Source: Pegea sp. RAD2-039
Taxonomy: Eukaryota > Chordata > Thaliacea > Salpida > Salpidae
Assembly (NCBI GenBank): GCA_034620365.1
Contig: JAQGEQ010000162.1
Location: 310,001-374,000, forward strand
Direction: 5' to 3'
DNA length: 64,000 nucleotides
Every line of letters starts with the position of its first letter. Position 1 is the stretch's first letter. This document shows, one piece after another, positions 1 to 64,000 of the stretch. The notes below the pieces were generated by a model. The model saw only the letters and a program-made list of their open reading frames with translations, searched no databases and was not told where the DNA came from. The translations under genes were made by a program, and so were the position numbers.

Positions 1-300
1 CAATAATTGAAGACTTTATATTCTTTAATTCTTCATCCAATGTCCAATCGAAAAAAGAGTAAGTAGTTCTACTCTCATGTGACCTGCATTACTCAAAATG
101 TTGGATTCTGTGAAGAAAATCAATCACAAGATAGCGCTGTAGTAACAAATTTCCTGACATTTAAAAAATGTCTTTTTAAATCATCAAAAGTTGAAACATT
201 TTCAACAAGTTCAGATATCCTCATCAACTTCAGTATTGTGGAAAAATTAGCTTCAAAATCTCTCAGAAATTTCATTGATTTTCAATCTAATGGAAAATAA
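1..300 (-). pseudogene. Array exon remnants (ESYIF-type and FLRDFEA-type)
   Basis: On the minus strand, about 281-154 reads FLRDFEANFSTILKLMRISE and continues ELVENVSTFDD. This is the same exon found intact-looking at 19397-19530 and 56571-56705. Its donor is mutated here: the GTCAG^GTAAAT of other copies has become GTCAG GAAAT. Positions 1-115 are a partial ESYIFSFVGH-type exon, cut by the window edge. Confidence 0.5.
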
Positions 301-780
301 AAGATCAGAATAAGTTGATCATCTCTAAAAGATTAGTTATCAGTTATAATTTATAGTTGTATTTTCATGAAACATATTTTATGTTTAAGAAACAACTCAA
401 AGAAGTTATTTAAATTTGACAAAAAAGTGAGGAGAAATATTCTCAGATGTAGAAAACGATTTTATTGATTTTGAAAATCAAATCTTCATCTGATTAAAGG
501 ATGATGTTAACAACTAAGACTAATAACCCTAAATTAAGAACTCACTTTGGGAATCATCCAAAGAAAACTTTCCTTCAAGAAATTTTTATCAAATGCGTTC
601 TATCAAACAAAATATTCAAGATTTACTTTTATATAAACTAGTTATTTGTAGAAGCCAGAACTGCAAAACTGAATTTATATTTTATCTGCATCTTTTAAAC
701 CAGTCTATCAAATTATTAAGAAATCAAGATCTCTTCTAGAGTTCAATCAAAACACATATTTGTAAAAAAATATTGAAATT
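300..780. repeat. Array linker block
   Basis: Shares long stretches with 35200-35545 and 37680-38130 (for example GAGAAATATTCTCAGATGTA and the following GATTTTATTGATTTTGAAAA), and in part with 14050-14260. No coding signal was seen. Confidence 0.7.
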
Positions 781-1437
781 AAAAAAATTGCTTTAGAAAC
801 TATAACTTAAATTAATTACTATTATATAAAAGTTTATTTTTATAGAAAGTTATTGAAACATCTTTAATTATTTTTTATTATCCTTATATTTAGAATAAAA
901 AAATGTTTGTTTCAATTAAATAGTTCAATTAACTAAACTGAAAAGTTAAATTGATCTATGACAAAATTTAGTTAAATATAAAAATGGTTTAAAACTAAAT
1001 GACAAATTTTTAAGAAGTTGATATGAAATATCTGTCTAAAAGAAGAATTAGTAAGATTAATTATTTAAGATTTATATGTTTGTCATTTAAAGTTATTAAG
1101 ACAAGTGAAGTTATATTAGCTTTTAATTGAAAAAAGCTGTTTATTTAAATCAAAAAACTAAGCACTGATATGCTAAAGTCTTCATTTTAAATTATATCTT
1201 TTTCTATTGATAGAACGTAGTAACAAACTGTTGGTTAAAAAGATTTTCAATTTTTATTTATTTTTATTATAAAGCTCTCATAAGTTAGGAACAGGTTTTG
1301 TCATTTGTTTTACTACTCTTACTAATAAAATTACTCTTTTAAAACATCAAACTGAAACAGTGATGCCTTAAAAAACTTTGCGCTAAATGACCGTGAAATA
1401 TTTTTAAACTAAGATTTCAAATAGTTCTTACAACTAT
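780..1437. repeat. Array linker block upstream of R1
   Basis: Collinear with 26870-27529 and, with a roughly 565-bp interruption, with 38155-39384. Parts also occur at 52860-53010 and 59500-59650. AT-rich, with no convincing frame. Confidence 0.75.
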
Positions 1438-2945
1438 CAAAAGATTCCATTATCAACCAATTTCACATTTTGGTTAAGTAGCTCCTCTGCCTTCTAAGAT
1501 TTAAACAATTTAATATTTTAATAAGATAAGGAAGTGATTTAGATTCAATGCTTTTCTTGACAATTTGAAGAGAGGACCATGAGACAGTTGTTATGTTTAG
1601 ATACGCTAACAGTTGTATGCTAGTTGATAAGTGATCAGCTAATGTTGTGTTTATATTTGCAAGCTTTTTATCAGTGCCATAGTAAGCTGATGATTTCTAT
1701 AGCGCCTCTACTGGTTACTAATGTTTTGGTCGCTATGCTTCGTTGCTTACAAATGATTTCTGTATCACGTGTTTAACAGTTGTTTACAAAAACAGCTTTA
1801 TATGTTGTGCCTGAAATAAACGAGTGCTTACAAGATTTTGTCGCAATCGAAGCAGCGTTTTCGGGTTGATGAAACATACGATGTTCATGACATCAGCAAT
1901 TAAAAAAAAGCTTAGAGAAGAGTTTTACATCAACAATGTACTGGGACTAGAAGAAACACTAATGGTATCACTAGTGGAGAGTGCTAGAGCTTGTTGTAGA
2001 ATGTTTTAAAAGTCTTCAGTTGTTGTAGAGATATTAACTTCCAATTTTAATTCAGAAACTATTAAAAAAAATTTTTTAATGACTCATATAAAGGTTTAGA
2101 AATTAAGAAACTAAATCACAAAACATAAAACCGTATCTGTTACTGAAACAGAATACAGTTGTATAATTTTAAACGTTTATAAAAATGTAGTTTTATATAA
2201 ACCTAAATATTTTAGTTATAGATTTACTCAAAGTTATTGTCCTGTTGGTTTTGATTAAGAATAACAAAAACAATTTATAGGCCTTTGCGGCAGTTAAAGT
2301 TTAAAAGAACTTGATCTATAAACAAGTAAGAAAGCAATTTATTTTGTAGTAAGCAAATCAGTTAGCAATTACAGAAGAGTTTGATTATAGAAAAAAATTG
2401 GAAATTTTGAACTTTTATACTTGCTTATAGTTAACTTCAGCAAAGCAACTGACAAAAAGATAACTTACAACAAAGAATGGTGCTCCGGTTGTCATTTTAG
2501 GGAAAGAAACTCTTATAACTCTCATAGGTCTTATCAAAAATAGTTCATTAAAAACTTCAAAAAAAGATAAAATACCCTCACTATCCAAGTCTAATATAAC
2601 AATCTTACAAACAATTTGATTATTTTAACAAGTAGCACCGACTTGAAGATTTTGCATGATAATAACAACAAGTATCTATCCACCGACTTGGAATCTAAAG
2701 TAAGACTCTCTCGTATGGCTTACAAGCAACAAATACAAGAATATATTTAAAGTTAGTAGATAAAAGCTTTGAAAACTTATCAAAGATTATCTTACAAATA
2801 TTTGAAAGAATAAAGATAAAGATGATTATTTCAAAAGCTCCATCTTACCAACAAGACTTTATAAAACGACTTCACGAGAAACGCTGACAAAAAAAATCAA
2901 AACACAAAATTGATTAAAATATGATTTTATTAAACTTTTTCTACA
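1438..2945 (-). repeat. R1 module, copy 1
   Basis: First of seven R1 copies, recognisable by the block around TCTATAGCGCCTCTACTGG and, further on, CAAGTAGCACCGACTTG. The minus strand carries the EF-hand-like exon (2469-2603). A second exon-like frame near 1905-1840 reads ADVMNIVCFINPKTLL and is followed by a GTAAGC donor. On the plus strand 1824-2009 is also open (KLREEFYINNV region). The two strands mirror each other, so strand assignment for that part is uncertain. Confidence 0.8.
2469..2603 (-). CDS. EF-hand-like exon, R1 copy 1
   Basis: 135 nt, phase 0, 45 codons. AG of TTTGTAAG precedes it and GTAAG follows it. The loop DLDSEGILSFFE fits the EF-hand pattern (acidic at 1, 3, 5 and 12, Gly at 6, aliphatic at 8). 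It continues EVFNELFLIRPMRVIRVSFP and then KMTTGAPFFV. In this copy the plus strand is also open (GAPVVILGKETL), but that frame is broken in most other copies. Confidence 0.45.
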
Positions 2946-2952
2946 TTTTCTT

Positions 2953-4348
2953 TTAGTTTAAAACTGACCAGCAACATCCAAATTCGAATATTAAGAGAAG
3001 AATTTGGATTCATCTATTGTTCATTCACTATCACATCGAAGTAAGAGCAAGTTCTCCTGCTATTATTTTCTGTATAAATTTAAAAATGTTGAATTCTATG
3101 AAGAAAAACAATCAATAAAATCAATCACTAGAAAGTGCTATAGTAACAAATTACCTGACAGAATTTGCAGGGAGACATTTGTAGTATACAACTTCCTATA
3201 AGTGTCTTCCTTTAAATCAAAGACTGTCATTATAAAAATTCTCATCTGGTTGTTTAGTAACAAGCTTATCGTTTAATTTTATGAATTTAATTCTAAAATG
3301 ACTGATTACAAATATTTAAACAAGTACTATTAGGATTGATTTAAAATATATTTAGAAAAGTTAAAGTAATATGATAGTATAAGGTTTTCAAATAATTTAG
3401 ACTTTGTACTTTTCGTTTGTTTTGATATGTTTACTTATTAGAATAAAAATTAGTTATAGGAAATACTGTAATATTAATATTTAAAAAAAGATTTTTAAGA
3501 TGAAAAAATTTGACAACCTGACAGAAGCCTAGCTCATTTTTTTATCGTTTAAAAGATCTTTATCAGTATGTCGAGTTTTTCAAATTCGAGTTTGGAAAAA
3601 TAAACTGGAAAAATTTATGAAATAGTTTTTTATTGATATGTTTGCTTTTGCTTCTATAAGAATAAACAAAACTTTATTAAACTAGTTTTAAAGTTTATTT
3701 TAAATTGTTTATTTATTTTAAACTGAGTGTTTGTAATGTATTTTTTAAGTTGTCGTGTAAGTAGTTAAAAAAATTAATTGAAGTTATTTTAATAAATCAT
3801 TTTTCGATTTTTTCGAACTTTATATCGTTTTAAGCTTTATTGTAGCTATTACTAACTAGTTTTGAGTGTAACATCAAAATAAATAATTTTTTTGAAATAA
3901 ATATAAATACTTTTTATCATAACTTAAGTAAGTTTTTTAATTAATTTTTATTGAGGTTAATACAAACTTACTAAAAAATTTATAACTGTTTACTTTATAT
4001 TTAACTTAAATAAAATATTATTCTAAAATAATGTTGTAAATTTTTAAGACAATAATGCATGTACTCTGAGTTGATAGTAAATGGAAAGAACTTTTCTTCA
4101 AATGATAGATTACAAAGTTGATAAAATTACTGAGAGAAATTTAGGCGATTCAAAAAAATTTTCTCACAGTTTTTTCTCGTTAGCTGTCAGGTTGATAAAT
4201 TTGAATAATTTTTTTGAGATAATTCTTATCATTTAAATCAATCGAATTTCTTCAATTACTAAAATCACCCAAGATGAATTCTATCAGCTTTGTGCTCTTC
4301 GTCGGGGTAGAAGAAATGCCGTGATTCCTTCAGAAGAAGAAGAGAATG
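2953..4348. repeat. Terminal direct repeat, left copy
   Basis: Begins TTTAGTTTAAAACTGACC and ends GAAGAAGAAGAGAATG. It matches 62277-63696 base for base apart from scattered substitutions and one 24-25 bp palindromic insertion in the right copy. Its first part (about 2990-3105) on the minus strand is a degenerate relative of the array exon reading ESYIFSFVGH (here EFNIFKFIQK). The remainder is AT-rich with no coding signal. Confidence 0.9.
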
Positions 4349-4349
4349 C

Positions 4350-5055
4350 TTTATCTGGCTTATACTTTTAACTTCTAAAATTAAGTTTTGTTGATTTGTA
4401 CTTATGAGCCAAAGATACCAATTAAACTGAATTGAAATATAACTCAAGAACTCATTAACAGTAGTTTTATTATTACATTTAGATTTACTAAAAACTCACA
4501 CAAGATTAGAAGATTTTCACAAGGTATACACAGAAGATACTAAATGAAGTTAATTAAATGAGCTTCTTTTACTTTAGCTTTGATTATATGAAGATCTGTT
4601 GATAAATTTACTTCTTTCACTGATAAATATTACATAATTTCTAATATAGATTAAACACTAAATTTAATTCAATTATATGTTTTATTTAAATAATTTTCTC
4701 GTTCATCCGATTACATCTAATTATATGATTGTATACAACGAGAAATCTATACAAAAATTCAGTTCAACATCAAATAATAAAATATTACACATATACCAAA
4801 CATAAAACCTCATTTGCTATTCTATTGTACTCGAATTTTTTTGGTCCAACATTAGTTAATACATCTTGTCAAAAAAATGTGTTTGTCCCAACTTTTCTGT
4901 AAAGACACTTTCAGTAGTAGTGTATCAAGGTAGAATGTAAGACGTAAAATAAAAAATTAGTATATGCAAATAAATGGCTGAAAATAAAAATGACAAGATG
5001 AATGTTATAATGATGGAAACATCGATTATGGCAGACAAATTTGTGAATAAATAAG
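4350..5055. repeat. 3'-flank block B, copy 1, with ATGCAAAT octamer
   Basis: Starts CTTTATCTGGCTTATACTTT and runs to the stop codon of the PCGF-like frame. Matching copies are 17150-17850, 34190-34820, 35550-36088 and 47757-48027, with shorter pieces at 10820-10880 and 24480-24609. It probably acts as, or derives from, the 3' untranslated and downstream region of the duplicated gene. The octamer is at 4964-4971. Confidence 0.75.
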
Positions 5056-7774
5056 CTATTGCAACAAACGCACATCTGGCTGCAGTGTGATTGATTTGTT
5101 TGTCTCTATTATTTTTTCAATTTTTTTCGAATTTTCAGGCCTAACCTTTCGACATAGTTTTTGAACTTTTGTAGATTCAACAAATGTTGCTGCTTGATCA
5201 GGACTTGCTGTACAGGTCATTAGTTCTTTATTATTTGTTTCAGCAAGAACACACTGTTGAATACTATTGCTATGACGAACTTCAATTGGTTTTTCAAGGG
5301 AAGTAGTTTCATTATATTCAGATTTTATCACTTTTTCATCTTCTACAATTGTTTCATCTTTTGTATCTTCCTTATTATTTGAAGATGGAGTATCTTCAGT
5401 GAAAGCTGTCGAATCACTTTTCCTGTACTAAAGTTTCTTCTTCATTTGAATTCGTCGATTCAAAACTCGAAGTGATTTGATTAACAGATGTTTCGTTTTC
5501 GATTTGATTCTCATTTAGATTATCATTCAAATCAAATTCCACTTCCTTTTGCAAAGAGTCACAAATGATCAGATTTCCATGACTTGACTCACTTTCAATT
5601 CTTTTATCTATTACATCTTTTGTTTCAATTAATTTTTTATTTGAATCTGAACTTTCCGAGATGGTCAATTGAAGAACAACAACTGGCCTTTGAGGGGGAG
5701 TAGTTTTCTTGTTCTTAGATTTTACCTTAATCTTTGTCTTAATCGACGCCTATAAGTTATTTTACCTTCTTTATTTTCTATTCTATTCTTAGTAGTATTA
5801 TCTTTGGTTGAATCACTTTTGATTGATAAACTTTCTTTACTTTTTTGGAAATTGCTAATTCACCAGTTGGGGTGATTTGATTAGCAATTGTTTCCCTCCG
5901 TTATATTCTCAATATGATCATACAGATGTTGTTTCAAATCCATTTCCATTTCTTTTTGCAAAGAGTCACAGATGATCAAACCTCTAGGACTTGAAGCACT
6001 ATCAGTTCTTTTGGCTGTTACATCTTTTGTTTCATAGATTTTCTTTGGATCTGAACTTTCTGAAACCGGCATACGGACTGTTTTCAAGTAACTCTTTTTC
6101 AGTCTTAATTCTAGCCTCGTCATTTGTATCAACTTTTGTAACTGGGGAAACATCTTCAATCTCTTCTTCATCATCGTCAATTATGAAAACAGCAGCCTTA
6201 GTTCGTTGGGGTTTTCTCCAATTATTGAGTATATCTCCCATAGTAGCTGGTTCACATTTCACAAGATCTTTATTTAAGCTACTACTGTTTTTTGCGTCTT
6301 TCTTAACTTGACTATATTGGTTTTCTTCTTTGTTACATTCTTGAATACCTGTATTGGCTACATAGTTTAAAACATATTTAGTATATTGTTCAGACTAGCC
6401 AGAGGTTGTTGGTTGCTCGTATTGGTTTCCAAAATAACTACTTTGGGCTAAATGTTGAGATTGAAAGGTCTCACTTTTTTCTTCAGAAGAAAGTATTCCA
6501 GATTCGTTTTCTTTTTCTAAGAATGAATTGTCTTTTAGTTTTCTATTTGTTGATCCATTATCGCTTATGGGAGGTTTATACCAACCACCCAAGTGATTAT
6601 GTATTGCTGAAGAGCTGTGTTTTGTTGTGAGTTTGTCTGAATACTTGGATGCTGTTTCCGTATTTTAAGGTTTTCTTTGTTGGTTAGTTCAGGTTCTAGA
6701 GCTTAATTTACCACAGTCTTTTTAAAATTTTACTTCTAGCAAGCTCAACTGGTATTAATTTAAGATTTCGTTGTCTATTTTGATTTTTCAAAAGTCTTGG
6801 ATCTTCTCCATGTTTAATTAAAGTTGAGTTCCACTTAGCCAGTCTTAATCCAGGTTTTCTTTTATCTAAGTTTGTTTGATGTTTTTTTATCATTTGTTTT
6901 GCATGCCACAGTTTGAGGAGTTACATTTTTTCGATTTTGTTTACTTACAAATGTTTGTTTCGAAACTTTCTTATTAGCGTTTGCTTCCATATGGGTTTTT
7001 GAATAATGAATGCTTGTATTCATTTCTTCATCTCCTATCAATTCTTCGTTCTTGCGAGTAAATTTCTTCAAATTTTAGGATTTAAAGGTTTTTTTGAGTT
7101 GTCAACAGAAGAGGTTATATTAAAGTCACTTTCATTATTTGTTTAACTACACTCAGATGTTTCTGATGCTATTTGTGTTGACTTCGTGGAAGAAGGTTTA
7201 CCCGATTTCGGCTTATATTGTAATTTCTAGACTGGAATCGGCTTCTTCTGCAATGCCCTTAAGGAAGATGTGCTTAAGGTCGATTGATTCTTGTCTGTTT
7301 TGTCACTACTAAATAAGTTTTCCTGTGACAGGACACCACAACTTTTTCCAATATAATTATATACTTGAAAATCAGGAGAATGATAAATCTCATTCTTATT
7401 TCTTTGATTTTTATCTATTTCTAAAAGAGATGTTATCGCTGGCTGTTTAGTTTCATTTGTCTGAGACATATTTTAAGCACTCGTAGAAGCATGATCTGAA
7501 GTTGATAAAGAAGTTTTCTTATCAGAATTGTGGGAAGAAAATGTTTCAAAGATGTTTTCTAACTTATTCAAACTTGTGTTCGGAGTTTTGTGCCCAAAAT
7601 TCGTTGCACAATGATTGGTTGAGTTGTTTGTTTTTTACATTTTGATAGAAACAAAACATCTTTGTTTATTAAACTTTTTTGTCGTTTTTCGTCAAAAATT
7701 AGGGACTTCACTGTTTCTCGAAAGTTTTGAATAATCATGCGCTCATTATGCATTGATGATTGTTCTTTTTTCAT
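5056..7774 (-). pseudogene. Broken long disordered tail of the PCGF-like gene
   Basis: Seen: a run of minus-strand open stretches (7774-7568, about 7590-7227, 7071-6708, 6592-6395, 6262-5881, 5740-5414, 5413-5056), all rich in K, S, T, E, N and Q and without a folded-domain look. They join only across frameshifts or stops. At 5413 a one-base shift links LVQEK to SDSTAFTEDTP; near 7473 a TAA separates SDHASTSA from NMSQTNETK; near 6110 the acidic frame shifts into VRMPVSESSD. The last frame ends LQPDVRLLQ. It lies directly downstream of the RING exons on the same strand. Drosophila Psc and Su(z)2 have very long disordered tails after the RING, which fits. Inference: either a decayed gene or a real gene with base-calling indels or missed introns; too many breaks are present to call it intact. 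Confidence 0.55.
5540..6110 (-). repeat. Internal coding duplication within the tail
   Basis: Two copies of a peptide unit are readable. The upper one runs from about 6090 to 5885 (starts VSESSD, contains ETKDV, ends near CDSLQKEMEMDL). The lower one runs from about 5668 to 5500 (ISESSD, ETKDV, IICDSLQKEVEFDL). Roughly 60 residues align, with the centre ICDSLQKE identical. A weaker alignment continues into NQIT after the upper copy's frameshift. Confidence 0.7.
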
Positions 7775-8365
7775 ATAAAATGTAAATCATTGTGAAGATA
7801 TTCCTCATTGCACTCCAACACCACCTTTTGTTAAAATAAATAACTTTTAAACCTTTTTTCCTAATCAAATTTTGTAATTTAACATAATTACAAGTTAAAA
7901 AGATACAAAACATGAAGACTTAAAAGTAAAAAAACTTGACTTAATATATTCAGTGAAGTTAAAAATTAATATAATTTTTTTATATACTTAAACTTTCATT
8001 TGTTTAACAAACATTAAAAATGTTTAAAAACTTGTTAGTAGTATCTATGTCACTTATTTTAAATAAATACTTTTGAATCTACATTTTAAAAGTGCATAAA
8101 AGTATAAAATAATTACTTGAGTAGAGGTTTCCCGTCTATATACACTTTCTAACTTGGTAAAAACAAGTTATTCAACTGATCTTACTGAGCTATTTCGATT
8201 AATGATGATTTTAATTGGACCAATCTCGGGAATAATCTTTACAAAATGATTGTCCTCAAGTTCATTGAGGTTGTTACAATTAAAACTATTTTTTGATAAA
8301 AAGAAATTTTTGATTAAAAAAGTCAACACAAACAATTTTCAAACAAAAGTAACTTTATAATCACC
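7775..8365 (-). other. Presumed intron between RING exons and tail
   Basis: Very AT-rich, with no recognised repeat of the array. A possible acceptor (TTTTAACAAAAG) near 7829 is followed by an open stretch starting VVLECNEEYLHND. That stretch is one base out of frame with the next open frame (KKEQSSMHNERM). No other coding signal was seen. Confidence 0.4.
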
Positions 8366-8860
8366 CAGTTAAATGTTTCAGTTTCAAAGTATAAGCTCTG
8401 CAAGGATCTTCACTAAATTCTAAGGGAAAAAAATATTGTAAAATTTAGATGAAAAAAAGCTTTTTTTACAAAACGTTTTTTTTACCTCCTTGGCTAATGT
8501 GTGGATTTATTTTTAATATATCTACAATCAGCTTTTCTAATTCTCTGTCCTCAAGAAATGGTTTGTCAGCATGATCATATACTATATGATGGCAGGTGGG
8601 ACATGCTAAATCGGTTTGAAGATGATCTTTAATACATTTCTTACAAACTAAAACGAGATAATAGTAAATATTTCTCCGTTAACAATATTTAATATAAAGA
8701 GATTATTATATAAATAACCACTTAAAGAAACATCCTTACAATAGTGAAGACATGTTTTGAATACCTTAAATTTGTAGTGGAAGGATTTGCAGATATTACA
8801 ATTGATAGTTTTTAGTATGAATTGATCAATAGACGTTGAGTTCTCCATGTTTTTTCTCAT
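8366..8860 (-). CDS. PCGF/Psc-type RING finger protein, N-terminal three exons
   Basis: Seen: three minus-strand exons, 8860-8740, 8647-8486 and 8419-8366, joined by GTAAGG...TTTTAG and GTAAAA...CCTTAG introns with matching phases. The joined protein starts near MRKNMENST and has a RING-HC finger: CNIC, then TCLHYFCKKC, then CPTC. The gaps are 12 residues between the second and third cysteines and 10 before the last pair, the same spacing as I recall for vertebrate BMI1/PCGF fingers. An in-frame stop lies upstream, and MENST is a possible alternative start. Known: PCGF proteins pair with RING1 in Polycomb repressive complex 1, which ubiquitylates histone H2A in the nucleus. Inference: this is a PCGF relative. 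I found no RAWUL domain, which PCGF proteins normally carry. The third exon (ending near LKLKHLTG) runs to a TGA unless the weak GTGATT donor is used. Confidence 0.7.
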
Positions 8861-8869
8861 TAGATGAGG

Positions 8870-9785
8870 ACTGAATCCAGGACAGATTCTGCAACATGTT
8901 GCTTATCAAAAGGATATATTTGACAAATTAATTTATAAGTTAAACAATTTTATTGTTTTTAAAATTATTTAGAATCATTTTCAAGATTATACAATAAACA
9001 TTGTATCCTAGATACTAAATTCTTAATTTTGTCTCAAATTATCGTGAATTTTGAATTTAACACTAAAATAAAATATAAAAAGATTTAGTAAAATAAATAA
9101 CGGATATTTAAAAATAAAATATTAAAAATTAGTTACTTTTTTGCTGAACTTCGGGTTATCACCATGATTCAAAAGTTTCCTTTAACTAAATAGTTAAAAT
9201 TGTTTGTATAAAGTTTGGCAGAATAGCTTTTTCTAACAATTATATTTTTCTGTATAATTTTTACTCTTTCTTTAAACAGTTTCAGTCATTTAAGCAAACT
9301 TTATACCTCTTACTTCTTCCAAAGACTATGTTGCTTCTGTTACTCGAAGCAAATGTTGAACATTAGATGAGAAAATAAGAATATTTCGTTTTGTTTATTT
9401 GCAATTGTTTGTTATCTTCAAACTATAACTTTTTCTGTTGTTTGTATCTATTGGTAAATGGTCCATCACAATATATAATTTCTTATCGATCCAAATTTTT
9501 CAACTATTTGAATACTTATGGAGGGTTAACTAGAGAATGTAATTATGAATATCAATAGTAAAATACTTTATAGCAATTATTTTATGCTAATTTATATTTT
9601 AACCTATTGAACAGCTGAAACACAAAAATGTTTTGAGTACAACTACTGAATTAAAACTACATTACTTCTAATTTTTATAAGATGTCACAAATCAAAATTT
9701 AGCACAAGAAATACTCCACATTAACATGAGTTAGATAAAAATGTTTGGACTTAAATCATTTTGTTTTCAGCAGAATATTTTAACC
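8870..9785. other. Unique AT-rich spacer between divergent gene pieces
   Basis: This stretch separates the minus-strand RING exons from the plus-strand acidic gene fragment. It is not recognisably shared with the array. It holds a frame upstream of the RING start (reads CRICPGF on the minus strand) that is cut off by TGA TAA. Promoters may lie here, but I see no motif I can defend. Confidence 0.4.
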
Positions 9786-9792
9786 CTTGTGA

Positions 9793-10332
9793 AGAAAGCA
9801 CCAGAAAGATTCAAAACTGAATAACAAAAGTAACAGTCAAGAAATTGTTGATGAAGATGAAGATGATGAGGATTTGGTTGTGAATGTTTCTGGTATTAGT
9901 TACAAAGGTGACATTGAAGATGTTTTTGAGGAAGAAGAAAAAATTAAAGGTTCAAATACAAATCTATTAAAGATCTTATTTATAATTGCTACGAACAAGC
10001 ATAAAATATCTAATAATCAAAGTAACTACAAACACAAACTTATTATTAATCAGCAGTAACTTTTTCTAACATAAATTATTCAAAAAGAGAAAAATAATTT
10101 GGAAAAGCAACCAGAAAAAGTGATAAAAATTAATTTTGTTTTTAAACAAAACTTTAAAAGAACTTGATTTATAAATAATTTGTTTGCAGCTGAAGTCTTA
10201 AAAGAGTCAAGTGAGGAGGATTTTAAAGATTATAAAGATATTAGAGTCAAGGAGGAAGTTAAAGTTGAAAAAGATTTTAAGTTAAAATGGAATCTTGAAA
10301 GTAAAAGAAAATTCCTGTGTGGCCGATTTAAA
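9793..10332 (+). pseudogene. Two-exon fragment of an acidic protein, 3' end lost in a repeat
   Basis: Seen: exon 9793-9949 encodes a strongly acidic stretch (VDEDEDDEDLVVNV, then GDIEDVFEEEEKIK). It ends AAAG before GTTCAA. A 240-bp interval follows, ending TTTGTTTGCAG, and exon 2 begins at 10190. The phases match: AAA G joined to CT GAA reads K-A-E. Exon 2 encodes VLKESSEEDFKDY and VKEEVKVEKDFKLKW and then runs near 10333 straight into the CRE/hairpin repeat. The frame closes at 10401 inside that repeat. I do not recognise the family. The acidic VVNV element and VKEE sites could be SUMO-related, but that is only a resemblance. The 5' end is undefined, because a TGA precedes the open stretch. 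It probably represents a gene cut by repeat insertion or duplication. Confidence 0.5.
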
Positions 10333-10890
10333 ATTTTTGGAACCGCCGAAATGGCGGTGTACGAAAAATATAAAATTAGAAACTCTTTAAAAGTACAATA
10401 AGTGTAAAGCTGATTGTCTGTTAAACGAGCTGGCTAAATATTCTACTTGTTTCTTCTGCTGTTTTACAATTATAAAAGAATTTCATAGTAAATTACGTAA
10501 AATTGTAGCTGTTTATGAAATATTTTCTCATTTCATGAAATTATTTACTCATATTATTATTATTCTCTTGCAATTTAACTTTTTTAACGATGTGAAAATG
10601 AAGATGACTCCCTGGTGGGGTCATTGTCAGTGTTTGCATCATTATTTTTAAAATCATGGTTACTAGTCACCGAAAAATTGTTTTGTTGACTTTAAACAAT
10701 CAAAAGACAATGATGACGTCACGACCAATGTCAACGACGTCATCTTCTTATATTCCTTTCGAAAAGTTGTTCGCTCAATTTAAGCTAAAGTAAATTATAT
10801 ACATTTCATAATCAAGCTCTTTCTGGCTTATACTTTTAACTTCTAAAATTAAGTTTTATTGATTTGTACTTATGAGCCAAAGATACATAT
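10333..10890. repeat. CRE/hairpin repeat, copy 1
   Basis: Starts at the GGAACCGCCGAAATGGCGGT hairpin (stem ACCGCC 10342-10347, GGCGGT 10353-10358). It includes TGACGTCA at 10714-10721 and GACGTCA at 10736-10742, and ends in a short piece of block B (about 10820-10880). Other copies are 16660-17150 and 32090-32520; the hairpin alone recurs at 47515-47531. Confidence 0.8.
10714..10742. promoter_or_regulatory. Paired CRE-like sites
   Basis: A perfect palindromic TGACGTCA is followed 15 bp later by GACGTCA. This is the consensus bound by CREB/ATF bZIP proteins. The same pair recurs at 17039-17067, with single sites at 32470-32477 and 32822-32829. Function is inferred from the motif only. Confidence 0.45.
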
Positions 10891-10904
10891 TTTAAAACTC
10901 ATTA

Positions 10905-12085
10905 AACTAAAATACAAGAAGAACAATGTAAGATATGTTACAAAACATAAACTAAGCGAAATTAAGAATTATTCAAAATTAGTAATACTTGAATGAAAGT
11001 GCTTTAAGTAATAAATATTGAATAAAAGATTATACAATTGAATGATTTATAAGTTACTAAAAAAGTGTTTGTAGCAATAAAGTTAAACTTTTTTCAATAA
11101 AGCTAATAGCCAATGTCAATTGATGTTATTAACACTTTACCTACAAAGTCCAATACAAAGTTTGATCAAATGAAAATAATAATTAAAATAATTCATCTGA
11201 TCCTAAAAGCATTCACACCAAGAAATTATAAGATAAAAGTTTGGTAACAATAGTTTGAAACTTTCTTCAAGTGATACAGATCAATTTAATAACTATAGTT
11301 TGAAAAGAGTGTAAAATGACTACCTAAAGGCTAATGATACAATAATTTTATGTCTTGGAATTATAGTATTTTCTTAGATTGCATAACAGCAGTTTACATT
11401 AGAGAAGGTTTGCACAGTTTTAAATTTTACTAAATAATAGCTAGTTTATATAGTTGTATGGCTATTAATCTACTTTATATAAAATTGAAAGCTTGCAGAC
11501 AGGGATAAAACATTTTTATTTTCAAGCCGTCTACTTAAAAACTTAGTTTAATTTATAACTTAAAGCAAAAACTTACTTTAAGCATATTTACATCTTTTTA
11601 ATTAAACTTTTAAATGTTTTCATCCTAAAAATTAATAAGAAATATTTTTTTCTATTACATTTAATAGACTTTTACAAGAAGTTTAGTTCGATTTTTAGCA
11701 GCCAAAGATTTTTCCTGTAAATAACCAAAAGTTAAAAGTTTTTAGTTCAAATAAACTATTAAAGTTTATACTCTTTATTGCTATAAAGTTGGTAAAAACT
11801 TTATATTCAAATATTATAAACTTGTTAGTTAATTAACATCGAAGACATAACTTAATCATATAATTTGTAAATAGTTTGTCACCAAAGTTGATTTGTCAAT
11901 GTTTCCAGAATTGTGGTTACCTAATAATTCTCAAAAGAAAAAAATTGGATATAGAAGAAACTAACTACTTTCAAAAGTTTAACTTGCTGAGATGAAAGGA
12001 GTTATTTTAGGTGAGATTGAGTTTTGATGAAACCGTTTCCCTGATGATAATGACTCAACTAATCAGTCGATCAAGCTGGATTTCA
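10905..12085. repeat. Block C, copy 1
   Basis: From ACAAGAAGAACAATGTAAG to GAGTTTTGATGAAACCG and beyond. Other copies: 22820-24050, 41690-42895, truncated 52080-52855 and 58725-59490. It contains GCAGACAGGGATA with a facing AAGCCGTCT. I found no frame kept between copies. Confidence 0.75.
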
Positions 12086-12089
12086 AAAA

Positions 12090-13940
12090 CTATTGGAGGA
12101 TTCCACTATCAACCAATTTCATATTTTGGTTAAGTGGCTGGCCTGCCTTCTAAAATTTAAACACCTTAATATATTAATTAGATTAGGAAGTGATTTAGAG
12201 TCAATGGTTTTTCGACCAATTTGAAGAGAGAACCATGAGACAGTTGTTATGTTTAGATACGCTAACAGTTGTATGCTAGTTGATCATGTGATCAGCTAAT
12301 GTTGTGTTTATAATTGCAAGATTTTTATCAGTAGCATAGTAAGCTGATGAATTCTATAGCGCCTCTACTGGTTACTATTGTTTTGGTCGTTATGCTTCGT
12401 TGCTTACAAATGATTTCTGTGTCACGTGTTTAACAATTGTTTACAAAAACAGATTCATATTTTGTGCCTGAAATAACCAAGTGTTTTACAAGATTTTGTT
12501 GCAATCGAAGCAGCGTTTTCCGGTTGATGAAACATATGATGTTTATGACATCAGCAATTAAAAAAAAGCTTAGAGATGAGTTTTACATCAACAATGTAAT
12601 GGGACTAGAAGAAAAACAAATGGTATCTCTAGTGGAGAGTGCTAGAAGTTGTTGTAGAATGTTTTAGAAGTCTTCAGTTGTTGTAGAAATGTTTACTTCC
12701 AATGTTAATTCAGAAACTATTATAAGAAATTTTCTAATGTCTCATTTAGAGGTTTAGAAATTAAGAAACTAAATCACAAAACATAAAACCGTATCTGTTA
12801 CTGAAACAGAATACAGTTGTATAATTTTAAATGTTTATGAAAATGTAGTTTTATATAATCCTAAAAACTTTAGTCGAACATTTACTCAAAATAATTGTTT
12901 TGTTTGTTTTGATTACGAATAACAGAAACAATTTAAAGGCCTTTACGGCAGTTTAAGTTTAAAAGAACTTGATCTATGAATAAGAAAGAAAGCAATTTAT
13001 TTTGTAGTAAGCAAATCAGTTAGCAATTGCAGAAGCTTTTGATTATAGAAAAAAATTGGAAATTTTGAATTTTTATACTTACTTATAGTTAACTTCAGCA
13101 AAGCAACTGACAAAAAGATAGCTTACAACAAAGAGTGGTGCTCCGGTTGTCATTTTAGGGAAATAAACTCTTAAAACTCTCATAGGTCTTATCAAAAATA
13201 GTTCATTAAAAATCTCAAAAAAAGATAAAATACCCTCACTATCTGAGTCTAATATACCAATCTTACAAGCAATTTGATTATTTTAACAAGTAGCACCGAC
13301 TTGAAGATTTTGCATAATAATAACAACAAGTATCTATCCACCGACTTGGAATCTAAAGTAAGACTCTCTCGTATGGCTTACAAGCAACAAATACAAGAAT
13401 ATATTTAAAGTTAGTTGATAAAAGCTTTGAAAACTTATCAAAGATGATCTTACAAATATTTGAAAGACTAAAGATAATTATTTCAAAAGCTTCATCTCAC
13501 CAACAAGACTTTATGAAATGACTTCACGAGAAACGCTGACAAAATAATTGAAAAACACAAAATTCATCATATTATGATTTTATTAAACTTTTACGTCAAT
13601 ATAGAAGAAGTGAAACAGAAAATCGAGTTGAGAATAAAGTTGTCTTATAATTCAAATAAAAACTTCCCAATTAGTCTTTGCTTTCTCGTTTTTGTTATCA
13701 AAGCCATCTTTGTAGATTTACAAAACATTGTTGCACCTAAAAATTAGTAGATGACACCAACATACTTTTGATTCTACAAATCTTGTTTTATAAAAGATAC
13801 ACAAAAGTTGTAAAAAAATATTTTTGATAAACAATAGTCTGTAAAACCTTAGACTACTTATACATCATTGCTTATTGAATAATTACATTAATAAAAATTT
13901 GTCTTGTTCTTACTTATTTAATACAAAGAAAATTTCATAA
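12090..13940 (-). repeat. R1 module, copy 2
   Basis: Full-length R1 including the distal part TTGCACCTAAAAATTAGTAG. It carries the longest plus-strand frame of the family (12437-12667, 76 codons, contains LRDEFYINNVMGLEE) and the minus-strand EF-hand-like exon at 13127-13261. The minus-strand ADVINI frame near 12580-12515 is also open. Confidence 0.8.
13127..13261 (-). CDS. EF-hand-like exon, R1 copy 2
   Basis: 135 nt, no stop on the minus strand. The loop is DSDSEGILSFFE, a conservative change at position 2. The plus-strand alternative has a TAA. Flanked by AG and GTAAG as in copy 1. Confidence 0.45.
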
Positions 13941-13969
13941 ATAAAATATTATGAATAAAACAAAAAGTT

Positions 13970-14330
13970 AAAAAAGGAAAGTTCGACAAGTTCAGATATC
14001 TTCATCAACTCCAGTATTGTGGAAAAAGTAGCTTCAAAATCTCTCAGAAATCCTCTGAAAAATATTCTCAGATGTAGAAAACGATTTTATTGATTTTGAA
14101 AATCAAATCTTCATCTGATTAATGATGATGTTAACAACTAAGACTAATAATCTTAAATTTAGAACTCACTGGTGAAACACTATATGAGTCATCCAAAGAT
14201 AAATTTACTTCAAGAGCTTTTTATCAATGCGTTTTATTCTAAAACTTTCATCTGTAAACAAAATATTAATGATTAATATAATTAATATAATATTAAATAA
14301 TTCTTGCATTAGAAAATTATTCTATCAAAA
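13970..14330 (-). pseudogene. Partial FLRDFEA exon and linker
   Basis: 13985-14055 matches the middle of the FLRDFEA-type exon. The rest matches linker block 420-640. Truncated at both sides. Confidence 0.5.
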
Positions 14331-16375
14331 CAACAGCTAATAATCTGAATTTATCCTCGAATCAAAATAAAGTAATTAAACTTGAAGTAACAAAAGCATT
14401 GGGAGAAATTTTTTATTATTTATACCATTAAAATTGGGAACTTGTTTCACAGATTCTTTACCTTTATCAACTCCACTTTTGTCAAAGACAAACTCACCAT
14501 CTAAATCAATCAACAATTTTATTGATATTTGATCTAATATTGAATAAGAGATTGACAAAAAAAAATTACTTATCCTAAAATAAATAAAATTTATATTATA
14601 ATAATAATTACTAAATTTGTTTAAATTTTTTTACCCTTTTCTAAGAAAAGACAAAATTAGACTTTTGAACATTATGTGTTTAGTTTTTAGAAAATAAGTT
14701 TAAAAATCATCAAATCAAATTTAATTATTAACATTTGAAACGGGCATAATATATATTATATATTAAAATATAAAAATCCATTAATATTACATAAACAAAA
14801 GATATTTAATTAAAAAAATAGTTTTATGAAAAAAATTAGGATAAAATGTCTAAATAAAAAACTTTTTTAAATATAAAAATGGTTTAAAACTAAACAACAA
14901 ATAGATAGAAAGTTGATAACAAATCTTTCTAAAACTACAAGTCATGAGATTGTTGATTCAAAAATTCTATGTTCGACATTAAAAAGTTACTGCTAAAAAA
15001 CATTTACAAAATTTCATTTTTTTAAAACTATTTCATACAAAGCAGCAAATGACTGAAAAATCAATCTTTAATTAGTTTTAATTTATATATATTTGTCTGT
15101 TTAATGCAATCTAGTAACATAAGTTTTATATATAACTAAAACCGAAAGCTTAAATAACATAATTGTTACGTTTCTTATGACATAATCATTATTATGAAAT
15201 AATAAAGATTTGGGTTTTTGAATTATCTTACTTCTATGACCTGTAAAAAAACTGTTTCATAACATCAAAAGTAAAAACTTCATTATTTTGACAAAATCTG
15301 CGCTAAATAATCAAAATGTATTATCAAAACTAAATCAATATAAACTAAGACATGTAATCCTTGAGCACTTAAAATTATCAAGGGAGACCATCATAACTCA
15401 AATCACTATGTTGTTTAAATGGTATGCCTATTTTCCCAGTTATTTTTAATAAAGCATTTGTGATTCAATACCAAAGCTACAAACCGTTTATGTAAGAAGT
15501 TTGAACGTGTGTTTATGTTTTGACTATTCGTGAAATTGTAAAACATTTTTTTGAATAAATTTAAACAAAAATATAAAAAAACCTAAAGTTTTTTGCCTGG
15601 AACAAATTTATAAAATATATTAAATGGTTTAAAATTACTATTTGATCTTAAATTATATTTTAAGTTTGTATATAAATATTTTGTAGTTTGTATTTATATG
15701 TATACCAAATAGTTAAAGTTGTTTGTATTAAGTTTGACATATAAAGATAATAATAAGATAAAATAGACATTTTATCAATAATAACTGTGCTTCAAGTTTT
15801 CTTGAAGTTTCTTAAGTATTTATGTGAATGACGTAAAATTATTCTATATAAATACAACCCTTAGAAAAATTAATGGTTCTTGCCAAACACTCTGGTGGTA
15901 AAACAGTTAATCTTCAATCTTTATTAGAATATGTTAATTTCTGACTTAATTAACAGCTAGGTACAAATTTAAAATTTCTACCTCTCGACAAATAAACTTT
16001 CAACATTTAATTCAACGAATTTTTAATTAGACAAATAAAAATTTCTCATTATCAATTCGTTAAAGACTTGATCATCTTTATCTCTCACTTAAGTTATTTA
16101 CTGATAATTGGTTCATCTAGTTTATAAAAAATTCACAAATCTTTTAAGAGCAGAGAGATATGGATACTCCCTCCTAAGGTCTTCACTTTAAAAAAGCTCT
16201 TTTAAATCTTCAATCCGTTCTAAGATCATTTATCAGGAAGACTCCACTTAAAGAAAAGAATTGATTATTAGAAATAAATTTTTGATCAATTTTTTCATAA
16301 ATGCTAAAAACGTATTTTTATGGTGACTTTGGTAGTTGACCTTTCATACCAAGAATTAAAATGAATTTAAATTTT
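14330..16375. other. AT-rich low-complexity interval
   Basis: Contains a weak frame at 14558-14376 (minus) with no support. A diverged relative of linker 930-1400 (ATATAAAAATGGTTTAAAAC and what follows) lies at about 14870-15400. The remainder appears unique. No gene called. Confidence 0.45.
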
Positions 16376-17150
16376 TTTTTAGACGTCCATCTATTTTGTA
16401 GAAGTTAGATTTTTTCTTATGCTTTATTGTTCATTAACATTTATATTCAGATAACATCTGTAAAACATACTAACCGTTCTAATAATATTTGAAGCTGAAT
16501 TTTTTGTACGAGTCGTCTTTCTGAAGAAAAGAAAAATAAATTGGTCATTAATATTTTACTTATTTTATAAATCTCTTGTGGTACCCACAAACGCAAAACT
16601 TTATATGGTTAATAAATACAGTAAGGAGACTGTCTCCATCACAATTTACTTTCATTGATTTAAATCTTTGGAACCGTCGAAATGGCGGTGTACAAAAAAT
16701 AAAACTAGAAGCTCACTTAAAAGTAAATAAGTGTAAAGTTGATTGTCTTTTAAACGAGCTGGCTAAATATTCTACGTGTTTCTTCTGCTGTCTTACAATT
16801 ATAAAAGAACTTAATAAAAATTCCATAAAATTGTAGCTGTTTATGAAATATTTTTTCATATCATGAAATTATATACTCATTATATTATTCTTTTGCAATT
16901 TAACTTCTTTGAGGATGAGAAAATGAAGATGACTTCCTGATGAAGTCATTGTCAGTGTTTGCATCATTATTTTTAAAATCATGGTTACAAGTCACCGAAA
17001 AATTGTTTTGTTGACTTCAAACAATCAAAAGACAATGATGACGTCACAACCAATGTCAACGACGTCATCTTCTTATATTCGTTTACAAAAAGTTGTTCGC
17101 TCAATTTAAGCTAAAGTAAATTATATACATTTCATAATCAAGCTTTTTCT
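16376..17150. repeat. CRE/hairpin repeat, copy 2, with 5' extension
   Basis: The extension (AGACGTCCATCTATTTTGTA) is shared with 31916 and 47335. A small hairpin TTGTGG-TAC-CCACAA lies at 16576-16590. The ACCGTC/GGCGGT stem and two CRE sites (17039-17046, 17061-17067) follow. The 16576-16836 plus-strand frame is a by-product of the repeat. Confidence 0.8.
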
Positions 17151-17849
17151 AGCGCATACTTTTAACTTCTAAAATTAAGTTTTATTGATTTGTACTTATG
17201 AGCCAAAGATACAAATTAAACTGAATTGAAAGATAACTCAAGAATTCATTAATTGTAGTTTTATTATTACATTTAGATTTAGCAAAAACTCACAAAAGCT
17301 TAGACGAATTTCACAAGATATACACAGAAGATACTAAATGAAATTAATTAAATGAGCTTCTATTACTTTAGCTTTAATTACATAAAATTTTGTTCATAAA
17401 TTCCCTTCTTTCACTGATAACTATTACATAATTTCTAATATAGAGTAAACACTAAATTTAATTCAATTATATGTTTTATTTAAATAATTTTCTCATTCAT
17501 CTGATTATATCTAATTATACGATTGTATACAAAGAGATATCTATACAAAAATTCAGTTCAACATCAATTAATAAAATATTCAACATATACCAAACATAAA
17601 ACCTCATTTGCTATTCTAATGTACTCGAATTTTTTTGGTCAAGCATTAGTTAGTACATCTTGTCAAAAAAATGCGTTTGTCCCAACTTTTCTGTAAGGAC
17701 ACTTTCAGTAGTAGTGTATCAAGGTAGAATGTAAGACGTAAAATAAAAAATTAGTATATGCAAATGAATGGCTGAAAATAAAAATGACAAGATGAATGTT
17801 ATAATGATGGAACCATCGATTATGGCAGACAAATTTGTGAATAAATAAG
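17150..17849. repeat. 3'-flank block B, copy 2
   Basis: Nearly identical to 4350-5055, with the octamer ATGCAAAT at 17758-17765. It joins the LQPDVRLLQ piece. Confidence 0.75.
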
Positions 17850-18003
17850 CTATTGCAACAAACGCACATCTGGCTGCAATGTGATTGAGATTTGATTAGC
17901 GTGGAACTATTATTTATCTAGCTGTTTTCTTGCTTCATCTACATAATCGATTTGTTTTGGTTCATGAAAGATGTTGATGAATGTCTTCAAACTTTATGTT
18001 CGT
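17850..18003 (-). pseudogene. C-terminal exon region (ARKQLDK and LQPDVRLLQ)
   Basis: Exon-like 18003-17910, preceded by TTAACTTGCAG. It reads SLKTFINIFHEPKQTD, then a short gap to ARKQLDK and TAA. After two stops an open piece ISITLQPDVRLLQ ends at 17850. The same order is seen at 24609-24761, 36088-36240, 48027-48190 and 61832-61990. The 5' codons contain TGA here, so this copy is probably dead unless the true acceptor lies inside. Confidence 0.5.
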
Positions 18004-18309
18004 CTGCAAGTTAAAAAAACTGTTTGTTAAACTGTTTGTAAACAAATTTTTGTTTTTGTATTCAAAATTTGATACGTGTTTATAATTATTTTGATGTTTT
18101 GTAAAAAAATAAAAATATTTTCTTTAATCTAAAGATAAAAATTCAGATTATTTAAAAATTATAAAACAATTTCTGGATTTTGTGTTTTTAAAACTGAAAT
18201 AAGTGAAATCAGGAAAAATTTTATTGGTCACTTAAAGCTGTTTTCTCATTTGGTAAAATCTATAATAGAAAACAAAAAAACGTTTGATGAAAAAACGTTT
18301 ATTATTGGA

Positions 18310-18540
18310 TCACAAATTTGTACAATTATTACAAAAATCATTTTATAAAAGTTTCTAGGAGACTTAAATCAAAAAGCTTTTATTTATTTCAAGTTGAATT
18401 ATTTATATTTACTTCTAACAAAAAAACTTTGCAACAACAAAGTAGCAACATGAAAGTAGTGACTTTGAAGTCAAAGTATTTAGCATCCAAATGCAATTCT
18501 TCGTTGATATTAGATGTTTGTTGGAGTCTTTCAAGATAAG
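18310..18540 (-). pseudogene. Array exon beginning SSYNLILKDS
   Basis: The minus strand after an AATGCAG-type acceptor (about 18555) reads SSYNLILKDSNKHLIST and then diverges. Copies: 36480-36612, 48600-48730, 30120-30180, 45530-45595. The HLISTN core resembles the RILLSTNLF core of the exon at 18773-18882, which suggests ancient exon duplication. Confidence 0.4.
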
Positions 18541-18594
18541 ATTATAAGAGGACTGCATCAAAACAACAAATATTTTAATGAAAATCATTGAAAC

Positions 18595-18703
18595 CTGAAT
18601 AAACTACAGCAACTAATAAACGTTTAGATTTTCTCCTGTTACATTCAGACATTCTCATCAGCTGACATTTGTCTAAATAGTCCACAGATCTTCATCATCT
18701 ACC
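18595..18703 (-). pseudogene. Array exon DKCQLMRMSEC, copy at 18.6 kb
   Basis: Acceptor TTTTCAG and donor TTCAG^GTTTC. The main frame reads DYLDKCQLMRMSEC, then NRRKSKRLLVAVVYS. The 5' end is shifted relative to the better-preserved copy at 30222-30330. Basic and probably helical; no family recognised. Confidence 0.5.
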
Positions 18704-18772
18704 TGAAAAGTAAGATCAAGTCTTAACCAACATATCGATTAATCTTTAATTTACAAATTATCTGATAATTAC

Positions 18773-18882
18773 CAGATTTTTTAGAAAGATCTCTTTGTTT
18801 AAAGCTTTATATTGTACCATAATCATTAAGTTTGCTTCAAATCTTAGAAAAAGATTCGTAGATAGCAGAATTCTGCTGAAAT
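18773..18882 (-). CDS. Array exon RILLSTNLFLRFEAN, copy 1
   Basis: 110 nt between TATATAG and GTAATTATC. The frame is fully open: FSRILLSTNLFLRFEAN, LMIMVQYKALNKEIFLKN. Copies at 36833-36942 and about 48945-49055 differ by substitutions that keep the frame (for example DSSRILIS, KDFTKE). I do not recognise the family. The frame is open in all three. Confidence 0.45.
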
Positions 18883-18937
18883 CTATATATACAGAGAAAA
18901 CCAACAAATAATGTAAATGATTTAAATTCGAAATAAC

Positions 18938-19030
18938 CTGAACAAACAACAGCAACTGAAATCTGATTTTATTATTTTGTATTTAGACATTCTCATCAGC
19001 CGAGATTTGTCAATCGATCAGATCATCCAC
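18938..19030 (-). pseudogene. Array exon DKSRLMRMSKYK, copy 1
   Basis: Ends TTGTTCAG before GTTATT. Relative to the copies at 36998-37093 and 49119-49215 (read DLNLIDKSRLMRMSKYKMIK) it has small indels. It shares LMRMS with the next exon downstream. Confidence 0.45.
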
Positions 19031-19215
19031 CATTAATTACAAAAGTTTTATATTTTACCAACAAATCCACTAATTTTAAATTTACAAGTTTTGTTTTAAG
19101 ATAATCAGTTGTGAAACTCAAAATTTTTATCAAAGTTTAAACTTGTAGCTGATGATATAAATAGTTAAAAATGAGATTCAGTTTTTGCTAAAAATTGTTT
19201 ATTATTTGAAACTGA

Positions 19216-19345
19216 CCAGCAAAGTTCGAACATTAGGAGAAACATTTGTTTTCTTCGATTCTCTATCCAATATCTCATCAAAGTAAGAGTAAGTAGTTGT
19301 ACTCTCATGTGACCTACAAAACTAAAAATGTAGGATTCTGTGAAG
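19216..19345 (-). CDS. Array exon ESYIFSFVGHMRVQLL
   Basis: Exon after TTCTTCACAG, before GTCAGTTTC. Reads ESYIFSFVGHMRVQLLTL, then MRYWIENRRKQMFLLM, then FELCW. A second open copy is at 37285-37410. Other copies are at 39925-40060, 49400-49525 and 56380-56515, and diverged ones at 25590-25755 (ESTILKLVDKMKVELRR) and in the terminal direct repeats. Helical and hydrophobic; function unknown. Confidence 0.45.
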
Positions 19346-19396
19346 AAAATCAATCATTAATGTAAATCACAAGATAGCGCTATAGTAACAATTTAC

Positions 19397-19530
19397 CTGA
19401 CATTTAAAAAATGTCCTTTTAAACCATCAAAAGTTAAAACATTTTCAACAAGTTCAGATATCTTCATCAACTCTAGTAGTGTGGAAGAAGTAGCTTCAAA
19501 ATCTCTCAGAAATTTGATTGATTCTAAATC
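19397..19530 (-). CDS. Array exon FLRDFEATSSTLLELMKISE
   Basis: Open from the FLRDFEA start to GTCAG^GTAAAT. The sequence continues LVENVLTFDGLKGHFLNV. Copies: 154-281, 35100-35185, 37570-37665, 49590-49680, 56571-56705. A diverged copy at 25985-26115 reads LLTDLKATSATILELIEISA. Substitutions between copies are largely conservative, which argues for past selection as protein. No family recognised. Confidence 0.5.
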
Positions 19531-19639
19531 TAATGGAAAATAAAAGATAAAATAAGTTGATCATCTCCAAAAGATTAGTTATCAGTTATAGCTTTACAGT
19601 TATACCATCATGAAAAATATTTTCTGCTTAAGAAACAAC

Positions 19640-20575
19640 TCAAAGAAGTTATTTAAATTTGACAAAATGGTGAGGAGGAATAGTGAGATATTTTCTTAGT
19701 TTCTTCATCTTATAATAAAATATTAAATCTAAAAACAAATTTTAATGGCAGTGGAAGATTATGAAGAATCTATTATTTATTATTTTCTTAAAGAAAAAAC
19801 GGTTTGTTGGATATCTGTAATTGATATTTATCAGATATTAATTTTCTTCGAATATTATATCTGTATTTGAAGAAACAACTGATTGTTGGATGTCGGTATT
19901 TGATTGAGAAAAATATTAATTTTCATCAAGGATTTAAATCAGTCAACTTTAAATGGCAATTTAAATTTAAATTAGACGAAAATTAATATTTCTATTTGAT
20001 AATATCTAAGTTGTTGGATCAACTCTTCTCTAGGTAGTTTTTAGTTAATTGTTTTTTGAACATGTTGATGCTTCAGTATTCTGGACTATATTGGAAAACC
20101 TACCTTTCTTCACAAGTATAAAGTTCCAATGGATAAAACATCACTGTGAATCTTCATCATGTGATTTCTCAAATTATATTCAAAACTTTTGATTCAAATA
20201 TTATTTGTTTTTTTAAATCTAAGATTAGTTTGAGCTTTTTGTTTTTACAAGTTATTCGTAAATAATTTTGGCAAACTATCAAATTGATGTTGCGCAATGA
20301 ATGCACCTACTTGTTTATTGATTTATTTGATGTATTCTTACATCATTAGTCGAAAAAGTTCTTTTCAAACTTCTCTATCTCCCATCTTGAAACGATTTGT
20401 AGATTTGACAATTTTTGATTTCATCTCAGAAGTTGTGTTTTGTAACTCACAATTGTTCATTGAGAATGCATAAAAGAAAGATCAAAATTTTGGTTTGAAT
20501 GACTTTGATATAAATTATTTTCATTAATTATTTGTTATTCTTTTAACTAGATGATTATAGTTTCTTTTTAAACTT

Positions 20576-20632
<57 letters not shown>

Positions 20633-20870
20633 TAATTTCCAAACACATTCAACATGATTGTATTGCTCCTATTATTGATTCTTTAGGTTAACTGTTTAAT
20701 GCAGTCTATTTGCTCAAAAAGTTTGCTTCTCTAAATACATCTTTGAATTCCTTGTTTTACATTTCCTTGTTCACTATAAAATTCTCTATTTAATTTCTAA
20801 CACTGATTTTGTCAAAAAGCATAAATTAAATTTTTGTCATATTCGGATAAATATGGAAAACTTGTTACAT
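19640..20870 (-). pseudogene. Array segment with possible finger half and SEMKS frame
   Basis: Shared with 56880-57945. Minus-strand 20195-20111 reads FEYNLRNHMMKIHSD, which resembles the second half of a C2H2 finger (F, L, H, H spacing), but no CxxC half was found. Minus-strand 20480-20340 reads NCELQNTTSEMKS. The plus-strand frame at 57428-57616 is the mirror of this region. A CAT microsatellite lies inside. Confidence 0.35.
20578..20632. repeat. CAT trinucleotide microsatellite
   Basis: About 18 perfect CAT units. The paralogous position at 57722-57732 has only three. Confidence 0.95.
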
Positions 20871-21037
20871 TTTTTAAACTAACAGAAATGGACCCTGAAA
20901 ATATTTATTTATCTTTTCAAAATGGAAAATTACTTTTTGGATTGTTTTTTTGCATTTTTTCAAAAGTCTGAAATTACAAAGGTAGCAAATATATGCAAAA
21001 ATTAATAGATAATTTTTAAATAAATTATTTAAAAATT

Positions 21038-21320
21038 GAAAACGAAATGGATCCAATCTTATTGGTAATGCTGTGACACTTGTTTAGATGTACTGATGGG
21101 GATATAGAATATAAGAGACCCCTGTCGAAGGATCACAATGCAGAGAACTAACTGAGGATATTTGAGGATCTAGCAAGCTAGATAGAACTATAGAGAATTA
21201 TAATAAAGCTGCAAGAATACTCGACCACCATACAGTGCACACAGCTTCTAACCTCATACCGTCCACCATCTCAAGCCTCCTAGCAACTGGATTACAAGCG
21301 CACGCCACAACGCCCGGCGA
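21038..21320 (-). ncRNA. 7SL RNA-derived element, copy 1
   Basis: Read on the minus strand, it begins GCCGGGCGTTGTGGCGTGCG, then CTTGTAATCCAG and AGGAGGCTTGAG. These match the 5' Alu-domain head of SRP 7SL RNA. It ends with CACAGC and GGATCCATTTCG, comparable to the 7SL 3' end, and then a T run. The middle (about 150 nt) has no SRP S-domain signature that I can find. A 7SL gene proper would be about 300 nt. Inference: a SINE or 7SL-derived RNA gene. The Pol III A box is expected in the head, but the B box is unclear. Confidence 0.75.
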
Positions 21321-22390
21321 AGGAAGTTTATAAAATTAAAATTTAAACTTTGTTTTTGATGATTATTTTTCTGCTTAAACATTATTTGCCCAATTTTTTA
21401 GCCTATCTTTTATGAAAACAATTTTAAAAACAAATTTTATTCATACTTGTTTATTATTAAAAATATTTAACTAAACTTTGTATTTTAAGTTAATTGAAGT
21501 CAAGCAACTATTATTAAGTTTGTAAAGTTTTTTTAACATTAAATGTTACCACTAAAATCTTAAGCCTTTTTATAAACATTTTAATATTACAGCATTTAAC
21601 ATACATTGGTAAATTAAATTCTAATTACTGAATTTGGTCAATAATTTTTATTTAAATTCTAATTATATTTATAATAAAGTTGATTTGCTCTGTTTTATCA
21701 AAGCTGATAATTTATATAATTCTTATTTATCAACTAATTTCACAATTTAGTTCATTTCACTGAGCAATCAGTAATCATTTAACAATTTTTTAACCCAAAA
21801 TTCCTTTAGTATTCCTTTTGTTTAACTTATTCACTATTACTTACTCAATACAGCAATTTTTACACATTTTATAAATAAGCTTGTTCTTTCTTTTACTAAA
21901 AATTTGATAATTAAGTTAATTTGATTTTTACTTATGAATATTATTTACAGTTTAAACTAAAATTAAATTTAACTATTTCTTTCATTAGATGCATTTTTTT
22001 ATGGAAATGTCACCTTAACTAGCTTCACTGAAAAATACTAAAGAGTACTTATTACAAAGTAAACTCTAATTTGATTCAACTATTTGTTTTATTTAGAATT
22101 TTCTCATTCATCTGATTCTACGATCGTATACAACGAAAAAATCTATACAAGAAAAATAATTTCAATATCAATTACTAAAAATCATTCAACGTAACAGTCT
22201 TGATAAAGTGAAGTTGTTTTGCCTACATTTTCAATATGCCTTTTGTGTTAAATTAAATGTAAGACTATTTTGTTGACTGAAAAGTTTACAAAAATAATTA
22301 TAGCAACTTGATTCTATTAATTAAAAAGTTTTATTATTAAACAATTAGTATTTGTAATATTGTAGAAATATAATTTCAGTAATTTTCTAC
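21321..22390. repeat. Array linker after 7SL element
   Basis: Collinear with 40365-41400 and 50571-51640, and its distal half with 57945-58281. Includes GATTCTACGATCGTATACAA. AT-rich, with no frame kept between copies. Confidence 0.7.
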
Positions 22391-22543
22391 CGTTTGCCTT
22401 TGATTGATCAGCCACTTTGTTAACCTTGCATTTAAGAGCTTTCTTAGAAGTTTCAGCAGCTGGAGATACATTAATATGAGGCTTCGTAGAGTTCTTAGTT
22501 GTTTCTTCACAATCTTGGAATTTTTCTCGACTTTGGCTGAAAC
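22391..22543 (-). CDS. Array hydrophilic 153-nt exon, copy 1
   Basis: Between AACAG and GTAGAA. The frame is open: FSQSREKFQDCEETTKN, STKPHINVSPAAETSKKALK, CKVNKVADQSKANG. Copies at 51641-51793 and 58282-58434 have exactly the same length and frame with mostly conservative changes (SQGREDF, KPPIEVSPAAE). It looks like a disordered linker. It lies just downstream of the Met exon on the minus strand. Confidence 0.6.
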
Positions 22544-22583
22544 CTGTTCAAATAAATTTCGATATATTTTAATTTGCTAAATA

Positions 22584-22706
22584 TCAATTTCCTTTTTTGT
22601 TACGTTTTTTAAAAAGTAAAAAGCAGTTTGAGCCCAACACCATCTCTTCCTGGCTAATAACCTTCTTGGCTAACAACCTTTCTTCCTGCTTTACAGCATC
22701 TTCCAT
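22584..22706 (-). CDS. Array Met-starting exon, copy 1
   Basis: Opens with ATG and reads MEDAVKQEERLLAKKVISQE, then EMVLGSNCFLLFKKR, closing at TGA. The other copies (41439-41561, 51827-51956, 58475-58597) read MGDVVKQEERLLAKKVISQE. It may be the N-terminus of the array gene, upstream of the FSQSRE exon. The donor is unclear, so the 3' edge is not fixed. Confidence 0.5.
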   Translation of the reverse strand: MEDAVKQEERLLAKKVISQEEMVLGSNCFLLFKKRNKKGN

Positions 22707-22819
22707 TATGACTCAAAAGACACTTTTCAATCTCTCTTTAAATACAAGCAAAGTTTTATTCTAAGCTTATACTTAACAACCTCTAAACATTTTTTCGTAC
22801 AAACTATATTTTAAAACTA

Positions 22820-24050
22820 ATTAAACTAAAATACAAGAAGAAATATGTAAGATATATTACAAAATATAAACTAACCAAAATTAAAAACCTAATTATTCAA
22901 AATTAGTAATACTTGAAATAAAAGTGCTTTAAGTAATAAATATTGAATAAAAGATTATGCAATTGAATGACTTATCAGATACTAAAAAAGTGTTTGTAGC
23001 AATAAAGTTAAACTTTTTTCAATGAAGCTAATAACCAATTTCAATTGATGTTATTAACACTTTACCAACAAAGTCTAATACAAACTTTGATCAAATGAAA
23101 ATAACAATTAAAATAATTAATCCAATCCCAAATGCATTCAAATCAAGAAATTATAGTGAATAGTTTTAAACAGAATTCTGCAAGATCAGTTAGATTAACA
23201 TAATTACATAAGTTCTTCATCTTTATTAAAAAATTTCAAGTAAAAAGATAAAAGTTTAGTAACAATAGTTTGAAAAGAGTTTAAAATGACTGCCTAAGAG
23301 CAAATGATATAATAATTTCATGTCTTAGAATTCTAGCATTTTCTTATATTGTATAGCAGCAGTTTACATTAAAGAAAGTTTGCACAGTTTTCTGTTTTAC
23401 TAAATAAAAGCTTTTTTATATAGTTTTATGGCTATTAATCTACTTTAGATAAAATTGAAAGATTGCAGACAGGGATAGAACATTTTTATTTTCAAGCCGT
23501 CTGCTTAAAAACTTAGTTTAATTTACAACTTAAAGCAAAAACTTATTTTAGACATAATTCATCTATTTAGTTATACTTTTAAATGTTTTTATCCTAAAAA
23601 TAAATAAGAAATATTTTTTGTAATCAAAATAGACCTTTGCAAGAAGTTTAATTCGATTTTTAGCAGTCAAAGAACTTTCCTGTAAATAACGAAAAGTTAA
23701 AAGTTTCTAATTCAAATAAACAATTAAAGTTTATAAACTTTATTGTTATACAGTTAGTATAAAGTTTAGATTTAAATATTATAAAATTGTTAGTTAATTA
23801 TTTTTAATACATAACTTAATCATATAACTTGTATATATTTTGTCATCGAAGCTGATTTGTCAATGTTTCCAGAATTGTGGTTACCTAAAAATTCTCAAAA
23901 GAAAGAAAATTGGATATGGAAGAAACTAACTATTTTCAAAAGTTCGACTTGCTGAGATGAAAGAAGTTATTTTAGGTGAGATTGAGTTTTGATGAAACGG
24001 TGTCTTCGATGATAATAACTCAACTAATTAGTCGACCTAGCTGGATTTCA
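22820..24050. repeat. Block C, copy 2
   Basis: Same family as 10905-12085. It ends near the GATGAAACGGTGTC variant and is followed by AT-rich unique sequence instead of R1, so the usual C-R1 junction is broken here. Confidence 0.7.
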
Positions 24051-24480
24051 AAAGCAATTAATTTATAATTAATTAGTCAATGATCAAAAACTAGTTAACG
24101 ATAAAAATAAATGACTTTTAATTCTTTGTAACATCAATTTAATTTGATTAGTTTTTTTTTGTCTGTTAATATAGCTTTGAATGAGTTTTCAAAAAGTAAT
24201 TAATACTTTCCATCATTCGATAAAATCAATAATAAAAATTAAACAAATGTCTGATGGAAAAGTTTTATAATTCGATCACAAATTTTTACAATTTTATAAA
24301 ATGATTTGATTAAACTTTTCTTAAATCAAAAACGTTTTATCTGTTTTTTAAGTTGAATTAATTATATTTACCCTAAAAAAACGTTTGCAAAAACAAGGTA
24401 GCAGCAGGAAAATAGTGACTTTGAAGTCAAAGTATTTAGCATCGAAATGCAATTGTAAGAAATTTAAATGATGTGCATCA
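24050..24480. other. AT-rich junction region
   Basis: Diverged fragment of the 18250-18500 segment (GTAGCAGCAGGAAAATAGTG). No intact exon. Confidence 0.4.
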
Positions 24481-24765
24481 AGATAGAATGTAAGACGTAA
24501 AAGAAAAATTAAGTATAAGCAAATGAAAGGCTGAAAATAAAAATGACAAGATGAATATTATAATGATGGAACCATCGATTCTGGGAGATAAATTTGTGAA
24601 TGAATAAGCTATTGCAACAAACGCACATCTGGCTGCAATGTGATTGAGATTGGATGATCGTAGAACTATTATCTATCTAGCTTTTTTTTGCTTCATCTGC
24701 AGAATCGGTTTGTTTTGGTTCACGAAAGATGTTGATGAATGTCTTCAAACTTAACATTCGTCTGC
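24480..24765 (-). pseudogene. Block B end plus C-terminal exon, copy at 24.7 kb
   Basis: Exon 24761-24669 reads MLSLKTFINIFREPKQTDSA. It is the only copy in which the 5' codons also lack a stop, though the tail end is changed (poly-A run). LQPDVRLLQ ends at 24609. Confidence 0.5.
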
Positions 24766-24769
24766 AAGT

Positions 24770-25980
24770 TAAACAAACTGTTTGTTAAACTGTTTGCTAG
24801 AAACGTACTTATATGTGCATTCCAAATCTAATTAGTTCTTATAAATTTTCTATTTAAACTTTATTTTAAACTTTTCTTGTTCAGAGAACAGTTCTGTAAT
24901 TTGATGTTTTACAAATAAAAGAAATACATTTTCTACAATTTCGATAAAAAAATTTAAATTGTTTCTAATACCAAAAAATTTCTTTGGTTCTTTAAAAAAT
25001 TGCAATAAATATAAATGAGGGAAAACTTAATTGGTGATTTAAAGCTGTTTAAACAGTAGTACAAGTTTAACTTGTTAGATGCATTTCATTTGTAATCTTT
25101 CAACTTTATATAAAAATAATGATCATGAAAATAGTAATTTAGTTTAAACTAAATGAGGTAACCTAATCAAACAAGAATCAACTAACTTCATTTAAAAGAT
25201 GAAAACCTCCGAACAACAAGTAGCACTTTTGAAACTACATCATAAACAACAGATTGTCTGACGAGATCTCTTAGTTATTAGATTAATGAGATTAGATATT
25301 TTTTGATTTAACTGAAAATCTTCGAATATATTTGTTGAATATAGATATTTAGTGGAAACCATCAAACTAGAGATTCTAAGAGGATTGTATAAAAACTTCA
25401 AAACATTTTTATTGAAAATCGATCAAACCTGAACAATTTACAGCATCTTATAAAACGTTTCGATTTTCTCATTTTGTAATCAGACAACCTCATCAACCGA
25501 TGTTTGTCTATCCAGTTCAAATATTTTCATCTTCCACCTAATAAGTAAACAAGAAGTTTTAATTTCGACCAACGCTAACAATTGTGTTTCTTTTGAAACT
25601 GACCATCAATATGCTTATTGTTTTTATTCTATTTTATCCCGAATCTCTAATATTGAGAGAGGAATTTCGATTCTTTTATTTTTATTCACTACCCCTTCGA
25701 AGTTCTACTTTCATTTTATCTACTAATTTCAAAATGGTGGATTCTGTGAAGAAAAACAATCATTAAAAGAAACCACTAGATAGCGCTATAATGAGAAGTT
25801 ACCTGTCAGATTGCGGAAGAAGTCATCTTTTAGGAAGTTCTTCAGTTTTTTTCTTTATTTTCGTGAAAAAGTTGTTTTGAACAAATTTGTTAAATATTTG
25901 TTAGTTTCTATGAAAAAAATTATAAAATGATTTGAACAAAGCAAGAGCAACTAATTTGTAAATAAGTTTCGAACTAACTT
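24770..25980 (-). pseudogene. Diverged array exon series
   Basis: 25537-25429 reads NWIDKHRLMRLSDYK, then MRKSKRFIRCCKLF (relative of the LMRMS exons). 25755-25590 reads ESTILKLVDKMKVELRR and then stops. The clearest older paralogue in the window; it shows which residues persist. Confidence 0.45.
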
Positions 25981-25984
25981 GAAC

Positions 25985-26115
25985 TAACAAAAGCAATCAA
26001 AGAAATTTCGTTTACTTCATAAGTAGGAACATCTACAACAAGTGCAGATATCTCTATCAACTCTAATATTGTTGCTGAAGTGGCTTTCAAATCTGTCAAC
26101 AATTTCCTTAATAAA
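25985..26115 (-). pseudogene. Diverged FLRDFEA-type exon
   Basis: Reads LLTDLKATSATILELIEISA, then LVVDVPTYEVNEIS. The ATS, LEL and ELV/ALV positions match the other copies. Confidence 0.45.
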
Positions 26116-26159
26116 AAAACTATAAATATAAATAAATAGATATATAAATAAATATATAG

Positions 26160-26869
26160 ACACAAAACTATGTGTCTTCCTCAAAGCAAATCATCACTGA
26201 CATAAAAGATTTCCCAATTTTACATTTGTCCTTTTTGAATAGTTGTTAGTGATGCTCTCTTTTATTCATCTGTAACCGCGGCATTGATATAAGCATTATA
26301 TTTAGTTGTGGTGACTGGTAACCAGAAATTCTATTTTCAAATAAAAACTTCTTAATAATTATAGTTCTTATTTTGTATTTTTAAAAGAGAAATCAATGAA
26401 ACAACCAAAAAAATCATTATATTGTCAATTTCATCTTTAATAAGGAGATCTATACCAATTTCCAACATGAAGTATAAAGTACAAGAGTTACAACTCAAAA
26501 TAAAAATGATGAAATGACGATATAGAACTTAAATAAGAATATAAAATTATTAAAAAAATGTATAACTCACTCGTGGTAATCTTTGAAAGTCATCCACTTA
26601 TATATTTACTTTAAAAGGTATTTGCTGGATTCGTTTTATTTCTAAAGAAAAGAATATTAGAAGATTAGTTAAATGTCCCAAATGAGTTGAAATTTCAATT
26701 TTTTATAATTAGAAACAATCCATCTTTAAAATAGAAAAGAAATAATATTTTAAATCCAATTTACAAAATATAAAAGCACTTGAAATTATTTCCATGATCT
26801 TTTAAAATGGAATCATTTTGATATATAATAACTTCGTTTTTACAGAAAATTTTGAAAAAAATAATGAAA
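26160..26869. other. AT-rich interval, apparently unique
   Basis: No frame, repeat or RNA signal recognised. Confidence 0.4.
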
Positions 26870-27529
26870 TTAAAAGAAATTGCTTTAGAAACTAAAACTA
26901 AAATTAATTACTATTATATAAAAGCTTATTTTATAGAAAGTTAATGAAACAGCTTTAATTATTATTTATTATCCTTATAATTAAAATAAAAAAATGTTTG
27001 TTTCAATTAAATAGTTCAATTAACTAAACTGAAATATTAAATTGATCTATGACAAAATTTAGTTAAATATAAAAATGATTTAAAATTATATGACAAATGT
27101 TTAAGATGTTGAAATGAAATATCTGTCTAAAAGAAAAAGTAGTAAGATTAATTATTTAGAATTTATATGTTTGTCATTTAAAGTTATTAAGACAAGTGAA
27201 GTTATATTAGCTTTTAATTGAAAAAAGCTGTTTATTTAAATTAAAAAACTAAGCACTGATATGCTACAGTCTACATTTTAAATTATATCTTTTTCTATTG
27301 ATAGAACCTAGTAATAAATTGTTGGTTAAAAAGGTTTTCAATTTTTATTTATTTTTATTATAAAGCTCTCATAAGTTAGGAACAGGTTTTTTCATTTGTC
27401 TTACTACTTTTACTAATAAAATTACTCTTTTAAAACATCAAACTGAAACACTAATGATTTTGAAAAAATTTGCGCTAAATGACCGTGAAATATTTTTAAA
27501 CTAAGATTTCAAATAGTTCTTAAAACTAT
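26870..27529. repeat. Array linker upstream of R1 copy 3
   Basis: Uninterrupted version of the block that is split by an insertion at 38350-38915. Confidence 0.7.
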
Positions 27530-29290
27530 CAAAAGATTCCACTATCAACCAAATCTCTATTTTGATTAAGTGGCTCCTCTGCCTTCTAAAATTTAAACAC
27601 TTTAATATTTTAATCAGATTAGGAAGTGATTTAGAGTCAATGCTTTTCTTGACAATTTGAAGAGAGAATCATTAGACAGTTGTTATGTTTAGATACGCTA
27701 ACAGTTGTATGCTAGTTGATCATGTGATCAGCTAATGTTGTGTTTATAATTGCAAAATTTTTATCAGTAGCATAGTAAGCTAATGAATTCTATAGCGCCT
27801 CTACTGGTTACTATTGTTTTGGTCGTTATGCTTCGTTGCTTACAAATGATTTCTGTGTCACGTGTTTAACCCTTGTTTACAAAAACAGCTTCATATTTTG
27901 TGCCTGAAATAACCAAGTGTTTTACAAGATTTTATTGCAATCGAAGCAGCGTTTTCGGGTTGATGAAACATCTGATGTTGATGACATCGGCAATTAATAA
28001 TTTGTAATGGGACTAGAAGAAAGACTAATGATATCACTAGTGGAGATTGCTAGAAATTGTTGTAAAATGTTGTAGAAATCATCAGTTGTTGTAGAAATGT
28101 TTACTTCAAATTTTACTTCAGAAACTATAATAAAAAAACTTTTAATGACTCATATAGAGGTTTAGTAGTTAAGAAACTAAATCACAAAACATGAAACCAT
28201 ATCTGTCACTGAATCAGAATACAGTTGTATAATTTTAAAAGTTTATGAAAATGTAGTTTTATATAAACCTAAATATTGTAGTTGAAGATTTACTCAAAAT
28301 AATTGTCCTGTTGGTTTTGATTAAGAATAACAGAAACAATTTATAGGCCTTTGCGGCAGTTTATGTTTAAAAGAACTTACTCTATAAAAAAGAAAGAAAG
28401 CGATTTATTTTGTAGTAAGCAAATCAGTTAGCAATTACAGAAGAGTTTGATTATAGAAAAAAATTGGAAATTTTGAACTTTTATACTTGCTTATAGTTAA
28501 CTTCAGCAAAGCAACTGACAAAAAGATAGCTTACAACAAAGAATGGTGCTCCCGGTGTCATTTTAGGGAAATAAACTCTTAAAACTCTCATAGGTCTCAT
28601 CTTAAATAGTTCATTAAAAACCTCAAAAAAAGATAAAATATCCTCACTATCCAAGTCTAATATACCAATCTTACAAACAATTTGATTATTTTAACAAGTA
28701 GCACCGACTTGAAGAATTTGCATGATAATAACATCTAGTATCTATCCACCGACTTGGAATCCAAATTAAGACTCTCTCGTTTGGCTTACAAGCAACAAAT
28801 GCAAAAATATGTTTAAAGTTAGTTGATAAGAGCTTTGAAAACTTATCAAAGATGATCTTACAAATATTTGAAAGAATAAAGATAAAAATGATTATTTCAA
28901 AAGCTTCATCTCACCAACAAGTATTTATGAAACCACTTCACGAGAAACGCTGACAAAAAATTCAAAAACACAAAATTGATCATGATATGATTTTATTAAA
29001 CATTTTCTTCAATATAGAAGAATTGAAACAGAAAATCGAGTTGAGAATAAAGTTGTCTTATAATTAAAATAAAAACTTCCCAATTAGTCTTTGCTTTCTT
29101 GTTTTTGTTATCAAAGCCATCTTTGTGGATTTACAAAACATTGTTGCACCTAAAAATTAGTAAATGACATCAACATACTTTTGATTCTACAAATCTTGTT
29201 TTATAAAAGATACACAAAAGTTGTAAAATAAATTTTTTGATGAACAATAATCTGTAAAACTTTAGACTAATTCTACATTGATTATTTTTA
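27530..29290 (-). repeat. R1 module, copy 3
   Basis: Lacks the AAAAAAGCTTAGAGAAGAG segment found in copies 1, 2, 5 and 7, so the plus-strand KLREEFY frame is lost. The EF-hand-like exon is kept. Confidence 0.8.
28535..28669 (-). CDS. EF-hand-like exon, R1 copy 3
   Basis: 135 nt, open. Loop DLDSEDILSFFE: the usual Gly at position 6 is Asp, which would weaken calcium binding if real. Downstream reads FKMRPMRVLRVYFPKMTPGA. Confidence 0.4.
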
Positions 29291-29790
29291 ATCATTATTT
29301 TAAATGATATTAAACAAACCAAATGAGAGTTTCTCCTAGTAAATCAATCTTTACATCAGCAACATACTCTTCAGTATTAACAAATTCTGTTGAATTCTGA
29401 GCCTTCATTTAATTATAGCTTTCCTAAGCCATCACAATATTCGAGACAAGTTTCTACCTTGTGATTACTCATAAATTGTTAATTCCAATTAAATTAGATG
29501 TAAAGGAAAAAGTATTTATATGCAAATGAACCACAAGGTCGAAGATAAATGCAGGCAATGGAATGCTATAAAAATGAAATTGTCGATTTTGATAAACATG
29601 ATTGTGATTAAATCATCCGATTAAATAAACTCACATCTGGCTGCAATGTGATTTAGATTTGATGATCGTGGAACTATTATTTATCTATCTGTTTTCTTGC
29701 TTCATATGCAGAATCGGTTTGTTTTGGCTCACCGAAGATGTTGATGAATGCCTTCAAAATTCACCTTCTACTGCAAGTTGAGAGAACTGT
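29290..29790 (-). pseudogene. 3' flank and C-terminal exon remnant
   Basis: Octamer ATGCAAAT at 29520-29527. The LQPDV piece (29636-29650) is truncated to CTCACATCTGGCTGCA. The exon remnant reads KAFINIFGEPKQTDS. Paired with 44700-45195. Confidence 0.45.
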
Positions 29791-30221
29791 TCATTAAACT
29801 GTTTGTAAACAAATATTTGGTTTTTGTATTCAAAAATTTGATAAGTATTTATAATTATTTTGATGTTTTGTAAATAAATCAATAACATTTTCTTCAATCT
29901 AAATATAAATTTCGAATTTATTTAAAATTTGAGAAAAAATTTGTGGATTTTGTGTTTTTTAAAACTGAAATAATTGAAATCAGGAAAAATTTTATTGGTG
30001 ATTTAAAGCTGTTTAAACAGTTATACAGGTTTATCTTGTTAGATATGGTTTAATTTATATACTCTAACAATTTTCTTTGAAAATTATGATCATAAAATCA
30101 GTAGTTTAGTTTTATTTCAAATCTGTTCGTTGATATTAGATGTTTGCTGGGGTTTTTCAAGATAAAATTATAATAGGACTTCATCAAAACAACAAATATT
30201 TTTAATGAAAATCAATGAAAC

Positions 30222-30330
30222 CTGAACAATCTACAACAACTGAAAAATGTTTAGATTTTCTCCTGTTGCATTCGGACATTCTCATCAGCTGACATTTGTC
30301 TAAATTGTCATCTGAATCTTCATTATCCAC
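30222..30330 (-). CDS. Array exon LDKCQLMRMSEC, best-preserved copy
   Basis: Fully open 109-nt stretch ending TTGTTCAG before GTTTCATTG. Reads VDNEDSDDNLDKCQLMRMSE, then CNRRKSKHFSVVVDCS. The 5' boundary reads ATCTG, not AG, so the acceptor may be lost. The twin copy is 45629-45737. Confidence 0.45.
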
Positions 30331-30825
30331 CAGATAGTTTAAAAAAGTTGGAAATTTGACCAACAAACTCAGTAATTTCGAATTTTGAAGTTTTATTTAA
30401 AGTTAATCAAATGGGTAACCAAAACTTTTATAAAAAAGTAGCTGATGATATAAATAGTTGAAAATGTAATGTAGTTTTTACTAAGAGTTTTTTTTAGTTT
30501 AATACTGACCAGCTTCTTATAGAAAATTTAGAAGCAGTTTAAATAAATATTTATTACTAACATGACGTTTAGATTCAATATTAATTTTAATCTAAATGAA
30601 TAATCAAAACTGTATTCATAGAAAGTAATAACAAATATGCAATTTATTTTTGATCTAGAGTTAAGTAATATAAAATGTAATTTTTCCTTAACAAAATCTT
30701 AGAAATAATATAAGTAATAAAATTATTATTTATACCTATATATATTTACAAAATATACTTAAATAAAAATCAAATTAAAATATTTATCTTTATATAAATA
30801 ATTTTATAAACAAAATAAAACAACA

Positions 30826-30955
30826 GTGTGTAAATATTTGATCAACATACATACCATACCATGCCACGAAGCTTATAACCTCAAACCTTCCACTATCTCA
30901 AGCCTCTTGGTAGCTGGATTACAAGCATATGCCACAACGCTCAGCGAATGTGATT
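30826..30955 (-). ncRNA. 7SL-derived head only (copy 5)
   Basis: The minus strand starts GCTGAGCGTTGTGGCATATG and then matches the 7SL head (TAATCCAGCTACCAAGAGGC). It is cut after about 125 nt into ACACACTG-type sequence. The plus-strand 30826-31029 frame is an artefact of this. Confidence 0.65.
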
Positions 30956-30999
30956 TTTCAAAATATTATTTAAAAGCAATGTTTTTTTTATATAATCTT

Positions 31000-31915
31000 C
31001 TCTTTCGAAAGTCACTTTTTAAATATTGATCAACTAAAGAAATAAAAGAGAAATGAACAAATTTGAAACTACATTCTTTTAAATCCTAAGCATTTTCAAG
31101 TTAATCTAAAATTAAAAATTTAAGTTTACTCAAAAACCTCTTTAATGAAATCAAAACTTGTTATTATTTAATATTTATGAATATGAAAATGTGTCATTCT
31201 ACATTACTTTAAAATTTCATAAATATAAATGTAATAAATAATGTTCTCTTTTCTAAAAGATTATAAATTTTTTATTTAGCATACATCATTTTCTTACTGA
31301 ATATTCTGATTGGTATTACTTGAAGGTAGTGTGTGATTCAATTTACTATAATATTCCTATAGTGAAGATAACATCTAGAAACTATACTAACCGTTCTACT
31401 AATATATGAATCAGAATTTTCTGTACAACACATTATTGTAAAAAAAGGAATTGTCAACTTCAATATAAACATCATCAACAGATGCTGTTGATATCATCAT
31501 CGATTAAATGGCTGCACATCAAAGTTCTTCAATTTGATAAATTCATTTCTTACGAACACTAGGGTAACAAGTCCAGTACGACAAAAGCTGCTCTGTACAA
31601 TTCAAAATCAAAACTAGAGTAAAATAGGTGTGTTTACTCAATACAACACTCTTCGGGATTTTCTTTTTAATGTTACTACGATAAGGCTTTTATACGTGTG
31701 TCAAAGGAGTTTATCTTCATTTAAGATCTGATAGAAATCTTTTTAATGCATCACGTCTAAAGGCAAAGAGCAAAGTAACATATCTTCATTTGCGTCCTAC
31801 TTTTTGCTGATGATGAAACAATTGTTGCAAAAGCTAAAACCTACAGATACTGATAGATTAATTCTCAGTAGCCTGCAACAACTTCGGAATCAAAATCAAT
31901 TTAAATATATTTCTA
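31000..31915. repeat. Part of segmental duplication (with 46400-47334)
   Basis: AT-rich first half. The second half contains CATCAACAGATGCTGTTGAT and a TAAGGCTTTTATACGTGTG block. No coding signal kept on both copies. Confidence 0.6.
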
Positions 31916-32530
31916 GACGTCCATCTATTTTGTAGAAATTAGACTTATTCCTATGTTTGTAATTGTTCATTAACATTTTACTGATTTTATAAATTTCTTG
32001 TGGCACCCACAAACGCTAAACTTTAAATAGTTTATAAATACCGTGAAGATACTGTTCATTCAGGATTGTCCCATAGGAGACCCCAGTTAATTTTTGGAAC
32101 CGATCGATGTGACGGTTCATGAAAAATATTAAAGTAGAAACTCACTTAAAAGTACAAAAAGTGTAAAGCTGATTGTCTTTTAAACGAGCTGGCTAGATAT
32201 GATATGTGTTTCTGCCGCTGTTTTACAATTATAAAAGAATTTTATAATAAATTACGTAAAATTGTAGCTGTTTATGTAAAATTTTCTCTATTTATAAAAT
32301 TTTATACTCATTATTTTATTCTTTTGCAATTTAGCTGTTTTGGGGATGTGAAAATGAAGATGACTTCCTGATGGGTTCATTGTCAGTGTCGGCATCATTA
32401 TTTTCAATATCATGGTTACTAGTCACCTAGAAATTGTTTTGTTGACTTCAAACAATCAAACGACAATGTTGACGTCACAACCAACGTCAACAGTGTCATC
32501 TTCTTATATTTCCTTAGAAAAAGCTCTTCG
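31916..32530. repeat. CRE/hairpin repeat, copy 3
   Basis: The hairpin is diverged: GAACCG (32097-32102) pairs with CGGTTC (32113-32118). CRE at 32470-32477. Confidence 0.75.
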
Positions 32531-32940
32531 CTAAGTTTACTCTTGATCTTTAAATTTCTTAACTGTGATTGATAACTTTACAACCACACAAGTTCACCAG
32601 TGACGCCATCGATTCAATTCGATGTAATACTGTTACAATTGAGAAAGCTTTGACACACATTCAGCATATTTACTTTGGTCACGTGATGGATAACGTTTTT
32701 GACGCAAATGGTAGTGGAGTTGATGACGTCGATGATAATGGTTGTTGTTAGTGCGTTTCACTTCATTCGGAGTGTAGGGAATGGTCTTCCTGTCAAATTG
32801 ATACTCAATTGATGCTAATGATGACGTCACAAACACTTGTCAATAAAATAGTAGAGATTTTTGAGGTAATAATTGATTGAGAGTAACAGCAAGAGAACAA
32901 GCAAGTGATCTGTCAATAATTCAATCGTGTCATCATCTAC
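32531..32940. promoter_or_regulatory. CRE-rich, unusually GC-richer stretch
   Basis: TGACGTCG at 32723-32730 and TGACGTCA at 32822-32829 lie within a GATGACG-rich stretch. Frames on both strands here (32569-32751 plus, 32836-32633 minus) are mirror images, and neither has support. Could be a distal part of the CRE repeat or an enhancer-like element. Confidence 0.35.
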
Positions 32941-33009
32941 TCAGTGAAATTTACAAATTAATTCTGTTTTTTTTTTAAATTATTTTAATTAATTATCTAA
33001 AAATTTGGA

Positions 33010-33274
33010 AAAAGAAATGGGTCCAATACTACCGGTTAGGCTGTGACACTTATTTAGAGAAATGATCGGATGACTTTGTTAATATTCTGGTCAAAGTACT
33101 ACAATAGAGAAAATTGCCTAAAGAAATCAGGTAGAACATTGAACCAATTAGAATCAGAAAGAAGTTCGAACATCTGATCATAAAACAGTGTACACAGCTC
33201 CTAACCTCATACCGTCCACCATCTCAAGCCTCCTAGTAGCTGGATTACAAGCGCACGCCACAACGCCCGGCGAA
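33010..33274 (-). ncRNA. 7SL RNA-derived element, copy 2 (different middle)
   Basis: Head CGCCGGGCGTTGTGGCGTGC and TAATCCAGCTACTAGGAGGC. The 3' end is CACAGCCTAACCGG and TTGGACCCATTTC, followed by TTTTT, a Pol III terminator. The middle is unrelated to copies 1, 3 and 4. It includes ATGTTCGAAC, a B-box-like core. The head is closer to canonical 7SL (AGCTACTAGGAGG) than in the other copies. Confidence 0.75.
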
Positions 33275-33577
33275 AATACGTTTTCGAAATAATATTTATA
33301 CCTTTTTTCTTATCATAATATTTCTCCTTAAACATCAATTTCCTAATTTCATTGCTTTTTGAATAATTACATAAATAAAAACTTGTTTTTTTCTTACTTA
33401 TTTAATACAAAAAAAACTCTTAACTAAATTGCTGTTTTAGGTTATCGCACAATTAGTACTTGGAAGCAGCTGTCATCAGACATTGTCATATTAAGATCAC
33501 TCGCGTTGTTTAAGTAAAAGTTGAACTCATCTAATATTGCCAACATTACCATTTATAATTTGTGATTTGTTTTCGTT

Positions 33578-33690
33578 TTGATAATATTAACTCTATAGGT
33601 ATTATTTGTGAAAATGTATGTTAACGAGAGCTACTCTCTTCAGGCCTTCTGCCTCGCGTTTATTGTAATAAATAAATAAATAAAGAATTG
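33578..33690 (+). mobile_element. Retrotransposon 3'-tail-like sequence
   Basis: A GC-richer GAGAGCTACTCTCTTCAGG stretch (an inverted repeat around AGAGAGTA/TACTCTCT), then GCCTCGCGTTTATTG, and then tandem AATA units (33668-33684). Tetranucleotide tails of this type are typical of non-LTR retrotransposons and their SINEs. Family not identified. Confidence 0.4.
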
Positions 33691-33699
33691 AATAATTTA

Positions 33700-34189
33700 A
33701 ATCTAGCAATTTTCGCTAAAGACCGAAAATAATTTTAGTTTAGTTTAATTTTAAAAACATCACCAGAAAACCACTGAATTATTTTTGTGAAATTTATAAT
33801 ATTTTAAAATTATTTTTGTAATTTTGAATTTAAGTTGAACATGAAACTTCCAAGAGAAAGAAAACTTGTTTCTATATTTTTATTTAGTTTGCAATTTTTA
33901 AAGTGATTAAGTTACATGCATTTAGTAAAGTCAAATTTAAATTTATCAGTTGACTAACTACAAATTTGTAATCACAAAATACAGTTAAATAATGATAAAG
34001 TTGAATTCCTCCCTTTATTCAAAGCTGCTTTTTTGGTTTGCATTTTTTGATCACTTAATTCTATATTGGCTTCACTTTCAAAACCATTAGCAATCATCTA
34101 ACATTCTTTAAGTATTATTGTAGTATCTGTTTCACCTATTCACTTTTACTGTATTGCTAAAGCAAATTGTATACATTTCATAATCAAGC
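33700..34189. other. AT-rich interval
   Basis: Distantly resembles the 21620-21900 linker in places (CTTCACTTTCAAAACCATTA). No feature called. Confidence 0.35.
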
Positions 34190-34830
34190 TTTATCTGGCT
34201 TATACTTTTAACTTCTAAAATTAAGTTTTATTGATTTGTACTTATGAGCTAAAGATACAAATTAAACTGAATTGAAAGATAACTCAAGAAATCATTAATT
34301 GTAGTTTTATTATTACATTTAGATTTAGCAAAAACTCACAAAAGCTTAGACGAATTTCACAAGATATACACAGAAGATACTAAATGAAATTAATTAAATG
34401 AGCTTCTATTACTTTAGCTTTGATTACATAAAATTTTGTTCATAAATTCCCTTCTTTCACTGATAACTATTACATAATTTCTAATATAGAGTAAACACTA
34501 AATTTAATTCAATTATATGTTTTATTTAGATAGTTTTCTCGTTCATCTGATTACATCTGATTATACGATTGTATACAACGAGAAATTTATACAAAAATTC
34601 ATTTCAACATCAATTAATAAAATATTCATCATATACCAAACATAAAACCTCATTTGCTATTCTAATGTACTCGATTTCTTTTGGTCAAGCATTACTTAAT
34701 ACACCTTGTCAAAAAAATGCGTTTGTCCCAACTTTTCTGTAAAGACACTTTCAGTAGTAGTGTATCAAGGTAGAATGTAAGACGTAAAATAAAAAATTAG
34801 TATATGCAAATAAAAGGTCAAATTGTTAAA
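34190..34830. repeat. 3'-flank block B, copy 3
   Basis: Octamers at 34804-34811 and, after a junction with a second flank type, 34867-34874. The LQPDVRLLQ piece is missing here. Confidence 0.75.
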
Positions 34831-35549
34831 TATAATTAAATTAAATGTAAAGGAAAAAGTATTCATATGCAAATGAAAGGCTACCTACTATTAATATCAT
34901 CATTGATTATATGGCTGCACATCAAAGTTCTTCAATTTGATAAATTCATTTCTTACAAACACTAAATCTGTATTTACCTGACAGATTTTGCAAGAAATGT
35001 TTCTAAAGTTTATCAACTGTGCTCCACTTTGCAAAGAAAGATTTGTAAATTTCAGATGTTTGCTTGATTATAAATAAAAAAAAAAGGTTAAAAAAGGAAA
35101 ATTCAACAAGTTCAGATATCTTCATCAACTCCAGTATTGTGGATAAAGTACCTTCAAAATCTCTCAGAAATTTCATTGATTTTCAATCTAATGAAAAATA
35201 AAAGATCAAAATAAGTTGATCATCTCCAAAAGATTATTTATCAGTTATCAGTTATAGTTTTACAGTTGTACCATCATGAAAAATATTTTCTGTTTAAGAA
35301 ACAACTCATAGAAGTTATTTAAATTTGAAAAGAAGGTGAGGAGAAATATTCTCAGATGTAGAAAACGATTTTATTGATTTTGAAAATCAAATCTTCATCT
35401 GATTAAAGGATGATGTTAACAACTAAGACTAATAATCCTAAATTAAGAACTCAATGGTGACACACTATAAGAATAATCTGAAAAAAACTTTCCTTCAAGA
35501 AATTTTTATCAAATGCGTTCTATCAAACAAAATAATTAAGATAAAATTT
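34831..35549 (-). pseudogene. Junction mosaic with partial FLRDFEA exon
   Basis: Pieces of 31480-31560 (34900-34965), of the exon at 35100-35185, and of linker 300-600 (35200-35545) are joined. The exon frame is open across the part retained. Confidence 0.45.
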
Positions 35550-36240
35550 CACAAGATACACAAAGGATATACTAAATGAAATTAATTAAATGAGCTTCTT
35601 TTACTTTAGCTTTGATTACATAAAGATTTGTTGATAAAATCATTTCTTTCACTGATAAATATTACATAATTTCTAATATAGAGTAAACACTAAATTTAAT
35701 TCAATTATATGTTTTATTTAGATAGTTTTCTCGTTCATCTGATTACATCTGATTATACGATTGTATACAACGAGAAATCTATACAAAAATTCCAGTTCAA
35801 CATCAATTAATAAAATATTCAACATATACCAAACATCAAATCTCATTTGCTATTCTAATGCTCTCACATTGTTTGTTCAAGCATTAGTTAATACACCTTG
35901 TCAAAAAAATGCGTTTGTCCCAACTTTTCTATAAAGACACTTTCAGTAGTAGTGTATCACGATAGAAAGTAAGCCGTAAAATAAAAAATTAGTATATGCA
36001 AATGAATGGCTGAAAATAAAAATGACAAGATGAATATTATAATGATGGAACCATCGATTATGGCAGACAAATTTGAGAATAAATAAGCTATTGCAACAAA
36101 CGCACATCTGGCTGCAGTGTGATTTATATTTGATGATTGTAGAGCTATTATTTATCTAGCTGTTTTCTTGCCTCATCTGCAGAATCGCTTGGTTTTGGTT
36201 TATGAAAGATGTTGATGAATGTCTTCAAACTTCACGTTCG
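35550..36240 (-). pseudogene. Block B, copy 4, with LQPDVRLLQ and C-terminal exon
   Basis: Octamer 35996-36003. The LQPDVRLLQ frame ends at 36088. The exon is preceded by TTAACTTGCAG. Confidence 0.5.
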
Positions 36241-36479
36241 TCTGCAAGTTAAAAAAACTGTTTGTTAATCTGTTTGTAAACAAATTTAAGTTTTTGTATT
36301 CAAAATTTGATAAGTATTTATAATTATTTTGATGTTCTGTAAATAAATAAAAATATTTTCTTTAATCTAAAGATAAAAATTCAAATTATTTAAAAATTAA
36401 AAAACAATTTCTGGATTTTGTGTTTTTAAAACTGAAATAAGTGAAATCAGGAAAAATTTTATTGGTCACTTAAAGCTGT

Positions 36480-37665
36480 TTTCTCATTTTGCAACAACAA
36501 ACTAGCAACATGAAAGTAGTGACTTTGAAGTCAAAGTATTCAGCATCTAAATTCAATTCTTCGTTGATATTAGATGTTTGCTAGAGTCTATCAGGATACG
36601 ATTATAAGAGGACTGCATTAAAACAACAAATATTTTAATGAAAATCATTGAAACCTGAACAAACTACAAAAACTGATAAACGTTTAGATTTTCTCCTGTT
36701 ACATTCAGACTATCCCATCAGCTGACATTTGTCTAAATAGTCCAAATATCTTCATCATCTACCTGATAAGTACGATCAAGTCTTAACCAACTAATCGATT
36801 AATCTTTAAGTAACAAATTACCTGATAATTACCAGATTTTTTAGAAAGATCTCTTTGTTGAAATCTTTATATTGTACCATGATCATTAAGTTTGCTTCAA
36901 ATCTTAGAAAAAGATTCGTAGATATCAGAATTCTACTGGAATCTATAAATACAGAGAAAATCAACAAATAATTTAAATGATTTCAAATCGAAGTAACCTG
37001 ACCAAACAACAGCAACTGAAAAAACGTCTGATTTTATCATTTTGTATTTAGACATTCTCATCAGCCGAGATTTGTCAATCAAGTTCAGATCATCTCTTAT
37101 TAATTACAAAAGCTTTATAGTTAACCAACAAATCCAGTAATTTTCAATTTACAAGTTTTGTTTTAAGATAATCAGTTGTGAAACTCAAAATTTTTATCAA
37201 AGTTTAAACATGTAGCTGATGAGATTAATTGTCAAAAATGAGATTTAGTTTTTGCTAAGAGTTGTTTATTATTTGAAACTGACCAGCAAAGTTCGAACAT
37301 TAGGAGAAAAATTTGGTTTCTTTGATTCTCTATCCAAAATCTCATCGAATTAAGGGTAAGTAGTTGTACTCTCATGTGACCTACAAAACTCAAAATGTAG
37401 GATTCTTTGAAATAAATCAATCATTAAAATAAATCACAAGATAGTTCTGTAGTAACAACTTACTTGACAGATTTTGCAAGACATGTTTCTAAATCTCATC
37501 AACTGTGCTCCACTTTGTAAACAAAGATTTGTAAATATCAGATGTTTGCTTGATTATAAAAACAAAATGTTAAAAAAAGAAAATTCAGCAAGTTCAGATA
37601 TCTTCATCAACTCCAGTATTGTATAAAAAGTAGCTTCCAAATCTCTCAGAAATTTCATTGATTTT
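36480..37665 (-). pseudogene. Array exon series, copy at 36.5-37.7 kb
   Basis: In minus-strand order: FLRDFEA exon (37665-37570), ESYILSFVGH exon (37410-37285), DLNLIDKSRLMRM exon (37093-36998), RILISTNLFLRFEAN exon (36942-36833), LMRMSEC exon (36763-36655), SSYN-type exon (about 36612). This is the same order and spacing as 18.5-19.5 kb and 48.6-49.7 kb. Confidence 0.55.
36833..36942 (-). CDS. Array exon RILISTNLFLRFEAN, copy 2
   Basis: 110 nt, open, AG/GTAATT borders. Reads SSRILISTNLFLRFEANLMI, then MVQYKDFNKEIFLKNL. Confidence 0.45.
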
Positions 37666-39384
37666 CAATTTAATGGTAAAAAAAGATCAAAATAAGTTGA
37701 TCATCTCTAAAAGATTAGTTATCAGTTATAATTTATAGTTGTATTTTCATGAAAAATATTCTCTGTTTAAGAAACAACTCATAGAAGTTATTTAAATTTG
37801 ACAAAAAAGGTGAGGAGAAATATTCTCAGATGTAGAAAACGATTTTATTGATTTTGAAAATAAAATCTTCATCTGATTAAAGGATGGTGTTAACAACAAA
37901 GACTAATAACCCTAAACTAAGAACTCACTTTGGGAATCATCCAAAGAAAACTTTCCTTCAAGAAATTTTTATCAAATGCGTTCTATCAAACAAAATATTC
38001 ATGATTTACTTTTATATAAACTAGTTATTTGTAGAAGTCAGAACTGCAAAACTGAATTTATATTTTATCTGCAGCTTTTAAAGTAGTCTATCAAATTATT
38101 AAGAAATTAAGATGTCTTCTAGAGTTCAATCAAAACACACATTTGTATAAAAATAATGAAATTAAAAAAAATTGCTTTATAAACTAAAACTAAAATTAAT
38201 TACTAATATATAAAAGTTTATTTTTATAGAAAGTTAATGAAACAGCTTTAATTATTATTTATTATCCTTATATTTAAAATAAAAAAATGTTTGTTTCAAT
38301 TAAATAGTTCAATTAACTAAACTGAAAAGTTAAATTATTCTTTGACAAGATTGTGTAAAAGAATTAAAAATTAGACATTTAATACAAAATAAATATATAT
38401 TTGTAAACTGCAAATATCAACCTCAAAACAAATTTAAAGTAAGAACAAGATATCATCTTTATGTAATGTATATGATAATTAAATTAATAAATGAAATTAA
38501 GAAATCTCAAGAAAGTTCAAAGCTCATTGACAATTATAAAGTTTAAATAAATAAATAACAAAATACTTACAACTTCAAGCATTGAACATAATTACTCAAG
38601 ATTTTGAGAACCAAGAAGCAAATCAAAAACCATGATAGTTGTTTAATTTTTTCCTGAAGAAATATGTAAAAATAAATAAACATCTTTTTTACATTTTTAA
38701 GGCTTGAATTACAGACTTTAAATTTATCAATTCAATATTTAATTTTCTAACATTTTATAAACAGCTAAAATTAGTATGACTTTTAAACATCATTTAAAAA
38801 TATAAATTAACATTAAATAACTATTAATAAAACACATAAACATCATAATTATATAAACTATGATTTTTATATATATAAACAAAAACATAAAACCAAATTG
38901 CCTGAATAATAAATTTAGTCAAATATAAAAATGGTTTAAAACTAAATGACAAACTTTTAAGAAGTTGATATGAAATATCTGTCTAAAAGAAAAAGTAGTA
39001 ATATTAATTATTTAAAATTTATATGTTTGTCATTTAAAGTTATTAAGACAAGTGAAGTTATATTAGCTTTTAATTGAAAAAAGCTGTTTATTTAAATCAA
39101 AAAACTAAGCACTGATATGCTAAAGTCTTTATTTTGAATTATATCTTTTTCTATTGAATAGAACGTAGTAAGAAACTGTTGGTTACAAAGGTTTTTAATT
39201 TGTATTTATTTTTATTATAATGCTCTCATAAGTTAAGAACTGGTTTTTTCATTTGTCTTACTACTTTTACTAATAAAATTACTCTTTTAAAACATCAAAC
39301 TGAAACACTAATGATTTTGAAAAAATTTGCGATAAATGACCGTGAAATGTTCTTAAACTAAGATTTCAAATAGTTCTTAAAACT
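37666..39384. repeat. Array linker, interrupted
   Basis: Collinear with 290-1437. At about 38350 the match stops and it resumes at about 38916. Confidence 0.7.
38350..38915. mobile_element. About 565-bp insertion in a linker copy
   Basis: Absent at the matching points of 950-975 and 27050-27065. Extremely AT-rich, with no frame and no obvious terminal inverted repeats. It could be a short non-autonomous element, or the ancestral sequence deleted elsewhere. Confidence 0.4.
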
Positions 39385-39850
39385 ATCAAAAGATCCCACT
39401 ATCAACCAAATCCCTATTTTGATTAAGTGGCTTGACTGCCTTCTAAAATTTAAACACTTTAATATTTTAATCAGATTAGGAAGTGATTTAGAATCAATGG
39501 TTTTTTCGACAATATGAAGAGAGAACCATGAGACAGTTGTTATGTTTAGATACGCTAACAGTTGTATGCTAGTTGATCATGTGATCAGCTAATGTTGTGT
39601 TTATAACTGCAAGATTTTTATCAGTGGCATAGTAGTCTGATGATTTCTATAGCGCCTCTACTGGTTACTATTGTTTTGGTCGTTATGCTTCGTTGCTTAC
39701 AAATGATTTCTGTGTCACGTGTTTAACATTTGTTTACAAAAACAGTTTCATATTTTGTGCCTGAAATAATCAAGTGTTTTACAAGATTTTATTGCAATCG
39801 AAGCAGCGTTTTCGGGTCGATGAAACATCTGATGTTGATGACATCATTAA
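39385..39850 (-). repeat. R1 module, truncated copy 4
   Basis: Keeps the GCGCCTCTACTGG core but is cut just after CATCATTAATTAA and joined to an ESYIF-type exon segment (39855-40060). The EF-hand-like exon is absent. Confidence 0.75.
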
Positions 39851-40090
39851 TTAAGTATTGTAGCTGATGATATAAATAGTCAAAAATGAGATTTAGTTTT
39901 TGCTAAAAATTGTTTATTATTTGAAACTGACCTGCAAATTTCAAACATTAGGAAAAAAATTTGGTTTCTTCGCTTCTCTATTCAAAATCTCATCGAAGTA
40001 AGAGTAAGTAGTTGTACTCTCATGTGACCTACAAAACTCAAAATGTAGGATTCTGTGAAAAAATTTTAAAAATTACCTTTTTAAAAATAG

Positions 40091-40364
40091 AAAAAGAAAT
40101 GGGTCCAATCTTATTGATTAGGCTGTGACACTTGTACTGATGGGGATATAGAATGTAAGAGACCCCTGTCGAAGAATCAAATTGCAGAGAATTAACTGAG
40201 GATATTTGAGGATTTAGCAAGCTAGATAGAACTATAGAGAATTATCATAAAGCTGCAAGAATACTCGACAAACACACAGTGTACACAGCTTCTAACCTCA
40301 TACCGTCCACCATCTCAAGCCTCCTAGCAAGTGGATTACAGGCGCACGCCACAACGCCCGGCGA
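40091..40364 (-). ncRNA. 7SL RNA-derived element, copy 3
   Basis: Same middle type as copies 1 and 4. The 3' end reads GGACCCATTTC then TTTTT. The head is intact (GCCGGGCGTTGTGGCGTGCG). Confidence 0.75.
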
Positions 40365-41438
40365 AGGAAATTTATAAAGTTAATTTTTAAACATTGTTTT
40401 TGATGATTATTTTTCTGCTTAAACATTATGTTCCAAATTTTTTAGCCTATCTTTTAAGATAACAATTTTAAAAACAAATTTTATTCATACTTGTTTATTA
40501 TAAAAAATATTTAACTAAACTTAGTATTTTAAGTTAATTGAAGTCTGGCAACTATTATTAAGTTTGTAATGTTTTTTTAACATTAAATGTTACCACAAAA
40601 ATTTGAAGCCTTTTTATGAATCTTTTAATATTTTAGCATTTAACATATATTGGTAAATTCAATTTTAATAACTGAATTTGGCCAATAATTTTTAATTAAA
40701 TTCTAATTATATTTATAAAAAGTTGATTTACTCTGTTTTATCTAAGCTGATATATTTTCTAACTCTTTTTTATCAATTAATTCCACAATTTAGTTCATTT
40801 CACTAAGCAATCAGTAATCACTTAACAATCGTTTAACCCAAAATTCGTTTATTATTCCTTCTGTTTAACTTATTCACTATTACTTACTCAATACAGCAAT
40901 TTTTGTAAATTTTATGAATAAGCTTGTTCTTTCTTTTAATAAAAATTTGATAATTAGGTTAATTTGATTTTAACTTATGAGCATTATTTACAGTCTAAAC
41001 TAAAATTAAATTTAACTATTTGTTTCATTAGATGCATTTTTTTTGGAAATTTCCCCTTAAATAGCTTCATTGAATAACACTAAAGAGTACTTATTATAAA
41101 GCAAACTCTATTTTTATTCAACGTTCTGTTTTATTTCATAATCTTCTCATTCATCTGATTCTACGATCGTATACAACGAAAAAATCTATACAAAAAATAA
41201 TTTCAATATCAATTACTAAAAATCATTCAACCTAACAGACTTGATAAAGTGAAGTTGGTTTGCCTACATTTTAAATATGCGTTTTGTGTTAAATTAAATA
41301 TAAGACTGTTTTGTTGACTGAAAAATTTATAAAAATGATTATAGCAACTTGAATTCTATTAATTAAAAAGTTATATTAGAAAACAGAAGATGGAGCCTAA
41401 CAACAACAAAATTTCAACATATTTTAAATTGCTAAATA
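40365..41438. repeat. Array linker after 7SL copy 3
   Basis: Collinear with 21321-22390, but the FSQSRE exon expected near 41390 has been deleted. Confidence 0.65.
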
Positions 41439-41561
41439 TCAATTTCCTTTTTTGTTACGTTTTTTAAAAAGTAAAAAGCAGTTTGAGCCCAACACCATCT
41501 CTTCCTGGCTAATCACCTTCTTGGCCAACAACCTTTCTTCCTGCTTCACAACATCTCCCAT
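41439..41561 (-). CDS. Array Met-starting exon, copy 2
   Basis: Reads MGDVVKQEERLLAKKVISQE, then EMVLGS. The following hydrophilic exon is missing, so this unit is probably non-functional. Confidence 0.4.
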   Translation of the reverse strand: MGDVVKQEERLLAKKVISQEEMVLGSNCFLLFKKRNKKGN

Positions 41562-41689
41562 TATGACTTAAAGGACACTTTTCAATCTCTTTTTAAATAC
41601 AAACAAACTTTTATTCTAAGCTTATACTTAACAACCTCTAAATATTTTTTATACAAACTATATTTTAAAACAAATTAAACTAAAATACA

Positions 41690-42895
41690 AGAAGAACAAT
41701 GTAAGATATATTAAAAAATATATAATTAGAACGAAGAACCTAATTATTCAAATATAGTAAAACTTGAAATAAAAGTGCGATAGAGATAAAAAATTATGCA
41801 AATGAATGATCTATCAGATACTTAAAAAGTGTTTGTAGCAATAAAGTTAAATTTTTTCAATAAAGCTAATAACCAATGTCAATTGATGTTATTAACACTT
41901 TACCAACAAAGTCTAATACAAAATTTGATCAAATGAAAGTAATAATTAAAATAATTAATCTGATCCAAAATGCATTCAAATCAAGATACTATAGTGGCTT
42001 AGTTTTAAAAAGAATTCTTCAAGATCAGTTAGATTAACATAATTATATAAGTTTTTCACCTACATTCAAAAATTCAATTAAAAATTTAAAAGATTAGTAA
42101 CTATAGTTTGAAAAGAGTGTAAAATGACTGCCTAAAGGCAAATGATATAATAATTTCATGTCTTAGAATTATAGTAATTTCTTAGATTGCATAACAGCAG
42201 TTTACCTTAAAGAAAGTTTGCACAATTTTCAATTTTACTAAATAAAAGCTAGTTTATATAGTTTTAAGGCTATTAATCTACTTTAGATAAAATTGAAAGC
42301 TTGCGGACAGGGATAGAACTTTGTTATATTCATGCCGTTTGCTTAAAAACTTAGTTTAATTTGCAACTTAAAGCAAAAACTTACTTTAAGCATATTTACA
42401 TCTTTTTAATTAAACTTTTAATTGTTTTCATCCTAAAAATTAATAAGAAATATTTTTTTCTATTACATTTAATAGACTTTTGCAAGAAGTATAATTCGAT
42501 TTTTAGCAGTCAAAGATTTTCCTGAAAATAAAGAAAAGTTAAAAGTTTTTAGTTCAAATAAACAATTAAAGTTTATAAACTTTATTGTTATAAAGTTGGT
42601 AAAAAGTTTATATTCAAATATTATAAAATTGTTAGTTAATTAATATCGAATACATAACTTAATCATATAATTTGTAAATAGTTTGTCATCAAAGTTGATT
42701 TGTCAATGTTTCCAGAATTGTTGTTACCTAAAGATTCTCAAAAGAAAGAAAATTGGATACGGAAGAAACTAACTATTTTCAAAAGTTTAACTTGCTGAGA
42801 TGAAAGAAGTTATTTTAGGTGAGATTGAGTTTTGATGAAACGGTTTCTTCGATGATAATGACTCAACTAATTAGTCGATCAAGCTGGAATTCAAA
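41690..42895. repeat. Block C, copy 3
   Basis: Joined to R1 copy 5 in the same way as block C copy 1 joins R1 copy 2. Confidence 0.75.
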
Positions 42896-42899
42896 AACT

Positions 42900-44700
42900 A
42901 TCGGAAGATTCCACTATCAACCAATTTCATATTTTGGTTAAGTAGCTTGCCTGCTTTCTAAAATTTAGACACTTTAATATTCTAATCAGATTAAAAATTA
43001 TTTAGAGTGAATGCTTTTTATGACAATTTGAAGAGAGAACCATGAAACAGTTGTTATGTTTAGATACGCTAACAGTTGTATGCTAGTTGATCATGTGATC
43101 AGCTAATGTTGTGTTTATAATTGCAAGATTTTTATCAGTGGCATAGTTAGCTGATGATTTCTATAGCGCCTCTACTGGTTACTATTGTTTTGGTCGTTAT
43201 GCTTCGTTGCTTACAAATGGTTTCTGTATCACGTGTTTAACAGTTGCTTAAAAAAAAGTTTCTTATGTTGTGACTAAAATAAACGAGTGTTTACCAAGAT
43301 TTTGTTGCACTTGAAGCAGCGTTTTTGGGTTGATGAAACAGCTGATGTTGATGACATCAGCAAATAAGTCAATATTAAAAAAAAGCTTAGAGAAGAGTTT
43401 TACATCAACAATGTAATGGGACTAGAAGAAAGACTAATGGTATCACTTGTGGAGAGTGCTAGAAATTGTTGTAGAATGTTTTAGAAGACTTCAGTTGTTG
43501 TAGAAATGTTCACTTCCAATTTTAATTCAGAAACTCTTATAAGAAAATTGTTAATGACTCATACAGAGGTTTAGAAATTAAGAAACTAAATCACAAAATA
43601 AAAAAACCATATCTGTTACTGAAACAGGGTAGAGTTGTATATTTTTAAACGTTTATGAAAATGTAGTTTTATATAAACCTAAAAACTGTAGTCGAACATT
43701 TACTCAAAGTAATTGTTTTTTTTGTTTTGATTACGAATAACAGAAACAATTTATAGGCCTTTACGCCAGTTTAAGTTTAAAATAGCTTGATCTATAAATA
43801 AGAAAGAAAGCAATTTATTTTGTAGTAAGCAAATCAGTCAGCAATTACAGAAGAGTTTGATTATAGAAAAAAATTGGAAATTTTGAACTTTTATACTTGC
43901 TAGTAAACTTCAGCAAAGCAACTGACAAAAAGATAGCTTACAACAAAGAATGGTGCTCCGGTTGTCATTTTAAGGAAAGAAACTCTCAAAACTCTCATAG
44001 GTCTTATCAAAAAAAGTTCATTAAAAACCTCAAAAAAAGATAAAATACCCTCACTATCTGAGTCTAATATACCAATCTTACAAGCAATTTGATTATTTTA
44101 ACAAGTAGCACCGACTTGAAGATTTTGCATGATAATAACATCAAGTATCTATCCACCGACTTGGAATCCAAAGTAAGAATTTCTCGTATGGCTTACAAGC
44201 AACAAATGCAAAAATATGTTTAAAGTTAGTTGATAAAAGCTTTGAAAACTTATCAAAGATGATCTTACATATATTTGAAAGAATAAAGATAAAAATGATT
44301 ATTTCAAAAGCTTCATCTCACCAACAAGTCTTTATGAAACGACTTCACGAGAAACGCTGACAAAAAATTCAAAAACACAAAATTGATCATGATATGATTT
44401 TATTAAAGTTTTTCTTCAATATAGAAGAATTGAAACAGAAAATCGAGTTGAGAATAAAGTTGTCTTATAATTAAGATAAAAACTTCCCAATTAGTCTTTG
44501 CTTTCTCGTTTTTGTTATCAAAGCTATCTTTGTAGATTTACAAAACATTGTTGCACCTAAAAATTAGTAGATGACATCAACATACTTTTGATTCTACAAA
44601 TCTTGTTTTATAAAAGATACACAAAAGTTGTAAAATAAATTTTTTGATGAACAATAATCTGTAAAACTTTAGACTAATTCTACACTGATTATTTTTAATC
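42900..44700 (-). repeat. R1 module, copy 5
   Basis: Contains the EF-hand-like exon 43942-44076. The minus-strand frame reads ADVINISCFINPKTLL and is open to GTAAAC. On the plus strand a mirror frame is also open (RFWVDETADVDDIS). Confidence 0.8.
43942..44076 (-). CDS. EF-hand-like exon, R1 copy 5
   Basis: 135 nt, open. The loop begins DSDSEGILSFFE, followed by EVFNELFLIRPMRVLRVSFL. Confidence 0.45.
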
Positions 44701-46230
44701 ATTATTTTAAATGATATTAAACAAACCAAATGAGAGTTTCTCCTAGTAAATCAATCTTTACATCAGCAACATACTCTTCAGTATTAACAAATTCTGTTGA
44801 ATTCGTAGCCTTCATTTAATTATAGCTTTCCTAAGCCATCACAATATTCGAGACAAGTTTTTTCCCTGTGATTACTCATAAATTGTTAATTCCAATTAAA
44901 TTAGATGTAAAGGAAAAAGTATTTATATGCAAATGAACCACAAGGTCGAAGATAAATGCAGGCAATGGAATGCTATAAAAATGAAATTGTCGATTTTGAT
45001 AGACATGTTTGTGAATAAATATTCAATTCAACAAACTCACATCTGGCTGCAATGTGATTTAGATTTGATGATCGTGGAGCTATTATTTATCTAGCTGTTT
45101 TCTTGCTTCATCTGCAGAATGGGTTTGTTTTGGTTCATGAAAGATGTTGATAAATATCTTCAAACTTCACGTTCTACTGCAAGTTGAGAGAACTGTTCAT
45201 TAAACTCTTTGTAAACAAATATTTGGTTTTTGTATTCAAAAATTTGATAAGTATTTATAATTATTTTGATGTTTTGTAAATAAATCAATAACATTTTCTT
45301 CAATCTAAATATAAATTTCGAATTTATTTAAAATTTGAGAAAAAAATTGTAGATTTTGTGTTTTTTAAAACTGAAATAATTGAAATCAGGAAAAATTTTA
45401 TTTTGTGATTTAAAGCTGTTTAAACAGTTATACAGGTTTATCTTGTTAGATATGGTTTAATTTATATACTCTAGCAATTTTCTTTGAAAATTATAATCAT
45501 AAAATTAATAGCTTAGTTTTATTTCAAATCTGTTCGTTGATATTAGATGTTTGCTGGAGTTTTTCAAGATAAAATTATAATAGGACTTCATCAAAACAAC
45601 AAATATTTTTAATGAAAATCAATGAAACCTGAACAATCTACAGCAACTGAAAAATGTTTAGATTTTCTCTTGTTGCATTCGGACATTCTCATCAGCTGAC
45701 ATTTGTCTAAATTGTCATCTGAATCTTCATAATCCACCAGATAGTTTAAAAAAGTTGGAAATTTGACCAACAAACTCAGTAATTTCGAATTTTGAAGTTT
45801 TATTTAAAGTTAATCAAATGGGTAACCCAAACTTTTATAAAAAAGTAGCTGATGATATAAATAGTTGAAAATGTAATGTAGTTTTTACTAAGAGTTTTTT
45901 TTAGTTTAATACTGACCAGCTTCTTATAGAACATTTAGAAGCAGTTTAAATAAATATCTATTACTAACATGACTTTTAGATTCAATATTAATTTTAATCT
46001 AAATGAATAATCAAAACTGTGTTTATAGAAAGTAATAACAAATATACAATTCAGTGTTGATCTAGAGTTAAGTAATATGAAATGTAATTGTTCTTTAAAA
46101 AAATCTCAAAAATAATAAAAGTAATAAAATTATTATTTATATCTATATATATTTACAAAATACATTTAAATAAACATCAAATTAAAATATTTATCATTAT
46201 ATAAATAATTTTATAAACAAAATAAAACAA
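44700..46230 (-). pseudogene. Duplicate of 29290-30825 with array exon remnants
   Basis: Octamer 44937-44944, C-terminal exon remnant at 45060-45190, LMRMSEC exon 45629-45737. Collinear with the 29-31 kb segment throughout. Confidence 0.55.
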
Positions 46231-46360
46231 ACAGTGTGTATATATTTGATCAACATACATACCATACAATGCCACGAAGCTTATAACCTCTAACCTTTCA
46301 CTATCTCAAGCCTCTTGGTAGCTGGATTACAAGCGTATGCCACAACCCTCAGCGAATGTG
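46231..46360 (-). ncRNA. 7SL-derived head only (copy 6)
   Basis: Partner of the copy at 30826-30955 in the segmental duplication. Same truncation point. Confidence 0.6.
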
Positions 46361-47500
46361 ATTTTTCAAAATATTATTTAAAGGCAATGTTTTTTTTTTA
46401 TATAATCTTCTCTTTCGAAAGTCACTTTTCAAATATTGATCAACTAAAGAAATAAAATAGAAATGAAACAAATTTGAAACTAAATTTTTTTTAATCCTAA
46501 CTATTTTCAAGTTAATCTAAAATTAAAAATTTAAGTTTACTCAAAAACCTCTTTAATGAAATCAAAACTTGTTATTATTTAATATTTATGAATATGAAAA
46601 TGTGCAATTCTACATTACTTTAATATGTCATGAATATAAATGTAATAAATAATGTCCTCTTTTCAAAAATATTATAAATTTTTTAATTATGATACATCAT
46701 TTTCTTACTGAATATTCTGATTGGTATTACTTGAAGATAGTATGTGATTCAATTTACTACTCTAATATTCATATAGTGAAGATAACATCTAGAAACTATA
46801 CTAACCGTTCTACTAATATGTGAAGCAGAATTTTCTTTACAACAGATTATTGTAAAAAAAGGAATTGTCAACTTCAATATAAACATCATCAACAGATGCT
46901 GTTGATATCATCACCGATTAAATTACTGCACATCAAAGTTCTTCAATTTGATAAATTCATTTCTTACGAACACTAGGGTAACAAGTCCAGTAAGACAGAA
47001 CCTGCTATGTACCATTCAAAATCAAAAATAGAGTAAAATAGGTGTGTTTACTCAACACAACACTCTTCCGGATTTTCTTTTCAATGTTACTACGATAAGG
47101 CTTTTATACGTGTGTCAAAGTAGTTTATCTTCATTTAAGATCTGATAGAAATCTTTTTAATGCACCACGTCTAAAGGCAAAGAGCAAAGTAAAATACATC
47201 ATCATTTGCGTCCTACTTTTTGCTGATGATGAAACAATTGTTGCATAATAAGCTAAAACCTACAGATGCTGATAGACTAATTCTCAGCAGCTTGCAACAA
47301 CTTTGGAAATAAAATCGATTTAAATATTGTTCTAGACGTCCATCTATTTTGTAAAAGTTAGATTTATTCTTATGTTTGTAATTGTTCATTAACATTTTAC
47401 TGATTTTATAAATCTCTTGTGGCACCCACAAACGCTAAAGTTTAAATGGTTAATAAATACAGTAAAGAAAGTGAAACCTAATTAACTGATATCAGCTTTG
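46361..47500. repeat. Second half of segmental duplication
   Basis: Collinear with 30950-32060, including AGACGTCCATCTATTTTGTA and the TTGTGGCACCCACAA hairpin. The 47431-47213 minus-strand frame has no counterpart support. Confidence 0.65.
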
Positions 47501-47514
47501 CTGAATTTTTTTGA

Positions 47515-47531
47515 ACCGCCGAAATGGCGGT
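47515..47531. repeat. Isolated ACCGCC/GGCGGT hairpin
   Basis: Same 6-bp stem and GAAAT loop as 10342-10358, but the CRE part of the repeat is absent. It is followed at about 47560 by a piece of block B. Confidence 0.6.
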
Positions 47532-47559
47532 GTACGAAAAGTATAAAATTAGAAATTCA

Positions 47560-48190
47560 AGTGACAAGATGAATATTATAACGATGGAACCATCGATTAT
47601 GGCAGACAAATTTGTGAATGAATAAGCTATTGCAACAAACGAACATCTGGCTGCAATGTGATTGAGATTTGATGATCGTGGAACTATTATTTCTCTAGCT
47701 GTTTTCTTGCTTCATCTGAAGTGCTGGCTTTGTTTTGACTCACCGAAGTTTTGACTCAACATATACCAAACATCAAATCTCATTTGCTATTCTAATGTAC
47801 TCGATTTCTTTTGGTCAAGCATTAGTTAATACACCTTGTCAAAAAAAATGTGTTTGTCCCAACTTTTCTGTAAGGACACTTTCAGTAGTAATGTATCAAG
47901 GTAGAATGTAAGACGTAAAATAAAAAATTAGTATATGCAAATGAATGGCTGAAAATAAAAATGACAAGATGAATATTATAAAGATGAAACCATCGATTAT
48001 GGCAGACAAATTTGTGAATGAATAAGCTATTGCAACAAACGCACATTTGGCTGCAATGTGATTGAGATTTGATGATCGTGGAACTATTATTTATCTAGCT
48101 GTTTTCTTGCCTCATCTGCAGAATCGATTGGTTTTGGTTTATGAAAGATGTTGATGAATGTCTTCAAAATTCACGTTCGTCTGCAAGTTA
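47560..48190 (-). pseudogene. Two consecutive LQPDVRLLQ/C-terminal exon copies
   Basis: A truncated copy (47560-47755; stop at 47627) is followed by a fuller one (47757-48190; stop at 48027, octamer at 47935-47942). The second has the complete FINIF exon with acceptor. Confidence 0.5.
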
Positions 48191-48589
48191 AAAAAACTGT
48201 CTGTTAAACTGTTTGTAAACAAATTTTTGTTTTTGTATTCAAAATTTGATACGTGTTTATAATTATTTTGATGTTTTGTAAAATGATAAAATTATTTTCT
48301 TTAATCTAAAGATAGATATTCAAATTATTTAAAAATTAGAAAACAATTTGTAGATTTTGAGTTTTTAAACTGAAATAAGTGAAAACAGGAAAAATTTTAT
48401 TGGTCATTTAAAGCTGTTTTCTCATTTGGTAAAATCAATAATAGAAAACAAACGTTTGATGAAAAACCCTTTATTATCGGATCACAAATTTTTACAATTA
48501 TTACAAAAATCATTTTATAAAAGTTTCTTGGAGTCTTAAATCAAAAAGCTTTTATTTATTTCAAGTTGAATTATATATATTTACTTCTT

Positions 48590-49685
48590 AAGAAAATTTT
48601 GCAACAACAAAGTAGCAACATGAAAGTAGTGACTTTGAAGTCAAAGTATTTAGCATCCAAATGCAATTCTTCGTTGATATTAGATGTTTGCTTGAGTGTT
48701 TCAAGATAAGATTATAAGAGGACTGCATCAAAACAACAAATATTTTTAATGAAAATCAATGAAACCTGAATAAGCTATAGCAACTGAAAAAAGTTTAGAT
48801 TTTCTCCTGTTGCATTCGGACATTCTTATCAGCTGACATTTGTCTAAATAGTTCAAATATCTTCATCAACCACCTGATAAGTACGATCAAGTCTTAACAA
48901 ACAAATCTATTAATCTTTTATTTACAAATTACCTGATAATTAACATATTTTTTAGAAAGATCTCTTTGGTGAAATCTTTATATTGTACCATAATCTTTAA
49001 GTTTGCTTCAAATCTTAGAAAAAGATTCGTAGATATCAGAATTCTGCTGGAATCTATAAATATAAAGAAAACTGTAATAAACCAATAAATAATGTAAATG
49101 ATTTCAAATTGAACTAACCTGAACAAACAACAGCAACTGAAAAAACGTCTGATTTTATCATTTTGTATTTAGACATTCTCATCAGCCGAGATTTGTCAAT
49201 CAAGTTCAGATCATCTCTTATTAGTTACATAAGCTTTATATTTGACCAACAAACCCAGTAACCTTCAATTTACAAGTATTGTTTAAAGATAATCAGTTGT
49301 GTAACTCAAAATTTTTATCAAAATTTAAACTTGTAGCTGATGATATAAATAGTTAAAAATGAGATTTAGTTTTTGCTAAAAATTATTTATTATTTGAAAC
49401 TGACCAGCAAAGTTCAAACATTAGGAAAAAAATTTGGTTTCTTCGCTTCTCTATCCAAAATCTCATCGAAGTAAGAGTAAGTAGTTGTACTCTCATGTGA
49501 CCTAGAAAACTCAAAATGTAGGATTCTGTGAAGAAAATCAATCATTAAAATAAATCACAAGATAGCGCTGTAGTAACAATTTACCTGACAATTAAAAAAT
49601 GTCTTTTTAAATCATCAAAAGTTGAAACATTTACAACAAATTCATATATCTTCATCAACTCCAGTATTGTGGAAAAAGTAAAGGA
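48590..49685 (-). pseudogene. Array exon series, copy at 48.6-49.7 kb
   Basis: Same exon order as 36.5-37.7 kb. The RILISTNLFLRFEAN exon (about 49055-48945) is open. The FLRDFEA exon is truncated at 49680, where it joins linker sequence. Confidence 0.5.
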
Positions 49686-50289
49686 TGATGTTAACAACTA
49701 AGACTAATAATCCTAAATTAAGAAATCAATGGTGACACACTATATGAATCATCCAAAAAAAACTTTCCTTCAAGAAATTTTTATCAAATGCGTTCTATCA
49801 AAAAAAATATTCAACATTTACATTTATATAAACTAGTTATTTGTAGAAGTCAGAACTGCAAAACTAATTTTATATTTTATCTGCATTTTTTAAAGCCTTT
49901 TATAAAATTATTAAGAAATTATGATTTCTTCTAAAGTTCAATCAAAACACACATTTGTATAAAGATAATGAAATTAAAAGAAATTGCTTTAGAAACTAAA
50001 ACTAAAATTAATTACTAATATATAAAAGCTTATTTTTTGTTACATTTTTTAAACTAAAAGAAATAGACCCTGAACATAATTATTTATCTATTCAAAAAGG
50101 AAAATTGCTTTTTGCACTGTTTAAAAGCCTTGTTTACTTTTGTTATACTAAAGTTGTGATTTTTTAAAAGTCTGAATTTACAAAGGTAAAGAATTACCAG
50201 TAAATTTAATTAATTAATTTACCTGGTAAAAGATTTAATAGATTAATATAATTTTAGATATAATTTTAATCACCTTATTAAAAACAGAA
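49686..50289. repeat. Linker fragments before 7SL copy 4
   Basis: 49685-50035 matches 500-840. 50036-50110 matches 20860-20940. About 50170-50280 is AT-rich and seems unique. Confidence 0.5.
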
Positions 50290-50570
50290 AAATAAATGGG
50301 TCCAATCTTATTGGTTAGGCTGTGACACTTGTTTAGATGTACTGATGAGGATATAGAATATGAGAAACCCCTGTCGAAGCATCACAATGCAGAGAACTAA
50401 CTGAGGATATTTGAGAATCTAGCAAGCTAGATAGAACTATAGAGAATTATCATAAGGCTGCAAGAATACTCGACGACCATACAAGTGCACACAGCTTCCG
50501 GCCTCATACCGTCCACCATCTCAAGCCTCCTAGCAACTGGATTACAAGCGCACGCCACAACGCCCGGCGA
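50290..50570 (-). ncRNA. 7SL RNA-derived element, copy 4
   Basis: Same middle as copies 1 and 3, with an intact head. The 3' end reads GGACCCATTTA then TTTTTC. Confidence 0.75.
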
Positions 50571-51640
50571 GAGAAATTTATAAAGTTAATTTTTAAACTT
50601 TGTTTTTGATGATTATTTTTCTGCTTAAACATAATTTACCCATATTTTTTAGCCTATCTTTTATGAAAACAATTTTAAAAACAAATTTTATAAATACTTG
50701 TCTATTATAAAAAATATTTAACTAAACTTGTTATTTTAAGTTAATTGAAGTCAAGCAACAATTATTAAATTTGTAAAGTTTTTTTAACATTAAATGTTAC
50801 CACTAAAATTTGAAGCCTTTTTATGAATCTTTTAATATTTTAGCATTTAACATACATTGGTAAATTCAATTTTAATAACTGAATTTGGCCAATAATTTTT
50901 AATTAAATTCTAATTATATTTATAAAAAAGTTGATTTACTCTGTTTTATCAAAGCTGATATATTTTCTAACTCTTTTTTATCAATTAATTTCACAATTTA
51001 GTTTATTTCACTAAGCAATCAGTAATCACTTAACAATCTTTTAACCCAAAATTCGTTTAATATTCCTACTTTCTAACTTATTCACTATTACTTACTCAAT
51101 ACAGCAAATTTTGTATATTTCATAAATAAGCTTGTTCTTTCTTTTAATAAAAGTTTGATAATTAAGTTAATTTGATTTTTACTTATGAATATTATTTACA
51201 GTTTAAACTAAAATTAAATTTAACTATTTCTTTCATTAGATGCATTTTTTTATGGAAATGTCACCTTAACTAGCTTCACTGAAAAATACTAGTGAGTACT
51301 TATTACAAAGTAAACTCTAATTTGATTCAACTATTTGTTTTATTTAGAATCTTCTCATTCATCTGATTCTACGATCGTATACAACGAAAAAATCTATAAA
51401 AGAAAATAATTTCAATATCAATTACTAATATTCATTCAACCTAATAGAATTGATAAAGTGAAGTTAGTTTGCCTACATTTTAAATATGCCTTTTGTGTTA
51501 AATTAAATGTAAGACTATTTTGTTGACTGAAAAGTTTATAAAATTAATTATAGCAAATTGATTCTATTAATTAAAAAGTTTTATTATTAAACAATTAGTA
51601 TTTGTAATGTTGTAGAAAAATTTTTTCACTAATTTTCTAC
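50571..51640. repeat. Array linker after 7SL copy 4
   Basis: Collinear with 21321-22390. Confidence 0.65.
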
Positions 51641-51793
51641 CGTTTGCCTTTGATTGATCATCCACATTGTTAACCTTGCATTTAAGAGCTTTCTTAGAAG
51701 TTTCAGCAGCTGGAGATACTTCAATAGGAGGCTTAGTAGAGTTCTTAATTGTTTCTTCACAATCATGGAAATCCTCTCGACCTTGGCTGAAAC
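51641..51793 (-). CDS. Array hydrophilic exon, copy 2
   Basis: 153 nt, open: FSQGREDFHDCEETIKN, STKPPIEVSPAAETSKKALK, CKVNNVDDQSKANG. Confidence 0.6.
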
Positions 51794-51826
51794 CTGTTCA
51801 AATAAGTTTCAATATATTTTAATTTG

Positions 51827-51956
51827 CTAAATATCAAATTCCTTTTTTGTTACGTTTTGTAAAAAGTGAAAAGCAGTTTGAGCCCAACACCATCTCTTCC
51901 TGGCTAATAACCTTCTTGGCCAACAACCTTTCTTCCTGCTTCACAACATCTCCCAT
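51827..51956 (-). CDS. Array Met-starting exon, copy 3
   Basis: MGDVVKQEERLLAKKVISQE. An extra A near the end changes the closing codons (EFDI then TAG), so the region past the FLLF part is probably intronic. Confidence 0.5.
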
Positions 51957-52079
51957 TATGACTTAAAGGACACTTTTCAATCTCTTTTTAAATACAAACA
52001 AACTTTTATTTTAAGCTTATACTTAGGAACCTCTAAACAATTTTTTCATACAAACTATATTTCAAAACTCTATAAACTA

Positions 52080-53009
52080 AAATACAAGAAGAACAATGTA
52101 AGATATATTACACAATATAAACTAACCAAAATTAAGAACCTAATTATTTAAAATTAATAATACTTGATAAAAAAAGTGCTTTAAGTAATAAATATTGAAT
52201 AAAAGATTATGCAATTGAATGATTTATCAGATACTAAAAAAGTGTTTGTATCACTAAAGTTAAACTTTTTTCAATGAAGCTAATAACCAATTTCAATTGA
52301 TGTTATTAACACTTTACCAACGAAGTCTAATACAAACTATGATCAAATGAAAATAATAATTAAAATAATTAATCTGATCCTAAAAGCATTCACACCAAGA
52401 TACTATAATGGCTTAGTTTTAAAAAGAATTATGCAAGATCAGTTAGATTAACATAATTATATAAGTTCGTCATCTACATTCAAAAATTCAAGTAAAAAGA
52501 TAAAACTTTAATAACAATAGTTTGAAAAGAGTGTAAAATGACTGCCTAAGAGAAAATGATATGATAATTTCATGTCTTAGAATTATAGCATTTTCTTATA
52601 TTGCATAACAGTAATTTACATTTATCAAGAAAGTTTGCACAATTTTTAATTTAACTAAATAATTGCTAGTTTATATAGTTTTATGGCTATTAATCTACTT
52701 TAGATAAAATTGAAAGATTGCAGACAGGGATAGAACATTATTATTTTCGAGCCGTCTTCTTAAAAACTTAGTTTAATTTGCAAATTAAAGCATAATCTTT
52801 CTCTAATCATATTTCATATTTTTAATTAAAATTTTAATTGTCTTCATTTTAAAAATATATGCGAGGAACTGGTTTTGTCATTTGTTTTAATACTTTTACT
52901 ATTAAAATTACTCTTTTAAAACATCAAACTGAAACACTGATGATTTTGAAAAAATTTGCGATAAATGACCGTAAAATATTTGTAAACTAAGATTTCAAAT
53001 AGTTCTTAA
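52080..53009. repeat. Truncated block C joined to short linker
   Basis: Block C stops at about 52855 (AAAATATATGCGAGGAACTGG) and switches to linker 1280-1437. The identical junction occurs at about 59500, so the two were copied together. Confidence 0.7.
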
Positions 53010-54790
53010 AACTATCAAAAGATTCCACTATCAACCAAATCCCTATTTTGATTAAGTGGCTTGCTTGCCTTCTAAAATTTAAACACTTTAATATATTAAT
53101 TAGATTAGGAAGTGATTTAGAGTCAATGGTTTTCTTGACAATTTGAAGAGAGAGCCATGAGACAGTTGATATGTTTAGATACGCTAACAGTTGTATGCTA
53201 GTTGATCATGTGATCAGCTAATGTTGTGTTTATATTTGCAAGCTTTTTATCAGTGCCATAGTAAGCTGATGATTTCTATAGCGCCTCTACTGGTTACTAT
53301 TGTTTTGGTCGTTATGCTTCGTTGCTTACAAATGATTTCTGTGTCACGTGGTTAACAATTGTTTACAAAAACAGCATTATATGTTATGCCTGAAATAAAC
53401 AAGTGTTTTACAAGATTTTATTGCAATCGAAGCAGCGTTTTCGGGTTGATGAAACATCTGATGTTGATGACATCAGCAATTAATAATTTTTAATGGGACT
53501 AGAAGAAAGACTAATGGTATCTCTAGTGGAGATTGCTAGAAGTTGTTGTAAAATGTTGTAGAAATCATCAGTTGTTGTAGAAATGTTTACTTCTAATTTT
53601 AATTCAGAAACTATAATAAGAAAATTTTTAATGACTAATATAGAGGTTTAGAAATTAAGAAGCTAAATCACAAAACATAAAACCGTATCTGTTACTGAAT
53701 CAGAATACAGTTGTAAATTTTTAAAAGTTTATGAAAATGTAGTTTTATATAAACCTAAATATTGTAGTTGAAGATTTACTCAAAGTAATTGTTTTGTTTG
53801 TTTTGATTAAGAATAACAGAAACAATTTAAAGGCCTTTGCGGCAGTTTAAGTTTAAAAGAACTTGATCTATAAATAAGAAAGAAAGCGATTTATTTTGTA
53901 GTAAGCAAATCAGTTAGCAATTACAGAAGCTTTTGATTATAGAAAAAAATTGGAAATTTTGAACTTTTATACTTGCTTATAGTTAACTTCAGCAAAGCAA
54001 CTGACAAAGAGATAACTTACAACAAAGAATGGTGCTCCCGGTTTCATTTTAGGGAAATAAACTCTCAAAGCTCTCATAGATCTCATCTTAAATAGTTCAT
54101 TAAAAACCTCAAAAAAAGATAAAATACCCTCATTATCCAAGTCTAATATACCAATCTTAAAAACAATTTGATTATTTTAACAAGTAGCACCGACTTGAAG
54201 ATTTTGCATGATAATAACATCAAGTATCTATCCACCGACTTGGAATCCAAAGTAAGACTCCCTTGTATAGCTTACAAGCAACAAATGCTAAAATATGTTT
54301 AAAGTTAGTTGATAAAAGCTTTGAAAACTTATCAAAGATGATCTTACAAATATTTGAAAGACTAAAGATAATTATTTCAAAAGCTTCATCTTACCAACAA
54401 GACTATATGAGACGACTTCACGAGAAAAGCTGACAAATTAATTCAAAAACACAAAATTCAACATAATATGATTTTATTAAACATTTTCTTCAATATAGAA
54501 GAATTGAAACAGAAAATCGAGTTGAGAATAAAGTTGTCTTATTATTAAGATAAAAACTTCTCAATTAGTCTTTGCTTTCTCGTTTTTGTTATCAAAGCCA
54601 TCTTTGTAGATTTACAAAACATTGTTGTACCTAAACATTAGTAGGTGACATCAAAATACTTTTGATTCTACAAATCTTGTTTTATAAAAGATAAACAAAA
54701 GTTGTTAAAAAAATTTTTGATAAACAATAATCTCTAAAACTTTAGACTACTTCTACACTGATTATTTTTAATCATTATTTCAAATGAGAT
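53010..54790 (-). repeat. R1 module, copy 6
   Basis: EF-hand-like exon 54021-54155. Like copy 3, it lacks the KLREEFY segment. Confidence 0.8.
54021..54155 (-). CDS. EF-hand-like exon, R1 copy 6
   Basis: 135 nt, open. Loop DLDNEGILSFFE, then EVFNELFKMRSMRALRVYFP. Confidence 0.45.
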
Positions 54791-55245
54791 AAAACAAACC
54801 GAATGAGAGTTTCTCCTAGTATTTAAGTTCTTACATCAGCAACATACTCTTCAGTAATAACAAATTTTTTTGAATTCTGAGCCTTCAATTAATTATAGTT
54901 TGTTTAAGCCAGTGCAATATTCGAGACAAGTTTTACCTGTAATTACACATAAATTGTTAATTACAATTTAATTAGATGTAAAGTAAATAATATTTATATA
55001 CAAATGAAAGGTTGAAGTTAAATGCAGGCAATAGAATGCTATAAAGATAAACTTGTCGATTTCATAAACATGTTTGTGATTATATCATCCTATTCAACAA
55101 ACGTACATCTGGCTGCAATGTGATTGAGATTTGATGATCGTGGAACTATTATTTATCTAGCTGTTTTCTTGCTTCATATGAAGAATCGGTTTGTTTTGGC
55201 TCACCGAAGATGTTGATGAATGCCTTCAAACTTCTCGTTCTTCTG
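54790..55245 (-). pseudogene. 3' flank and C-terminal exon, copy at 55.2 kb
   Basis: Exon 55242-55149 after TTACAG is fully open: RTRSLKAFINIFGEPKQTDS, then SYEARKQLDK and TAA. The octamer is lost here (ATACAAAT). Confidence 0.5.
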
Positions 55246-56090
55246 TAAGTTGAAAGAACTGTTCATTAAACTGTTTGTAAACAAATATTTGGTTTTTGTA
55301 TTCAAAAATTTGATAAGTATTTATAAAAAATCTATTTTAGTTTCATCTACAAAGTTGTCATTTTCAAATAACCGTTCTTTATTTTGATGTTTTGCAAATA
55401 AATAAAAAACATTTTCTTCAAATTCAAATAGAAATAGAAAGTATTTAAAATTTGAGAAACAATTAGTTTATTTTGTTGTTAATAAAAAACTGAAAAAATT
55501 ATAAATAAGGAAAAACTTTATTGGTCACTTACAGCTATTTAAACAGTATTACTGTTATACTTTTTATATGCTTAGATATGGTTTAGTTTAAATACTCTAA
55601 CAATTTTCTTTGAAAATTATGATCATAAAATTAGTTTTTTAGTTTTGTTTCAAATCTGTTCGTTGATATTAGATGGTTGCTGGAGCATTTCAAGATAAGA
55701 ATATAAGAGGACTGCATCAAAAACTAACAATTTTCTTCCAATCTAATGATCATAAAATTAGTAGTTTAGTATAAACTGAATAAGAAGATTCAATAAAAAA
55801 AATTAAACAAAACATAAATAATAAAAAATCAAATAAAATAAGAATCTACAAACTTCACTTCAAACGTGAAAACCTTAGCATACTTGATAAGACTTTGAAA
55901 TTTACCTGAATATTACCAGAATGTCTGGCGAGGTTTCCTTGTTAAAAGCTGTATAGGTTTCAATATTCTTGATTTAACTGGAGATCTTCAAATTTGTTCG
56001 TTGATATTAGAAGTTTGCTGGAGTCTTTCAAGATAAGATTATATTAGGACTGCATCAAAACAAGAAAAAATTTTTATTAAAAATCGATCA
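55246..56090. other. Rearranged AT-rich stretch
   Basis: Pieces of the SSYN-type exon flank occur twice (about 55645-55720 and 55990-56060). Otherwise no coding signal. Confidence 0.4.
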
Positions 56091-56094
56091 AACC

Positions 56095-56705
56095 TTGATA
56101 AACAGCAGAAACTGAGAAAACGTCTGATTTTATCCTTTTATATTCTGGCATTCTCATTAGCTGAGATTTGTCAATCAAGTTCAGATCATCCACCATTAAT
56201 TACAAAAGTTTTATATTTGACGAACAAATCCAGTAATTTTCATTTTACAAGTTTTGTTTTAAGATAATCAGTTGTGTAACTCAAACATTTACTAAGAAGT
56301 AATAAAAAGTTTAAACTTGTAGCTGATGAGATTAATTGTCAAAAATGAGATTTAGTTTTTGCTAAAAGTTGTTTAATATTTAAAACTGACCAGCAAAGTT
56401 CAAACATTAAAAGAAACATTTAGTTTCTTCAATTCTCTATCCAAAATCACATCGAAGTAAGAGTAAATAGTTGTACTCTCATGTGACCTACAAAACTCAA
56501 AATGTAGGATTCTGTGAAGAAAATCAATCATTGAAATAAATCACAAGATAGCGCTGTAGTAACAAATTACCTGACATTTAAAAAATGTCCTTTTAAACCA
56601 TCAAAAGTTGAAACGTTTTCAACAAGTTCAGATATCTTCATCAACTCCAGTATTGTGGAAAAAGTACCTTCAAAATCTCTCAGAGATTTCATTGATTCTA
56701 AATCT
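56095..56705 (-). pseudogene. Array exons LMR-type, ESYIF-type and FLRDFEA-type
   Basis: The FLRDFEA exon (56705-56571) keeps its GTAATT donor. The ESYIF-type exon (56515-56380) and a diverged LMRMS-type exon (56190-56095) follow. Confidence 0.45.
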
Positions 56706-56879
56706 AATGGAAAATAAAAGATAAAATAAGTTGATCATCTCCAAAAGATCATTTATCAATTATAGCTTTACAGTTATACCATCATGAAAAAAAATATCTG
56801 TTTAAGAAACAACTAAAAGAAGTTATTTAAATTTGACAAAAAGGCGAGGAGAAATAGTGATTTATCTTGGTTAATCTTA

Positions 56880-57945
56880 TGATATTCGTATAGAATTTGT
56901 AATTAAGATATTTTCTTAGTTTCTTCATCTTATAATAAAAAATTAAATCAAAAAACACATTTGATTGGCAGTAATAGATAATTTGGAATCTATTATTTAG
57001 TATTTTCTTAAAGAAACAACTGATTGTTGGATGTCGGTATTTGATTGAGAAAAATATTACTTTTTATCGAGGATTTAAATCAGCTAACTTTAGATGGCAA
57101 TTTAAAGTTTAAATTAGACGAAAATTAATATTTCTATGTGATATTATCTAAGTTGATGAAACAACTCTTCTCTAGGTAGTTTTTAGTTAATTGTTTTTTG
57201 AACATGTTGATGCTTCAGTGTTCTGGACTATGTTGGAAAACCTGCCTTTCTTCACAAGTATAAAGTTCCAAAGGATAAAACATCACTGTGAATCTTCATC
57301 ATGTGATTTCTCAAATTATATTCAAAACTCTTAATTCAAAGATTATTTGTTTTTTTTTAAATCTTAGATTACTTTGAACTTTTTGTTTTTATAAGTTATT
57401 CGTGAACAATTTTGGCAAATTTTCAAATTGATGTTGTGCAATGAATGCACCTACTTGTTTATTGATTTAATTGATGTATTCTTACATCATCAGCCGAATA
57501 AAGTCTTTCCAACTTCTCTATCTTCTATATTGAAAAATTTTGTACATTTGACATATATTGATTTCATCTCAGAAGTTGTGTTTTGTAACTCACACTTGTT
57601 CATTGAGATTGCATAAAAGAAAGATCAAAATTTTTGTTTGAATAACTTTAATATAAATTATTCTCATTAATAATCTGTCATTCTTTTAACTACATGATTA
57701 CAGTTTCTCTTTACATATTTCCATCATCATCAATTAATTTATAAACACATTCAAAAATTTAACATGATTGTATTGCTCTTATCATTGATTCTTTAGGTTA
57801 ACTGTTTAATGCAGTCTATTTGCTTCTCTAAATACATCTTTGTATTCCTTGTTTTAAAATTTCCTCGTTCACTTTACAATTTTCTATTTAATTTTTAAAA
57901 AAGATTTTGTCAAAAAGCATAAATTAAATTTTTGTCATTTATTAT
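56880..57945 (-). pseudogene. Second copy of the 19.64-20.87 kb segment
   Basis: Minus strand 57612-57490 reads NKCELQNTTSEMKSIYVKCT, then KFFNIEDREVGKTLFG, open to TGA. 57340-57250 repeats FEYNLRNHMMKIHSD. The CAT tract is reduced to three units. Confidence 0.4.
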
Positions 57946-58281
57946 AAAGTAAACTCTATTTTAATTCAACGTTCTGTTTTATTTCAGAATCTTCTCATTC
58001 ATCTGATTCTACGATCGTGTACTACGAAAAAATCTATACAAGAAAAATAATTTCAATATTAATTACTAAAAATCATTCAACGTAACAGACTTGATAAAGT
58101 GAAGTTGGTTTGCCTACATTTTAAATATGCCTTTTGTGTTAAATTAAATGTAAGACTTTTTTGTTGACTGAAAAGTTTGTAAAAATAATTATAGCAACTT
58201 GATTCTATTAATTAAAAAGTTTTATTATTAAACAATTAGTATTTGTAATGTTGTAGAAATATAATTTCACTAATTTTCTAC
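57946..58281. repeat. Array linker, short copy
   Basis: Collinear with 51290-51640. The 7SL element and first half of the linker are missing. Confidence 0.65.
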
Positions 58282-58434
58282 CGTTTGCCTTTGATTGATC
58301 AGCCACATTATGAAACTTGCTTTTAAGAGCTTTCTTAGAAGTTTCAGCAGCTGGAGATACTTCAATAGGAGGCTTAGTAGAGTTCTTAGTTGTTTCTTCA
58401 CAATCTTGGAAATCTTCTCGACTTTGACTGAAAC
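58282..58434 (-). CDS. Array hydrophilic exon, copy 3
   Basis: 153 nt, open: FSQSREDFQDCEETTKN, STKPPIEVSPAAETSKKALK, SKFHNVADQSKANG. Confidence 0.6.
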
Positions 58435-58474
58435 CTGTTCAAATAAATTTCAATATATTTTAATTTGCTAAATA

Positions 58475-58597
58475 TCAATTTCCTTTTTTGTTACGTTTTT
58501 TAAAAAGTAAAAAGCAGTTTGAGCCCAACACCATCTCTTCCTGGCTAATCACCTTCTTGGCCAACAAACTTTCTTCCTGTTTCACAACATCTCCCAT
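58475..58597 (-). CDS. Array Met-starting exon, copy 4
   Basis: MGDVVKQEESLLAKKVISQE, then EMVLGS. In the same spacing to the hydrophilic exon as at 22.5 and 51.9 kb. Confidence 0.5.
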   Translation of the reverse strand: MGDVVKQEESLLAKKVISQEEMVLGSNCFLLFKKRNKKGN

Positions 58598-58724
58598 TAT
58601 GACTTAAAGGACACTTTTCAATCTCTTTTTAAATACAAACAAAATTTTATTCTATGCTTATACTTATCAACCTCTAAACAATTTTCTTCATACAAACTAT
58701 ATTTCAAAACTAATTAAACTAAAA

Positions 58725-59649
58725 TACAAGAAGAACAATGTAAGATATATTACAAAATATAAACTAACCAAAATTCAAAACCTAATCATTCAAAATTAGT
58801 AATACTTGATATAAAAGTGCTTTAAGTAATAAATATCAAATAACAAATTATGCAATTGAATGATTTATCAGATACTAAAAAAGTGTTTGTAGCACTAATG
58901 TTAATTTTTTTTTCAATGAAGCTAATAGCCAATTTCAATTGATGTTATTAACACCTTACCAACAAAGTCTAATACAAACTATGATCAAATGAAAATAATA
59001 ATTAAAATAATTAATCTGATCCTAAAAGCATTCACACCAAGATACTATAGTGGCTTAGTTTTAAAAAGAATTCTGCAAGATCAGTTAGATTAACATAATT
59101 ATATAAGTTTTTACCTACATTCAAAAATTCAAGTAAAAAGATAAAACTTTAATAACAATAGTTTGAAAAGAGTGTAAAATGACTGCCTAAGAGCAAATGA
59201 TATGATAATTTCATGTCTTAGAATTATAGCATTATCTTATATTGCATAACAGTAATTTACATTAACCAAGAAAGTTTGCACAATTTTTAATTTAACTAAA
59301 TAATTGCTAGTTTATATAGTTTTATGGCTATTAATCTACTTTAGATAAAATTGAAAGATTGCAGACAGGGATAGAACATTATTATTTTCGAGCCGTCTTC
59401 TTAAAAACTTAGTTTAATTTGCAAATTAAAGCATAATCTTTCTCTAATCATTTTTCATATTTTTAATTAAAATTTTAATTGTCTTCATTTTAAAAATATA
59501 TGCGAGGAACTGGTTTTGTCATTTGTTTTAATACTTTTACTATTAAAATTACTCTTTTAAAACATCAAACTGAAACACTAATGATTTTGAAAAAATTTGC
59601 GATAAATGACCGTAAAATATTTTTAGAATAAGATTTCAAATAGTTCTTA
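58725..59649. repeat. Truncated block C plus linker (twin of 52080-53009)
   Basis: Same internal junction as its twin, about 6.65 kb away. Confidence 0.7.
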
Positions 59650-61480
59650 AAACTATCAAAAGATTCCACTATCAACCAAATCCCTATTTTGATTAAGTGG
59701 CTTGACTGCCTTCTAAAATTTAAACACTTTAATATATTAATTAGATTAGGAAGTGATTTAGAGTCAATGGTTTTTTGACCATTTGAAGAGAGAGCAGTGA
59801 GAAGGTTGTTATGTTTAGATACGCTAACAGTTGTATGCTAGTTGATCGTGTGATCAGCTAATGTTGTGTTTATAATTGCAAGATTTTTATCAGTAGCATA
59901 GTAAGCTGATGATTTCTATAGCGCCTCTACTGGTTACTATTGTTTTGGTCGTTATGCTTCGTTGCTTACAAATGATTTCTGTGTCACGTGCTTAACACTT
60001 GTTTACAAAAACAGCTTCATATGTTGCGCCTAAAATTAACGAGTGTTTACCAAGATTTTGTTGCACTTGAAGCAGCGTTTTTGGGTTGATGAAACAGCTG
60101 ATGTTGATGACATCAGCAAATAAGTCAATATTAAAAATCAGCTTAGAGAAGAGTTTTACATCAATAATGTAATGGGACTAGAAGAAAGACTAATGATATC
60201 ACTAGTGGAGATTGCTAGAAATTGTTTTAAAATGTTGTAGAAATCATCAGTTGTTGTAGAAATGTTTACTTCTAATTTTAATTCAGAAACTATAATAAGA
60301 AAATTTTTAATGACTCATATAGAGGTTTAGAAATTAAGAAACTAAGTCACAAAACATAAAACCATATCTGTCACTGAATCAGAATACAGTTGTATATTTT
60401 TAAATGTTTATAAAAATGTAGTTTAATATAAACCTAAATATTGTAGTTGAACATTTACTCAAAGTAATTGTCTTGTTTGTTTTGATTAAAAATAACAGAA
60501 ACAATTTAAAGGCCTTTGCGGCAGTTTATGTTTAAAAGAACTTGATCTATATAAAAGAGAGAAAGCAATTTAATTTGTAGTAAGCAAATCAGTTAGCAAT
60601 TACAGAACAGTTTGATTATAGAAAAAAATTGGAAATTTTGAACTTTTATACTTGCTTATAGTTAACTTCAGCAAAGTAACTGACAAAGAGATAACTTACA
60701 ACAAAGAATGGTGCTCCTGGTGTCATTTTAGGGAAATAAACTCTCAAAGCTCTCATAGATATCATCTTAAATAGTTCATTAAAAACCTCAAAAAAAGATA
60801 AAATACCCTCATTATCCAAGTCTAATATACCAATCTTACAAACAATTTGATTATTTTAACAAGTAGCACCGACTTGAAGATTTTGCATGATAATAACATC
60901 AAGTATCTATCCACCGACTTGGAATCTACAGTAAGACTCTCTCGTATGGCTTACAAGCAACAAATACAAGAATATATTTAAAGTTAGTTGATAAAAACTT
61001 TGAAAACTTATCAAATATGTTCTTACAAATATTTGAAAGACTAAAGATAAAGATGATTATTTCAAAAGCTTCATCTCACCAACAAGTCTTTATGAAACGA
61101 CTTCACGAGAAACGCTGACAAAATAATTCAAAACACAAAATTGATCATGATATGATTTTATTAAACTTTTTTTTCAATATAGAAGAATTTAAACAGAAAA
61201 TCGAGTTGAGAATAAAGTTGTCTTAAAGTTAAGATAAAAACTTTCCAATTAGTCTTTGCTTTCTCGTTTTTGTTATCAAAGCCATCTTTGTAGATTTACA
61301 AAACATTGTTGCACCTAAAAATTAGTAGATGACATCAACATACTTTTGATTCTACAAATCTTGTTTTATAAAAGATACACAAAAGTTGTAAAATAAATTT
61401 TTTGATGAACAATAATCTGTAAAACTTCAGACTAATTCTACACTGATTATTTTTAATCATTATTTTAAATGAGATAAAAC
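59650..61480 (-). repeat. R1 module, copy 7
   Basis: EF-hand-like exon 60700-60834. The KLREEFY-region plus frame survives as LREEFYINNVMGLEERLM. The minus-strand ADVINISCF frame is open. Confidence 0.8.
60700..60834 (-). CDS. EF-hand-like exon, R1 copy 7
   Basis: 135 nt, open. Loop DLDNEGILSFFE, then FKMISMRALRVYFPKMTPGA. Confidence 0.45.
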
Positions 61481-62276
61481 AAACCGAATGAGAGTTTTTC
61501 CTAGTATTTCAGTTCTTACATCAGCAACAAACTCTTCAGAATTAACAAATTCTGTTGAATTCTGAGCCTTCATTTAATTATAGATTGTTTAAGCCATCAC
61601 AATATTCGCGACAAGTTTCTACCTTGTGATTGTGATTGTTAATTCCAATTAAATTAGATGTAAAGGAAAAAGTATTTATATGCAAATGAACCACAAGGTC
61701 GAAGATAAATGCAGGCAATGGAATGCTATAAAGATGAAATTGTCGATTTTGATAAACATGTTTGTGAATAAATAAGCATGTTATAATGATGGAACCATCG
61801 ATTATGGCAGACAAATTTGTGAATGAATAAGCTATTGCAACAAACGCACATCTGGCTGCAGTGTGATTTAGATTTGATGATTGTAGAGCTATTGTTTATC
61901 TAGCTGTTTTCTTGCCTCATCTGCATAATCGATTGGTTTTGGTTTATGAAAGATGTTGATGAATGCCTTCAAACTTCACGTTCTTCTGCAAGTTGAGAGA
62001 AGTGTTCATTAAACTGTTTGTAAACAAATATTTGGTTTTTGTATTCAAAAATTTATAAGTATTTACAAATTTTCTTTTTAAAAATTTAATTTAGTACTTA
62101 TTTATTTATTTTAAATGTATTCTTTTTTAATTTGACTAACATATCCAGTAATCTTGAAAGCTTATCAGTTGGGTAACTTAAAATTTTAATAAAAAGTAAT
62201 GAAAAAGTTTGAACATGGAGCTGATGATATAAATAGTCGAAATGGTGATGTTGTTTTTACTAATTGTTTTTATCTT
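61481..62276 (-). pseudogene. 3' flank, LQPDVRLLQ and C-terminal exon remnant
   Basis: Octamer 61680-61687. The LQPDVRLLQ frame ends at 61832. The FINIF exon remnant lies at 61865-61990. About 62040-62276 is AT-rich and leads to the right direct repeat. Confidence 0.5.
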
Positions 62277-63696
62277 AGTTTAAAACTGACCAGCAACATC
62301 AAAATTCGAATATTATGAGAAGAATTTGGATTCATCTATTGTTCATTCACTATCACATCGAAGTAAGAGCAAGTTCTCCTGCTATTATTTTCTGTATAAA
62401 TTTAAAAATGTTGAATTCTATGAAGAAAAACAATCAATAAAATCAATCACTAGAAAGTGCTATAGTAACAAATTACCTGACAAAATTTGCATGGAGACAT
62501 TTGTAATATACAACTTCCTATAAGTGTCTTCCTTTAAATCAAAGACTGTCATTATAAAAATTCGCATCTGGTTGTTTAGTAACAAGCTTATCGTTTAATT
62601 TTATGAATTTAATTCTAAAATGACTGATTACAAATATTTAAACAAGTACTATTAGGATTGATTTGAAATATAGTTAGAAAAGTTAAAGTAATATGATAGT
62701 ATAAGGTTTTCAAATAATTTAGACTTTGTACTTTTCGTTTGTTTTGATATGTTTGCTTATTAGAATAAAAATTAGTTATTGGAAACACTGTAATGTTAAT
62801 ATTTAAAAAAAAGATTTTTAAGATGAAAAGATTTGACAACCTGAAAGAAGCTTAGCTCATTTTTTTTATCGTTTAAAAGATCTTTATCAGTATGTCGAGT
62901 TTTTCAAATTCGAGTTTGCAGTTTCATTTCATGAAACTGCTGGAAAATAAACTGGAAAAATTTATGAAATAGTTTTTTATTGATATGTTTGCTTTTGCTT
63001 CTATAAGAATAAACAAAATTTTATTAAACTAGTTTTAAAGTTTATTTTAAATTGTTTATTTATTTTAAACTGAGTGTTTGTAATGTATGTTTTAAGTTGT
63101 CGTGTAAGTAGTTAAAAAAATTAATTGAAGTTATTTTAATAAATCATTTTTCGATTTTTTCGAACTTTATATCGTTTTAAGCTTTATTGTAGCTATTACT
63201 AACTAGTTTTGAGTGTAACATTTAAATAAATAATTTTTTTGAAATAAATATAAATACTTTTTATCATAACTTAAGTACGTTTTTTAATTAATTTTTATTG
63301 AGGTTAATACAAACTTACTAAAAAATTTATAACTGTTTACTTTATATTTAACTTAAATAAAATATTAATCTAAAATAATGTTGTAAATTTTTGAGACAAT
63401 AATGCATGTACTCTGAGTTGATAGTAAATGGAAAGAACTTTTCTTCAAATGATAGATTACAAAGTTGATAAAATTACTGAGAGAAATTTAGGCGATTCAA
63501 AAAAATTTTCTCACAGTTTTTTCTCGTTAGCTGTCAGGTTGATAAATTTGAATAATTTTTTTTGAGAAAATTTTTATCATTTAAATCAATCGAAATTCTT
63601 CAATGACTAAAATCACCTAAGATGAATTCTATCAGCTTTCTGCTTTTCGTCGGGGTAGAAGAAATGCCGTGATTCCTTCAGAAGAAGAAGAGAATG
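62277..63696. repeat. Terminal direct repeat, right copy
   Basis: Same element as 2953-4348, about 59.3 kb away and in the same orientation. It contains an additional 23-nt perfect inverted repeat at 62918-62940. Sequence after 63696 is unrelated to that after 4348, so the repeat edge is sharp. Confidence 0.9.
62918..62940. repeat. 23-nt perfect palindrome present in only one direct repeat
   Basis: Arms GCAGTTTCAT (62918-62927) and ATGAAACTGC (62931-62940) flank a TTC spacer. The left copy has a bare junction at about 3593. Confidence 0.9.
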
Positions 63697-64000
63697 TAAT
63701 TCTTTTATAAATGATATTTTGTGACAATTATTATAAACTACAATGGAATATTTTGCTATGTTGTATTTTATTAAACATTTGTCTAAATGGTATAAAACAA
63801 AAAGTAGTTTATAATTTTACATTATTACAATTTTGATTTAGAATAAAATGAAAAAATGATCAAGTGTAATTTGTTTGTTAATATACGAAAAGAATTTTTA
63901 AGAATATGTTAGTATTAGGAAGCTAAAATATTTATTCAATTTTTCTATTTGCTGCCGTTTAGACTTTAAAATTAAGCTGTTTGTTGTTTTACTATAAAAA
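63697..64000. other. Unique AT-rich right edge
   Basis: No open frame, repeat membership or RNA gene was seen in this stretch. Confidence 0.5.

Follow-up and report, generated by a model that had tools for sequence, protein, structure and literature searches.

What are we to make of DNA that begins and ends like the gene of 7SL RNA, the RNA of the signal recognition particle (SRP), but holds a different sequence between the two ends? Such chimeras might be mobile elements, altered SRP RNA genes, idle passengers of a duplicated region, or small RNA genes in their own right. The window, meaning the whole stretch of DNA analysed here, comprises 64,000 nucleotides (C72, positions 310001-374000) of a genome assembly of 105.7 Mb in 387 contigs, and its GC content is about 26%. 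A search for COX1 gave no match. Nor did one for Chitin_bind_4, which speaks against an arthropod host without showing that the domain is missing. The GC of the window and the assembly size would suit a Brachionus rotifer, as a guess; a table row in PMC6555955 gives 26-29% GC for genes of Brachionus assemblies. A reading of the sequence only had described four long minus-strand elements, each with a 7SL Alu-domain head, a 7SL 3' end and a T run, together with two head-only copies, and had implied that they form a 7SL-derived SINE family. The elements and their derivation from 7SL have held up; their status as SINEs has not.

All four long elements gave matches to the 7SL RNA model RF00017. With limits taken from the start G to the end of the T run, three belong to type A, namely A1 (21039..21318, minus strand, 280 nt), A2 (40091..40362, minus strand, 272 nt) and A3 (50288..50568, minus strand, 281 nt), and one, of 263 nt, to type B (33009..33271, minus strand). 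The order of parts is 7SL head, type-specific core, 7SL tail and T run, as in A1. The cores are unlike between A and B, and the flanks are common to several copies. B, one of 16 near-identical copies in the genome and recognised also by its core and its predicted fold, is the sole element of the window above the 70-bit cut-off (33011-33271, 76.3 bits); the A matches fall below it, at 40093-40362 (68.3 bits), 21041-21318 (58.4 bits) and 50290-50568 (53.7 bits). The two head-only elements, type C, are also real. C1 (30826..30955, minus strand) matches RF00017 at 30817-30945 with 30.0 bits and is one of at least 16 near copies at 93% identity or more, itself included. C2 (46231..46360, minus strand) is absent from the RF00017 matches of the window at E <= 0.1, and is recognised by BLAST, with 95% identity to C1 and 78% to the 7SL head, and by the identity profile of C1 against C2. 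A mir-1268 match within the B head, at 30.5 bits against a cut-off of 83, was taken as chance.

The comparison with 7SL supports the derivation of the array elements from this RNA, with the ends that make up its Alu domain kept. The A and B elements share with 7SL RNA its 5' ~75 nt and 3' ~40 nt, and over 75 nt the B head reaches 98.7% identity to 7SL. They differ from 7SL in lacking the S domain (helices 6 and 8) and in carrying another core of ~136-154 nt. The alignment of B covers positions 1-299 of the model only with 129 positions skipped, and no full SRP match with helix 8 appeared for the array elements in the RF00017 search. The genome search found true, full-length 7SL genes, four among the matches listed, three of them on C258 and one on contig C1, at 256-263 bits. 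When DNA of the S-domain region was used as a genome-wide query, all five scored places were these four genes and a 52-nt fragment on C84, with nothing in the array. Since this query finds only the true 7SL genes and the C84 fragment, the array elements are 7SL ends without the 7SL centre, as the sequence-only reading had supposed.

The cores were compared with each other, with the S domain and with the rest of the genome. In global alignment, the A and B cores resemble each other better than 1000 of 1000 shuffles; in local alignment the likeness is ordinary, with 615 of 1000 shuffles as good. A degenerate S domain was considered as well, and no significant likeness was found for either core (319 of 1000 shuffles were as good for A and 54 of 1000 for B, in global alignment), which leaves room for a very diverged S domain. 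The simplest reading of these alignments would be a common ancestor of A and B with a single core, either replaced or very diverged. No source for the core was found elsewhere in the genome: the 16 scored places of the B-core query all lie in the array, confined to C72, C282 and C280, and the matches of the A query, among the best 40 of 89 candidates scored, lie on array contigs and in one fragment on C22.

The kept ends are predicted to fold together. The pairs of the Alu domain and of the base of helix 5, taken from B, were scored over 30 distinct sequences drawn from 7SL, A and B. Of the 1260 cells, 97.1% can pair; sliding the partners lowers this to 37-48%, a result that favours the Alu-domain fold. 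Covariation is slight, because the two pairs with double changes are equalled in 45 of 500 shuffles. A 31-sequence alignment was made from two of the four true 7SL genes, 15 of the 16 B copies and 14 A copies (L009 and L010, identical to L011, and L016, identical to L015, were left out, and L029, which is the same locus as L005, the six A' copies described below, the C22 fragment and all C copies lie outside it). G13 and G14 are invariant in this alignment. C33, a loop partner, is replaced by T in A. The motif UGUNR, which is recognised by SRP9/14 according to the available part of PMC8185352, is invariant as T23 G24 T25 A26 A27 in all 31 sequences. The whole B fold beats its shuffles (z -2.38), the A1 fold is poorer than shuffles (z +1.36), and for the cores alone the advantage over shuffles is not clear (z -1.24 and -0.59).

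The genomic setting is that of an array. The head 28-mer GAGGCTTGAGATGGTGGACGGTATGAGG, with up to three mismatches, occurs at 65 sites in the genome, against none for the reversed control, so that head homology stands well above background. Fifty-four of the sites lie on five array contigs (35 on C72, 13 on C282, 3 on C280, 2 on C94 and 1 on C189), 7 of them C-like; the other 11 are the four true 7SL genes, the C22 fragment, which spans A nt 37-237, and six dispersed head copies (C53, C58 twice, C114, C259 and C44). The 35 C72 sites all share the minus strand; C282 has sites on both strands. A-like matches at 91% identity or more number at least 31, and those listed comprise 24 full-length copies that begin at nt 1 or 3, six A' copies without the first 17 nt, and the C22 fragment. 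All 16 B copies are full-length elements. The A-like, full-B and C counts come from the best-scoring candidates and are lower bounds. An exact scan of viral and prokaryote collections for the 29-nt head pattern gave no match. When self-matches of at least 600 bases are counted, 84% of the window occurs at least once more within the window or in C282:160001-263378, and the 80 longest rows show 74-96% identity; similarity of this kind was absent from C282:160001-224000 itself. The setting is, by these sequence comparisons, a segmental duplication.

Protein genes are also carried in the array. On C282, inspection by eye recognised an SLC6-like transporter and a C2H2 zinc-finger piece. The window holds a PCGF-like RING gene, with a Pfam score below cut-off and a best solved-structure match of 7.9e-6. 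The RING exon query gave 17 matches, 13 of which have in-frame stops, including 11 of the 12 on C72 and C94; the remaining four, free of stops, lie in the window (one), on C50 (one) and on C58 (two). The stops are no proof of pseudogenes, because the query may be part intron.

What is duplicated with the elements includes their upstream sequence. In B, the motif ATGTTTAAGGAGAAA (33321..33335, minus strand, pattern scan) occupies -64..-50, a position like that of a PSE, within a segment (-70..-45) that is invariant in 16 B copies, and a TATA-like TATAAATA was read from the sequence at -29..-22 (33293..33300, minus strand). The pattern scan found ATGTTTAAGCAGAAA upstream of A1 (21368..21382), A2 (40412..40426) and A3 (50618..50632), all on the minus strand. 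The general form ATGTTTAAGSAGAAA stands at exactly -64..-50 in all 16 B copies and in 20 of the 24 full-length A copies listed, and near -29 the TATAAATA of B has a TTTAAA-like sequence as its counterpart in A. The distance from motif to start is constant in 36 of 36 pattern matches, with 31 spacings allowed and none in the reversed control; these matches amount to two lineages and not to 36 independent cases, because the copies within A and within B are related. When the consensus upstream of A, built from 12 loci, is set against that of B, 49 of 70 positions agree in register, compared with 33 at most at 59 other offsets. A TATA-like sequence is also present near -28 in the true 7SL genes of C258. 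A likeness of the upstream motif to the upstream sequences of U6 or 7SL was looked for by eye and was unconvincing; since the U6 genes of the same genome have a different motif, the PSE label is positional only. From its layout, the promoter of A and B appears to be external and of a Pol III type-3-like kind. Because the motif keeps a fixed spacing and is copied with the element, duplicated genes are indicated rather than SINEs.

We therefore lean, with a fair measure of confidence, towards A and B being a locally amplified family of 7SL-derived small RNA genes, comparable to BC200 and snaR, and not SINEs. A bolder version, which we offer tentatively, holds that direct duplication without a SINE stage produced, in an invertebrate, nearly 50 Alu-domain genes, whose new conserved core, gained in exchange for the S domain, would redirect the ribosome-binding module of SRP9/14.

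Gene status can be weighed against the divergence among copies. The mean pairwise divergence of the 16 B copies is 0% at -70..-45, 0.46% in the head, 1.85% in the core and 3.2% in the tail, and in the 5' flank it rises to 6.4% at -180..-101 and 13.9% at -1100..-181; the 3' flank figure (29%) was set aside, as it mixes unlike contexts. In the B head 2 of 78 sites vary, and in the 5' flank 121 of 220 do so. The B family is, by this pattern, likely under purifying selection, and the likeness among its copies could also stem from gene conversion. The three A copies of the window diverge by 4.3% in the head, 7.5% in the core, 8.1% in the tail, 9.0% at -70..-45 and 9.7% in the 5' flank; despite the 9.0%, the 15-nt upstream motif is intact in all three. 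Head divergence is 0.2% among the 12 top-scoring A loci, a set that overstates conservation because its loci were picked by element similarity score; it holds 12 of the 24 full-length copies, and the three window copies are a less biased, smaller sample. The A family appears constrained weakly at best, because divergence inside the window copies is near that of their 5' flank. Between C1 and C2, divergence within the element roughly equals that in the flanks, and the C copies are likely decaying.

These figures bear directly on the idea that the elements are only passengers, non-functional 7SL chimeras in a duplicated array, with the low divergence of B owed to recent copying or gene conversion. 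This account is possible, if rather doubtful. It draws on the A and C copies of the window, which exceed their flanks in conservation slightly if at all, on the weak covariation, and on the occurrence of B in two different 3' contexts, as after recombination. Recent copying is opposed by the contrast within B, where divergence falls by degrees from 13.9% in the 5' flank to 0-0.5% in the head and the motif region. The identical motif-to-start spacing in two diverged lineages, A and B, and the full length of every B copy (16 of 16) also speak against passengers.

Multiplication by retroposition, as a 7SL-derived SINE (SINE1) family, is improbable. The likeness to SINE1 families such as Alu, B1 and the hagfish SINE1-1_EBu is genuine, in that these too, according to the accessible text of PMC7245038, keep the 5' and 3' parts of 7SL with the head and Alu domain and have lost the S domain. 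SINE1 elements are, however, mobile, and the hagfish family has target-site duplications of ~17 bp and a LINE-derived tail (same source); the array has the 7SL-derived head in common with them, but not the dispersal or the target-site duplications. A genome-wide count placed 54 of 65 heads inside the array, with the C72 copies on one strand and in common flanks. Target-site duplications were likewise not found beyond control at any of the 28 A/B loci examined, a set outside which the six dispersed head copies lie; the longest shared flank words measure 5-7 nt at all 28, where the 95th percentile of the control is 8. On their 3' side the A and B elements close with the 7SL end and the T run, and no A-rich tail adjoins. 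A run of ~10 A in some B copies might be counted in favour of retroposition, but it lies ~40 nt beyond the T run, not adjoining the element, and is absent in other B copies (L015 and L016). The upstream motif was duplicated together with the element, and every one of the 16 B copies is full length, neither of which suits a SINE. Counted in favour of retroposition are the C22 fragment and six dispersed head copies, spread over five other contigs, and some retroposition may have occurred through the latter. The suggestion that these are divergent working SRP RNAs that assemble a full SRP is hardly credible and was rejected, for although B matches the full-length model at 76 bits, it does so with the 129 skipped positions, S-domain DNA was not found in the array by the S-domain query, and four proper 7SL genes are present.

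The small RNA gene family that we favour could have arisen as follows. A 7SL gene would have been duplicated, and one copy would have kept the 5' head and the 3' end that form the Alu domain, while the S domain in its middle was exchanged for other sequence or changed past recognition. This copy would have acquired an external promoter, with the PSE-like motif at -64, the TATA-like box near -29 and the T run as terminator, from which Pol III may transcribe it. The ancestral chimera would then have split into A and B, and segmental duplication would have multiplied A, A' and B to about 47 copies. The B RNA is predicted to fold an Alu domain and may bind SRP9/14. Because the S domain is absent, the A and B RNAs would be unable to carry SRP19, SRP54 and SRP68/72, and the B RNA would be unable to select signal sequences. 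By analogy with BC200 and snaR, the A and B RNAs might affect ribosomes and translation, and the core would supply a second specificity.

Both analogues are mammalian descendants of 7SL that have an Alu domain. As far as the available parts of PMC8185352 and PMC10498592 describe it, BC200 (BCYRN1) of primates joins a 7SL-like Alu domain to other sequence, as A and B do; it binds SRP9/14 and inhibits translation, whereas A and B show the motif only. BC200 also differs in being a single-copy gene with a type 2-hybrid promoter. The snaR RNAs of great apes, in the accessible portions of PMC7073466 and PMC10498592, are small Pol III RNAs that came from 7SL via Alu, were duplicated into subsets and associate with ribosomes. 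They have internal A/B-box promoters and a length of ~117 nt; in A and B, the promoter is apparently external, the origin apparently direct from 7SL, and both ends of the Alu domain are kept.

Up to 2020, according to the part of PMC7245038 available, the only groups credited with well-defined 7SL-derived SINEs were Euarchontoglires and hagfish, alongside putative guinea-pig and marsupial cases. The literature searched, from which subscription papers were mostly missing, contained no invertebrate family of 7SL chimeras. If the reading proposed here is true, this invertebrate family would be an independent case of an Alu domain turned into a new regulatory RNA. It would reveal which parts are needed, such as the SRP9/14 site and the base of helix 5, and which can be swapped, and the array would supply many copies for testing what selection retains.

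The subclass A' comprises copies of the 7SL-derived type A element in which the query's first 17 nt are missing, and they are found in the genome assembly at C282:235114 and 260900, C189:4008, C280:10198, and C72:208139 and 393818. In the three copies whose upstream sequence was read (the two on C282 and that on C189), this sequence is mutually similar, and is unlike that upstream of type A. A fragment of type A (nt 37-237, 97%) is located outside the segmentally duplicated array, at C22:133216-133415. Situated between array elements on C282 are two near-identical copies of a transporter gene (230027-232038 and 255849-257860), which by eye appear SLC6-like.

The window also carries a PCGF-like (Polycomb RING finger) gene at 4914-8902 on the minus strand. 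Among 17 genome matches to one of its exons, 13 contain in-frame stops, which do not prove pseudogenes, as part of the query is perhaps intron; the matches free of stops are the copy in the window, a single match on C50 and a pair on C58.

At window positions 27681-27851 lies a second conserved island, roughly 170 bp long, of which the window contains seven copies; for the other six, a 370-nt stretch starts at about 1489, 12145, 39438, 42953, 53067 and 59708. Its divergence is about 1% at four of these places, against a window median of 8%. All six reading frames of the 370-nt stretch contain stops, and the island may represent a promoter or a further RNA gene.
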